Shown here: positions 1 to 43,306 of the stretch, piece after piece
Numbering within the stretch: the first letter of the stretch is position 1
Layout: each line of letters begins with the position of its first letter
Source: Clostridia bacterium
GTDB taxonomy: Bacteria > Bacillota > Clostridia > Oscillospirales > Acutalibacteraceae
Direction of reading: 5' to 3'
DNA length: 43,306 nucleotides
Assembly: GCA_017430145.1 (NCBI GenBank)
Contig: JAFRNP010000170.1
Coordinates: 1 to 43,306 of the forward strand
Translations under genes and position numbers: made by a program
The notes under the pieces: model-generated
The model's input: the letters and a program-made list of their open reading frames with translations, nothing else
The model's database searches: none
Told to the model about the DNA's origin: nothing

Positions 1-136
1 ATTGCGCAGTAGATTTTTTCGTCAGATTGTACAGATTTGACGCCGTCAACCTGGCGGTTGGCAAGGAAAATCTGTGCAGGATGACGGAATAAAGATCAAG
101 CAAGGCGTGCGCCGCGAATTGTGCGGTGTTGCCTTA
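1..136. repeat. Left copy of a 136-bp terminal inverted repeat
   Basis: By eye, bases 1-136 are the exact reverse complement of 43168-43303. The inner edge of both copies begins TAAGGCAACACCGCAC when read outward towards the contig end. No transposase gene is visible. An interspersed multicopy repeat at which the assembly stopped is the simplest reading. The short open frame starting at 74 is simply this repeat translated and recurs on the other strand at the right end, so it is not called as a gene. Confidence 0.95.
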
Positions 137-222
137 AGCTGCTGGCTTTACCTGCGGCGGAACAGCCGGGTCCCGCCGGTTCCTTTCTGTATAAATTTTC
201 TGCGGGGCGGTTTTACCGTATT

Positions 223-251
223 ATTATACCTTGCGAAGCGGAAAAAAGCAA
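223..251 (-). promoter_or_regulatory. Leftward sigma-A-type promoter candidate
   Basis: On the minus strand TTGCTT (246-251) is followed after 17 bases by a perfect TATAAT (223-228). It points out of the window. No coding start is visible downstream before the terminal repeat. Confidence 0.45.
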
Positions 252-315
252 CCGGTTTTATCCGATTATTCCCATAGACGCGATATAAAAAATTGATATT
301 TTTTTTGTTTTCCGC

Positions 316-344
316 TTGTAAAAGCTATGCGGTTTATGTATAAT
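316..344 (+). promoter_or_regulatory. Promoter of the phosphohexomutase gene
   Basis: TTGTAA (316-321), a 17-base spacer and TATAAT (339-344) precede the start codon at 440, leaving a leader of about 90 bases. No riboswitch fold was recognised in the leader. Confidence 0.7.
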
Positions 345-439
345 AAAGTGTAATAGAAAAAGATCTGCAACCCGACAACCGGAGAAAGGAGCGAAAACGG
401 CGCGGCAGCGGCAGAGCCGGCGCGCCGGAGAGACGAAAA

Positions 440-2155
440 ATGAACGATATCCATGCGCTTTACAAACTGTGGTGCGAAAAGGTGACCGATCCCGCCCTGC
501 TGCAGGAACTGGAGGCCGTGAAAGGCAACGAGGAGGAGATCAAGGACCGCTTCTGGCAGGACCTTGCCTTCGGGACCGGGGGGCTGCGCGGCGTGCTGGG
601 CGCCGGCACCAACCGGATGAATATCTACACGGTTGCCCGCGCGACGCAGGGGCTGGCAAACTTCCTGAACGATACGGTGCAAAACCCCTCCGTGGTGATC
701 GGGCACGACTCCCGCATCAATTCCGACCTGTTCGCGAGGATCTCCGCCGAGGTGCTGGCGGCAAACGGCATCCGGGCGTACCTGTTTCCGGAGCTGATCC
801 CCACGCCCATCGTCGCCTACGCCGTTACGGCGCTCAAATGCGACTCCGGCATCATGATCACCGCCAGCCACAATCCCTCCAAATACAACGGCTATAAGTG
901 TTACGACGCCCGCGGCTACCAGATGACGGACGCCGCCGCCAATAAGACGCTGGAATACATCAACGCCTGCGACCTGTTTGCCGACGTGAAGCGGACGGAT
1001 TTTGACGCGGCGGTAAAGGACGGCATGATCACGGTCCTGCCCGACAGCTTCCTTGACCCGTATTTTGCGCTGGTCAGGACCTGCCTTGTGGACCCCGAAG
1101 CGGTAAAGGATACCGACCTTTCGGTCCTGTACACGCCCCTTAACGGCACCGGCAACAAGCCCGTGCGCCGTATCCTTGCCGAGATCGGCGTCAAAAACGT
1201 ACAGGTGGTCCCGAGCCAGGAGCTGCCGGACGGCAATTTCCCCACCTGCCCCTATCCGAACCCCGAGATCCGGGAGGCGTTTAATGAGGCGATGAAGCTC
1301 AGCAAGGCCAGCGGCGCGGACCTGCTGCTCGCTACCGACCCCGACTGCGACCGCGTGGGCATCGCCGTGCTGCACGACGGGGAGTACCGCCTGATCACCG
1401 GCAACGACGTGGGGTGCCTGATGACCCACTATATCCTCTCCCGCAGAAAGGCGAACGGGACGCTGCCCGATAAGCCGCTGGTCATCAAGTCCATCGTCAG
1501 CACCGAAATGGCCACGGCGATCGCCGAAAGCTACGGCGCCGAGGTCGTGAACGTGCTGACCGGTTTCAAGTACATCGGCGAAAAGATGACAGAGCTGGAG
1601 CAGGCGGGCACGCCGGAGCGCTTCCAGCTGGGCTTTGAGGAGAGCTACGGCTACCTCTCGGGCATGCACACCCGCGACAAGGACGCCGTCAACGGCGCCA
1701 TGACCATCTGCGAGATGGCGGCGTATTACAAAAAGCAGGGCAAAACGCTGGTAGACGCGCTTGAGGCGCTGTTTGCCGAATACGGGTACTGGAAAAACTC
1801 GCTGTTCAACTTCTACTTTGAGGGTGCGGACGGCATGGCGAAGATGGCGGGCATGATGGACGCGCTGCGCGGGAACCTTCCGGCTGAGATCGGCGGGAAC
1901 GCGGTCGCCACCGCCTCCGATTACAGGACCGGCGTCACCAAAGATCTGAAGACCGGTGAAGAGACCCCCACTGGCCTGCCGAAGTCGAACGTGATCATTC
2001 TGCGCACCGTGAATAAGGACGAGATCATCGTGCGTCCCGCCGGCACGGAGCCGAAGATCAAGATCTACACCATGGTACAGGGCGAAAACGCCGCCGCAGC
2101 CGAGGCGCAGACCGAGCGCTACAAGGCGGATGCCATGTCCCTGTTAGGGCTGTAA
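440..2155 (+). CDS. Phosphoglucomutase / phosphomannomutase
   Basis: This is a 571-aa cytoplasmic alpha-D-phosphohexomutase that interconverts hexose 1- and 6-phosphates, feeding nucleotide-sugar and envelope glycan synthesis. All four family signatures are visible: the phosphoserine loop TASHNPS with Ser143, the metal loop DPDCD (Asp300, Asp302, Asp304), the sugar-specificity loop GFEESYG near 398-404 and the phosphate-binding loop RPAGTEPK near 532-539. The length matches the PgcA/Pgm2 type of Firmicutes rather than the shorter GlmM. The ATG at 440 has GGAGAG at 427-432 as its ribosome binding site and lies about 95 bases below a good promoter. Substrate preference (glucose or mannose) cannot be read from the sequence. 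A small membrane-peptide gene follows, then a terminator. Confidence 0.95.
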   Translation: MNDIHALYKLWCEKVTDPALLQELEAVKGNEEEIKDRFWQDLAFGTGGLRGVLGAGTNRMNIYTVARATQGLANFLNDTVQNPSVVIGHDSRINSDLFARISAEVLAANGIRAYLFPELIPTPIVAYAVTALKCDSGIMITASHNPSKYNGYKCYDARGYQMTDAAANKTLEYINACDLFADVKRTDFDAAVKDGMITVLPDSFLDPYFALVRTCLVDPEAVKDTDLSVLYTPLNGTGNKPVRRILAEIGVKNVQVVPSQELPDGNFPTCPYPNPEIREAFNEAMKLSKASGADLLLATDPDCDRVGIAVLHDGEYRLITGNDVGCLMTHYILSRRKANGTLPDKPLVIKSIVSTEMATAIAESYGAEVVNVLTGFKYIGEKMTELEQAGTPERFQLGFEESYGYLSGMHTRDKDAVNGAMTICEMAAYYKKQGKTLVDALEALFAEYGYWKNSLFNFYFEGADGMAKMAGMMDALRGNLPAEIGGNAVATASDYRTGVTKDLKTGEETPTGLPKSNVIILRTVNKDEIIVRPAGTEPKIKIYTMVQGENAAAAEAQTERYKADAMSLLGL

Positions 2156-2208
2156 GGACGAAAGGAGAAACGCGCCGGCCGGCTGTCCGGCGGCGCGAAA
2201 AAAGAGGT

Positions 2209-2307
2209 ATGAATAAAAAGTTTGTAAAAATCACCGCGATCGTTCTCGCCGTGCTCATGGCAGGCAGTGTGCTGACGGTGCTGTTTGTCGCCCTGTTGGG
2301 CAAATAA
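2209..2307 (+). CDS. 32-aa single-pass membrane peptide
   Basis: This short frame starts MNKKFVKITAIVLAVLMAG and ends LLGK. It has a lysine-rich cytoplasmic end followed by one hydrophobic helix covering nearly the whole product. That architecture resembles the small DUF4044 and Prli42-like membrane peptides of Firmicutes, but I cannot assign it to either by sequence. AGAGG at 2203-2207 sits only one base before the ATG, so initiation may be weak or coupled to the mutase gene 53 bases upstream. It is followed directly by a terminator, which supports a real transcript end here. Confidence 0.55.
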   Translation: MNKKFVKITAIVLAVLMAGSVLTVLFVALLGK

Positions 2308-2321
2308 ACAAAGTCCGGAAT

Positions 2322-2357
2322 CAAATGGGCTCGGCGTTTACGCGTTGAGCCCGTTTG
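2322..2357 (+). terminator. Terminator after the phosphohexomutase unit
   Basis: An 11-bp stem (2322-2332 with 2347-2357, one imperfect pair) is followed by AATTTTT on the plus strand. It lies in the convergent junction and overlaps the last codons of the minus-strand YfhO-like gene. Confidence 0.75.
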
Positions 2358-5286
2358 AATTTTTCCGCCGCCTGATCACAAAGAGATAAACGGCGCCTGC
2401 GGCAAGGGAAAAGAGGCTGACGGCGCCTCCCGCAAAGACGCCCGGCAGGCGGAACCTCATTTCAATTTCGTGTTTTCCCGCTTCAATCGGGAAGGCGATA
2501 AACGCCCCGCCGATTTCCACGATTTGTTCCCGGCCGAGAAGGGCGCCGTCCACTTTGATCTCCCAGCCGTCGTTGGCGGGGATCGTGGTCATAAACAGGC
2601 GATTTTCGCCTTTTACGGTGATATCTCCCTTCAGGACGGAGGAACCGGCCTCCGTCAGCAACCAGGTCCCGTTGCTGCGGATTGTGCTGCACGCTTCCTT
2701 CAGCGCTGCGGTATCCACCTGGAAAAACTGAATGTTGAATTCGCCCGCTTCGGCGTTATTCGTGTCGAAATAAACGGTGTACTTTTCGCCGGCTTTCGCG
2801 TCCGCCAGCAGCGTTGTGATGGCGCTGTAATAATACGGAAGCTCAACGGCGTTGTCGGTCCCGTTCTTTTTGAAATACAGCCGGTTCGTGTGTTCGATCT
2901 CCGGTACGGTCTCCACGCACAGGTAAAGCGCCCCGTCCTGTTTGGCGGTCGCCGTACAATCCAGCCACAACCGCCGCCCTTTCGTGTTTGACGCGTCAAA
3001 GGTATAGTGCCCGTCTTTTTTCTCAACAACGATCCCGTTTTCGTCGCCGGAGACGCTCAGGTCACAGGTCCGGAGCAGCGGGTCGGCGCCCGCCGCCAGA
3101 CGGAAAAACGATTCCTGGTTCTGGGGCGCCTGCATTTCCTCCGGCTGCCAGTTGACAAGGTCGCTGCTGACCGCGTACCCAAGGGGCAGCGCCTCGGAGA
3201 ACCGGAAGGAGAAAAACCGTTCGTTCTCGCCGATGCGCGTGTATCCTTCGGGCGGCGTTCTCGGATAGAGCTGGTCCGCGCTCCCTTCTTCGGAGAGTGA
3301 CGTGTATTCGTACAGGTATTTCACCCCCATCATGGCGTCGAAAAGGGGGGTCTGGTAAAAATACTGGGTCTCGTTGTACCGGTTGGAGTCGTTGCCCAGC
3401 AGGCGCAGAAGCTGCAGAATACGGGTATCTTCGGCGGAGGAGGCCTGCGCCACGCCGCGGAATCCGTAGTACGCGCCGTTGTTGACGCCGGAGGGCGAAC
3501 GGAGCTCGCTGCGGTAGAACGGGGTGGTATCGTCCGCCCGGTCGATCAGCGCCCGTATGGCGGTATAGTCCGCAGACTGCCTCGTGTGGTCGCTGCTGAG
3601 GTTGTCGCCGATGTGCGCATACATGGAGCCGCCCGCGTCAAACGCGATGAGCAAAGCGAGCCATACGCCGATCAGTGCCTTTTCTGCGCGTCTCGGACTG
3701 CCGGAGAATACCTTCAGAAACAGCGGGAGCCCGATCAGCAGCACTCCGGTGGAGATAACGGCGAGCAGGCCGATCGTCCCGTCGGTTTTCGCTCCGATAT
3801 AATAGACGATCCCGCAGGCGAGGACCGCGGCGCCCGCCCCCCAGGCGGCAAGGCAGCTTTTCATCTCAAACCGTCCGGTTTGCGACAGCCCGCGGTGCGC
3901 CAGCAGCAGGAGGAAGAAAGAGAAAAACAAAGATTCCCGGAACGGGATCGCCGTGGGATAGCGGAACCCGTGCCAGATATAGTCGAGAAGCGGGATATTG
4001 AAGCTCAGCACAAACAGCAGCAAAACCGCGCCGGAGATCAGCTTTTCGCGCAAAGAGAAGCGTTTGCGCAGGAAAAACTGCGGCAGCGCGCACAGCGGCA
4101 GGATCCCGGCGTAGATATTGGCGTAGTTTGCGTAGCCGCTTCCGGAGCCGGTGTGCTGGGTGAAGAGCGCGGCGACCTGCTCCGGGATGTTCCGGAACCA
4201 GGACGCGCAGGAGAAGGATTCCTCCAGCGAATCGTTGGAACGCAGCAGCAAAAACAGCGGGACCAGGAAGAACGCCAGCATAAGCGCGGAGAAAACGGAG
4301 GCGCCTGCGAACAGCAGCGTCCTCTGAAAGGGGACCGACCGGAAAAACGGCGTCCTTCCGGCGGGCGGGCAGGCGGCGGTCTGCGCGTCCGTTTCCGCGT
4401 CCGCCGAGGCGTCTGCGGACGGCGCTTCGCCGGTTTTGGCAGGGCGCCTTTTTCCCGTTCGGGAAACGCCCAGATAAAAGAAAAAGTAAATCACGCAGAA
4501 CGCGCAGCACAGGATCCCGAAGTAGAAGTTGGAAAAAACGGTCAGCATCAGAACGGGGATATACAGGCGTACACAGCCCCGGTCGGCCAGCCGTTCGATC
4601 CCGAGCGCCAGCAGCGGCAGCAGGTAAAACGCGTCCAGCCAGATCGTATTGAAATAGTAAGCGGTAAACCAGCCGCAGTAGGCGTAAAGCACGCCGCAGA
4701 ACAGCGCGAAGATATCCGTTTTCCCCTGTCTGCGCACGGAGAGGAACAGCGTCATCGACGCCGCGGCGAGCGCCTGCTTGAACACGATCATGCCGCAGAA
4801 CGCGTAGGGGAGCGCCGTGCGGCTGAACAGAAGAAGCAGGTAATTGAGGGGCGAGGCGGCGTAAAACGCAAAGGTGCCCCAATAATTGCCGCCGAGGGCC
4901 GTCGCCCACGAGAACGACAGCGCGTCACCGGAACGGATCTTATCGTAGAATTCCGAGAAAAACGGCAGGTATTCCACCGACATATCGGAGAAGAACAGGC
5001 TTTTCTCCCCGAAGGGGAACACCTTTTTCAGCGCAAGGACCGTCAGCGTGACCGCCAACGTGAACAGAAACGCCCCGGCGCACAGCAGCGCGGTCTTTCT
5101 GTTCTGCGAAAGCGGTTCCTTCTGCGCCGGCAATCCGACGGGGTTGCGCCGGTCCGGCCGCGTATTCTTATTGTTGGCCGCCTTTTCTGCGTTGCCGGCC
5201 GCCTTGTTTGCGGCGCCCTTTTTTCCTTTATCCACCGCGCCGCTGTTTGCACGTACGGGCGGTTTTTTAGTTTTCTGCGTATTCAA
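2338..5286 (-). CDS. YfhO-family membrane glycosyltransferase
   Basis: This 982-aa polytopic protein resembles YfhO, a GT-C-type enzyme that in Bacillus and Listeria transfers sugars from a lipid carrier to envelope polymers such as lipoteichoic acid outside the membrane. A cytoplasmic Lys/Ala/Asn-rich tail of about 62 residues precedes the first helix (about 65-86). The first outer loop carries the acidic motif FSDMSVEYLPFF (Asp101, Tyr106), as expected for the family. About a dozen helices follow, then a large outer domain (about 620-950) and a final helix before a Lys/Arg-rich C-terminus. I chose the TTG start at 5286 because AAAGGA lies eight bases upstream and the promoter (5381-5409) would leave no room for a start further upstream. 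The acceptor polymer is unknown. No CsbB-like lipid-sugar synthase gene is nearby. Confidence 0.85.
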   Translation of the reverse strand: MNTQKTKKPPVRANSGAVDKGKKGAANKAAGNAEKAANNKNTRPDRRNPVGLPAQKEPLSQNRKTALLCAGAFLFTLAVTLTVLALKKVFPFGEKSLFFSDMSVEYLPFFSEFYDKIRSGDALSFSWATALGGNYWGTFAFYAASPLNYLLLLFSRTALPYAFCGMIVFKQALAAASMTLFLSVRRQGKTDIFALFCGVLYAYCGWFTAYYFNTIWLDAFYLLPLLALGIERLADRGCVRLYIPVLMLTVFSNFYFGILCCAFCVIYFFFYLGVSRTGKRRPAKTGEAPSADASADAETDAQTAACPPAGRTPFFRSVPFQRTLLFAGASVFSALMLAFFLVPLFLLLRSNDSLEESFSCASWFRNIPEQVAALFTQHTGSGSGYANYANIYAGILPLCALPQFFLRKRFSLREKLISGAVLLLFVLSFNIPLLDYIWHGFRYPTAIPFRESLFFSFFLLLLAHRGLSQTGRFEMKSCLAAWGAGAAVLACGIVYYIGAKTDGTIGLLAVISTGVLLIGLPLFLKVFSGSPRRAEKALIGVWLALLIAFDAGGSMYAHIGDNLSSDHTRQSADYTAIRALIDRADDTTPFYRSELRSPSGVNNGAYYGFRGVAQASSAEDTRILQLLRLLGNDSNRYNETQYFYQTPLFDAMMGVKYLYEYTSLSEEGSADQLYPRTPPEGYTRIGENERFFSFRFSEALPLGYAVSSDLVNWQPEEMQAPQNQESFFRLAAGADPLLRTCDLSVSGDENGIVVEKKDGHYTFDASNTKGRRLWLDCTATAKQDGALYLCVETVPEIEHTNRLYFKKNGTDNAVELPYYYSAITTLLADAKAGEKYTVYFDTNNAEAGEFNIQFFQVDTAALKEACSTIRSNGTWLLTEAGSSVLKGDITVKGENRLFMTTIPANDGWEIKVDGALLGREQIVEIGGAFIAFPIEAGKHEIEMRFRLPGVFAGGAVSLFSLAAGAVYLFVIRRRKNSNGLNA

Positions 5287-5380
5287 AACCGGTATCCTTT
5301 CATTTTCAGCAATCGCTCTTCTTCGCGGAAATGTCGATCCTCCCGCATATTTGTACAGGTCGGAAAGTAAATATAAAAAA

Positions 5381-5409
5381 AGTATAGCATATGCCGGTGC
5401 ACAATGCAA
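5381..5409 (-). promoter_or_regulatory. Promoter of the YfhO-like gene
   Basis: On the minus strand TTGCAT (5404-5409), a 17-base spacer and TATACT (5381-5386) point at the TTG start at 5286. It is back-to-back with the operon promoter at 5428-5456, with 18 bases between the two -35 boxes. Confidence 0.75.
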
Positions 5410-5427
5410 GGGTAAAAGAAAAAACGC

Positions 5428-5456
5428 TTGCATCTTGCCGCCGGATGGGATATAAT
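5428..5456 (+). promoter_or_regulatory. Promoter of the peptide transporter operon
   Basis: TTGCAT (5428-5433), a 17-base spacer and a perfect TATAAT (5451-5456) lie 88 bases before the lipoprotein start. The -35 hexamer is identical to that of the divergent YfhO-like gene. Confidence 0.8.
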
Positions 5457-5543
5457 AGAAGACGGCAGAAAACCGAATACTCTTTTTTCTTTTTGCAACG
5501 CACATTGACCCCGAAAAGGGGCAGTGATGAAAGGAGAATACAC

Positions 5544-7100
5544 ATGAAAAAGAAAATTCTGGCTTTGCTGCTTGTTTTGTGTCTGGGTTGCAGTCTGCTG
5601 ACCGCCTGCGGCGGCAAGACGAATAACGGCCCTACCGGCAAAGACACACCGACAGGCAGCGACCGCGCGGCAGCCAATGAGATCACTGTTGGCATCGCGC
5701 AGGACCTTGACGAAAGTCTTGACCCCCATAAGGCAGTGGCGGCAGGAACCAAAGAAGTCATGTTCAACGTATTTGAAGGGCTTGTCAAGCCCGATAAAGA
5801 CGGGAATCTGATCCCTGCAATCGCTTCCGAAGTCAACGTCGCCGAAGACGGCGGCAGCTACACGTTTACGCTGCGCGACGGCGTAAAATTCCACAACGGC
5901 GAAGCGGTCACGATGCAGGACGTGCTGTATTCCATCAACCGCAACGCCGACGATTCCGCGGGAGAACCGCTGATCCCGGCGCTTTCTGTTATTGCGGATA
6001 TGACGGCGGAAGACAACCGGCTGACGGTCACTTTGGAACAGCCCGACAGCGACTTTCTCGCCTATATGACGCTGGCGATCCTGCCCGAAAACTACGATAA
6101 ACAGGATACCGCGCCCGTGGGGACCGGGCCCTTCCGGTTCGTCTCGCGTACGGCGCAGGACAGCATCGTGCTGGAGCGGTTCGCGGACTACTGGGGCGCG
6201 CCCGCCAAACTCGACCGGGTGACCTATAAGGTCATCGAAAACGCGCAGGGCCTGCTGCTGGGGCTGCAGAGCGGCGCGCTGGATCTGGTCTCCCATCTCG
6301 GCTCCACGCAGACTTCGCAGCTTTCCGAAAAGGATTTCCGTATTGAAGAGGGCACCATGAACCTGGTGCAGGCGCTGTACCTCAACAACGCCGAAAAGCC
6401 TTTTGACGACGTGCGCGTGCGGCAGGCGCTGTGTTACGCCGTGGATAAACAGGCGGTGCTGGAGCTGGCGTTCGACGGCTACGGCCATCCGCTCGGGTCC
6501 TCCATGTTCCCGGCGTTCGGCAGATATTTCGACGGGAGCCTGACGGATTATTATACGCAGGATACCGAAAAGGCGAAGGCGCTTCTCGCCGAAGCGGGCT
6601 ACCCGGACGGCTTCGATATGACGGTCACGGTGCCCTCCAACTATCAGCCGCATATGGATACCGCCGAGGTGCTTTCGGAGATGCTGGGGGCCGTGGGTAT
6701 CCGCGTCACCATCCTGCCGGTGGAATGGAGCAGCTGGCTGAGCGACGTTTACGGCGGGCGCAAATTCCAGAGCACGGTCATCGGCGTGGACGCCTCCAAC
6801 CTGACGGCGGACGCGCTGCTGGGCAGATTTTATTCCACAGCTTCCAACAACTTTACAAATTACAGCAACGCCGAATTCGACGCGCTATACGAGCAGGCGC
6901 AGAACACCTTTGACGAAGACGCGTATACGTCGCTGGTCCTGCAGATGGAAAAGAACCTGACCGAAAACGCCGCCAACGTATATATCCAGGATATGGCGGA
7001 TCTGGTCGCCGTGCGCAAGGGGCTTGCCGGGCTGCAGTTCTACCCGCTGTACGTGCTGGACGCGGCGTCTTTGTATTGGGCGGATACGGCGGTTTCCTGA
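5544..7100 (+). CDS. ABC transporter peptide-binding lipoprotein
   Basis: This is a 518-aa family-5 extracellular solute-binding protein of the OppA/DppA/AppA class. It captures peptides outside the membrane and hands them to the permeases encoded next. A Lys-rich n-region, a hydrophobic helix and the lipobox LTAC give a lipid-modified Cys22, followed by a Gly/Thr/Asn linker. Family features include the N-terminal motif around DPHKAVAAGTKEVMFNVFEGL, VAEDGGSYTFTLRDGVKFHNG and the VRQALCYAVDK segment. The ATG at 5544 is preceded by AAGGAG (5531-5536); any upstream in-frame start would lie before the promoter -10 box and destroy the signal peptide. It is the first gene of the operon. Substrate could be oligopeptides, dipeptides or nickel chelates. 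The neighbouring aminopeptidase gene favours peptides. Confidence 0.9.
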   Translation: MKKKILALLLVLCLGCSLLTACGGKTNNGPTGKDTPTGSDRAAANEITVGIAQDLDESLDPHKAVAAGTKEVMFNVFEGLVKPDKDGNLIPAIASEVNVAEDGGSYTFTLRDGVKFHNGEAVTMQDVLYSINRNADDSAGEPLIPALSVIADMTAEDNRLTVTLEQPDSDFLAYMTLAILPENYDKQDTAPVGTGPFRFVSRTAQDSIVLERFADYWGAPAKLDRVTYKVIENAQGLLLGLQSGALDLVSHLGSTQTSQLSEKDFRIEEGTMNLVQALYLNNAEKPFDDVRVRQALCYAVDKQAVLELAFDGYGHPLGSSMFPAFGRYFDGSLTDYYTQDTEKAKALLAEAGYPDGFDMTVTVPSNYQPHMDTAEVLSEMLGAVGIRVTILPVEWSSWLSDVYGGRKFQSTVIGVDASNLTADALLGRFYSTASNNFTNYSNAEFDALYEQAQNTFDEDAYTSLVLQMEKNLTENAANVYIQDMADLVAVRKGLAGLQFYPLYVLDAASLYWADTAVS

Positions 7101-7136
7101 AAAACCGATATCAACGTTATAAAAGGGGGCGCAGAG

Positions 7137-8072
7137 ATGAAGTATGCCGCAAAAAAGATCGGGATGCTGGTGATCACTGTGCTCCTTGTCTCATTTCTGA
7201 CCTTTATGGCGTTCCAGCTCATCTCCGGCGATCCCGCCGAGACGCTGCTGGGGACTGCCGCCACGCCTGAAAGGGTGCAGGCGCTCCGGGAGGAGCTGGG
7301 GCTGGACCGGCCGTTTCTTGTCCGGTACGGCTCGTGGCTGCTGGGCTTTTTGACCGGGGATCTGGGCGAGTCTTACAGCTACCGGCAGCCGGTATGGGAG
7401 CTGGTGGCGCCCAAACTTGCGTCCACGGCAGCGCTGACGGGTATCAGTTTTGTTTTGATCACTCTGCTCTCGCTGCCGCTGGGGGTGTTGTCCGCAAGGG
7501 TCCGCTCAAACGTCGCCGACGGGATCCGGACCGCCTTCAACCAGCTGTGCATGGCGCTGCCGCCCTTCGTGCTGGGCGTGCTGCTGTCGTGGGTCTTCGG
7601 GATCCTCCTGCACCGGTTTATGCCCGGTGATTTTCCGTCGCTCACCGCCGACCCGGCGGGGGCGCTGCGGTATCTGTTTTACGCCGCCGTCTGTATCGCC
7701 GTCCCCCGGATCGCGATGACGGTGCGCCTGCTACGCTCGAATATCGCGGGGGAGATGCAGAAAGAATACGTGCTGGCGGCGGCCGCCCGAGGCGCGTCCC
7801 CGACGATGATCCTGCGGCGGCACGTGCTGAAAAACGTGCTGCTGCCCACGGTCACCTTCCTGGGGCAGACCATGGCGGAGATCATCGGCGCCGCGATCAT
7901 TGTGGAACAGGTCTTCGCGATCCCCGGGATCGGCAGGTTCCTCGTCTCCTCCGTCGCGAACCGGGATTACCCGGTGGTCCAGACGATCGTGGTCCTGCTG
8001 GCGTTCTGGGTCGTATTGACCGGCACGCTGGCGGAACTGATCAACCACGCGGTGGATAAGAGACTTGGGTAA
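7137..8072 (+). CDS. Peptide ABC transporter permease, DppB/OppB type
   Basis: This 311-aa integral membrane subunit has the BPD_transp_1 fold: an N-terminal anchor helix (about 10-30), a long outer loop with the family residues FQLISGDPAETLLG and LGLDRPFLVRYGSWL, then five further helices. The EAA loop that contacts the ATPase is LAAAARGASP, starting at residue 213. The ATG at 7137 has AAAGGGGG eight bases upstream, and the gap to the lipoprotein gene is 36 bases. Its stop codon is followed at once by a copy of the intergenic element described below, which separates it from the second permease gene. Confidence 0.9.
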   Translation: MKYAAKKIGMLVITVLLVSFLTFMAFQLISGDPAETLLGTAATPERVQALREELGLDRPFLVRYGSWLLGFLTGDLGESYSYRQPVWELVAPKLASTAALTGISFVLITLLSLPLGVLSARVRSNVADGIRTAFNQLCMALPPFVLGVLLSWVFGILLHRFMPGDFPSLTADPAGALRYLFYAAVCIAVPRIAMTVRLLRSNIAGEMQKEYVLAAAARGASPTMILRRHVLKNVLLPTVTFLGQTMAEIIGAAIIVEQVFAIPGIGRFLVSSVANRDYPVVQTIVVLLAFWVVLTGTLAELINHAVDKRLG

Positions 8073-8332
8073 AAAAGTGGAAAGTTATGAAAGTTATAAA
8101 AGTTGAAAAATCGGAACGCCGCGCTACGCGGCGTTGATGATAGAAAGCAGATCCCCCGCGCCGGCCCTCATCTGTAATCGAACACGCCCGTAACGTCCGC
8201 AGGACACATCACGCGGCGTAAGGTGCACATCATTTGCGAAGCAAGTATCACGTGCGAAGCACATATGATCGGGTGCCGGGCGGAGCCCGCCCGCATTTGT
8301 AACTTTGTATCTTTTTAACTTTGTAACTTTTA
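8073..8332. repeat. Intergenic element copy 1 (AAAGT-array/hairpin family)
   Basis: The element starts directly after the permease stop codon and ends about 20 bases before the next start. The left array holds AAAGT-type units at 8074-8105 (periods 7-9). The right array is four exact 8-bp units at 8299-8330 (GTAACTTT, GTATCTTT, TTAACTTT, GTAACTTT). Inside are short hairpins: 8115-8135 (9-bp arms, CTA loop), 8234-8244 and 8252-8262 (both around GCGAAGC) and 8277-8289 (around GCGGAGC). The last 70 bases are almost identical to the end of copy 2. No gene is visible. Confidence 0.85.
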
Positions 8333-8350
8333 CAAAAAAGGGGTGGTTTT

Positions 8351-9160
8351 GTGGCAGCGCGTAAATCAAACCCGTTCCTGATTTTGGGCGGCGTACTGAT
8401 CGCGGCGTTTCTGGCGCTTGCGGTGTTCGGCGCGCTGTTTTCTCCGCAGGACCCCAACGCCATGCAGGCCGGGGAAAAGCTGCTGGCGCCGTCGCTGACG
8501 CACCTGTTCGGGACCGACCGGTTCGGCAGGGATATCTTCAGCCGCGCGCTGGCGGGGCTGGGGACCACCTTTTTCGTCGCGGCGGCAACGGTGGCGATCG
8601 GCGCCGTTTTCGGGACGCTGACCGGCGCCCTGACCGGCTACTACGGCGGCGTCGCCGACGCGGCGCTGATGCGGCTCAACGATACGCTGACCGCGTTCCC
8701 CGCCGTTTTGCTGGCGCTGCTGGCGATCAGCCTTCTGGGGCCGGGAAAGGAGAGCAGCCTTGTGCTGGCGCTGGGGCTCGTGTTTATCCCCGGGTACGCG
8801 CGGCTGATGCGCACCGCCTTCGCGTCGCCTTCCAACCGCGCCTTCGTGCTTTCCGCGCGGCTGATGGGCGCAAAGGGTGCGAGGATCATTTTTGTGCAGC
8901 TGCTGCCGAATACGCTGCCAACGCTCCTGCCTGCGCTGACCATCGGCTTCAACAACGCCGTGCTGGCGGAGGCGGGCATGAGCTTTCTCGGTATCGGCGT
9001 CACCCCGCCGGACGCCTCCCTCGGCTATATGCTGTCCGAGGCGCAGGGGATGCTGGCGGCGGCGCCCTGGTACGCGGCTTGTGTCGGCGGCGTGATCGTG
9101 CTGCTGGTGTTTGCGGTGGGGCTGTTCGGCGAAGGGCTGCAGAGACGGATGCATACCTGA
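8351..9160 (+). CDS. Peptide ABC transporter permease, DppC/OppC type
   Basis: This 269-aa second membrane subunit pairs with the product of 7137-8072. It carries the family residues LFGTDRFGRDIFSRAL after the first helix, five further hydrophobic segments and the EAA loop LSARLMGAKGARIIF at about 167-181. The GTG at 8351 is chosen because AAAGGGGTGG lies just upstream and the next in-frame ATG falls inside the first loop. It follows intergenic element copy 1, which replaces the short intercistronic gap usual in such operons. Confidence 0.9.
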   Translation: MAARKSNPFLILGGVLIAAFLALAVFGALFSPQDPNAMQAGEKLLAPSLTHLFGTDRFGRDIFSRALAGLGTTFFVAAATVAIGAVFGTLTGALTGYYGGVADAALMRLNDTLTAFPAVLLALLAISLLGPGKESSLVLALGLVFIPGYARLMRTAFASPSNRAFVLSARLMGAKGARIIFVQLLPNTLPTLLPALTIGFNNAVLAEAGMSFLGIGVTPPDASLGYMLSEAQGMLAAAPWYAACVGGVIVLLVFAVGLFGEGLQRRMHT

Positions 9161-9223
9161 CGCCCGAACGACGCGATGTTTTCGGTGCGGCCGGCTGATG
9201 AATGATGAGATCGTATAAAAACT

Positions 9224-9245
9224 GCCGCCGGCTTTTTTCGGCGGC
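9224..9245 (+). other. Hairpin before the first ATPase gene
   Basis: GCCGCCG (9224-9230) pairs with CGGCGGC (9239-9245) around a loop containing six T residues. It ends just before the ribosome binding site GGAGGA (9248-9253). It lacks a downstream T-run, so it is more likely a processing, stability or translation element than a terminator. Confidence 0.5.
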
Positions 9246-9259
9246 GCGGAGGAAGAACA

Positions 9260-10027
9260 ATGCTTCTTGAGGTCCGGTCCCTGTGTGTCCGGTATGACGA
9301 AAAAAGCGAACCGGCGGTACGGGACGTTTCGTTTTCTCTGGACGACGGTGAGATCCTGGGGCTTGTGGGCGAGTCCGGCAGCGGAAAAAGCGCGGCCGCC
9401 CGCGCGATCATGGGGCTGCTGCCCGCAGACGCCGCCGTGACGGGGCAGGTCCTGTTCGACGGCGCGGATCTGACGGCGGTGTCCGATAAAGAGCGCCGGA
9501 AATATCTCGGCAGCGAAATCGGCATGGTGTTCCAGGAGCCGCTCTCCGCCATGGACCCGCTGATGCGCGTGGGCAGACAGGTGGAGGAGACGCTGCGGAT
9601 CCATGCGTCCATGTCCGCCGCCGAGCGGAAAGCGCGGGCGCTGGAGGCGCTGGCAATGGCGGGACTGCCGGAGCCGGGAGCCGTTTACCGTGCGTACCCC
9701 CATATGCTCTCCGGCGGGATGCTGCAGCGGGCGATGATCGCGGCGGCGATCGCAGCCGGGCCGCGGCTGCTGATCCTGGACGAACCCACCACCGCCCTTG
9801 ACGTGACCGTGCAGGCGCAGATCCTGAACCTGCTGAAAACGCTGAACGAAACGCAGCATATCGCCATGCTGTTTATCTCCCACGACCTCGGGGTGGTCAG
9901 AAAGATCTGCCCGGGCGTCGCCGTCATGCAAAAAGGGGAGATCGTGGAGACGGGCGAAACCCAAGTTGTTTTCCAGTCGCCGCAGCACCCCTATACAAAG
10001 CTGCTGCTTGCGGCAAAAGAAGGATAA
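9260..10027 (+). CDS. Peptide ABC transporter ATPase, DppD/OppD type
   Basis: This 255-aa cytoplasmic ATPase energises the transporter. Visible motifs are Walker A GESGSGKS (37-44, Lys43), signature LSGGMLQR (from 150), Walker B LLILDEPTTALD (Asp174, Glu175) and the switch His208 in ISHDLG. It is shorter than the usual 320-335 aa because it ends soon after the QHPYT motif, lacking the C-terminal oligopeptide-ABC extension that in some members binds an Fe-S cluster. GGAGGA sits six bases before the ATG. The partner ATPase gene is not next to it but about 3.4 kb downstream. Confidence 0.9.
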   Translation: MLLEVRSLCVRYDEKSEPAVRDVSFSLDDGEILGLVGESGSGKSAAARAIMGLLPADAAVTGQVLFDGADLTAVSDKERRKYLGSEIGMVFQEPLSAMDPLMRVGRQVEETLRIHASMSAAERKARALEALAMAGLPEPGAVYRAYPHMLSGGMLQRAMIAAAIAAGPRLLILDEPTTALDVTVQAQILNLLKTLNETQHIAMLFISHDLGVVRKICPGVAVMQKGEIVETGETQVVFQSPQHPYTKLLLAAKEG

Positions 10028-10038
10028 AAACAGGAACC

Positions 10039-11670
10039 ATGATGATGAAAACCGAATTCTACCAGATCACCGACCCCGCCGCCTGCCCGGCTGCGATCGA
10101 ACGCGTCGCGTCGCTGCTCAGACAGGGAGAAGTGGCGGCGATCCCCACCGAGACCGTTTACGGGCTCGCCGGCAGCGCCTTTTCGGCGGACGCCGTTAAA
10201 AAGATCTTTGAAGCCAAGGGCAGGCCGCAGGATAACCCGCTGATCGTCCATATCTCGGACCTCGAAATGCTGCCGACGGTCGCCGGGCGGATCCCCGAAG
10301 ACGCGTATAAGCTTGCAAAGGCGTTCTGGCCGGGGCCGCTGACGGTCATTCTGCCCAAAAAGGATACCGTCCCGGCAGTGGTAAGCGCGGGGCTCGATAC
10401 CGTTGCCGTGCGGTTTCCGTCCCATCCTGTGGCGGCGGCGATCATCCGCGCGGCGGGGCTGCCGCTGGCGGCGCCCAGCGCCAACCTCTCGGGCTTTCCG
10501 AGCCCTACGGAGGCGCAGCATGTGATCGACGATTTGACCGGCCGCGTCGCCGCCATCGTGGACGGCGGCCCCTGTGGGTTCGGTATCGAATCCACGGTGG
10601 TGACGCTGGCGGGCGAAACGCCGCGCCTTCTTCGCCCGGGCGTGATCACCCGCGAACAGCTCGAAGAAGTGCTCGGCAAAACGGTGGAGATCGACCCGGC
10701 CGTGCTCTCCCCCCTGCAGGACGGGCAGGCTGCGGCGTCGCCGGGCATGAAATATAAGCATTACGCCCCCAACGCGAAGCTGACCGTGATCAAGGGCGGC
10801 CTGACGGCGTTTCTTACGTATGTAAACGCGCATCCGGATGATGCGGACCACGTCCTCTGTTTTGAGGAGGAGGCCCCGGTGATGCCGCTTCCCTGTGTGA
10901 CCATGGGACGGCGGGCGGACCCCCTGACCCAGACCCGGCGGCTGTTCGACGCGCTGCGGGAGCTGGACGCCGACGGCGCGAAACGGGTGTTCGCCCGGGC
11001 GCCGGAACCTGTGGGGATCGGGCTCGGTGTGTGCAACCGGCTGTACCGGGCGGCGGGCTTTACGTTCGCCGAAATGCCGGGCGTCGGCCGCGTGATCGGG
11101 GTCTGCGGCGGCAGCGGCAGCGGCAAAAGCACCGTCTGCGAGCGCCTGCGGGACATGGGTTGCGTCTGGATCGATACCGACGCCGTCGCCCGTGAGATCG
11201 TGCAGCCCGGCTCGCCGGTGCTGCCGCGGCTGCAGGCGGCGTTCGGCGCGGATATCCTGCGCCCCGACGGCTCCCTTGACCGCGCCCTGTTGGCGCAAAG
11301 GGCGTTTGCCGACGCCGAAACTTCAAAAACGCTCAGCGCCATCACGCATCCTGCCATTGTCGGGATCGTCAAAGAACGCATGGCGCCTTTGCTCGAAGCC
11401 GGCAAAACCGTTCTGATCGACGCGCCGCTGCTGTTTACCTCCGGGCTCAGTCACATCTGCGACCTGACCGTGAAGGTGACGGCGCCCGAAGCGGAGCGCG
11501 TCCGGCGGATCATGCAGCGCGACGGGATCTCTCAAGAGGCGGCTTTGCGCCGGATCCGCGCGCAGGCGCAGGAGGACGCGCTTTCCGACGCCGCGGACCT
11601 GATCATTGAAAACGACGATTTGGCAGAGCTTGAAGGAAAAGCAGAAAACATTTTGAAAGTATCAAAGTAA
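10039..11670 (+). CDS. Fused Sua5 threonylcarbamoyl-AMP synthase and dephospho-CoA kinase
   Basis: This 543-aa protein joins two housekeeping enzymes. Residues 1-340 are a complete Sua5: a YrdC-like domain (IPTETVYGLAG, KGRPQDNPLIVHI, PSANLSG, LRPGVIT) and the Sua5 C-terminal domain ending near CNRLYRAAGF. It makes threonylcarbamoyl-AMP for tRNA t6A. After a linker of about ten residues, 350-543 form CoaE, the last step of CoA synthesis, with P-loop GGSGSGKST (Lys363), DTDAVAREIV, DAPLLF and a C-terminal helical part. There is no stop or frameshift between the halves. Three ATGs lie at 10039, 10042 and 10045 behind AGGA (10032-10035); spacing favours the second or third. The last codons (KVSK then TAA) lie in an AAAGT array. 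The fusion sits between transporter genes to which it has no obvious functional link. Confidence 0.85.
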   Translation: MMMKTEFYQITDPAACPAAIERVASLLRQGEVAAIPTETVYGLAGSAFSADAVKKIFEAKGRPQDNPLIVHISDLEMLPTVAGRIPEDAYKLAKAFWPGPLTVILPKKDTVPAVVSAGLDTVAVRFPSHPVAAAIIRAAGLPLAAPSANLSGFPSPTEAQHVIDDLTGRVAAIVDGGPCGFGIESTVVTLAGETPRLLRPGVITREQLEEVLGKTVEIDPAVLSPLQDGQAAASPGMKYKHYAPNAKLTVIKGGLTAFLTYVNAHPDDADHVLCFEEEAPVMPLPCVTMGRRADPLTQTRRLFDALRELDADGAKRVFARAPEPVGIGLGVCNRLYRAAGFTFAEMPGVGRVIGVCGGSGSGKSTVCERLRDMGCVWIDTDAVAREIVQPGSPVLPRLQAAFGADILRPDGSLDRALLAQRAFADAETSKTLSAITHPAIVGIVKERMAPLLEAGKTVLIDAPLLFTSGLSHICDLTVKVTAPEAERVRRIMQRDGISQEAALRRIRAQAQEDALSDAADLIIENDDLAELEGKAENILKVSK

Positions 11671-11967
11671 GAAAGTAGGAAAGTAACAAATGCGGAACGC
11701 CGCTTTAGCGGCGTTGATGACAGTGCGTTTCATTTTTGTACGGACCTTCATCTATGATCGGGTGTCGGGCGGTCTTTACAAAAAAGGATAAAACAGAAAC
11801 GGAGAAGGGGTTCGGTCCGCGCCTGACGGCGCGATATTATGCCCCTCATCCGCCCCTGCGGGGCACCTTCCCCCCATGGGTGAAGGCTTCCGGATGCATT
11901 TATGATCGGGTGCCGGGCGGAGCCCGCCCTTATTTGTAACTTTGTATCTTTTTTACTTTGTAACTTT
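11656..11967. repeat. Intergenic element copy 2 (AAAGT-array/hairpin family)
   Basis: The left array is four exact 8-bp units at 11656-11687 (AAAGTATC, AAAGTAAG, AAAGTAGG, AAAGTAAC). The right array is four exact units at 11936-11967 (GTAACTTT, GTATCTTT, TTTACTTT, GTAACTTT). The two ends are imperfect inverted repeats. The stop codon of the Sua5-CoaE gene (11668-11670) lies inside the second left unit. Inside are a hairpin at 11696-11715, two copies of a TATGATCGGGTG segment, and a second repeat-like insert at about 11841-11887 (CCCCTCATCCG to GTGAAGGC). The element ends about 20 bases before the aminopeptidase start. No gene is visible. Confidence 0.85.
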
Positions 11968-11986
11968 TAATTTTATGGAGGTTGTT

Positions 11987-13387
11987 ATGGAAGAAAACGT
12001 CATCACTACGGAGGAACGCAAAAAGGAGTTGTTTTACAAACCCGCGCATGCGGCGGCCGTCATGGACGACGAGGCGATCGCGCAGGCGGACAGCTTTTGC
12101 GAGGGGTACAAGGATTTCCTCGACGCCGCCAAAACGGAACGCGAGGCGGTGGAGGAGGCGATCGCGCTGGCGCGCGCCAACGGTTTCCGCGAATACGAGC
12201 CGGGCGCGTACTATCCAGCGGGCAGCAAGGTGTATTACAACAACCGCGGCAAAGCGGTCGTGCTGGCGGTGATCGGCGCGCTGGGCCTCGGCGAAGGCGC
12301 CAGGATCGTGGCGGCGCATATCGATTCCCCGCGGCTGGATCTGAAACCCAACCCGCTGTACGAGGACGCAGGGGAGGCGTTTTTCAAAACGCACTATTAC
12401 GGCGGCATCAAAAAGTACCAGTGGACCGCGATCCCGCTTGCCCTGCACGGCGTGGTGGTCAAAAAGGACGGCTCCGCGGTGCGGGTACGCCTGGGCGAAA
12501 ATCCGGAGGATCCGAAGTTCGTGATCACGGATCTGCTGCCGCACCTGGCGGGGGAGCAGATGAAAAAGCCCCTTGCCACCGGTGTGGAAGGGGAGGACCT
12601 GAACATCCTTGTGGGGTCGCGTCCCTTTGACCGCAGCGACGCCGCGGATAATATCAAACTCCACATTCTTGACCTGCTCAACCGCAGCTACGGCATCACG
12701 GAGGCGGATTTCCTCAGCGCGGAGCTGGAGATCGTGCCGGCGTTTTCCGCCTGCGATATCGGTTTTGACCGCTCCATGATCGGCGCCTACGGGCAGGACG
12801 ACCGCGTGTGCGCCTATCCGGCGCTCATGGCGCTGCTGGATACCGAGGAGCCGGAAAAAACCGGCGTCTGCGTGCTGACGGATAAGGAAGAGATCGGCAG
12901 CGAGGGCAACACGGGCCTCAATTCCGACTATCTCCGGTTCTTCATCGAGGCGCTGGCGCGGTCCGAGGGGCTGAGCGGCGGCGAGGTGCTTTCCCGCTCC
13001 TGCTGTCTGTCCGCGGACGTGAACGCGGCGTTTGATCCCATTTATCCGGGTGTGTTTGAAAAGCAGAACGTCTCTTATATCAACCGGGGCGTCGTTGTTA
13101 CAAAGTATACCGGTTCAAGAGGCAAGGGCGGCTCCTCGGACGCCGGCGCCGAGCTGCTTGCCGAGGTGCGGCGGCTGTTTGACGACGCCGGCGTCTGCTG
13201 GCAGACCGGAGAGCTGGGCAAGGTGGACGCCGGCGGCGGCGGGACGGTCGCGCGCTTCGTGGCGGGCATGAACGTGGACGTTGTGGACGTGGGCGTGCCG
13301 GTCCTGTCCATGCACGCGCCGTTTGAAGTGACGGCAAAGCTGGACGTCTGGGCGGCGTATAAGGCGTGTCTGGCGTTCTTTGCCTGA
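11987..13387 (+). CDS. M18-family aminopeptidase
   Basis: This 466-aa metallo-aminopeptidase of the M18 (aspartyl aminopeptidase) family removes N-terminal residues from peptides in the cytoplasm using two metal ions. Candidate ligands are visible in AAHIDSPRLDLKP (His111, Asp113), DKEEIGSEG (Glu301, Glu302) and SMHAPFE (His443), in the order and spacing of the family. The ATG at 11987 has GGAGG (11977-11981) five bases upstream. An open frame continues back to 11942, but that part is the repeat array translated, so I exclude it. The gene sits inside the peptide transporter operon, 20 bases before the second ATPase gene, which suggests it hydrolyses imported peptides. Confidence 0.92.
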   Translation: MEENVITTEERKKELFYKPAHAAAVMDDEAIAQADSFCEGYKDFLDAAKTEREAVEEAIALARANGFREYEPGAYYPAGSKVYYNNRGKAVVLAVIGALGLGEGARIVAAHIDSPRLDLKPNPLYEDAGEAFFKTHYYGGIKKYQWTAIPLALHGVVVKKDGSAVRVRLGENPEDPKFVITDLLPHLAGEQMKKPLATGVEGEDLNILVGSRPFDRSDAADNIKLHILDLLNRSYGITEADFLSAELEIVPAFSACDIGFDRSMIGAYGQDDRVCAYPALMALLDTEEPEKTGVCVLTDKEEIGSEGNTGLNSDYLRFFIEALARSEGLSGGEVLSRSCCLSADVNAAFDPIYPGVFEKQNVSYINRGVVVTKYTGSRGKGGSSDAGAELLAEVRRLFDDAGVCWQTGELGKVDAGGGGTVARFVAGMNVDVVDVGVPVLSMHAPFEVTAKLDVWAAYKACLAFFA

Positions 13388-13406
13388 TTCGTAAAAGGAG
13401 ATCTCC

Positions 13407-14159
13407 ATGAATACCGCTCCTGTTTTGGAAGTCTGCGGCCTCTCCGGCGGTTACCGTGAAAAAAACGTGTTCGGCGGCAGGGGCAAAGAACAAGAGGTGC
13501 TCCATGACGTCAGCTTTACGCTGTACCGCGGGGAGATCCTGGGCCTGGTGGGCGAGTCCGGCACCGGCAAAACGACGCTCTGCCGTCTGATATTGGGGCT
13601 GCAGCCCCCGAGCGCGGGCACGGTGCGCATCATGCCCCCGCCGGACCGGCCGGGTGCGCCGCCGCAGATGATCTTTCAGGACCCCGCTTCCGCCCTGAAC
13701 CCGGCGTTTTCCGTACGCAGGATCCTGGAGGAACCGCTGAAGCTCGCCAAGGTCCCGGCGGCCGGACGGGAGGCAAAGATCCTCGAAATGCTGGCGCTGA
13801 CGGGCATGGATCCGGAATGCCTCTCAAGGCAGCCCGCGCAGCTTTCGGGCGGGCAGCGGCAGCGGGTGTGCATCGCTGCGGCGCTGCTGGCGGAGCCAAC
13901 GCTTTTGCTGGCGGATGAGCCCGTCTCCGCCCTTGACGTTACGGTGCAGGCGCAGGTGCTTTCCCTTTTGCGGTCGCTGCGGCAGAAGCTGGAGCTGAGT
14001 ATGCTGTTCATTTCCCACGACCTCGGCGTTGTGGCGCGGCTGTGCGACCGGGTACTGGTCATGAAGGACGGCAGGATCGTGGAGCAGGGGGAGATCGGCA
14101 GCGTCTTCCAAAACCCGCAGCATCCCTATACGCAGCGGCTGCTGGCGGACAGCTTATAA
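13407..14159 (+). CDS. Peptide ABC transporter ATPase, DppF/OppF type
   Basis: This 250-aa second ATPase of the transporter carries Walker A GESGTGKTT (49-57, Lys55), the Q-loop in PPQMIFQDP, signature LSGGQRQR, Walker B LLLADEPVSALD and ISHDLGVVARLC. It ends soon after the QHPYTQRLL motif, so like its partner it lacks the usual C-terminal extension. AAAAGGAG lies six bases before the ATG. It lies 20 bases after the aminopeptidase gene and 55 bases before mntP. A degenerate AAAGAT-rich stretch follows its stop codon and may be a decayed array of the intergenic element family. Confidence 0.9.
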   Translation: MNTAPVLEVCGLSGGYREKNVFGGRGKEQEVLHDVSFTLYRGEILGLVGESGTGKTTLCRLILGLQPPSAGTVRIMPPPDRPGAPPQMIFQDPASALNPAFSVRRILEEPLKLAKVPAAGREAKILEMLALTGMDPECLSRQPAQLSGGQRQRVCIAAALLAEPTLLLADEPVSALDVTVQAQVLSLLRSLRQKLELSMLFISHDLGVVARLCDRVLVMKDGRIVEQGEIGSVFQNPQHPYTQRLLADSL

Positions 14160-14213
14160 AATAATAAAAGATCAAAGATGAAATTCCGTTTACAGGGACA
14201 GGGAGGCGGCAGA

Positions 14214-14798
14214 ATGGCGCTTGACGCCATGTTTTTTATCAACAGTATTCTGTTCGGCGTGGGGCTTGCCATGGACGCCTTTTCGGTGTCGGTGGCAAAC
14301 GGGCTGCGGCACCCCGATCTCGGGCGCAGCCGCCGCGTGCTGATCGCCGGCACCTTCGCGCTGTTCCAGACCGCGATGCCGCTGATCGGCTGGTTTTTCG
14401 TCCACGCGGCGGCGGAGACCTTTTCTGCCTTTTCCCGTTTTATTCCGTGGATCGCGCTGGCGCTGCTGCTGTATATCGGCGGGCAGATGCTTTGGGAGGG
14501 TCTGCGGAAAAAGGAGGAGGCGCCGCCGGAGCTGACCGGAAAAACGCTGGTTTTGCAGGGGCTTGCCACCTCCATCGACGCCCTGTCCGTGGGGTTCACG
14601 ATCGCGGAGTTCGGCTGGCTGCCGGCAGTGATCCAGGCGCTGATCATCGGCGTCGTGACCTTCGGGATCTGTGCCGTGGGGCTGATCATCGGGAAAAAAG
14701 CGGGCGAACACCTGCGGCAGAAAGCGGCGATCCTCGGCGGCGTGATCCTGATCGGCATCGGGATCGAGATCTTTGTGAAGGGCGTTTTCTTTTCGTAA
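14214..14798 (+). CDS. mntP: Manganese efflux pump MntP
   Basis: This 194-aa membrane protein belongs to the MntP (DUF204) family, which exports excess Mn(II). Two internally repeated halves carry the key acidic motifs MDAFSVSVANG and SIDALSVGF in membrane helices, with six predicted helices in all, matching the family's usual 180-195 aa. I chose the ATG at 14214 because GGAGG (14202-14206) is seven bases upstream; starting at 14178 would add an unusual polar leader. It is the last gene of the operon. No yybP-ykoY manganese riboswitch was recognised upstream, so control by manganese is not evident here. Confidence 0.9.
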   Translation: MALDAMFFINSILFGVGLAMDAFSVSVANGLRHPDLGRSRRVLIAGTFALFQTAMPLIGWFFVHAAAETFSAFSRFIPWIALALLLYIGGQMLWEGLRKKEEAPPELTGKTLVLQGLATSIDALSVGFTIAEFGWLPAVIQALIIGVVTFGICAVGLIIGKKAGEHLRQKAAILGGVILIGIGIEIFVKGVFFS

Positions 14799-14819
14799 AA
14801 CATACCACGAAATAACCAC

Positions 14820-14852
14820 CGGCGGCAGGCTGCTTTCGCAAACCTGCCGCCG
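14820..14852. terminator. Convergent hairpin between mntP and the DUF4956 gene
   Basis: A perfect 10-bp GC-rich stem (14820-14829 with 14843-14852) sits in the convergent junction. Neither strand has a good T-run after it, so it may act as a transcript-end stabiliser or weak bidirectional terminator. Confidence 0.5.
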
Positions 14853-14887
14853 ACGGTATATAGAGGAGAAGAAAGGAAAGGAAAAAA

Positions 14888-15583
14888 TCAAAGTTCGTTG
14901 TGCGCGTCCGCTTTTTCGGTGAGCTGGATCTCCAGGTTCCCGTTGCGCGTGCGCAGCGCGTCGATCAGCGCCTTCTCCGCGTCCGCGTTTTTCAGGGTGA
15001 GATCGTACGTCAGCTTAAAAAGGCTGCCCATGTTGGCGGTCTTTATTTTTGTGCGGCGGAAATAGGAGGTGTACTGTTCAAAGGCGTCGTCGAACGCGTC
15101 GGTGAGGTTCAGGTCCTCCGGGACGGTGATCTTCAACGTGCGGTCAAGGGTGACGCGGTTGTTTTCGCCGAAGCGGGAGTTGTTCAGCAGCAGCATCAGC
15201 GCCGCCATAATAAAGGTGAACAGCGCGGCGTACGCCAGGTAGCCCATGCCGGCGATCAGGCCCACGCCCATGGCGATAAAGATGGAAACGATCTCCTTCG
15301 CGCTGCCGGGGGCGGAGCGGAACCGCACCAGACTGAACGCGCCCGCCACCGCCACGCCTGCGCCGATGTTGCCGTTGACCAGCATGATCACCACGGTCAC
15401 CACCGCGGGCAGAAGGGCGATCGCCAGCGTCAGGCTCTTTTTGTCGCGGGCGCGGAAGGTGCTGGCCAGCGCCAGCAGCATGCCCAGAGCCAGAGAGACG
15501 GCGATGCACAGGATAAAGTTTTTTACGGAGATCACGTTGGTGGCGTCCGTATCAAAAAGTCCGCTGAAAAGATCGTTAAGCAT
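14888..15583 (-). CDS. DUF4956 membrane protein
   Basis: This 231-aa protein has three to four hydrophobic helices within residues 15-140, including a short loop SLVRFRSAPGSAKEIV between helices, and a cytoplasmic alpha/beta C-terminal part (about 145-231). This is the DUF4956 layout. The family is usually encoded next to VTC-type polyphosphate polymerase domain genes, as here. ATG 15583 with GGAGGA (15591-15596) is preferred over an in-frame ATG 33 bases further upstream. It overlaps the VTC gene by eight bases, which implies translational coupling. My inference is that it is the membrane partner of the VTC protein, by analogy to the small membrane subunit of the yeast VTC complex. The biochemical function is not established. 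Confidence 0.85.
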   Translation of the reverse strand: MLNDLFSGLFDTDATNVISVKNFILCIAVSLALGMLLALASTFRARDKKSLTLAIALLPAVVTVVIMLVNGNIGAGVAVAGAFSLVRFRSAPGSAKEIVSIFIAMGVGLIAGMGYLAYAALFTFIMAALMLLLNNSRFGENNRVTLDRTLKITVPEDLNLTDAFDDAFEQYTSYFRRTKIKTANMGSLFKLTYDLTLKNADAEKALIDALRTRNGNLEIQLTEKADAHNEL

Positions 15584-16349
15584 AAATTCTTCCTCCGTTC
15601 GTAAAATTCTTGTCATATGCTGCGGCTGCGTTGCCGTCGGTCAGGCGGCGGCCGAACGTGCGCGGCAGGATCATGGTACTGTAGGCGGCGCCGTATTTGG
15701 AAAAGCCGGTTTTGTAGATGCGGTTTTCGCTGAGCGCTTTCGTCAGCCAGAGCGGCAGCCCGGTGTGGGATTTGACCTCCATGATCGCCTGCCCGTCCGG
15801 CAGCAGCAGCCTGCCGTAATCGCCGGCGAGCAGCGTCAGGTCCGTGATCCGCGCCCGGGGATTTTTGTCAAAGGTGACGCGCAGATCGCAGTCGTCTTTG
15901 GACAGGAAGCTGTCCCGGTCGTAGGCGATCATTGCGGTGGGGCGAAGATCCCCGTAAAAGGACAGGAACTGCGTGATCTCCCGCTCGATCTGGCTGTCCC
16001 GGTGCGAAGTGTTCCCGGCGAGCCAAGCCATGGCGTCGGTAATGTTCAGCGCCGTGCGGCGTTTGTAAACCACCGAATCATATTTCTTTTTGATCTCCAC
16101 AAAGGCGGCGCTGTTTTCGTTGGGCGTCCCGTAGACCCGGAGCCGAAGCTTTTCCTTGTACATAGGCTTTTCAATGGAGCGCCGCACCAGCCGGCAGTCC
16201 GGCGTATCGTAATAAATGCTGCTGATCGTGGAGATCGGGTAGGCGTCCCACTGGCATTTTTCTTTCATCAGGTCTTCCATGGTTTTCAACTGTTGCTCAG
16301 AGAGCAGAAACTTCATCTCCGTGCGTGCAAAGCTGGTTTGTATGCGCAT
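15576..16349 (-). CDS. VTC-domain polyphosphate polymerase-like protein
   Basis: This 257-aa soluble protein matches the VTC domain, a tunnel-shaped triphosphate-tunnel fold that in yeast Vtc4 makes polyphosphate from ATP. Basic and acidic strand motifs are visible in order: RTEMKFLLS near the N-terminus, SSIYYDTPD, KLRLRVYG, FVEIKKKYDSVVYKRR, MIAYDRDSF, DLRVTFD and IMEVKSHTGLPLWL. These supply the Lys/Arg and Glu residues expected to line the tunnel. It lacks the SPX and membrane domains of the yeast subunits. GGAGG lies seven bases before the ATG. It is the first gene of a two-gene operon with DUF4956, behind a promoter with tandem 11-bp repeats (16373-16405). Whether it synthesises polyphosphate is inference from the fold. 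Confidence 0.88.
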   Translation of the reverse strand: MRIQTSFARTEMKFLLSEQQLKTMEDLMKEKCQWDAYPISTISSIYYDTPDCRLVRRSIEKPMYKEKLRLRVYGTPNENSAAFVEIKKKYDSVVYKRRTALNITDAMAWLAGNTSHRDSQIEREITQFLSFYGDLRPTAMIAYDRDSFLSKDDCDLRVTFDKNPRARITDLTLLAGDYGRLLLPDGQAIMEVKSHTGLPLWLTKALSENRIYKTGFSKYGAAYSTMILPRTFGRRLTDGNAAAAYDKNFTNGGRIYA

Positions 16350-16372
16350 CGTCCTCGCCTCCTTTGATTCAA

Positions 16373-16405
16373 AGTATAAAGGACCAACTTTAAGCGAAGT
16401 TTAAG
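16373..16405 (-). promoter_or_regulatory. Tandem 11-bp operator and promoter of the VTC operon
   Basis: Reading the minus strand, CTTAAACTTCG (16395-16405) is followed without a gap by CTTAAAGTTGG (16384-16394), then five bases, then TATACT (16373-16378). The second repeat lies where a -35 box would be. The same arrangement, with the same five-base gap, occurs before the Cthe_2159 gene. Direct repeats at one-helical-turn spacing over the -35 position are typical of activation by OmpR/PhoB-family response regulators. No such regulator gene is in the window. Confidence 0.75.
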
Positions 16406-16423
16406 TGCAGAAAAAATAATAAA

Positions 16424-16450
16424 ACCGGAAATGTTTTTTACACTTCCGGT
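16424..16450 (-). terminator. Terminator after the HD-domain gene
   Basis: ACCGGAA and TTCCGGT arms (16424-16430, 16444-16450) are followed on the minus strand by a T-rich tract (TTTATTATTTTTT). It isolates the HD gene from the VTC promoter. Confidence 0.75.
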
Positions 16451-16493
16451 AATATTCGGGGGTTCGTGATCAGCGCAGTCAGAAAAACGTCCG

Positions 16494-16922
16494 TTATTCT
16501 TCGAGAAACTTTATTTCTTCCCGGTATTTTTCAACTCTTGCATGATCGTTCGCGGTCAGCGGCCTGTTTTGACTGATCCTGGATAAGTCCGAGTTGTGTT
16601 TCAGGTCGGCGATTTTTACCGTCCTTGCGATCCCGTTGTTTTTTACTCTGTCCAGGTACGTTTGTCTGTCTTCGCCGTCCCGCCTGGTAATGGCGTCTAT
16701 TGCGGAGACGATCTGCTGCGGAAATCCGTAGTTTGTCAGATCGGTAAGCGTAGTGGGCGTATCTTCCACGACGTCATGCAGCCATGCGACGGTTTTTTCG
16801 CACGGCGTATCAACGAACGATGCAACGGTCGCCGGGTGCAGGATATAGGGATTTCCGCCTTTGTCCGTCTGCCCGCGATGCGCGCGAGTTGCTATTTCTT
16901 CCGCAAGTTTAACATAGTCCAT
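16494..16922 (-). CDS. Small HD-domain (p)ppGpp hydrolase-like protein
   Basis: This 142-aa protein is a stand-alone HD_4 domain, as in the hydrolase half of RelA/SpoT and small alarmone hydrolases (MESH1 type). Key residues are all present: His29 in NPYILHP, His49-Asp50 with Glu53-Asp54 in WLHDVVEDT, and Asp106 with Asn110 in KIADLKHNSD. It lacks the synthetase, TGS and ACT domains. Expected activity is Mn-dependent removal of the 3' diphosphate from (p)ppGpp, though related enzymes can act on other nucleotides. Start ATG 16922 has AGAGG upstream. The open frame runs 59 codons further, but through the promoter region and with non-conserved sequence. It sits between two units that share one operator, without that operator itself. 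Confidence 0.8.
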   Translation of the reverse strand: MDYVKLAEEIATRAHRGQTDKGGNPYILHPATVASFVDTPCEKTVAWLHDVVEDTPTTLTDLTNYGFPQQIVSAIDAITRRDGEDRQTYLDRVKNNGIARTVKIADLKHNSDLSRISQNRPLTANDHARVEKYREEIKFLEE

Positions 16923-16973
16923 ACCTTTACCTCTGCTTCTTTCTTTAAACGACCACTGTATTCTTCTGTTGAC

Positions 16974-17002
16974 AGTATACCACAAAAACTGTGTTTTGTC
17001 CC
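16974..17002 (-). promoter_or_regulatory. Promoter candidate for the HD-domain gene
   Basis: On the minus strand TATACT (16974-16979) is preceded at 17 bases by a weak GGGACA (16997-17002). ACAGT and ACTGT arms flank the spacer side. The start at 16922 lies about 50 bases downstream. The rest of 16923-17158 shows no gene. Confidence 0.4.
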
Positions 17003-17158
17003 CCGTATGTTGCAAGAATGACAGCGGTTCGGTCCTTTTCTGCTTTTTATACAAAGGAATTAAACAGTTCTTGTGCATATCGGCAGAACAGCGGGACATT
17101 CCTGATACGCGCTGTAAGCAGAACCGAAACTGAATTTGAATATAATTGCAGAAAAATT

Positions 17159-17189
17159 GCCGGGGCGCATCGTTTTGATGCGTCCCGGC
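17159..17189 (-). terminator. Terminator after the Cthe_2159-type gene
   Basis: 13-bp arms (17159-17171 and 17177-17189, one imperfect pair) around a five-base loop are followed on the minus strand by AATTTTTC. The plus strand also has a short T-run, so it may work in both directions. Confidence 0.8.
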
Positions 17190-17226
17190 TTTTCGTTTGT
17201 GTGCTGTTCGTTTTCGGCTTATGGCG

Positions 17227-18642
17227 TCACACTTCCGTGCCGCCTGCTGCGTTAAACCCGGAATTACCGGAGTCGCCGGGCTGGCTGCCGCCGTTGAAGC
17301 CGCGGCCGCCGGGCATATTGCCGTCGCCGGGCATATTGCCGTTGCCGGGCTGGTTTCCGCCGCCCATGCCGCCGCCCATCATGGACTGCGGGATCGCGTC
17401 GACCTGTTCTCCGTTGATGATGAGCGTACCGCCTGTAAACTCTGCCGTGCCGTCGTAATCAAAGGAGGACATGCTTGCCGTGACGTCAATGGTGCCGCCT
17501 GTGATGCGGATATCGCCGTTGGAGTCGATCGCGTCTGTGTCGCCCTGCCCGACGCTGACGGTGACGCTGCCGCCGGTGATCTCGATCATGACCTTATACG
17601 CGCCGCTTTTGGCGCCTGCGTTGATGCCGTCGTCGGAGGCAACGATCCCGATATCGCCGCCGTTGAGCTGGATATAGGTCCCTTCGATGCCTTCGCCGCC
17701 GGTCGCTTTCAGGGCGCCGCCGTCGATCTCGACCACGGTCGTGGCGTGTACGGCGTCGCTGGAAGCGTTCAGCGTCAGCGTTCCGCCCGCGATCCAGATC
17801 CAGCCCAGCGTTTCGTCTTCGTCGTTTTCGGCGTGCAGGGCGTCCGCGCCTGCGCTGACGATAAAGCTGCCGTCTGCGATGGCGATGCCGTCGTTGGCTT
17901 CGATGCCGTCGCTGCCGGCGGTGACGGAGTAGCTGCCGCCTGTGAATTTGATCTTATCCTTTCCGGAGATCCCGTTGTCGGAGGAGCTGACGGTCAGCGT
18001 CCCCGTGCCCGCAAAGACCAGGTCGTCTTTGGAAAAGATCACGGCGTCGGTGCTCACGTCGTCGGTTTTTGTGAACGCTCCGGTGGTTTTCAGTGTGTTT
18101 TCGCTGTCTGTCGTGGTAATGAAACATTTGTCTGCGCTCAATACGAAGATCGCGGGTGATGATTCGTTTGTTATGGATACGCCGTCCAGCACGATCTGGA
18201 CCTTGGCTTCACTGCCCGCATCGACCTTCAGGGTGAAGTTGGTCGCCGTGCCTTTCAGTACGTAGACGCCTTCTTCGGTAACGGTCTCGGTGGCGTCGTT
18301 TCTGACGTCGATCGTTTTTGCGTCGGCCAGGTCCGCGTCCTGCCGGAGGTCCCGGTTCGTAAAGACGTCTGCGGTGTCAAGGATCCCGCCCGAAACGGCG
18401 GGCGCCGCAATATACACGCCGTCCTCGGCGGTGGTCTCCTCCGCCGGTTCGGCTTCGGATTTGTCGGCGGGTTCGCTTGTCGATACGTCGGCGCTCCCTG
18501 TCGCCGCGTCTGCGGCGGGGGACGCCGCGGTGGAGGCGACGGCGCTTTCGGTCGTCGCGGTTTTTTCGGATGCTGCGCAGCCTGCGGCGCTCGCGCACAG
18601 GGCGGCTGCAAGGGTCAATGCGAAGATTTTGTATTTTTTCAT
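17227..18642 (-). CDS. Cthe_2159-type carbohydrate-binding beta-helix lipoprotein
   Basis: This 471-aa exported lipoprotein has a lipobox giving Cys22, a low-complexity Ala/Ser/Thr/Glu linker to about residue 85, and repeated strands of the type GGTLTLNASSDAVHA and GGSYSVTAGSDGIEA. The (S/D)DGI and DAxH repeats are characteristic of the Cthe_2159 domain, a parallel beta-helix that binds calcium and acidic polysaccharide such as polygalacturonate. The C-terminus is Gly/Asn/Pro/Met-rich with NMPGDGNMPGG repeats. AAGAGG precedes the ATG. It is monocistronic, with its own terminator, and carries the same tandem 11-bp operator as the VTC operon 2.3 kb away, so it is probably co-regulated with it. 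Ligand and physiological role are unknown. Confidence 0.85.
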   Translation of the reverse strand: MKKYKIFALTLAAALCASAAGCAASEKTATTESAVASTAASPAADAATGSADVSTSEPADKSEAEPAEETTAEDGVYIAAPAVSGGILDTADVFTNRDLRQDADLADAKTIDVRNDATETVTEEGVYVLKGTATNFTLKVDAGSEAKVQIVLDGVSITNESSPAIFVLSADKCFITTTDSENTLKTTGAFTKTDDVSTDAVIFSKDDLVFAGTGTLTVSSSDNGISGKDKIKFTGGSYSVTAGSDGIEANDGIAIADGSFIVSAGADALHAENDEDETLGWIWIAGGTLTLNASSDAVHATTVVEIDGGALKATGGEGIEGTYIQLNGGDIGIVASDDGINAGAKSGAYKVMIEITGGSVTVSVGQGDTDAIDSNGDIRITGGTIDVTASMSSFDYDGTAEFTGGTLIINGEQVDAIPQSMMGGGMGGGNQPGNGNMPGDGNMPGGRGFNGGSQPGDSGNSGFNAAGGTEV

Positions 18643-18673
18643 GGTGGTTACCTCTTTTCTGTTGTTTGGCTAC

Positions 18674-18706
18674 AGTGTAACGGGCGAACTTAAAGCGAAG
18701 TTTAAG
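18674..18706 (-). promoter_or_regulatory. Tandem 11-bp operator and promoter of the Cthe_2159-type gene
   Basis: Reading the minus strand, CTTAAACTTCG (18696-18706) is followed without a gap by CTTTAAGTTCG (18685-18695), five bases and TACACT (18674-18679). The first repeat is identical to that before the VTC operon, and the gap to the -10 box is the same. There is no separate -35 box. This is the second member of the proposed regulon. Confidence 0.75.
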
Positions 18707-18721
18707 CGAAAAATCTTTTTT

Positions 18722-18765
18722 GAAAAAATCGTCCTCCCCGTTGTTTCGGGGAAGACGATTTTTTC
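18722..18765 (-). terminator. Terminator after the zinc-ribbon membrane protein gene
   Basis: 19-base arms (18722-18740, 18747-18765) with one imperfect pair enclose a six-base loop. The arms start with an A-run and end with a T-run, so the structure can end transcription on either strand. It insulates 18793-20073 from the Cthe_2159 promoter. Confidence 0.85.
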
Positions 18766-18792
18766 AAACAAATGAAAATGAAGGAAAAACTC

Positions 18793-20073
18793 TTATTCAA
18801 CAACCTTCGGATCAGTGTTCCGGTCCAGATATTTCAGATGCTGCAGGGCAATCAGAAGGGAGGACGCGCATCCAACGGCAACGCCGATCAGTGTGAAAAT
18901 AACTTTGACGACGCTGAGCGCGTATAGGGACGAGTCGTTAAAAATAAGGGAGTGCAGATCCGATCCGAGGTTCCCGAACAGCCCATAGATTACGATACCG
19001 AAAAACGGGACGAACAAAAGCGGGAACATATAGGTTTTTTTCTGTCCCGCAACGGCGAAGAAGATGCAGCATAACCCAATGCACCAGATAAGGTTTGCGG
19101 CAGGAAACATAAGGTTTTTGAGGATCTGCAGGAAGGTGGAGCCGTACGACATACGGATGAAGAAAGGCAGCGTGTTAAAGAGGAAATAACATCCCGCTGT
19201 CAAAAAGACGGACAGCGCCGGCAGCCAGCAGAAGGCCGCCAGTTTTTTTTGCGGCGCGGGCTGAAGCGGTTGCACGTGGGCGGGCGCTTCGATCTTTTTC
19301 AGCCACGTTCTGCAAGCAAGAGAGAGAATGACGCAAAGGATCCCTTCGAGCAGAAACGAGCAGACGCTCCATACGATGGTATAGGTTGCCGGATGCATGT
19401 TTTTCATAAGAAGCGGCAGTATTAACGAGTCGATATTTCCACTGAATATCCGAATGAAAAACGGGATTGAGACCAATGGGAGCACCAGCTTTTTCTTATC
19501 CCCGGCTTTCGTGTAGAGGATGCTGAACAAGCCTATGGTGACAAGGGAGAAGACCAGGATGCTGAGAACACCGCAGACAAGAGAAAAACCCGTGTTTGAA
19601 CGGATTGAGCTGCGGTCTCTCCAAAGAAGAGACAACAGGGATAAAGCGACGGTGTTCAGAAAGCTTGCCGTTATCGCGGCGACGCCAATCACCCAGGCAT
19701 AGGAGGAGAGCGGTTTTTGCGGTTTTTGGACGGGCGGCGCATATGACTGCTGCTGCGCCCGGGCAGGTTGGTGCTGCGGATCCTGTGCGGGCGGCGTCCA
19801 TGCGGTTTGTGCCTGCTGCGGCTGCTGAAGAGGATCCTGCGGCTGCTGAAGAGGATCCTGCGGCTGCTGAAGAGGTTCTTGCTGCTGCAAGGGTTCCTGC
19901 GGCTGTGGAAAAACCGGTTGTCCCGGCCCCATTTCCGGCGGCGGGCCGTATACGCCCTGAATAGGCGACGGCCGGAAACCGGCGTCGGTGGGTTCTGTCA
20001 AAACGGCGCCGCAACCCGGGCAAAAGCGTGCGTCGTCGTCGACAGGCGTCAGACAGCTCGGACATGTTTTCAT
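18793..20073 (-). CDS. Zinc-ribbon membrane protein with Pro/Gln repeat linker
   Basis: This 426-aa protein starts with a zinc ribbon (CPSC at 4-7 and CPGC about 15 residues later). A Pro/Gln-rich linker follows (about 35-125), containing near-perfect PQDPLQQ heptads encoded by 21-bp tandem DNA repeats at 19819-19881. The C-terminal two thirds hold about eight hydrophobic helices. Zinc ribbon, flexible linker and membrane domain is a common but functionally uncharacterised layout in Clostridia. ATG 20073 with AAAGGAG seven bases upstream replaces a longer frame that runs back through intergenic element copy 3. I do not recognise the membrane domain. Confidence 0.75.
   Translation of the reverse strand: MKTCPSCLTPVDDDARFCPGCGAVLTEPTDAGFRPSPIQGVYGPPPEMGPGQPVFPQPQEPLQQQEPLQQPQDPLQQPQDPLQQPQQAQTAWTPPAQDPQHQPARAQQQSYAPPVQKPQKPLSSYAWVIGVAAITASFLNTVALSLLSLLWRDRSSIRSNTGFSLVCGVLSILVFSLVTIGLFSILYTKAGDKKKLVLPLVSIPFFIRIFSGNIDSLILPLLMKNMHPATYTIVWSVCSFLLEGILCVILSLACRTWLKKIEAPAHVQPLQPAPQKKLAAFCWLPALSVFLTAGCYFLFNTLPFFIRMSYGSTFLQILKNLMFPAANLIWCIGLCCIFFAVAGQKKTYMFPLLFVPFFGIVIYGLFGNLGSDLHSLIFNDSSLYALSVVKVIFTLIGVAVGCASSLLIALQHLKYLDRNTDPKVVE
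19819..19881. repeat. 21-bp tandem coding repeat, three units
   Basis: Units at 19819-19839, 19840-19860 and 19861-19881 begin CGGCTGCTGAAGAGG. The first two are identical and the third differs at two positions. They encode the PQDPLQQ heptads of the linker and could change in number by slippage without breaking the frame. Confidence 0.85.
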
Positions 20074-20096
20074 GGGAAGGCTCCTTTCGATATGAA

Positions 20097-20388
20097 AAAG
20101 TATCAAAGTATGAAAGTAAGAAAGTATCAAATACGGAAGGGCTTCGCCCTTGATTATAAAGCGAAGGTCCATGCTGTGATCGGGCGCTGCTCTTTCCGCT
20201 TTATCCCGATCAACGGGTCATCCTTTGCGGCCGAAGCGTAAAGAAGGTTGTGACCGGGCGCTGCATCCCGTTTTTTTCCCGATCGACGGGTCATCCTTTG
20301 GGGCTGAAGCATAAAGACGGCTATAATCAACGCGCGCAAACGCGCGTTCCTCATTTGTAACTTTGTATCTTTTTCACTTTCAAACTTT
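20097..20388. repeat. Intergenic element copy 3 (AAAGT-array/hairpin family)
   Basis: The left array is four exact 8-bp units at 20097-20128 (AAAGTATC, AAAGTATG, AAAGTAAG, AAAGTATC). The right array is four units at 20357-20388 (GTAACTTT, GTATCTTT, TTCACTTT, CAAACTTT). The right end lies three bases from the stop codon of the upstream minus-strand gene (20392). The left end lies about 20 bases before the start of the downstream gene. Inside are hairpin 20137-20151 (GAA triloop on the minus strand), a roughly 70-bp segment present twice in tandem between about 20177 and 20320 (shared CCCGATC, ACGGGTCATCCTTTG), and a CGCGCG-armed hairpin near 20330. No gene is visible. Confidence 0.85.
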
Positions 20389-20391
20389 TTT

Positions 20392-22446
20392 TTACGGTTC
20401 TACTTTGATTTCCGCGTACACCAGATTGCACGCTCTGTCCCCGTTCGAAATCTCCAGCGTCAGCAGGTTCGGCAGGTTTTCAGCGTCCGACAGGGTGAAT
20501 TTGTACACGAAAGCGTCGCCCGCTTCGCAGTAGCCCAGCTCCACGTCTTCACCGCCGCTCTCGGCTCTGCCGTAGACCATGTCGCGCCCTTTGTATTCCG
20601 TTTCGCGCCCGGAGACCGAAAGCGTGAGCTTCCCGTCTGCGACCTCCTTGCTGAGCCCCAGATAGACGCTCACTTCGGAGCCCTTCGGGATCACGCCCGT
20701 CTCAACGGCAAGGGCCGCCGTGCACCCGCTTTTCAGCTTCATGGGCAGGGGCCTGTACGGCTCCCAGCCCGCCGGGACCGTATCCTGATAGGTCACCACG
20801 TGCCGGCGGCTGTGCTTTAAGATCTCCGTCAGGCTGCCGCAGGTGTCGTATACCTCTTTCTCACGTTCCCCGACGCCGGGAGGCGAAGTCATATAGTTGA
20901 ACAGATACAGCCCGTCCGCGCCGGCGGTTAGGTACTGGGCGCCGTAGCCGCGCACTACCTCGGCGCTGGCGCAGCAGCCCTTCGCGTTCGTGTTTACCAG
21001 CGTCTCCACGCCCGCATAGATCTCGATCTCCGGGCAGCGCGCCTTCCAGTCGGCGATCGGCATTGCGGAGTCGTTGGAGGAAAAGCGCGGCGTTACGGTA
21101 ATGGAATCCACCAGGCCCTCTTTGCACCAGGTCAGCGGGTCAAAGCCGTACGCTTTGCACTGGTCAAGGTCGCGCATCAGGCGCACGGAGAGTTCGATAT
21201 CGTGCCCCCACTTTTTTTCGGCCTCCTGCACGATCTTTGCGGTTTCGCGCATGTAGTCGTTCATAATGCCGACGATCGTATCGTTGTCGGTGTGGAGATA
21301 GTCAAAACAGTAGATCTCCCGCATAAAGTCCAGCTCCAGCGCGTCCACGTCGTAACGCAAAAGCTGCTCCTTCGTGTAGTCCAGCATCAGCTGCCGGATC
21401 TCGGGGACGGCGTAATTGAAGCAGTGCCGGTAGTAGCCGTATTCGTCGCCGACGGTCCAGCCGTTTGCTTCGGCTTTGTAAAACAGGTCGCCGCGCAGCT
21501 GGCTGGTCGATTCGTCCGGGTCGTGGCAGTCGTTCATGCGCAGTGTCAGCCACGGGCGGATCCCGGTCTCCCGGCATTTTTCGATCCACACGGCAAAAAT
21601 ATCCACGTTGTGCTCGTTATAAAACGCGTGCAGCCCGCGGTAGTTGCCGTAATCCACCGGGTTCCCGTTCTGTTCCGTCTCCCCGTACAGGTCGCCCCGG
21701 AAGGTCATCACGTCGCTGGGCGTGTCGGAAGTCTGGCAGAAAACGTTGAACAGCAGGTCGGTCACGCCGGAATCCGCGTAGTTCATCACGTACGCGTTCA
21801 GGCTCTCTTCGTCAAATTTTCCCTCTTCGGCGAGGCTGTTCCAGAAACCCCACCAGTGGGAGTCGTCGGCGTTTATAAGCAGCCGGTCTTTGTCGGAAGC
21901 CATGGCGGTCCCCTCCGTAACTTTGATTTTATCCGTAAACGGATGTTCGAACGTCTCCGGCAGCAGCGGCTGTATCCCCAGCCAGACGCCCGGAACAAGC
22001 AGGGCGGCGGCAAGCGCCAGGGCGAGCGCTTTATGCGCCGCCGGTCTTTTCGCCCGCAGCAGCGCCGCCGCGGCGAGGGCGAGGAACAGTACGCTGAACA
22101 CCACGCTCATGATTGTCGCCGCCTTCGACGCCTGCTTTGCCTGCAGCAGGACGTTGTTGACCAGAAAGACCGTCCCGAACGCAAGGATCAAAAAGCCTGC
22201 TGCGCCGAAAAGCGCAGGTTTCAGCGCGGCTTTGGCGGGCGTTCTGCCCGTGACGGCGGCGATCGCAAACCCCGCGCCCGCAGCCATGAGCCCGACGCTC
22301 AGGAAATACAGGGGCACGTTCCAGGCGGGGAACGCTTTGATATACAGTAAGATCCCACCGGCGGCAAGCACAACGGCGATCAGAAGCCGCAGAAAAAGCG
22401 GGTCCTTTAAGCCGCTTGCCGTTTTGTTTTCAGTTTTTTCTTCCAT
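20392..22446 (-). CDS. Membrane-anchored TIM-barrel glycoside-hydrolase-like protein
   Basis: This 684-aa protein has five hydrophobic helices in residues 15-170, which would place the C-terminus outside the membrane. The outer part (about 195-530) reads like a TIM-barrel glycosidase: HWWGFWNSLAEEG, GIRPWLTLRMNDCHD, YDVDALELDFMREIY with acidic residues at strand ends, HDIELSVRLMRD and IYAGVETLVN. A beta-sandwich-like segment follows (about 560-684). I cannot name the GH family. The layout recalls GH10-like or DUF-type barrels. ATG 22446 has GGGAGA upstream; the frame continues 24 codons further into Arg-rich sequence that I treat as non-coding. A promoter at 22530-22558 precedes it. Its catalytic activity is unproven. 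Confidence 0.75.
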   Translation of the reverse strand: MEEKTENKTASGLKDPLFLRLLIAVVLAAGGILLYIKAFPAWNVPLYFLSVGLMAAGAGFAIAAVTGRTPAKAALKPALFGAAGFLILAFGTVFLVNNVLLQAKQASKAATIMSVVFSVLFLALAAAALLRAKRPAAHKALALALAAALLVPGVWLGIQPLLPETFEHPFTDKIKVTEGTAMASDKDRLLINADDSHWWGFWNSLAEEGKFDEESLNAYVMNYADSGVTDLLFNVFCQTSDTPSDVMTFRGDLYGETEQNGNPVDYGNYRGLHAFYNEHNVDIFAVWIEKCRETGIRPWLTLRMNDCHDPDESTSQLRGDLFYKAEANGWTVGDEYGYYRHCFNYAVPEIRQLMLDYTKEQLLRYDVDALELDFMREIYCFDYLHTDNDTIVGIMNDYMRETAKIVQEAEKKWGHDIELSVRLMRDLDQCKAYGFDPLTWCKEGLVDSITVTPRFSSNDSAMPIADWKARCPEIEIYAGVETLVNTNAKGCCASAEVVRGYGAQYLTAGADGLYLFNYMTSPPGVGEREKEVYDTCGSLTEILKHSRRHVVTYQDTVPAGWEPYRPLPMKLKSGCTAALAVETGVIPKGSEVSVYLGLSKEVADGKLTLSVSGRETEYKGRDMVYGRAESGGEDVELGYCEAGDAFVYKFTLSDAENLPNLLTLEISNGDRACNLVYAEIKVEP

Positions 22447-22504
22447 CGTTTTTCTCCCTGTTTTTCGGCGGCGCCGCCGGTTCGGCGGACGCCGTTTTTT
22501 CGAT

Positions 22505-22526
22505 CGATCGTCAATCAATCGTCAAT
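22505..22526 (-). promoter_or_regulatory. Tandem 11-bp direct repeat downstream of the -10 box
   Basis: Reading the minus strand, ATTGACGATTG (22516-22526) is followed directly by ATTGACGATCG (22505-22515), beginning four bases below the -10 box of the TIM-barrel gene. A one-turn direct repeat over the transcription start is a plausible repressor or response-regulator site. It is unlike the operator at 16384-16405. Confidence 0.45.
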
Positions 22527-22529
22527 CAT

Positions 22530-22558
22530 ATGATAAAACAAATACCGGCCCTTTGCAA
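22530..22558 (-). promoter_or_regulatory. Promoter of the TIM-barrel membrane protein gene
   Basis: On the minus strand TTGCAA (22553-22558), a 17-base spacer and TATCAT (22530-22535) lie 84 bases before the ATG at 22446. Confidence 0.6.
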
Positions 22559-22627
22559 GTCATTTTGAAATAAAAGTATACAGCCGTCCCGAAAGACGTT
22601 TTATATGAACTGTTTTCCGAAAAAACC

Positions 22628-22657
22628 TTGACGACCCTGCCCGGCGCGTGATATGAT
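22628..22657 (+). promoter_or_regulatory. Promoter of the 22708 gene
   Basis: TTGACG (22628-22633), an 18-base spacer and TATGAT (22652-22657) lie 50 bases before the start. It is divergent from the TIM-barrel gene promoter. Confidence 0.7.
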
Positions 22658-22707
22658 AACGGTACCGTTTTGCCCAAGGTATCAGGACAGGGGGAGAGGA
22701 GAGCGCT

Positions 22708-23799
22708 ATGGACAACAATCTGGTAAACCACGAAAAAATCGATACGTTTTTTGATTCGCCCGAAGACACGCAAATCCTGAATGAACCGTATTTCCGGAAG
22801 GGTCTGCGTCGGGTCGTGATCTGCGTTTTCTTTGGTATTTTTTCCGGCGCGATGACCCCTTTCCTTGCGGAATTTCTCCCTACAGTGCTGGTCATTCTGC
22901 CGATGGGGATCTTCATTCTTGCCGCATTGGACGGGATGGCCCTGATGGTGCATGGAGGCTCCCTGCTGACCTTTTTTTCGAATAATCTGCATCTGCCTGA
23001 AAAGCGGCTGGAACGGGCGCGGAAAAAGGAGGCGGCGTATCTCGGGAAAAAACAGCAGCGGTATCCCGCAAGGCGATTAACGCCGACAGAGGAACTGTCG
23101 GAGGCGGATCTCAGTGTGTTGAAACGCAGCATAGACCGGCGCTGGAACCTGCTTGCGCTTTTACGGACTGCGGCGCTGGGGATCACTGCCGCCGTTCTGA
23201 TGATCAACGACTATGAGGGACCCGGGATTTATACGGCGGTTTTCGGCGGGGTCGGTCTGGTTATCGAGCTTATCGCAAGAGCGCTTTCGGAGCCGACGCG
23301 GCAGGCGATGGTCCGCGCCCAGATCCGGCTTGGCGTGACAAAGGACGGGCGGGAGGACTATTTGATCCGCGAGCGTGAAGCCTGGGCGGCGGCAGAGGAG
23401 AAGAAGGATCGGCGCGCCGCGAAAAAAGCGGCGGCGCAAACCGAAAAAGCGAAGCGTCTGCGTTTGCGGGCTGCAAAAGGAAACGCAGCGGAGGCGCCTG
23501 CCGCCGAGACTCTTCCTGAATGGCTGAAAAAGCGCGCCGCCCGCGCGGTGAAAAAGACGCGCTGGATCATTTTGTCCGTTTGTACCCTTCCGCTGTTGCC
23601 GGCAGGTATCCTGATGCTGGTTCTCAAGCCCGGCAGCGAGATCTTTTGGGGGGTCAGCGGCGCATTGATGCTGTTTACGGGTTTTATGACTTTTGTATTT
23701 GTCGGGATCTTTATCGTCGGGCTTGGAAACGTATCCGTCTCCGCAATGCAGCGGAAGATCTGCAGGCACCCTGAAGACTATACGGAACAAAAACGCTGA
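22708..23799 (+). CDS. Unknown membrane protein with charged internal segment
   Basis: This 363-aa protein has about six hydrophobic helices in three pairs: residues 32-80, 148-193 and 288-345. A basic Lys/Ala/Arg-rich segment (about 215-285) between the second and third pairs is probably cytoplasmic and partly helical. I recognise no family motif. The gene stands alone between its own promoter and a terminator. GGAGAGGAG lies just upstream of the ATG at 22708. It could be an envelope-stress or protein-quality factor, but nothing in the sequence decides this. Confidence 0.7.
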   Translation: MDNNLVNHEKIDTFFDSPEDTQILNEPYFRKGLRRVVICVFFGIFSGAMTPFLAEFLPTVLVILPMGIFILAALDGMALMVHGGSLLTFFSNNLHLPEKRLERARKKEAAYLGKKQQRYPARRLTPTEELSEADLSVLKRSIDRRWNLLALLRTAALGITAAVLMINDYEGPGIYTAVFGGVGLVIELIARALSEPTRQAMVRAQIRLGVTKDGREDYLIREREAWAAAEEKKDRRAAKKAAAQTEKAKRLRLRAAKGNAAEAPAAETLPEWLKKRAARAVKKTRWIILSVCTLPLLPAGILMLVLKPGSEIFWGVSGALMLFTGFMTFVFVGIFIVGLGNVSVSAMQRKICRHPEDYTEQKR

Positions 23800-23869
23800 C
23801 GTGAGACAGGGGCGCGGACGGCTCAGTTCAAACGCTGTCTGCAGTTTCTGCGCGGTGAAATATAAATAA

Positions 23870-23908
23870 GGGAGAGACGTTCCTTTTTCGCGTTCCTCCC
23901 CCTTTTTT
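23870..23908. terminator. Convergent terminator
   Basis: GGGAGAGACG (23870-23879) pairs imperfectly with CGTTCCTCCC (23891-23900) and is followed by seven T residues. The minus strand has an A/T-rich tail as well. It serves the 22708 gene and probably the FeoB-associated gene. Confidence 0.7.
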
Positions 23909-24060
23909 TATTTTGTCTGTTTTTTGCAGTCTTCCCGTTTTAAACAGCCTTCGCAGCCGCAGGAGCAGCCGCCCTTTCTGCGTTTGTGCACGGTGAAGAA
24001 TACGGCGGCGAAAAGCACCGCTCCCAATAGGATCAGAATAACAATATCTGCAGGGGACAT
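23908..24060 (-). CDS. FeoB-associated Cys-rich membrane protein
   Basis: This 50-aa protein has one N-terminal helix (about residues 5-24), then a basic HKRRKGG stretch and a Cys-rich tail with CSCGCEGC and a further Cys before the end. That matches the small FeoB-associated Cys-rich family. It is thought to assist or sense Fe(II) during transport, but its role is not proven. Its ATG overlaps the FeoAB stop codon by one base (TGATG), a classic translational coupling. It is too short to place by similarity alone; context makes the call firm. Confidence 0.88.
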   Translation of the reverse strand: MSPADIVILILLGAVLFAAVFFTVHKRRKGGCSCGCEGCLKREDCKKQTK

Positions 24061-26411
24061 CAGATCCCTCCCTGTCCGATCAGGATGCCGATCAGGTGGA
24101 CGACGCTGGCGGCGACCCATGCGATCGCGCACTGCCAGATAACGACGCCCAGCGCCCATTTTACGCCCATCTCCCGCCGGATGGACGCCACCGCCGCCAC
24201 GCAAGGCGTATACAGCAGGGAGAACACCAGCAGGCAAAGCGCGGAGAGGGGCGTAAGCGCCGTGGCTACGCTTTGCCCGAACAGGATCTCAAAGGTCGAA
24301 ACGACGCTCTCCTTTGCCATAAAACCGCTGATCAGCGCCGTACAGATGCGCCAGTCGCCGAGCCCCAGCGGGCGCATGACCGGCACGAGAAGCCCGGCAA
24401 GGCCTGCCAGCACGCTGTCTTTGGAGTCTGCCGCCGGGTTCAGGTGCCCGTCAAAGCTCTGCAGGACCCAGACGACGACGGTGGCGATCAGGATGATCGT
24501 GAACGCCCGCTGCAAAAAGTCCTTCGCCTTTTCCCACAGCAGCCGCGCCACGTTTCTCGCCCCCGGTAGGCGGTAATTGGGCAGCTCCATCACAAAGGGG
24601 GCTGCCTCGCCTTTAAAAAGGGTGCCCTTGAACAGAAAAGCGACCAAAATCCCCACGAGGATGCCGAGCACGTACAGCCCGATCATGATAAGCGCTTTGT
24701 AATCCGAAAAGTACCTGTCCACAAAGAAGGCGTAGATCGGGAGCTTTGCGGTACAGCTCATAAACGGTGTGAGCAGCACGGTCATTTTTCGGTCCCGTTC
24801 GCTGGGCAGCGTGCGGGTGGACATCACGGCGGGCACCGTGCATCCGAAGCCGATGAGCATGGGGACGATGCTGCGCCCCGAAAGCCCGATCCGGCGCAGC
24901 AGCTTATCCATGACGAACGCCACGCGGGCGATGTAGCCGCTGTCCTCAAGCAGAGAGAGGAAAAAGAACAGCGTTACGATGATAGGCAGAAAGCTGAGCA
25001 CGCTGCCTACGCCTGTGAATATCCCGTCTGTGATCAGGCTGTGGATCGTCTCGTTGATGCCGGCGGCAGACATGGCGCCGTCCACGGTTCGGGTCAGCGC
25101 CCCGATCCCTGTTTCGAGCAGCGCCTGCAGACCGGCGCCGATCACGTGGAAGGTCAGCCAGAACACCAGCCCCATGATGCCGATAAACACGGGGATCGCG
25201 GTGTATTTGCCGGTGAGGATCCGGTCGATCTTTTCACTGCGCAGCCGTTCTTTGCTTTCCACCGGCTTGACGACGCTCTGCTCACAGACCTTTTTGATAA
25301 AGGAAAAACGCATATCGGCGATGGCGGCCGCACGGTCCAGCCCGCGCTCGCGTTCCATCTGTACGATGATGTGCTCCATCATATCCGTTTCGTTGGGGTC
25401 AAGCGCAAGCTGTTCCAGAAGCGCCTCATCCCCTTCGGCAACCTTGCTTGCGGCAAACTGTACCGGCAGCCCCGCGCGCACGGCATGGTCCTCGATCAGG
25501 TGTCGGATCGCGTGCAGCCCGCGGTGGACCGCGCCGCCGTTGTCGCTCTGGTCGCAAAAATCCTGCCGCAGAGGCTTTTCCTGGTAGCGCGCCACGTGGA
25601 TCGCATGGTCCACCAGTTCCCCGACGCCCTCGTTTCTGGCAGCGGAGATCGGGATCACGGGTACGCCCAGCAGGACCTCCATGGCGTTGATATCCACGGT
25701 GCCGCCGTTGGCGGTCACCTCGTCCATCATATTCAGCGCCACCACCATGGGAACGTCCATTTCAAGGAGCTGCATCGTAAGATACAGGTTGCGTTCGATG
25801 TTTGTGGCGTCCACGATGTTGATGATGCCCCTGGGCTTCTCTTCCAGCACAAAGGCGCGGGAGATCCGCTCCTCACTGCTGTAGGGGGACATGGAATAGA
25901 TCCCCGGCAGGTCGGTGACCAGAGTGTCCGGGTGACCCTTGATCGCGCCGTCCTTGCGGTCCACGGTCACGCCCGGAAAGTTGCCTACGTGGCGGTTTGA
26001 ACCGGTGAGTTGGTTGTAGAGCGTGGTTTTGCCGCAGTTCTGGTTCCCGACCAGCGCAAAGGTCAGCACGGTGCCCTCCGGCAGGGGGTCGCCGCTGCCT
26101 TTCGGGTGGAATTTACCGCCCTCGCCGAGGCCCGGGTGGGGCGTTTTTCCCGGTTGGCGCTTTGTCTCTTCCGTTGCGGCCCTGTCTTCGAGAGGGGAGA
26201 TCTCTATGTTTTCCGCTTCCGCCAGCCGCAGCGTCAGCTTATACCCGTGCAGCAGGATCTCCATGGGGTCGCCCATGGGCGCGTATTTCATGACCGTTAC
26301 CCGTGCGCCCGGGATCATCCCCATATCCAGAAAGTGCTGGCGCAGCTGGCCGTTGCCGCCGACCGTGGTGATCTCAGCGCTTTTCCCGACCGGCAATTCA
26401 CGAAGATTCAT
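24060..26411 (-). CDS. feoB: FeoA-FeoB fusion ferrous iron transporter
   Basis: This 783-aa Fe(II) importer has FeoA joined to FeoB. Residues 1-75 are the SH3-like FeoA domain (MNLRELPVGKSAEI, LGMIPG-like LDMGMIPGARV). A Pro/Gly/Lys linker to about 112 follows. The FeoB G-domain has GNQNCGKTT (122-130, Lys128), DLPG (167-170) and NMMD (227-230). A helical GDI-like region to about 400 leads to the membrane pore with two Gate repeats and the conserved Cys-containing segments FGCTVPAVMSTR and SCTAKLPIYAFF. The C-terminal part has FMAKESVVST and TPCVAAVASIRREMG. ATG 26411 with AAGGAA upstream is preferred over a frame 15 codons longer. The promoter at 26447-26475 shows no obvious Fur box. Confidence 0.95.
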   Translation of the reverse strand: MNLRELPVGKSAEITTVGGNGQLRQHFLDMGMIPGARVTVMKYAPMGDPMEILLHGYKLTLRLAEAENIEISPLEDRAATEETKRQPGKTPHPGLGEGGKFHPKGSGDPLPEGTVLTFALVGNQNCGKTTLYNQLTGSNRHVGNFPGVTVDRKDGAIKGHPDTLVTDLPGIYSMSPYSSEERISRAFVLEEKPRGIINIVDATNIERNLYLTMQLLEMDVPMVVALNMMDEVTANGGTVDINAMEVLLGVPVIPISAARNEGVGELVDHAIHVARYQEKPLRQDFCDQSDNGGAVHRGLHAIRHLIEDHAVRAGLPVQFAASKVAEGDEALLEQLALDPNETDMMEHIIVQMERERGLDRAAAIADMRFSFIKKVCEQSVVKPVESKERLRSEKIDRILTGKYTAIPVFIGIMGLVFWLTFHVIGAGLQALLETGIGALTRTVDGAMSAAGINETIHSLITDGIFTGVGSVLSFLPIIVTLFFFLSLLEDSGYIARVAFVMDKLLRRIGLSGRSIVPMLIGFGCTVPAVMSTRTLPSERDRKMTVLLTPFMSCTAKLPIYAFFVDRYFSDYKALIMIGLYVLGILVGILVAFLFKGTLFKGEAAPFVMELPNYRLPGARNVARLLWEKAKDFLQRAFTIILIATVVVWVLQSFDGHLNPAADSKDSVLAGLAGLLVPVMRPLGLGDWRICTALISGFMAKESVVSTFEILFGQSVATALTPLSALCLLVFSLLYTPCVAAVASIRREMGVKWALGVVIWQCAIAWVAASVVHLIGILIGQGGI

Positions 26412-26446
26412 ATGGTTTCCTTCCGACGTCTTTATTATTCGCAACC

Positions 26447-26475
26447 ATGATAGCACAAAACGTTGGGGAATTCAA
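26447..26475 (-). promoter_or_regulatory. Promoter of feoAB
   Basis: On the minus strand TTGAAT (26470-26475), a 17-base spacer and TATCAT (26447-26452) lie 36 bases before the start. I see no convincing Fur or IdeR/DtxR palindrome. Confidence 0.65.
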
Positions 26476-26507
26476 GAGAATCCGGCCAAACTGATAAAGG
26501 AAATCTG

Positions 26508-26709
26508 AAAGTAATAAAGCAATAAAATAAAAAACAGAACGCCGCACGAAGCGGCGTCGATCACAGAAAATACAGCAGAAAGATAAAGGACCCGGAAAAA
26601 AGCACTACGGCGTTGATGACACCGGGCTTTTTTTACGGACCACTTCAAATAATCAAGCGCGAAGCGCTTCCTTATTTGTAACTTTGTATCTTTCTTACTT
26701 TCCTGCTTT
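26508..26709. repeat. Intergenic element copy 4 (AAAGT-array/hairpin family)
   Basis: The left array is degenerate (AAAGTAAT, AAAGCAAT, AAAATAAA at 26508-26531). The right array keeps the 8-bp period at 26678-26709 (GTAACTTT, GTATCTTT, CTTACTTT, CCTGCTTT). Inside are hairpin 26539-26557, a CCCGG/CCGGG stem (26591-26595, 26622-26626) followed by T residues, a second partial GGCGTTGATGA segment, and a GAA-triloop hairpin 26655-26669 with six-base arms. It lies between the terminator of the SGNH gene and the feoAB promoter. No gene is visible in 26412-26757. Confidence 0.8.
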
Positions 26710-26711
26710 CA

Positions 26712-26751
26712 GCAAAAAGGGGCGTCTCCTTCCGGAGACGCCCCTTTTTGC
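26712..26751 (-). terminator. Perfect 18-bp terminator after the SGNH-like gene
   Basis: Arms 26712-26729 and 26734-26751 are perfectly complementary around the loop TTCC. A-run and T-run at the two ends make it a symmetrical bidirectional terminator. It starts six bases after the stop codon at 26758. Confidence 0.9.
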
Positions 26752-26757
26752 TTATCG

Positions 26758-28191
26758 TCAGTCTTTTTTACCGAACATTTTTGCAAAGAGCTCTTTGATC
26801 TTTTCGATGATCGTCTTAAAGAGCTTCACGATCAGGTTGAAGGGCTTTTTCGCCGCGCCCTCAATGTCGTTGTTGCCGAAAAGCCGGTAAGCGGTATAGC
26901 CCTCTCCGATCTTATACTTGAGCTGGTAGGTCTGCACCGCAACGGTACCGTCATCATTTTTGACGCCGATGGTCAGGTTCGTCGCCAGCGGGCCCGAATA
27001 CGGGATCGTCAGCTCAAAGCCGTTCATGGTGTAGTTTTTGACCGGGATCCCGTTGACCAGAACGTAGTCCACCTTTTCGAATCTGCCGAGGTCCACCGTG
27101 ATATCCTTTTTCTCTTCCTTTTCGGGAAGCTGGGCAAGGATCTGGCGCACGATATAATCGTAACCTTTCTGGCTCGGGTGGGTGCCGGTGAAGGAATTGT
27201 CCTTGAAATCGCCCAGAAGCGACCAGTCGCTTTCCGTGGCAAGGGTCTCGGTGTTGGCAATATCGGCGTACAGCACGTTATACTCCTTCGCCCACTGGCG
27301 GTACAGCTTGTTCATGGAGTCCGTGATGCCCGAAATGATGTTGCCGATCGGTACGGAGGTGTCGTCGGTGATCGTGAGCTGGTTGACCAGATTGAACGCG
27401 CCCACGATCACGATCGTCGCGTCGGGGTTCAATTCCTTGATCTTATCAAGCAGCATCGGATAATGGTTCTTCCAGTACTCAAAGCCGAACTTCATCTCGC
27501 TGATGGCGGTCTCGAGCAGGTTCTTGATCGCGTCGGTGCTGCTCAGGTCGAACTGCAGGCCGTCCGCCAGCATGCCGCCGTTGGAGATGATGCGGTAGGC
27601 GCGGTAGAAGATATCGCACATGCCCAGCTGTACGGTGATCAGGTCTGCGCGCTCGATCAGCTCAATGATGTTGCCGCACTTGCCGCATTCGCCCTCAACG
27701 TAAGTTTCACCTTCGCGCACGCCGGGTAAGGAGCCCTCATACCCGAAATACTCCAGCATGTCCTTATAATAGGAGTAGTTCAGTTTCTCGTCCGAGAAGC
27801 CGTCGTCCACACCCAGCAGGTCCAGCGTGACCGCCGTGGTCATGCCGGGGAAGGCAAAAGGCCAGTAGGTCGCGTCCGGATCCGCCATTTCATAGGGCGC
27901 CGTGCAGCCTACCGCCTGGGCGACCTGATAGGGGACGCAGCCTTCCACGTTGCGGATATGGTACGCCCCGTACTGCCCCTCGCCGTTCGGCATATAGGAG
28001 CCGTCTTCATCCAGGTAAAAGCCGTCTGCGCCGCAGCCGCGGCAGATGGAGTCGCCGATGGCAAGATAGCCGCCCTCTTTTCCGTACTGCCGTACGGTAT
28101 CCTTGGTCGCCGCGAACGCGGGCAGCGCCAGAGAAAAGACGAATACGAACGTCAGCAGGCAGGCGAAGCATTTTTTGAAGTTATGTTTCAT
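26758..28191 (-). CDS. Secreted SGNH/GDSL-hydrolase-like protein
   Basis: This 477-aa protein has a Sec signal peptide (hydrophobic helix 9-24, cleavage after AFA near 27), then an SGNH-like domain to about 355. The nucleophile block is AIGDS (Ser48) and the last block is THPSQKGYDY (His338). Two usual residues differ: the GxND block reads GMCD (Cys for Asn), and the position three before the His is Thr335 instead of Asp. It may therefore be a variant or inactive esterase. The C-terminus holds a beta-rich segment (about 360-440) and an amphipathic Lys-rich helix (450-477). AGGAGG lies seven bases before the ATG, and TATAAT occurs at 28212-28217 on the minus strand. The acyl-adenylate enzyme gene lies 39 bases upstream, so the two may be co-transcribed. 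Confidence 0.8.
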   Translation of the reverse strand: MKHNFKKCFACLLTFVFVFSLALPAFAATKDTVRQYGKEGGYLAIGDSICRGCGADGFYLDEDGSYMPNGEGQYGAYHIRNVEGCVPYQVAQAVGCTAPYEMADPDATYWPFAFPGMTTAVTLDLLGVDDGFSDEKLNYSYYKDMLEYFGYEGSLPGVREGETYVEGECGKCGNIIELIERADLITVQLGMCDIFYRAYRIISNGGMLADGLQFDLSSTDAIKNLLETAISEMKFGFEYWKNHYPMLLDKIKELNPDATIVIVGAFNLVNQLTITDDTSVPIGNIISGITDSMNKLYRQWAKEYNVLYADIANTETLATESDWSLLGDFKDNSFTGTHPSQKGYDYIVRQILAQLPEKEEKKDITVDLGRFEKVDYVLVNGIPVKNYTMNGFELTIPYSGPLATNLTIGVKNDDGTVAVQTYQLKYKIGEGYTAYRLFGNNDIEGAAKKPFNLIVKLFKTIIEKIKELFAKMFGKKD

Positions 28192-28230
28192 TGGGAACCT
28201 CCTGTATAGGTATTATATGTTCAAAGGCAT

Positions 28231-29904
28231 TCAGCCGATGATCCGGGAGAGGAAGAATTCGCGCTTTTCTTCATTGTCGAGGGAATGTACGGGCTTGATC
28301 TGCGCGGCGGAAGCGCCCCGGTCAATGCACTTTTTTGCCCACGCGTCGTGGGTACCGGGCGCCTGCTGCAAAATCACCAGCCGGTCAATAAAGCACTTGG
28401 CGCGCTGGCTGCCGTAGCGCTTGTTACACTGCGCGATGTAATCCTCGATCTCGTCAATGGCGGCGTCGGTATCCACGTTCAGCTCGCCCTCGATCGCCAG
28501 CGCGTAGCGGTTGGGCTGTACGCTTTCATCCTGATAGAAGATCCAGTGGTCAACGGTGATCCCGTGCGCCTTTTCGAACATCTCGATGGTGGTGCGGGCG
28601 TCCTCTTCGCTGAACTTTTCGCCGGCGATATTGAACAGCTGGCCCTTGCGGAACACAAAGGAGATCAGCGGGCACTTGCCGCGGAAGCCTTTGATCTTGA
28701 TCACGTCCTTGAGCCGGTAGCGGTACAGCCCTGCCTGGGTGGTGATCAGGATCTCATATTTTTTGCCCTCTTCCACCTGGTCCAGCGTCAGATAGCGCTC
28801 CTCCGGTTCATCAAAGGGGACGAACTCATAAAAACAGCTGTCCGTCAATAGCTGCATGTCGGTGCTTTCAAGCTCGTAGCAGGCGGCGACAAGCCCTTCC
28901 GACGCGCCGTAGATCGAAAAATCAAAGGGCACGTCCCCGGCGACGGTGCGGATGTGCTGAGCGGCGGAGCGGAACGAGGCGTTGCCGATGCCGCACATGA
29001 CCGTCAGGTTCGGCCACAGACGGCGGAACAGGGTCTCGTCAAAGCCCTGCTCAAACTGTTTGCGCAGATATGCGGCGCGGGCGGGCATGGGGCGGATCCG
29101 CTTTTCAAGGGCCTTGCGCAAAGCCGGTTTCAGGTCTACGGAGTCGCTGATGATCCCCTTTTCGATGTCGTTGACCAGAAGCTCCCAGTTTGCCTTTAAA
29201 TAGGCAAGCTGGCTGACGTTGATGCTGAAGAACACGGAGAAGAAAAACGTCACGTCCGGGTCCTGAAGCGCGAACCGGTAAATATTATAGATATAGTCGC
29301 CGTCGTGCATGTCAAAAAGACGGCGGGTGGGCAGCGTCAGAATAAAGGGATAAAACCTGCCGTATTCCCGTGCGCCGATCTCTGCGATGTTGCTGCAGGG
29401 CAGGCCGTTGGGCAGCGTCTCGTTGGTGGCGGGGGAGAGGAACACGCCGCGTCCGGGGACGAAGCGTTTGCCCTGCTTTTTAAGCTCCTGCGCGCCCAGC
29501 GCCAGCGCCCGGGTCCAGGTGTAGCGCACGTACGCCTTCAGGGACGCCGTGGTTGCCGGAATATATTTCGGTACGCCCGAAGAGCCGGAGGTGCGGGAAT
29601 AGCCCAGCACCTTCGAGGCGGTCAAAACGTTCTCTTCATTGTTTTTCATGCGCTCGATAAAGGGCGCATAGTCGTCGTAGCCCGACGGGGGCACGTTTTT
29701 CCTGAAATCCTCGATCGTGCGGATCTCGTCAAAACGGTGCGTCCGCCCGAATTCGGTGTTCCGGTTGGTTTTGATGATTTTTTTCAGCAGCGCCTCGTTG
29801 ATCTCCATGGGCGCCTTGGTCGCTTTCTGAAGCCTTTTCAGGCTGCCGTTGCCTTTGACGACCATCAGGCGCATGGCGGCGCGGCTCAGCATTTTACGGA
29901 TCAT
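28231..29904 (-). CDS. GH3 (auxin-responsive) family acyl-adenylate enzyme
   Basis: This 557-aa cytoplasmic protein belongs to the GH3 family of the ANL adenylating superfamily. Plant members conjugate amino acids to jasmonate or auxin. Bacterial members have no agreed substrate. Visible motifs are the ATP-binding TSGSSGVPK (105-113), YGASEGLVA, the YRYRLKDVIKIKGF hinge with its Asp, and NIAGEKFSEEDA in the C-terminal subdomain. Length is usual for the family. ATG 29904 has GGAGG (29911-29915) upstream; the longer open frame back to 29973 passes through the -10 box. It precedes the exported SGNH-like protein gene by 39 bases. Together they hint at making and breaking an acyl bond, which is speculation. 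Confidence 0.85.
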   Translation of the reverse strand: MIRKMLSRAAMRLMVVKGNGSLKRLQKATKAPMEINEALLKKIIKTNRNTEFGRTHRFDEIRTIEDFRKNVPPSGYDDYAPFIERMKNNEENVLTASKVLGYSRTSGSSGVPKYIPATTASLKAYVRYTWTRALALGAQELKKQGKRFVPGRGVFLSPATNETLPNGLPCSNIAEIGAREYGRFYPFILTLPTRRLFDMHDGDYIYNIYRFALQDPDVTFFFSVFFSINVSQLAYLKANWELLVNDIEKGIISDSVDLKPALRKALEKRIRPMPARAAYLRKQFEQGFDETLFRRLWPNLTVMCGIGNASFRSAAQHIRTVAGDVPFDFSIYGASEGLVAACYELESTDMQLLTDSCFYEFVPFDEPEERYLTLDQVEEGKKYEILITTQAGLYRYRLKDVIKIKGFRGKCPLISFVFRKGQLFNIAGEKFSEEDARTTIEMFEKAHGITVDHWIFYQDESVQPNRYALAIEGELNVDTDAAIDEIEDYIAQCNKRYGSQRAKCFIDRLVILQQAPGTHDAWAKKCIDRGASAAQIKPVHSLDNEEKREFFLSRIIG

Positions 29905-29952
29905 AGGTTGCCTCCGTGTATAAAAGATTTGCGGGAATATTCCTCTAACTGC

Positions 29953-29958
29953 ATTATA
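29953..29958 (-). promoter_or_regulatory. -10 box for the GH3-family acyl enzyme gene
   Basis: A perfect TATAAT on the minus strand lies 48 bases before the ATG at 29904. No good -35 hexamer is present at 16-18 bases (TTTTCT at best). The divergent gap 29905-30225 otherwise shows AT-rich sequence and no gene. Confidence 0.5.
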
Positions 29959-30115
29959 ACATATTTTTTCCAATAAGAAAAGCCCTTCGGCAGAAATTGT
30001 TTATTTTTTTTTAATGAATGTTTGAAGGATGATCTGTAAACCGGGGCTGATCTGTAAAAATTTTGTAAATTCTGAAAAAAACCTAAAAAAAATATAAAAA
30101 CCCGTTTTTTCAGTA

Positions 30116-30144
30116 TAGACAATTTTCGAAAAAAATGCGATAAT
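30116..30144 (+). promoter_or_regulatory. Promoter of the zinc-ribbon / Ig-like / symporter operon
   Basis: TAGACA (30116-30121), a 17-base spacer and GATAAT (30139-30144) lie about 80 bases before the start at 30226. Confidence 0.55.
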
Positions 30145-30225
30145 AATAAACATCCCAATGCAGGACGGCAAAACCCGGCAGGCGTGACCCGTCCGCGCAG
30201 AAATACCGACATGGGAGGTCCTGAT

Positions 30226-31092
30226 ATGCAATGTCCCAAATGCGGGGGCGAGATCCCCTTCTTCGATCTGAAGCCGAACTGTAAACACTGCGGCGTCAAC
30301 ATCATGTATTACACGCAGGAGGAGACCCTGATCCGCGACGCCAAACGCACGGAGCTTGAGGGCGCCTCGGCGCGTATGGTGATCGCCCGCGTCAAAGCGG
30401 AGTTCATCGGCAGCAGGCTTGCCATCATCCGCATGGTCGTGTCCTTACTGTCCGCGGCGGCGCTGCTTCTGCCCTACGGCGGGGCTGTTTTTAAAGCGCC
30501 CCTTTTTGACGAGACCCTGTCCGTCGGGATCATCGGCGTCGTCAAAGGCTTTATGAACGGGCTGATCATGAAGCTGCCTGCGTTTTTAGGCAGCGCGGTC
30601 TTCGGCGGCGCCACGAAAGCGGCGCTGGCGCCCGCAGCCGTTTTCGTGCTGGTCGCTCTGTTTGACGTCGCGATCTTCCTGGCGCTGCTGATCGGTTTTA
30701 TGAATCTGACCAAAAGCGCAAAGTTCATGCGGGGCGCGGCTCTGGCAGGCGCCGTGTTGTGCGTGATCGGGCAGATCGTGATTTTTGTGGTCCCTTCCTC
30801 GGGCACAGAGGGCAGCCCGGCCTCTGCGTTCACCGGATACGGCGCGCTGGCGTCTTTGGCGGTATTCGTCGTCCTGTTCTTTTTGAACGGCGCTATGCTG
30901 AAGGCAGGCATCGAGCCGGAGTATCCGGAAAACGACATCAAACGCCGCGACCTTCTGAAAAAGGTCCGCGCCGGCGAGGTCGATCTGGATTCGCTCTCTC
31001 TGCCGGTTTTTGAAAGCGAAGAGGAGCGCGAGACCCGGATGAAGGCGCTGGAGGAAGCGCTGAAAGCGGAAGAGGAGGGTAAGGAACTATGA
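30226..31092 (+). CDS. Zinc-ribbon membrane protein
   Basis: This 288-aa protein begins with a zinc ribbon (MQCPKCGGEIP, Cys3 and Cys6; CKHCG, Cys19 and Cys22). It continues with four hydrophobic helices (about 65-85, 105-150, 160-185, 205-235) and ends in a charged Glu/Lys/Arg-rich helix. I chose ATG 30226 because GGGAGG (30213-30218) is seven bases upstream and the zinc ribbon starts at once; an upstream ATG at 30184 adds only basic filler. Its stop codon overlaps the next start (ATGA), implying coupled translation with the Ig-like protein. The function is unknown. Zinc ribbon plus membrane domain suggests a sensor or assembly factor, but this is inference. Confidence 0.75.
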   Translation: MQCPKCGGEIPFFDLKPNCKHCGVNIMYYTQEETLIRDAKRTELEGASARMVIARVKAEFIGSRLAIIRMVVSLLSAAALLLPYGGAVFKAPLFDETLSVGIIGVVKGFMNGLIMKLPAFLGSAVFGGATKAALAPAAVFVLVALFDVAIFLALLIGFMNLTKSAKFMRGAALAGAVLCVIGQIVIFVVPSSGTEGSPASAFTGYGALASLAVFVVLFFLNGAMLKAGIEPEYPENDIKRRDLLKKVRAGEVDLDSLSLPVFESEEERETRMKALEEALKAEEEGKEL

Positions 31093-32300
31093 AAAAACCG
31101 ATGAATAAAGTGACAAAACGGATCCTGATCGCCCTGCTTGCAATCGTGCTGCTCGGTTCCTGCTTCACCTTTGTGGGGCTGTACGCGCACAATGAGCTCA
31201 CGAAACCGCGGTTTAAACTGGAAAACGCGAAGCTTGAACCTGTCCATCCGCTGACGGTCACCGAAACCTCCACCGTGACCAACGACACCGGCAGAAACGA
31301 GAGAAAAACCGAATACATCTCCGACGCTGAAAAACAAAAGCTGCTGCCCGATACCTTCAATTATGTGGCGGATCTGTATAAAAAAGCCGTCGCCGCAGAC
31401 AACGTGGAAACGAGCTGGCATACGGACGCGAAGCTCAAGGACTATTCGGAAGCGCCTTCGACCCCGTTCCCCGAAAAGGACGTGGAGATCATGCAGTACA
31501 TCCTGGAGCACGCCGACGAAAACGACAAGAACCGCGTCAAATCCCTGTATCCGCAGGCGGACAAGGTGCTTTCGGCGGACAAGGAAGGTGTGTACGCGTT
31601 TGACCTTACGCTTGAAGACGTGACGGATATCAGCGTCCGGCGCGGCAGCTACAACGACAAAAACGAATACGAAAACGACGAATACTATTTTGTGGATCTG
31701 ACCGTCGATCCCTCCTATATCGATGCTTCGTCGATCCCAGGCAGTGAGGTCTACCGTCATTTTGAAGAAGCGTTTGCTTCTGCGCTCACCGCAGACAAGG
31801 TTTCATTTGAAGTCACGGGCGTCAAATTCGCGTTCAAGATCGACCACCGGTTCAACGAGCTTGCTTCCCTTGAGATCACCCGCAGCTACCGGGTGACGGC
31901 GGACGTCACGCTGACCGACAGCTTTGCCGCGCTGCAGGCGGACGAGTCCGGCAAGGCGCACGTGGAGCTGCCGTATGAAGCCACGGAAAAGATCGAGTTC
32001 CGATATTACGGCGCATATTTCACCGCCAACAGCATCGCCGAGAAAAAAGGCGATATGCAGGCGCTGCCCGCGCGCGTGACCGTGAAAGATGAAGAGGCGA
32101 AGGAGAACTTCTCGCTGACCTTTGAGCCGTCGGACCCTTCCGTTGTAAAGATCGACGAGGACGGCGTCATGACGGTGCTGAAGGATACGGATGATCCCCT
32201 GACCGTCAGGATGACGCTCGAATATAAAGGGCATACCTATACGGATGACCTGACTGTATTCATTACCGAGCTGGAGGTGGAAACAAGCGATGGCAACTGA
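31089..32300 (+). CDS. Anchored extracytoplasmic protein with C-terminal Ig-like domain
   Basis: This 403-aa protein has a basic N-terminus, one hydrophobic helix (about 11-33) containing LLGSC, which could be a non-canonical lipobox, and a large outer part. The central region (about 75-300) is unrecognised and rich in charged residues. The C-terminal 70 residues, around FEPSDPSVVKIDEDGVMTV, look like a bacterial Ig-like (BIG_2) domain. The gene overlaps the zinc-ribbon gene by four bases and the symporter gene by 11 bases, so the three form a tightly coupled operon. A role in binding a substrate for the symporter is possible but not shown. Confidence 0.7.
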   Translation: MKKPMNKVTKRILIALLAIVLLGSCFTFVGLYAHNELTKPRFKLENAKLEPVHPLTVTETSTVTNDTGRNERKTEYISDAEKQKLLPDTFNYVADLYKKAVAADNVETSWHTDAKLKDYSEAPSTPFPEKDVEIMQYILEHADENDKNRVKSLYPQADKVLSADKEGVYAFDLTLEDVTDISVRRGSYNDKNEYENDEYYFVDLTVDPSYIDASSIPGSEVYRHFEEAFASALTADKVSFEVTGVKFAFKIDHRFNELASLEITRSYRVTADVTLTDSFAALQADESGKAHVELPYEATEKIEFRYYGAYFTANSIAEKKGDMQALPARVTVKDEEAKENFSLTFEPSDPSVVKIDEDGVMTVLKDTDDPLTVRMTLEYKGHTYTDDLTVFITELEVETSDGN

Positions 32301-33807
32301 GAATAAGAATACGGCTGCGCCCGTTGAGATCGACGACGCAAAGCTGAAAAGCAACGTTTTCCGAAGCTACAACTACATCGGCACCAAGGAGACGGTCGCT
32401 TATCTGTTCAACGACTGGTCCAACACCTTCAATATCAACGGCTTCAGCCAGCGGTATATCTGGGACGTGGTGAAGATCGACTTCGGCATCTCCGCCATCG
32501 TGGGCCTGTTTACCGGCGCGTGGGATATTATTAACGATACCTTTATCTCCGCCATCGTGGACAACACCCGTACCCGTATCGGTAAATTCCGTCCTTATCT
32601 TGTGATGTTCCAGATCCCGATGACGCTGGTCGGCCTGCTGTACTGGTTTTTGCCGTACTTTTTCCCGAACACCGCCGGAACCTATATCCCGAAGCTGATC
32701 TTTTATTTCGCTTTCAGCATCATCACCGAAACAGCGGGCACCTTTACGGGCGTCGCCCGCAGCGGGTACATGAGCACCATTACGCCCAACCCCAACGAAC
32801 GTGTGCGGCTGATCACCCTCGCCGAGCTGCTTACCGGCTACATGGGCGAGGACGTGCCGGGTTACGTGTTCGGCTTTATGTACGATATGATCACCACCGG
32901 CAAGTGGAAGATCCCTCTGCGCAGCATCTTTATGGGCATGGGCGTGGGCTGCGCCCTGATCTCTTCTGCGTTTACCTTCTGGTTTTTCCTTGTCACCAAG
33001 GAGCGCGTGCCCCAGTCTCTGGAGCGGCCGGACCTCAAGGCCGGCTTCCGGGCGATCTTTACCAACTATCCCGTGCTGCTGATGACGCTCTCGGACTTTT
33101 TGGCGGGCTTCGGCGTCGGTACCAGCCAGCAGAACTACTGGATCGACGTATTCGGCGGCGACTCCATGATCAACACGGCCAAGGCGCTGGTCAGCGGCAT
33201 TTCGGCGCCGGTGGGCAGTATCTCCTACGCCTTCGTCGCGCCGCTGCGCAAACGGTTCTCCTCCAAGTTCCTGTGGGTCGGCTCCGATTTCTACGGCGAC
33301 ATGGTCACGCTCGGCTTTTTCTTTTGGGGATACTTCAACAAAAACTACCTGAAGCTCAAACCGATGCTGATCGCCTACGGCTTTACGGAATTCTTCGGAA
33401 AAGTCCTGTTCGGCGTCAACAAGGTCATCAACGCCGACCTTTGGAACGAGGCGATGGACTACTGCGAATGGAAGAACGGTTACCGAATGGAAGCGACCAC
33501 CGGCGTCGCCAAGGGGCTGGTGGCGAAGCTGCAGGGCATTTTTATGGGCACCATCAACAACTTCGTCATGAAAAAGGTCGGCTATGTGCAGGGACTCAAG
33601 ATCGGCACGCAGAGCGAAAAGACCAAGTTCTGGCTGTTTGCCCTGTCGACCGTGATCCCGTTTTTGACCAGCATCCTCGGCATCGTGCCCAAGCTTCTTT
33701 GGCCCATCAACAAAAAGCGCCGCGCCCAGATGTATTATGAGCTGTCCGAGCGCAGAAACACCATGGTTTCGGACTACGTCGAAAGCGTCAAAGGCGAAGA
33801 GAACTGA
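32290..33807 (+). CDS. GPH/MFS-family sugar:cation symporter-like transporter
   Basis: This 505-aa polytopic protein has about 12 helices and resembles glycoside-pentoside-hexuronide:cation symporters (MFS_2). Typical features are the N-terminal SFNFNG-like NTFNINGFSQRYIW segment, the loop AWDIINDTFISAIVDNTRTRIGKFRPYL (family D-x-x-ND-P/T and TRxGKFRP motif) and a second cytoplasmic loop with TKERVPQSLERPDL. It has an unusual long loop (about 345-415) with YCEWKNGYRMEA, also seen in this family. The gene overlaps the previous one by 11 bases, with GGAGGTGG upstream. It is followed by a terminator and a cytoplasmic family-3 glycosidase gene, which suggests uptake of a small glycoside. The substrate is unknown. 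Confidence 0.82.
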   Translation: MATENKNTAAPVEIDDAKLKSNVFRSYNYIGTKETVAYLFNDWSNTFNINGFSQRYIWDVVKIDFGISAIVGLFTGAWDIINDTFISAIVDNTRTRIGKFRPYLVMFQIPMTLVGLLYWFLPYFFPNTAGTYIPKLIFYFAFSIITETAGTFTGVARSGYMSTITPNPNERVRLITLAELLTGYMGEDVPGYVFGFMYDMITTGKWKIPLRSIFMGMGVGCALISSAFTFWFFLVTKERVPQSLERPDLKAGFRAIFTNYPVLLMTLSDFLAGFGVGTSQQNYWIDVFGGDSMINTAKALVSGISAPVGSISYAFVAPLRKRFSSKFLWVGSDFYGDMVTLGFFFWGYFNKNYLKLKPMLIAYGFTEFFGKVLFGVNKVINADLWNEAMDYCEWKNGYRMEATTGVAKGLVAKLQGIFMGTINNFVMKKVGYVQGLKIGTQSEKTKFWLFALSTVIPFLTSILGIVPKLLWPINKKRRAQMYYELSERRNTMVSDYVESVKGEEN

Positions 33808-33816
33808 ACATGATCT

Positions 33817-33842
33817 GGAGCCGAATCTGCTTCGGCTCCTTT
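33817..33842 (+). terminator. Terminator after the symporter gene
   Basis: GGAGCCGAA (33817-33825) pairs perfectly with TTCGGCTCC (33831-33839), followed by four T residues (33839 on). The short T-run may allow read-through into the glycosidase gene 32 bases further on. Confidence 0.75.
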
Positions 33843-33873
33843 TCCTATAACAATAATAATCGGAGGAAACGGT

Positions 33874-35922
33874 ATGGATTATGAAAAAGCGCGCTCGCGC
33901 GCAGAAAAAATCGTTGCAGGGATGACCGCCCAGGAGAAGATGTCGCAGCTTTTATATGAATCCCCGGCGATCGAACGGCTCGGCATCCATGAATACAACT
34001 GGTGGAACGAGGCGTGCCACGGCGTGGCGCGTTCCGGCGTCGCCACGGTCTTTCCGCAGTCCATCGGCATGGCGGCAAGCTTCCATCCGGCGCTGATGTA
34101 TGAGGTGGCCGCCGCCATCTCCGACGAGGCGCGGGCAAAGTACAACCAGAGCGTCGCGTTCGGGGACCGGGGCATTTTCAAGGGGCTCACCTATTGGGCG
34201 CCGAACATCAATATTTTCCGCGATCCCCGCTGGGGACGCGGGCAGGAGACCTGCGGCGAAGACCCGTTTCTGACCGCTGAGATCGGCGCGGCGTTTATCA
34301 GAGGCCTGCAGGGAGACGGGGAATTTTTCAAAGCGGCGGCGTGCGCCAAGCATTTCGCCGTCCACTCCGGCCCGGAGCGCCTGCGCCACGGCTTCAACGC
34401 CGAAGCGTCTCCGAAAGATCTGGAGGAGACCTATCTGCCCGCCTTCAAAAAGGCGGTGGAAGCCGGCGTCGCGGGCGTTATGGGCGCCTATAACCGTACG
34501 AACGGCGCGCCCTGCTGCGCAAACGTCCCGCTGATTCAGACGATCCTGCGCGGAAAATGGGGTTTCCGGGGGTATTTTGTTTCCGATTGCGGCGCCGTCC
34601 GGGATATCTGCACGGGGCATCACTATACCGAAACGCTGACCGAAGCCGCCGCCGCCGCTTTAAAGGCGGGGTGCGAGCTCAACTGCGGGGACGCGTTCAA
34701 ATATCTGGTGGACGCGTACGAGGAGGATCTGGTCACGGACGAAGAGATCACCGAGGCTGCGGTCCGGCTTTTCACCATCCGCGTATTGCTGGGTGAGTTT
34801 GAAGAAGAGCGTCCTTTTGCGGACGTCCCGTATTCGGTCGTCTGCTGCCCGGCGCACAAGGCGCTGAGTCTGCGGGCAGCGGAGGAGTCGATCGTTCTGC
34901 TCGAAAATAAAAACGGCTTCCTGCCGCTGGATAAAACAAAAAAGCGCCGCATCGCCGTGGTGGGGCCCAACGCCATGTCCGTACAGGTGCTGGAGGGCAA
35001 CTATTACGGCCACGCGGACGAATACGTCACGGTGGCGGACGGCTTCCGCCGCGTTTTCCCGGACTGCGAGATCGTTGTGGCGGACGGCTCGCCCGTGTAT
35101 CAGGACGACGGCAGGCGCTGGGACGGTTTCGTGGATCTGGAAAGCGAAGGCGCCGCGGCTGCGAAAAGCGCCGATCTCACGGTGCTCTGCCTGGGGCTTG
35201 ACCGCAACGTGGAGGGCGAGGACCTTGGGTGTGAAAACGATTTTACCGATTTCGGCGACCGCAAGACCCTGCTGCTGCCGGAATGCCAGCGCAAACTTGC
35301 CGAAGCGGTATGCGCCGTCTGTGAAAACGTCGTGGTCGTCGTCATGTGCGGCAGTGCCGCGGATCTGGGCGACAAGGTCCGCGCCCACGCCAGGGCGGTG
35401 CTCCACGCCTGGTACCCGGGAGCTATGGGCGGACTTGCCGTCGCACGGGCGGTTGCAGGGGAGTTTTCCCCCTCCGGAAAACTGCCGATCACTTTCATGC
35501 GTGCCGATACGCCCGTTCCGGATATGGCGGACTACCGTATGGCGGGCAGGACCTACCGGTACATGGCCGAAAAGCCGCTGTATCCCTTCGGCTACGGCCT
35601 CAGCTACACCACGTTTCAGTACGGGGAGCTGCGGCAGGTCTCTGCGGACGACGACAAGGTCGTCATGGAGACCGAGATCACGAATACGGGAAAAATGGAC
35701 GCCTGGGAAAAAGCGCAGCTTTACGCCCGGTTCCGTGACAGCCGTACCGAAACGCCCCTGCGCCAGCTTGTCGCCCTTTCGCCGGTTTATCTCAAACGCG
35801 GCGAAACGAAGACCGTGACCTTTACCGCGGACCGGTTCTGGCTCAAGGCGGTGCTTGAGGACGGTACGCGTGTTGACCCTGACGGCGGTATCGTCTTCAG
35901 CACGGCGAGCAGTACGCAGTAA
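33874..35922 (+). CDS. Glycoside hydrolase family 3 beta-glycosidase
   Basis: This 682-aa enzyme has no signal peptide, so it probably acts on imported glycosides in the cytoplasm. It has the family-3 N-terminal barrel and C-terminal sandwich plus a fibronectin-like end. The substrate-pocket motif YNWWNEACHGVA and RDPRWGRGQETCGEDP are typical of the xylosidase/arabinosidase-like branch. CAKHFAVHSGPE binds the sugar. The nucleophile is Asp238 in FVSDCGAV. The C-terminal domain shows LLENKNGFLPL, VVGPNA and YPFGYGLSYTTF. CGGAGG lies eight bases before the ATG. It is next to the GPH symporter gene. Beta-glucosidase and beta-xylosidase activities are both possible, with the WNE(A)xHG motif favouring xylosidase. 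Confidence 0.92.
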   Translation: MDYEKARSRAEKIVAGMTAQEKMSQLLYESPAIERLGIHEYNWWNEACHGVARSGVATVFPQSIGMAASFHPALMYEVAAAISDEARAKYNQSVAFGDRGIFKGLTYWAPNINIFRDPRWGRGQETCGEDPFLTAEIGAAFIRGLQGDGEFFKAAACAKHFAVHSGPERLRHGFNAEASPKDLEETYLPAFKKAVEAGVAGVMGAYNRTNGAPCCANVPLIQTILRGKWGFRGYFVSDCGAVRDICTGHHYTETLTEAAAAALKAGCELNCGDAFKYLVDAYEEDLVTDEEITEAAVRLFTIRVLLGEFEEERPFADVPYSVVCCPAHKALSLRAAEESIVLLENKNGFLPLDKTKKRRIAVVGPNAMSVQVLEGNYYGHADEYVTVADGFRRVFPDCEIVVADGSPVYQDDGRRWDGFVDLESEGAAAAKSADLTVLCLGLDRNVEGEDLGCENDFTDFGDRKTLLLPECQRKLAEAVCAVCENVVVVVMCGSAADLGDKVRAHARAVLHAWYPGAMGGLAVARAVAGEFSPSGKLPITFMRADTPVPDMADYRMAGRTYRYMAEKPLYPFGYGLSYTTFQYGELRQVSADDDKVVMETEITNTGKMDAWEKAQLYARFRDSRTETPLRQLVALSPVYLKRGETKTVTFTADRFWLKAVLEDGTRVDPDGGIVFSTASSTQ

Positions 35923-35977
35923 GACCGTTTATTTCCTGCGCAGATATTCATTTTCTGTTTCCGCCTGAAAAAGCCTA

Positions 35978-36006
35978 TTGAAAATTACAGGCGCAGATAG
36001 TATAAT
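35978..36006 (+). promoter_or_regulatory. Promoter of the DUF4428 repeat-protein gene
   Basis: TTGAAA (35978-35983), a 17-base spacer and a perfect TATAAT (36001-36006) lie 33 bases before the start. Confidence 0.8.
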
Positions 36007-36039
36007 GAAAGTACAAAAATAATAAAGGGGTTTTGCAAT

Positions 36040-37191
36040 ATGGCACTTTTCGAGAAAAAATTCTGCGATATCTGCGGAGAGAAAATCGGGCTTCTGGGCA
36101 ACCGCAAGCTGGAGGACGGCAATCTCTGCAAGGATTGTGCATCGAAACTTTCTCCTTTTTTCAGCGAGCGCAAGCAGTCTACGGTGGAGGAGATCCGCCG
36201 GCAGCTTGACTACCGTGAGAAAAACCGGCAGGAGCTGAACAGCTTTTCACCCACACGTACCCTCGGGGCAGAAAAGAAAGTGTACATCGACGACCGTTCG
36301 CGCCGTTTCGTCATCACGTCTGCCGGCGACCTGCGCGCCGCGAACCCGGACCTGATTTCCCTTGACCAGGTCACAGGCTGCCGGATGCAGATCGATGAAG
36401 ATAAGGACGAGGTGTATACCACGGACAGCGAGGGCAAGCGCGTCTCCTACAATCCCCGCCGGTATGAGTACCACTATGATTTTTATATCGACCTGAACGT
36501 CAACCACCCGTATTTCAACGAGATCCGCTTTAAAGTGAACAAGACCCGGCCCGACAGCCGTTACTCTGAGGAGTACCGTAACTATGAATACCAGGCGAAC
36601 GAGATCGTCTCGGCGCTGACGGGGCAGGCCATGGGCGGCTTCCAACCCGGCGCGTTTCAGCAGGCAGGCTTCCAGCAGCAGGCAGGATTCCAGCAGGGGT
36701 ATCCGCAACAACAGGGGTACCCGCAGCAGGGCTTCCCGCAGCAGGGTTTCCCGCAGCAGCAGGGGTATCCGCAACAACAGGGCTTCCCGCAACAGGGTTT
36801 CCCGCAGCAGCAAGGCTATCCGCAGCAGCAGGGCTTCCCGCAGCAGCAGGGCTACCCGCAGCAGCAGGGCTACCCGCAGCAGCAGGGCTACCCGCAGCAG
36901 CAGGGTTATCCGCAGCAGCAGGGTTATCCGCAGCAGCAAGGTTTCCCGCAGCAGCAAGGTTTCCCGCAGCAGCAAGGTTTCCCGCAGCAACAGGGTTTCC
37001 CGCAGCAGGGATATCCGCAGCAAGAGTATCCGCAGCAGACCGGTTTTCAGCAGGGGTACCCGCAGCAGGAGGCGCCTCAGGCCGGTTACGGCGCGCCCGC
37101 GGCTGCGGCGATCCAGTGGACTTGTCCGGCTTGCGGCAGCACCGGGAATACGTCGAATTTCTGTTCTGCCTGCGGAACGCCGCGTCCGTGA
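36040..37191 (+). CDS. DUF4428 protein with Gly-Tyr/Phe-Pro-Gln repeats and zinc ribbon
   Basis: This 383-aa cytoplasmic-looking protein starts with a DUF4428-type zinc motif (Cys9, Cys12, Cys30, Cys33), followed by a conserved beta-rich domain to about 195 containing [14 protein letters not shown] and [13 protein letters not shown]. Residues 200-350 are about twenty imperfect [11 protein letters not shown] units, an aromatic- and Gln-rich low-complexity tract. It ends with a second zinc ribbon, CPACG and CSACG. The AAGGGG ribosome site and a strong promoter suggest good expression. The tract resembles aggregation- or phase-separation-prone sequences such as those of annexin A11 or synexin-like tails, but that comparison is only by composition. 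The function is unknown. Confidence 0.8.
36640..37080. repeat. Coding repeat tract for PQQ(Q)G(Y/F)
   Basis: Imperfect 15- and 18-bp units (CCGCAGCAGCAGGGCTAC type) run for about 440 bases. Units alternate Tyr and Phe codons and two or three Gln codons. The frame is kept throughout because every unit is a multiple of three, so copy-number change would alter length without loss of function. Confidence 0.9.
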
Positions 37192-37200
37192 TTTTTTGTA

Positions 37201-37228
37201 CCGCAGCCGAAAAAGCTGCGGTTTTTTT
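37201..37228 (+). terminator. Terminator after the DUF4428 gene
   Basis: CCGCAGC (37201-37207) pairs with GCTGCGG (37215-37221), followed by seven T residues. Confidence 0.9.
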
Positions 37229-37240
37229 GCCGTTTCTCCG

Positions 37241-37263
37241 TCATGCAACATCTTGTTGCGTGA
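37241..37263. promoter_or_regulatory. Palindrome upstream of the XRE-family gene
   Basis: TCATGCAACA (37241-37250) and TGTTGCGTGA (37254-37263) are inverted with one mismatch around three bases. The site is 73 bases before the start of a gene encoding an XRE-type DNA-binding domain, the usual place for an autoregulatory operator. As RNA it would form a tight hairpin followed by only CTTTT, so a second terminator is the alternative. Confidence 0.5.
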
Positions 37264-37335
37264 CTTTTGAGGCTTTTTGTGTTTCAATAAAGGCGGAGAA
37301 CGGATCTCCCGGTTCAAAGAACGGAGGCGGACGCT

Positions 37336-38796
37336 TTGACGAACGTATCAAAAAACATCCGGCGGCTGCGTCGGGAAAAGACGCTCACCCAGGAGCAGCT
37401 GGCAGAGCAGCTGCACGTGACGCGGCAGACGGTCTCAAGCTGGGAAAACAACCGCACCCAGCCGGATATCGATATGCTGGCGGCGCTGTCGGCGGCGCTG
37501 GAGACCGACATCGAAACGCTGATCTACGGCAAACGGCACAATACGTCCCTTGAGCCGGACGTCTCCGAAAACCGGCGGCTGCTGCTTTTGGTGCTGACGG
37601 TATTCGGCACGCTGCTGAGCGCGGCCGGCGTGATTCTGATATTCGTTTTTTTATGGCAAAAGCTGCCTGCGCTCGTCCGGTACGTTCTGGCGTTCCTGCC
37701 GCTGCTTGTCGGCGGCGGCGCGGGCGCGGCGTCGCTGTTTTACAAAAGAGGCGTTTCCCAGACGGTCAGGGAGGGCGCGTCTGTCCTCTGGATGGCGGGC
37801 GTGATCGCTTCGAACGCGCTGGTGAACGGCCTGTTTATGACGGAGATCGGCTTTGAAAACCTGCTGCTGATCGACGTGATCGTGCTCACGCCCGTCATGT
37901 TTGTGCTGCGCGCCGCCGCCCCCTTTGCCGCGACCGCCGTTATGAGCTGCTGGTACATGGCGCTTGTTGCGGACAGCGACCGTTTTTATATCTTCTGCTG
38001 CCTGTTTTTGCTGTATATCGCCGTGGGCGAATGGTTTCTGCAGACCGTGAGCCTGCAGCAGACGGTCAAAAAATGCGCCGCATGGATCCAGAAGCTGCGC
38101 ATGGGATTCTTTGCGGCGATCATATGCTTTATGTTCAAAAGCGTGGATATCTGGTTCCTGCCGTCCATACTTGCCGCGTATTGCCTTCAGCTCTCTGCCG
38201 TCGGGGAAGATAAACGCTGTTCCCTGCGGTTATTATACCCGGGCATGTTCGGCGCCTGTGTATTCGCCGTCCTTTGTTTTGTCTGGGATATGCCGGGCGT
38301 TTTTGACGACGCGTACCGGAAGGATATGCGTCCGGTCAGCGTGCTTGCGCTGCTGGTCTGGGCGGTCGGTTTCGCGGTCGGTTTCAGACGCATGAAAAAG
38401 GATGCGCTTCTTTTGGCAGGGCAATGCTGTATGGGCGTATTTTTTGCGCTGCAGCTTCTGGCCGGATGGGTCCCGTTTGAACCGTTTCAGATCATCCTGC
38501 CGCTGTTGTGTCTGTCTTACTGTATAACGGTGCTTCTGTACGGCGTCAAAAACGCGCGGCTTTCGGCGGCAAACGTCGGGATGCTCAGTATCTCGGCGAT
38601 CCTGTTCGTGTTTTATTTCCGCTGGTTTGAGGATGAAAACTTATTTGTTCCGGGGCTGCTGCTGGTTTGTACCGGCGCGGCGCTGCTGATCGCAAACAGG
38701 GTCCTGATCAAGCGCTTCCGGGCGAAAAAAGCAGGACCGGGGACAGACAAGGGGCAGGAGACAGGAACGGAAACGGAGGTGGACGGCCGTGCGTAA
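37336..38796 (+). CDS. XRE-family regulator fused to a polytopic membrane domain
   Basis: This 486-aa protein has an N-terminal Cro/C1-type helix-turn-helix (residues 5-60, LTQEQLAEQLHVTRQTVSSWENNRTQPD) followed by about twelve hydrophobic helices (80-465) and a charged C-terminus. The membrane part resembles DUF2157-like domains, with low certainty. Membrane-tethered XRE regulators of this kind are known in Firmicutes, where they may sense envelope signals. I chose the TTG at 37336: GGAGG (37323-37327) is eight bases upstream and no ATG or GTG precedes the HTH. The palindrome at 37241-37263 may be its own operator. It overlaps the next gene by eight bases. Confidence 0.75.
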   Translation: MTNVSKNIRRLRREKTLTQEQLAEQLHVTRQTVSSWENNRTQPDIDMLAALSAALETDIETLIYGKRHNTSLEPDVSENRRLLLLVLTVFGTLLSAAGVILIFVFLWQKLPALVRYVLAFLPLLVGGGAGAASLFYKRGVSQTVREGASVLWMAGVIASNALVNGLFMTEIGFENLLLIDVIVLTPVMFVLRAAAPFAATAVMSCWYMALVADSDRFYIFCCLFLLYIAVGEWFLQTVSLQQTVKKCAAWIQKLRMGFFAAIICFMFKSVDIWFLPSILAAYCLQLSAVGEDKRCSLRLLYPGMFGACVFAVLCFVWDMPGVFDDAYRKDMRPVSVLALLVWAVGFAVGFRRMKKDALLLAGQCCMGVFFALQLLAGWVPFEPFQIILPLLCLSYCITVLLYGVKNARLSAANVGMLSISAILFVFYFRWFEDENLFVPGLLLVCTGAALLIANRVLIKRFRAKKAGPGTDKGQETGTETEVDGRA

Positions 38797-39373
38797 GATA
38801 ATGGCGATCGTTTTGATTGCGGTTCAGGTTTTAACGGCGGCGGGCCTGATCGTTTACCGGCATCTGTATGACCGTGCGGTCGTAACGAAGGGGACGGAGA
38901 TGCTGTTTGCTTTGTCCGAACTGCACGTCGAAAGGACCGGGGCCGAAGATGAAGATGAGGACGACGCGGTCCGCCTGACGCTTATTATTGTTGAAAGCGG
39001 TATGGGCTACGGACGGTATGGGGTGCTGACAGAAGGGGAAAACGGGATGTGGATCTCCCGGTCGGAGGAGGAACCGCCGGAAAAAGAGCCGTTTCTCATT
39101 CATGAGCGGATGTACCAACGCGATACGGTTTTCTGTCCGTTGTCGGCGCTGTCGGTTATTCCGTTCCCCGAATGGCAGAACTGGAAATACTATGATTATT
39201 ATGACGATGAGACCGGCGAGCCTTACGATTCCGGAAAAATGATGATCGAAGGCAAACTGGTTTCCGTGCAGGCGCGCGGGTACGTTTACAAAGGCGACGT
39301 GATCTTTACAGAGCTGCTGTTTGACGGCGAAACGGTCGCAGAGTTGTATTCCGATCCGAATTTCATGCGGTGA
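38789..39373 (+). CDS. Small membrane-anchored protein of unknown function
   Basis: This 194-aa protein has an N-terminal anchor helix (about residues 4-22) and a mostly outer domain with an acidic EDEDEDD stretch near 53-59 and several Tyr-rich segments (WKYYDYYDD). The GTG start at 38789 has GGAGG eight bases upstream and overlaps the regulator gene by eight bases, so translation is coupled. An ATG at 38801 is possible. Being paired with a membrane XRE/DUF2157-like protein recalls the DUF2157-GDYXXLXY gene pairs, but I cannot see the GDYxxLxY signature, so no family is assigned. Confidence 0.7.
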   Translation: MRKIMAIVLIAVQVLTAAGLIVYRHLYDRAVVTKGTEMLFALSELHVERTGAEDEDEDDAVRLTLIIVESGMGYGRYGVLTEGENGMWISRSEEEPPEKEPFLIHERMYQRDTVFCPLSALSVIPFPEWQNWKYYDYYDDETGEPYDSGKMMIEGKLVSVQARGYVYKGDVIFTELLFDGETVAELYSDPNFMR

Positions 39374-39406
39374 ACCCTGTTTATAATAACGCATCTGCGT
39401 AAAAAT

Positions 39407-39445
39407 GTGCCCATTCGCACGTCTGACAGACGTACGAACGGGCAC
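39407..39445. terminator. Long hairpin, probable bidirectional terminator
   Basis: 19-base arms (39407-39425, 39427-39445) with two mismatches are flanked by AAAAAT on the left and TCTTTTT on the right. The apex is CTGACAG. The two mismatches are C-A pairs in a plus-strand transcript but G-U wobbles in a minus-strand transcript. Confidence 0.75.
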
Positions 39446-39472
39446 TCTTTTTCTGAAAACGGAAAACAAGGT

Positions 39473-39501
39473 TTGCATTTCGCTTTTTTCTCCTGTATAA
39501 T
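39473..39501 (+). promoter_or_regulatory. Promoter of the YgjP-type peptidase gene
   Basis: TTGCAT (39473-39478), a 17-base spacer and TATAAT (39496-39501) lie 24 bases before the start. The -35 hexamer is the same as at 5428. Confidence 0.8.
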
Positions 39502-39524
39502 TGACTATAAAAAGGAGAAAAACG

Positions 39525-40085
39525 ATGGAAAAAGAGTATCAATTGATCCGCAGCGACCGGAAAACGGTGGGGCTGCAGATCAAAAAGGACGGCTCCCTGG
39601 TGGTGCGGGCGCCCTACGGCGTTTCCGAAAGGGAGATCGAGCGACTGGTCCGCGAAAAGCGGGACTGGATCGAAAAGCACCGGACAAAAATCGAAGAGAC
39701 CCGGGCGCAGACAGAAAACGTGCAGCCCCTGACGTATGAGGAACTGCAAACACTTGCCGAGCGTGCGCTGGCATACATCCCGCAGCGCGTGCGTTACTAC
39801 GCGCCGAAGGTGGGCGTTACCTACGGCAGGATCACGATCCGCAACCAGAAGTCCCGCTGGGGGAGCTGCTCGGCGAAAGGGAACCTGAACTTCAACTGTC
39901 TTCTGATGCTGACCCCGCCCGAGGTCATCGACAGCGTGGTGGTGCACGAGCTGTGCCACCGCAAAGAGATGAACCACTCCCCGCGTTTCTACGCGGAAGT
40001 GCGCCGCGTATTTCCCGAGTACGACCGATGGAACAAATGGCTCAAACAAAACGGCGCGGCGATCATGGAAAAGAATAAAAGTTAA
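39525..40085 (+). CDS. YgjP-type (DUF45) zinc metallopeptidase
   Basis: This 186-aa cytoplasmic protein of the YgjP/WLM-like family carries the zinc site HELCH (His141, Glu142, His145) followed by HSPRFY, and the family motif RNQKSRWGSCS upstream. The N-terminal 70 residues are a small beta-rich part followed by a charged helix (EREIERLVREKRDWIEKH). Substrates are unknown. ATG 39525 has AAAGGAG seven bases upstream, and a strong promoter lies just before it; an ATG at 39501 overlaps the -10 box and is rejected. The last codons and the TAA lie inside an AAAAGTTA array, as also seen at the end of the Sua5-CoaE gene. Confidence 0.88.
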   Translation: MEKEYQLIRSDRKTVGLQIKKDGSLVVRAPYGVSEREIERLVREKRDWIEKHRTKIEETRAQTENVQPLTYEELQTLAERALAYIPQRVRYYAPKVGVTYGRITIRNQKSRWGSCSAKGNLNFNCLLMLTPPEVIDSVVVHELCHRKEMNHSPRFYAEVRRVFPEYDRWNKWLKQNGAAIMEKNKS

Positions 40086-40108
40086 AAAGTTAAAGGTTAG
40101 ATAGTCCC
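40077..40108. repeat. Solo 8-bp array of the intergenic element family
   Basis: AAAAGTTA, AAAAGTTA, AAGGTTAG and ATAGTCCC follow one another from 40077 with the 8-bp period of the element ends. The stop codon of the peptidase gene (40083-40085) lies across the first and second units. No right-hand array or hairpin core follows before the next gene. Confidence 0.55.
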
Positions 40109-40126
40109 ATAAGAAAGGATTTCCCT

Positions 40127-41812
40127 ATGTTTCATTTCATCCACACCTACGCTCCCGGCGTGACCGGGGCGCTGGCAAAAAGCGGCCTCTGGCGCGACGG
40201 CGACGGGCTGAAGCTGATGCATAAGCCGGGATTTACGCCGCCTGACGATTATAATTCCGTGCTCGCCCCCGGCGCGCCGCTCTCCGGTTTGCTTGAGGAG
40301 CTGAAATGCCCCTTTTATATCGACCGGCTGCAGGGCGGCATCGGTTTTACGCACAATTACCCCTACGACCCCGCCGTAACCGCATGGCTGAAGCGTGAAC
40401 TCGGCGACCGGTTCTGGGGGTTCCAGATGCACGAATGGGCGTCGAACCTGAAAAGCGACATGGACAGGATCCTTGCGCTGTTTCAGGCGCAGGGCGCGGA
40501 CCCTGCGGATCCCGGAACGTGGCGCGCGGTGCTGCGCAAAGTCGCGGCAGGGGAGCTGCAGGTTTTCCTTGAGACCCACACGGCGGCGGACTGGGCGGAG
40601 GAGGCCCCGTTTTTCGGGCTTTCGGATTTTCTTCCGGCTGCCTACCGGCTGTACCGCCGCCGGACGAAAGAGACCGGCGGGTATCTGCTGCCTGCGGACA
40701 GCTATTTTATGGCGCCGCGCACCGAGATCGCAAACGGCGCAAAGCGTCTGCTGCCGGAGATCGGCTGGCAGATCCCGAACCTGCGTGTGCAGCTGGCGTT
40801 TACCCGCGGTATGGCGGAAGCCGCCGGGATCCCCTGGGGCGTCTATTACGAATGCTGGCAGAATACCGGCGACGTGGGCCTTACGATCCCCTTTGCGCTG
40901 CGCACGGGACAGGACGAGTGGCTGGAGGACCTTTTGCATAGGGGCGCCGGCAGCGACCTGCCGCCGGAAAAACGGGAGCATGGAGGCAGTTCCCTGTCGC
41001 TTGCCGCCCGGGCATGGCGGTTCGCCTATTTCTCGGGCGCAGCGTGTATCGGAGAGGAATACGGCGTGTGCAACACCTTCCGGGACCCCGGTACCGGAGA
41101 ACTGGGTCCTTACGGGGAGATGAAACGCGAATTCCTGCGCTTTACAGAGGCGTTTCCCGATATCGGGACGCCCTTCGTGCCCATTGCGGCGGTGCTGCCG
41201 AAGGAGATGCCGATGCTGGACGTGACCCTTGGGGAGCGGTACCTCGGCTATCCGACGGCGGATCCGGCCTGCCCGCTTTCCCCGGACGCCGTGCGGCGTC
41301 TGCAGGAGACGGCCGCCGCCGTTTTCGGGACGCAGGGACGATACGGCAACATGGGGCACGTGCTGAAAACCGGCGGGCTGCCCGCCGTGTGCGATATCGT
41401 GTACGACGATATGCCCGGGGCGCTTTCGCGGTACGGTCATCTTATCGACCTGACGGGGAGCGGGCGGCTCAAAAAACGTTATCCGAACACCATTACCGTC
41501 GAAGAGGCGGACCGGCTGCTGGATACGCTGCTGCCCTGCCGTTTCGGCGGAGGCCTGACGGCCGCCTACAACCGTCTGCCGGACGGCTGGTATATCCTGG
41601 TCATGAACAACGACGGCGTTTTCCATGACAATTTTGCGCCGGACGTAAAGCTGCCGGAAGCCGCCGTCCGTGCGGAAGTAAAGCTGCTTGACCCGCGCTG
41701 CCGCCTGATCAGGGCGGCAGGTGACGGCATTTTGCACGATTGCGGCGGGGATTATGCCGTTTCGCTGCAGGCGGGAGAGTGGATGCTGCTCAGAATAAAT
41801 AATAATATGTAA
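40127..41812 (+). CDS. Glycoside-hydrolase-like protein, family not recognised
   Basis: This 561-aa protein has no signal peptide or membrane helix. Segments such as RFWGFQMHEWASNLKSDMDR (about 98-117), GVYYECWQNTGDVG, AACIGEEYGVCN and the conserved acidic and aromatic residues around them read like strand ends of a TIM barrel. The C-terminal 100 residues (GWYILVMNNDGVF onward) look like a small beta domain. I cannot name a family. It is followed after 32 bases by a GH39-like gene with the same style of C-terminal domain, so a shared role in glycoside breakdown is likely. AAAGGA lies seven bases before the ATG. Confidence 0.7.
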   Translation: MFHFIHTYAPGVTGALAKSGLWRDGDGLKLMHKPGFTPPDDYNSVLAPGAPLSGLLEELKCPFYIDRLQGGIGFTHNYPYDPAVTAWLKRELGDRFWGFQMHEWASNLKSDMDRILALFQAQGADPADPGTWRAVLRKVAAGELQVFLETHTAADWAEEAPFFGLSDFLPAAYRLYRRRTKETGGYLLPADSYFMAPRTEIANGAKRLLPEIGWQIPNLRVQLAFTRGMAEAAGIPWGVYYECWQNTGDVGLTIPFALRTGQDEWLEDLLHRGAGSDLPPEKREHGGSSLSLAARAWRFAYFSGAACIGEEYGVCNTFRDPGTGELGPYGEMKREFLRFTEAFPDIGTPFVPIAAVLPKEMPMLDVTLGERYLGYPTADPACPLSPDAVRRLQETAAAVFGTQGRYGNMGHVLKTGGLPAVCDIVYDDMPGALSRYGHLIDLTGSGRLKKRYPNTITVEEADRLLDTLLPCRFGGGLTAAYNRLPDGWYILVMNNDGVFHDNFAPDVKLPEAAVRAEVKLLDPRCRLIRAAGDGILHDCGGDYAVSLQAGEWMLLRINNNM

Positions 41813-41844
41813 ATAGATTTTTTTCGGAAAGGAGACGACGCATT

Positions 41845-43170
41845 ATGCCTACCATCTCCCTCTTCCCGTCGGAAGCCGTCGGGAAGATCAAACCGCTCAA
41901 CGGCGTGGGCGGCGGCCCGGTCACGTCGCATTTTACCTACGACGCCACCGGGGATTTCCGCGAGGCGGGCATCCCGTTTTGCCGTACCCACGATATCGAA
42001 TACCCCTTCGGCGCCGGCGAGTTCGTGGATATCCACTGCGTTTTCCGCGATTTCGGAAAGGATGAAAACGATCCCGCAAGTTACAATTTCACCTTTACCG
42101 ACGAATATCTCAAGGCGGTCCGAAACGCCGGCGCAGAGCCGTTTTACCGCCTCGGTACCACCATTGAGCACCAGCCGATCAAGCTCTATATCCATCCCCC
42201 TGCGGATTATGAAAAATGGGGCAGGGTCTGCTCGCACATCATTTCGCACTATAACGACGGCTGGGCGGACGGCTTTTTTATGGGGATCAGGTACTGGGAG
42301 ATCTGGAACGAGCCGGATATTGCGCCCTGCTGGACGGGCACGCCGGAACAGTTCTGCGACCTCTATGCCGCAGCCGCGCCCATCATCAAACGCGATCACC
42401 CGGACGTAAAGGTGGGCGGCTGCGCCTGGGCGATGGGATACGGGCCTTTTGCCGAACAGTGGCTGCAACGGGTCCGGGACGAGAAGCTTCCCATGGATTT
42501 TTATTCCTGGCACCTGTATATGCACACGCCGCGCGAATTGCAGCTTGCCGCCGAAAAGGTGACGGCGCTGCTGGACAAATACGGCTTTGCCGGTACCGAA
42601 CAGATCTTTGACGAGTGGAACTACGCGATCTGGGGGGACCGGCTCCAGCGCTGCTACGACGTGCACAAGACCTATATGGAATGCGCCTTTATGGCGGCGG
42701 TCATGAGTACGGCACAGGATACCGCTATCAGCAAGGCGATGTATTACGACGTCCAGATGCTGATGAACGGATCCTGGAACGGCGTTTTCGCACCGGTTTC
42801 CGAGGGCGTCCATGCTTCGCTGCGTACCCCGGCGCGGCTGCCGGGCTACTACGCCCTGTATGCCTGGAACGTGCTGCGGCAGCTCGGGACGCAGATCGGC
42901 GTCAGGGTCGAAGGCGGCGACCTGTATGTGACCGCCGCCAGGGACGAAGACGGCGAATTGGCTGCGCTGGTCTCGTACTTCAACGACGACGCCGGCTATT
43001 GCCTGCAGCCCCCGCCGGAAACCGCAATCCGCATCGACTGCCCCGGGACCCCGGTCTGGACCGCATTCGTCACGGACGGCGCCGGGACCTTTGCGCCGGC
43101 GGAAGTGACGGACGGGATCCTGCGGCTGAAAGGGAATTCGTGCGCGTTGCTGCGTATGAAAAAAGTATAA
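41845..43170 (+). CDS. GH39-like glycosidase
   Basis: This 441-aa cytoplasmic enzyme resembles family 39 (beta-xylosidase / iduronidase clan). The acid/base Glu156 is in WEIWNEPD and the probable nucleophile Glu257 in FDEWNY, at the spacing expected for clan GH-A retaining enzymes. An N-terminal motif IPFCRTHDIEYPFG matches the first barrel strand. A C-terminal beta domain covers about 355-441. GGAG lies ten bases before the ATG. The product ends LLRMKKV, and its TAA stop codon is the first three bases of the right terminal repeat. The C-terminus looks natural, so the repeat probably lies at the gene end without truncating it. The sugar specificity is unknown. Confidence 0.85.
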   Translation: MPTISLFPSEAVGKIKPLNGVGGGPVTSHFTYDATGDFREAGIPFCRTHDIEYPFGAGEFVDIHCVFRDFGKDENDPASYNFTFTDEYLKAVRNAGAEPFYRLGTTIEHQPIKLYIHPPADYEKWGRVCSHIISHYNDGWADGFFMGIRYWEIWNEPDIAPCWTGTPEQFCDLYAAAAPIIKRDHPDVKVGGCAWAMGYGPFAEQWLQRVRDEKLPMDFYSWHLYMHTPRELQLAAEKVTALLDKYGFAGTEQIFDEWNYAIWGDRLQRCYDVHKTYMECAFMAAVMSTAQDTAISKAMYYDVQMLMNGSWNGVFAPVSEGVHASLRTPARLPGYYALYAWNVLRQLGTQIGVRVEGGDLYVTAARDEDGELAALVSYFNDDAGYCLQPPPETAIRIDCPGTPVWTAFVTDGAGTFAPAEVTDGILRLKGNSCALLRMKKV

Positions 43171-43303
43171 GGCAACACCGCACAATTCGCGGCGCACGCC
43201 TTGCTTGATCTTTATTCCGTCATCCTGCACAGATTTTCCTTGCCAACCGCCAGGTTGACGGCGTCAAATCTGTACAATCTGACGAAAAAATCTACTGCGC
43301 AAT
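43168..43303. repeat. Right copy of the 136-bp terminal inverted repeat
   Basis: This is the exact reverse complement of 1-136. It begins on the stop codon of the GH39-like gene (TAAGGCAACACCGC). The three final bases of the window fall outside the match. See the left copy. Confidence 0.95.
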
Positions 43304-43306
43304 CCG

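Follow-up and report, generated by a model that had tools for sequence, protein, structure and literature searches.

The stretch of DNA analysed here, called the window, comprises positions 1-43,306 of contig JAFRNP010000170.1 from a Clostridia bacterium (Acutalibacteraceae; GCA_017430145.1), whose own genome (G000) is a draft of 3.03 Mb that is 86.6% complete. Four intergenic elements bounded by short tandem arrays and GC hairpins lie in it (Table 1), and the operon around element 1 is tightly packed. An initial annotation had given all four regions ends of typically four units with a strict 8-bp period. This holds, in strict register, for every right end, and the left ends at 11656-11687 and 20097-20128 are exact, but the left arrays of elements 1 and 4 are degenerate and off register. 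The solo array proposed at 40077-40108 was excluded from the element count because it holds only two exact units, lacks AAATNNGG, hairpin and partner, and needs 5 mismatches to match the end motif.

Table 1. Coordinates of the four elements and of a doubtful remnant in the window
Feature	Positions	Strand	Description
Element 1	8073..8332	.	Between two co-directional permease genes, predicted peptide-type ABC transporter operon
Left array, element 1	8074..8106	+	Degenerate, off register; end motif only at 5 mismatches
Left hairpin, element 1	8115..8135	+	Class A1, AACGCCGC..GCGGCGTT
Right hairpin, element 1	8278..8292	-	Class B, GGGCGGAGCCCGCCC
Right array, element 1	8299..8330	-	Four 8-bp units, ending ..CTTT
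Element 2	11656..11967	.	Stop of upstream reading frame (11668-11670) inside left array
Left array, element 2	11656..11687	+	AAAGTNNN x4, exact
Left hairpin, element 2	11696..11715	+	Class A1
Right hairpin, element 2	11915..11929	-	Class B
Right array, element 2	11936..11967	-	Four units
Element 3	20097..20388	.	
Left array, element 3	20097..20128	+	Four exact units
Left hairpin, element 3	20137..20151	+	Class A2, AAGGGCTTCGCCCTT
Core, element 3	20200..20320	+	Contains a direct repeat of 48 nt (spacing 73 nt, identity 88%)
Right hairpin, element 3	20329..20348	-	AACGCGCG..CGCGCGTT
Right array, element 3	20357..20388	-	Four units
Element 4	26508..26709	.	Degenerate left end; array at about 26508-26532 off register
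Left hairpin, element 4	26538..26558	+	A1-like
Right hairpin, element 4	26655..26669	-	Class A3, AAGCGC..GCGCTT
Right array, element 4	26678..26709	-	Four units
Doubtful remnant	40077..40108	+	Two AAAGTTAA units only

A dispersed family with counted ends

From outside to inside, an end consists of four 8-bp AAAGTNNN units, AAATNNGG and a GC hairpin; a variable core and the inverted counterpart follow. At ≤2 mismatches, this end motif is matched 316 times across the 3.03-Mb genome (reversed control, 2), and the window's four elements are members of a large dispersed intergenic family. The suggestion that they form a family with iterated, inverted 8-bp ends that corresponds to no named repeat is borne out by these copies and by the four-unit rule, and extends to congeners. 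The number of units is exactly four in 124/155 ends (≤2 mismatches), and both ends are four-unit in 37 of the 62 paired elements. Conservation ends sharply at the outermost unit, with only a preference for A (69%) at the next base out. Solo ends are frequent, 61 compared with 62 pairs among the 185 ends counted; on one contig, array ends also follow each other in tandem at a distance of 109 bp, and some ends carry two consecutive arrays of different words. In a period scan of 199,452 bases, made up of the window and 118 stretches chosen for carrying these elements, 82 stretches were found at period 8, 13 at period 9 and 8 at period 7, compared with 0 each in block-shuffled sequence. When the window was simulated with a first-order Markov model, two-unit AAAGT runs arose 0.04 times per simulated window and longer runs never (50 simulations).

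The array and AAATNNGG are inverted at the two ends of an element, forming terminal inverted repeats, but the hairpins are unlike. The same hairpin class is found at both ends in 2/60 elements, where 15.1 would be expected and 0/5000 permutations were as low. This avoidance could in part be an artefact of draft assembly, in which perfect palindromes come out poorly. The hairpins are framed by AAATNNGG and, at A-type ends, by GATNATAG. A-type stems are intact in 91/104 cases with 7 different arms, whereas an arm swapped in from another random end pairs in 595/2080. Cores are mostly dissimilar to one another; 34/62 elements can be aligned with another element along 80% or more of their length, and two whole-element copies, 274 and 275 nt long, share 84% identity over 273 nt. 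End motifs of the 62 paired elements are spaced 33-534 bp apart and no full transposon was found among them, pairs having been formed from ends less than 600 bp apart.

Orthologous positions and related genomes

Traces of insertion were sought at the element edges and in congeners. The target duplications for which the annotation had suggested a test were not found in the 51 elements examined (offsets -6 to 6, lengths 2-9): flank-match maxima reached 4/51 at length 3, 3/51 at length 4, at most 1/51 at 5-7 and 0 at 8-9, and the length-2 maximum of 26/51 is situated inside the arrays. No element stands at the element 1 site, and no array at the element 2 site, in four congeners each, but these are about 66-75% identical around the two elements and offer no exact empty site. 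The 60-nt left and right flanks of the 62 paired elements, searched separately against the sequence then collected, gave no contiguous empty copy. For the sites at 20097 and 26508, the congener copies of the two neighbour genes lie, among the matches listed, on different contigs or are missing. Four element positions are common, on both sides, to a congener carrying different ends, which could mean that they are old and immobile. Two further pairs were considered for shared positions: L090/L235 was dropped because the element lies at opposite ends of the shared orthologous gene, and L089/L235 was left uncounted, the shared gene being away from the element.

A scan of sister genomes recovered the A2 hairpin in 18/25 congeners, 12 of them with at least 5 matches, and arrays beside it, but these have a 7-bp period and are built from other words. 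They adjoin the hairpin at 34 of 64 distinct congener sites; 60-100 nt further on, a 7-bp array was found in 5/63 controls. The congener word recurs upstream in inverted orientation in 18/34 cases and in direct orientation in 0/34, compared with 24/1092 between genomes. As for the other hairpin sites, 28/64 show no period at the threshold used, and two have periods 5 and 9. Congeners thus carry the same layout spelled with different 7-letter words. In a wider search, the array pattern was found only in the own genome and, as a single match, in one other of 394 genomes drawn from the order, and the A2 hairpin likewise only in the own genome and once in one other of 295. An exact scan of genome contigs, the one search that took in other orders, gave 3 stretches, and viral contigs gave 0 exact matches to the array pattern. 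Matches in G224, L054 and L056, with the array pattern and no apparent hairpin, were set aside as chance.

Candidate modes of action

We favour, with a probability of about 0.58, the reading that the elements are non-autonomous, dispersed, mosaic intergenic repeats working like REP/BIME- or MITE-type repeats. An end is then a compound signal, usually with four short direct repeats outside (of 8 bp in this genome and 7 bp in its congeners) and a GC hairpin inside, and two ends with different hairpins face one another around a replaceable core. A trans-acting protein would read the array, one protomer per unit, together with the hairpin, and would move or copy the element; this putative protein complex may fix the typical array length, about 32 bp. 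A single-stranded or hairpin intermediate is proposed because no target duplication was seen. The unlike hairpins may keep the two end identities distinct or prevent an unstable perfect palindrome from forming; placement beside stop codons would reflect tolerated sites. In favour of this reading are the copy number, the four-unit rule, the unlike but intact hairpins, the recurrence of similar whole elements, the two orthologous sites without an element, the 29/59 elements between convergent frames and the congener arrays. Against it are the negative searches for a mobilising gene, target duplications and exact empty sites, the positions shared with a differently ended congener, the congener hairpin sites without a period or with periods 5 and 9, the frequent solo ends, and an open frame of at least 90 aa that spans 4/59 elements. 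The earlier suggestion that the ends bind a protein or transposase agrees with the usual number of units, the abrupt outer boundary and the similar whole elements at other loci, but neither an enzyme nor a target duplication was found.

The elements could instead act at transcript ends, which we consider unlikely. U-tailed hairpins would terminate transcription in both directions or stabilise 3' ends, a single-strand nucleic-acid-binding protein, for example a cold-shock protein, would land on the arrays, and dispersal would be secondary. Convergent frames flank 29 of 59 elements, compared with 3/29 neighbouring gene pairs in the window (genes picked by eye from the ORF list), and among 43 left genes pointing at an element 13 stop ≤5 bp from its edge and 12 stop beyond the edge, within the array (the counts overlap). 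Terminator-like scores were obtained for two hairpins of elements in the window (8135-8115, minus strand; 11915-11929, plus strand), and CspB of B. subtilis is reported to be able to bind direct repeats of heptamers, with a single protein on each (PMC4679880). However, 9 of the 59 elements lie between divergent and 20 between co-directional frames, element 1 is in a tight operon, the hairpin tail begins CCNNATTTG with no initial T run, and the excess of terminator-like sites is weak (9 in 4.2 kb compared with 4.7, sd 2.1, in shuffles).

A RAYT-driven origin, with the elements as REPINs that the Y1 transposase of the genome moves, is improbable. The elements do recall REPs and BIMEs in their hairpins, their position between genes, their inverted pairs and their mosaic clusters, and a Y1_Tnp match is present in 16/26 genus genomes, the own included. 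The single, RAYT-like match in G000, however, is situated in a GTAGGGGCGGGC repeat, and the family's end motif is absent from its 3.35-kb locus; in genome G011 the Y1 gene stands between inverted GTAGTACGGCTG repeats, although 7-bp arrays lie 230-330 bp downstream. The RAYT gene was rejected as mobiliser on account of these other repeats. Moreover, the hairpins lack a fixed GTAG/CGTC tag, G018 (92% complete) has 15 hairpin sites and no Y1 match, and the association between Y1 and hairpins is weak (10/13 genomes with at least 5 hairpin matches, compared with 6/13 others). No gene for a mobilising enzyme was found with such ends in G000, where a RAYT gene may have been missed because the genome is 86.6% complete.

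Similarly improbable is growth of the arrays by slippage, like cyanobacterial STRR, beside immobile hairpins, both arms evolving in concert. It would agree with 7-8-bp arrays that match within an element but differ from genome to genome, with shared positions bearing different words and with the tandem array ends on one contig, but it is opposed by a unit number that stays at four rather than spreading, by one word dominating 316 dispersed ends and by whole elements recurring at different loci.

More speculatively, and with a still smaller chance of being right, the array might be written and not just inherited: a hairpin intermediate would receive about 32 bp of repeats at each end through templated, telomere-like or polymerase-driven addition, the word being a replaceable address. 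This idea is prompted by the same word standing about four times at both 3' ends, by words that change from one genome or element family to another although the hairpins persist, by two different-word arrays in a row at some ends and by orthologous positions with differently spelled ends.

The base stem of a structured RNA, closed by pairing of left and right arrays around a multi-hairpin core, is very improbable: the arms do pair, as the annotation had noted they can, when the folding of one copy is predicted (-129.6 kcal/mol; z -5.8 relative to 100 shuffles), and the congener word changes yet stays inverted in both arms in 18/34 cases, but the stem is unsupported because the variable array letters do not covary across copies (left-right agreement 0.453, compared with 0.523 for shuffled partners, in 43 elements), the hairpin classes of the two ends differ in 58/60, the cores are mostly unlike, and Rfam gives 0 matches at gathering scores in the window.

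Relation to known repeats

To our knowledge, the layout of four-unit iterated ends and hairpin has no name, and among the titles and abstract openings of the literature searched no description of hairpin elements with iterated ends was found. IS200/IS605 elements have subterminal hairpins and insert without target duplication, and both traits recur here; their ends are not known to be inverted repeats or to carry arrays, whereas those described here are inverted and carry them, and no IS200/IS605 gene with such ends was found. MITEs are likewise short, non-autonomous and multicopy with inverted ends, but here no target duplication was found, the ends are iterated words plus a hairpin, the core is mostly unshared, and no parent transposon was found among the 62 paired elements.

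The heptamer direct repeats of cyanobacteria, named STRR, form stand-alone arrays of varying length. Tandem intergenic 7-bp words are shared with the congener sites, but the arrays in the window's genome are mostly of 8-bp units, usually about four in number, inverted in pairs around hairpins and adjoining them. TAACTGA of Beggiatoaceae and GGGAATC of Xanthomonas are likewise intergenic tandem 7-bp words with many copies per genome (PMC4679880, PMC4692102); for Beggiatoaceae, PMC4679880 reports 169 sets of direct repeats and a single indirect one. With REP, BIME and REPIN sequences the family has in common high-copy intergenic GC hairpins, often inverted pairs, mosaic interiors and closeness to gene 3' ends. 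REPs are described as lying near 3' ends of genes and bearing a GTAG or CGTC tag at one palindrome end (PMC3733652). The present hairpins differ in lacking such a fixed tag, in having iterated arrays outside each of them and in being unlike at the two ends, and no RAYT gene flanked by repeat copies was found in G000 (86.6% complete).

A counted array of a 7-8-bp word outside a hairpin is added to the end types of bacterial intergenic repeats, with a word that differs from species to species while the layout persists, and what reads, or writes, the four-fold 8-bp array becomes a testable question. The elements may also underlie some of the breaks between contigs in draft genomes of the genus and could serve as strain-typing markers.

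Copies of the repeat and the build of their ends

The proposal of the initial annotation that the arrayed intergenic regions form a family is borne out by further copies in the genome: the end pattern AAAGTNNNAAAGTNNNAAAGTNNCAAAT has 316 matches at up to two mismatches (147 + 169) in the draft assembly (G000; 3,033,487 bases, 180 contigs, completeness 86.61), against 2 for its reversed control. An array-independent hairpin pattern has 60 matches there and 0 in 38 other genomes. A total of 118 stretches were chosen from among the matches listed for three patterns, AAAGTNNNAAAGTNNNAAAGTNNCAAAT being one of them. In these stretches plus the window, the end motif has 185 matches when five mismatches are allowed, against 16 when the sequence is reversed, and 155 when two are allowed, against 0. 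The set comprises 62 paired elements and 61 solo ends; of the solo ends listed, some are located at the edge of a contig, and for others the partner is too divergent to be joined by the pairing rule. In a Markov model of the window, two-unit AAAGT runs arise 0.04 times per simulated window, and longer runs 0 times in 50 simulations. The strict 8-bp register over four units, first described for both ends, holds at the right end of every one of the four regions, but at the left end of only two.

Features of the window
Feature	Position	Observation
Element 1	8073-8332	
Core of element 1	8200-8260	Small hairpins chained by GTGATGT-like linkers
Fused frame	10039-11670	Sua5-type and CoaE-type proteins fused in one frame (our reading); final residues and stop supplied by the array of element 2
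Element 2	11656-11967	
Element 3	20097-20388	
Element 4	26508-26709	
Coding repeats	36684-37072	18-bp repeats encoding a long PQQQGY/F-type low-complexity protein stretch
"Solo array" of the initial annotation	40077-40108	Two exact units, without hairpin or partner; left out of the family

Among the 155 ends, 124 carry four units, 17 three, 4 two and 10 five to seven; because the picking pattern requires three units, ends with fewer are under-sampled. By column statistics, conservation does not reach beyond the fourth unit, except that the next base outside still prefers A (69%); the picking pattern cannot produce this stop. Inward from the array follow AAATNNGG, the hairpin and, on A-type ends, GATNATAG. 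A-type stem arms are of 7 kinds, and the two arms of one end pair in 91 of 104 cases, compared with 595 of 2080 when one arm is taken from another random end. Inner parts between the end motifs span 33-534 bp and are mostly unalike; 34 of the 62 elements align with another across 80% or more of their length, and two such look-alikes (274 and 275 nt) share 84% identity over 273 nt.

The two ends of an element tend to carry unlike hairpins. When hairpins were classed as A1, A2, A3, other A or B, in elements with up to four mismatches per end, one class stood at both ends in 2 of 60, against 15.1 expected by permutation. Upstream of congener A2 hairpins, a second A2 occurs within 70 nt in 0 of 36 rows and a GGCCTGCGGCC-like hairpin (our own pattern) in 17 of 36, a set in which one site was entered twice and two rows have less than 30 nt of upstream sequence. 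Two A2 modules lie in direct tandem at one locus, L280. Part of this rule may be assembly bias, because drafts assemble perfect palindromes poorly.

Pairing of the two arms into a base stem had also been suggested, and the predicted fold of one copy does pair them (z -5.8). Across 43 elements, however, left and right units match at 0.453 of the positions that hold variable letters, compared with 0.523 for shuffled partners, which is the reverse of what is expected for a conserved stem and speaks against this suggestion.

L061 (G000, contig C5) has five array ends (827, 936, 1045, 1154 and 1263) 109 bp apart, each repeat made up of flank, hairpin B and array; in L076 and L068, flank and array are duplicated within or beside the element, as if by template switching. 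GTGATGT-linked hairpin chains similar to that of element 1 adjoin tRNA-like genes at three congener loci (L209, L210, L211).

Hairpins and array words in congeners

Counting the own genome each time, 2 of 39 relatives have the octamer right end, and among 394 genomes sampled from the order the array pattern has hits in 2. The goat-rumen genome RGIG3575 has a single element, on a 5-kb contig that may be misplaced. The A2 hairpin has matches in 18 of 25 congeners, with at least five in 12 (reversed control, 0 to 4 per genome), and occurs in 2 of 295 order genomes, own included. Directly after the hairpin, 64 distinct fetched congener A2 sites show a period of 7 bp in 34, 9 in one, 5 in one and none in 28; 60-100 nt further on, a 7-bp period appears in 5 of 63. 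These words include ATTGCTA, ACTCCTC, ATCTCAC, AACTTTC, ATTTTGC and ATTCCGC; counted with partial units admitted, 29 of 36 rows (one site entered twice) have 4 or 5 units per array. Of the 34 sites, 18 have the same word again in inverted orientation no more than 300 nt upstream and 0 have it there in direct orientation; the between-genome comparison gives 24 of 1092. No 7-bp arrays were found at the sampled sites of G005 and G017. Two or three arrays of different 7-bp words are stacked at one end in four loci of the congener G011 (L263, L264, L268, L269), as would result from one element inserting at the edge of another.

A protein-level search of own stretches against congener loci found same-spot elements with both neighbours matching at four boundaries (L091/L205, L144/L275, L133/L270, L100/L259) and matching on one side at L148/L214; one or two shared boundaries are expected by chance, a rough estimate rather than a test, based on ~118 sites with the gene number taken as 2,800. 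In our reading the ends there always differ, with AAAGTNNN in G000, other words in G011 and G417, and no arrays in G017.

Insertion sites and gene context

Target duplication, raised with the initial proposal, was not detected: no direct duplication flanked the 51 elements scanned at offsets -6 to 6 and lengths 2-9, the best count at length 4 being 3 of 51. At the site orthologous to element 1, four congeners sharing the gene pair lack the element, and no more than a few tens of bases separate the two genes; at that of element 2, four congeners have no array, and G011 has a short hairpin. The frame upstream of 11656 terminates within the array of element 2. Frames called by a simple length rule around 59 non-window elements are convergent in 29, co-directional in 20 and divergent in 9, one lacking a right frame, and an open frame spans 4 of the 59. 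The three paired window elements have co-directional flanking frames in the ORF list. REPs are described as lying close to 3' gene ends (PMC3733652).

A multicopy sequence starting AAGGCAACACCGC interrupts or abuts elements at ten loci (L057, L064, L069, L102, L132, L140, L154, L161, L167, L173), at a contig end in nine of them, and the string is also present in L058, L077, L125 and the window. It is probably an insertion sequence targeting the repeats.

Kinship and candidate mobilisers

The best-supported reading is that the elements are non-autonomous mosaic repeats that work like REP/BIME or MITE repeats with a new kind of end, although for each of the two families there are defining tests that they do not pass; we infer movement from their anatomy. 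RAYTs, the REP-associated Y1_Tnp transposases, are unlikely movers, because the Y1 genes of G000 and G011 sit in or between other repeats and the 15 hairpin sites of G018 occur in a genome with no Y1 match. Y1 matches were found in 16 of 26 genus genomes. The one match in G000 lies in the GTAGGGGCGGGC repeat, which is another family, and the array-hairpin end motif was not found at that locus. The Y1 gene of G011 is flanked by GTAGTACGGCTG repeats in inverted orientation, and 7-bp arrays follow at some distance downstream.

The RAYT-like Y1 transposase gene of G000, at L199 (contig C57, ~1260-1930), lies inside a GTAGGGGCGGGC...GCCCGCC repeat, probably the REP family served by this gene. The same repeat also occurs in or beside array-hairpin elements at L075, L078, L111, L124 and L148.
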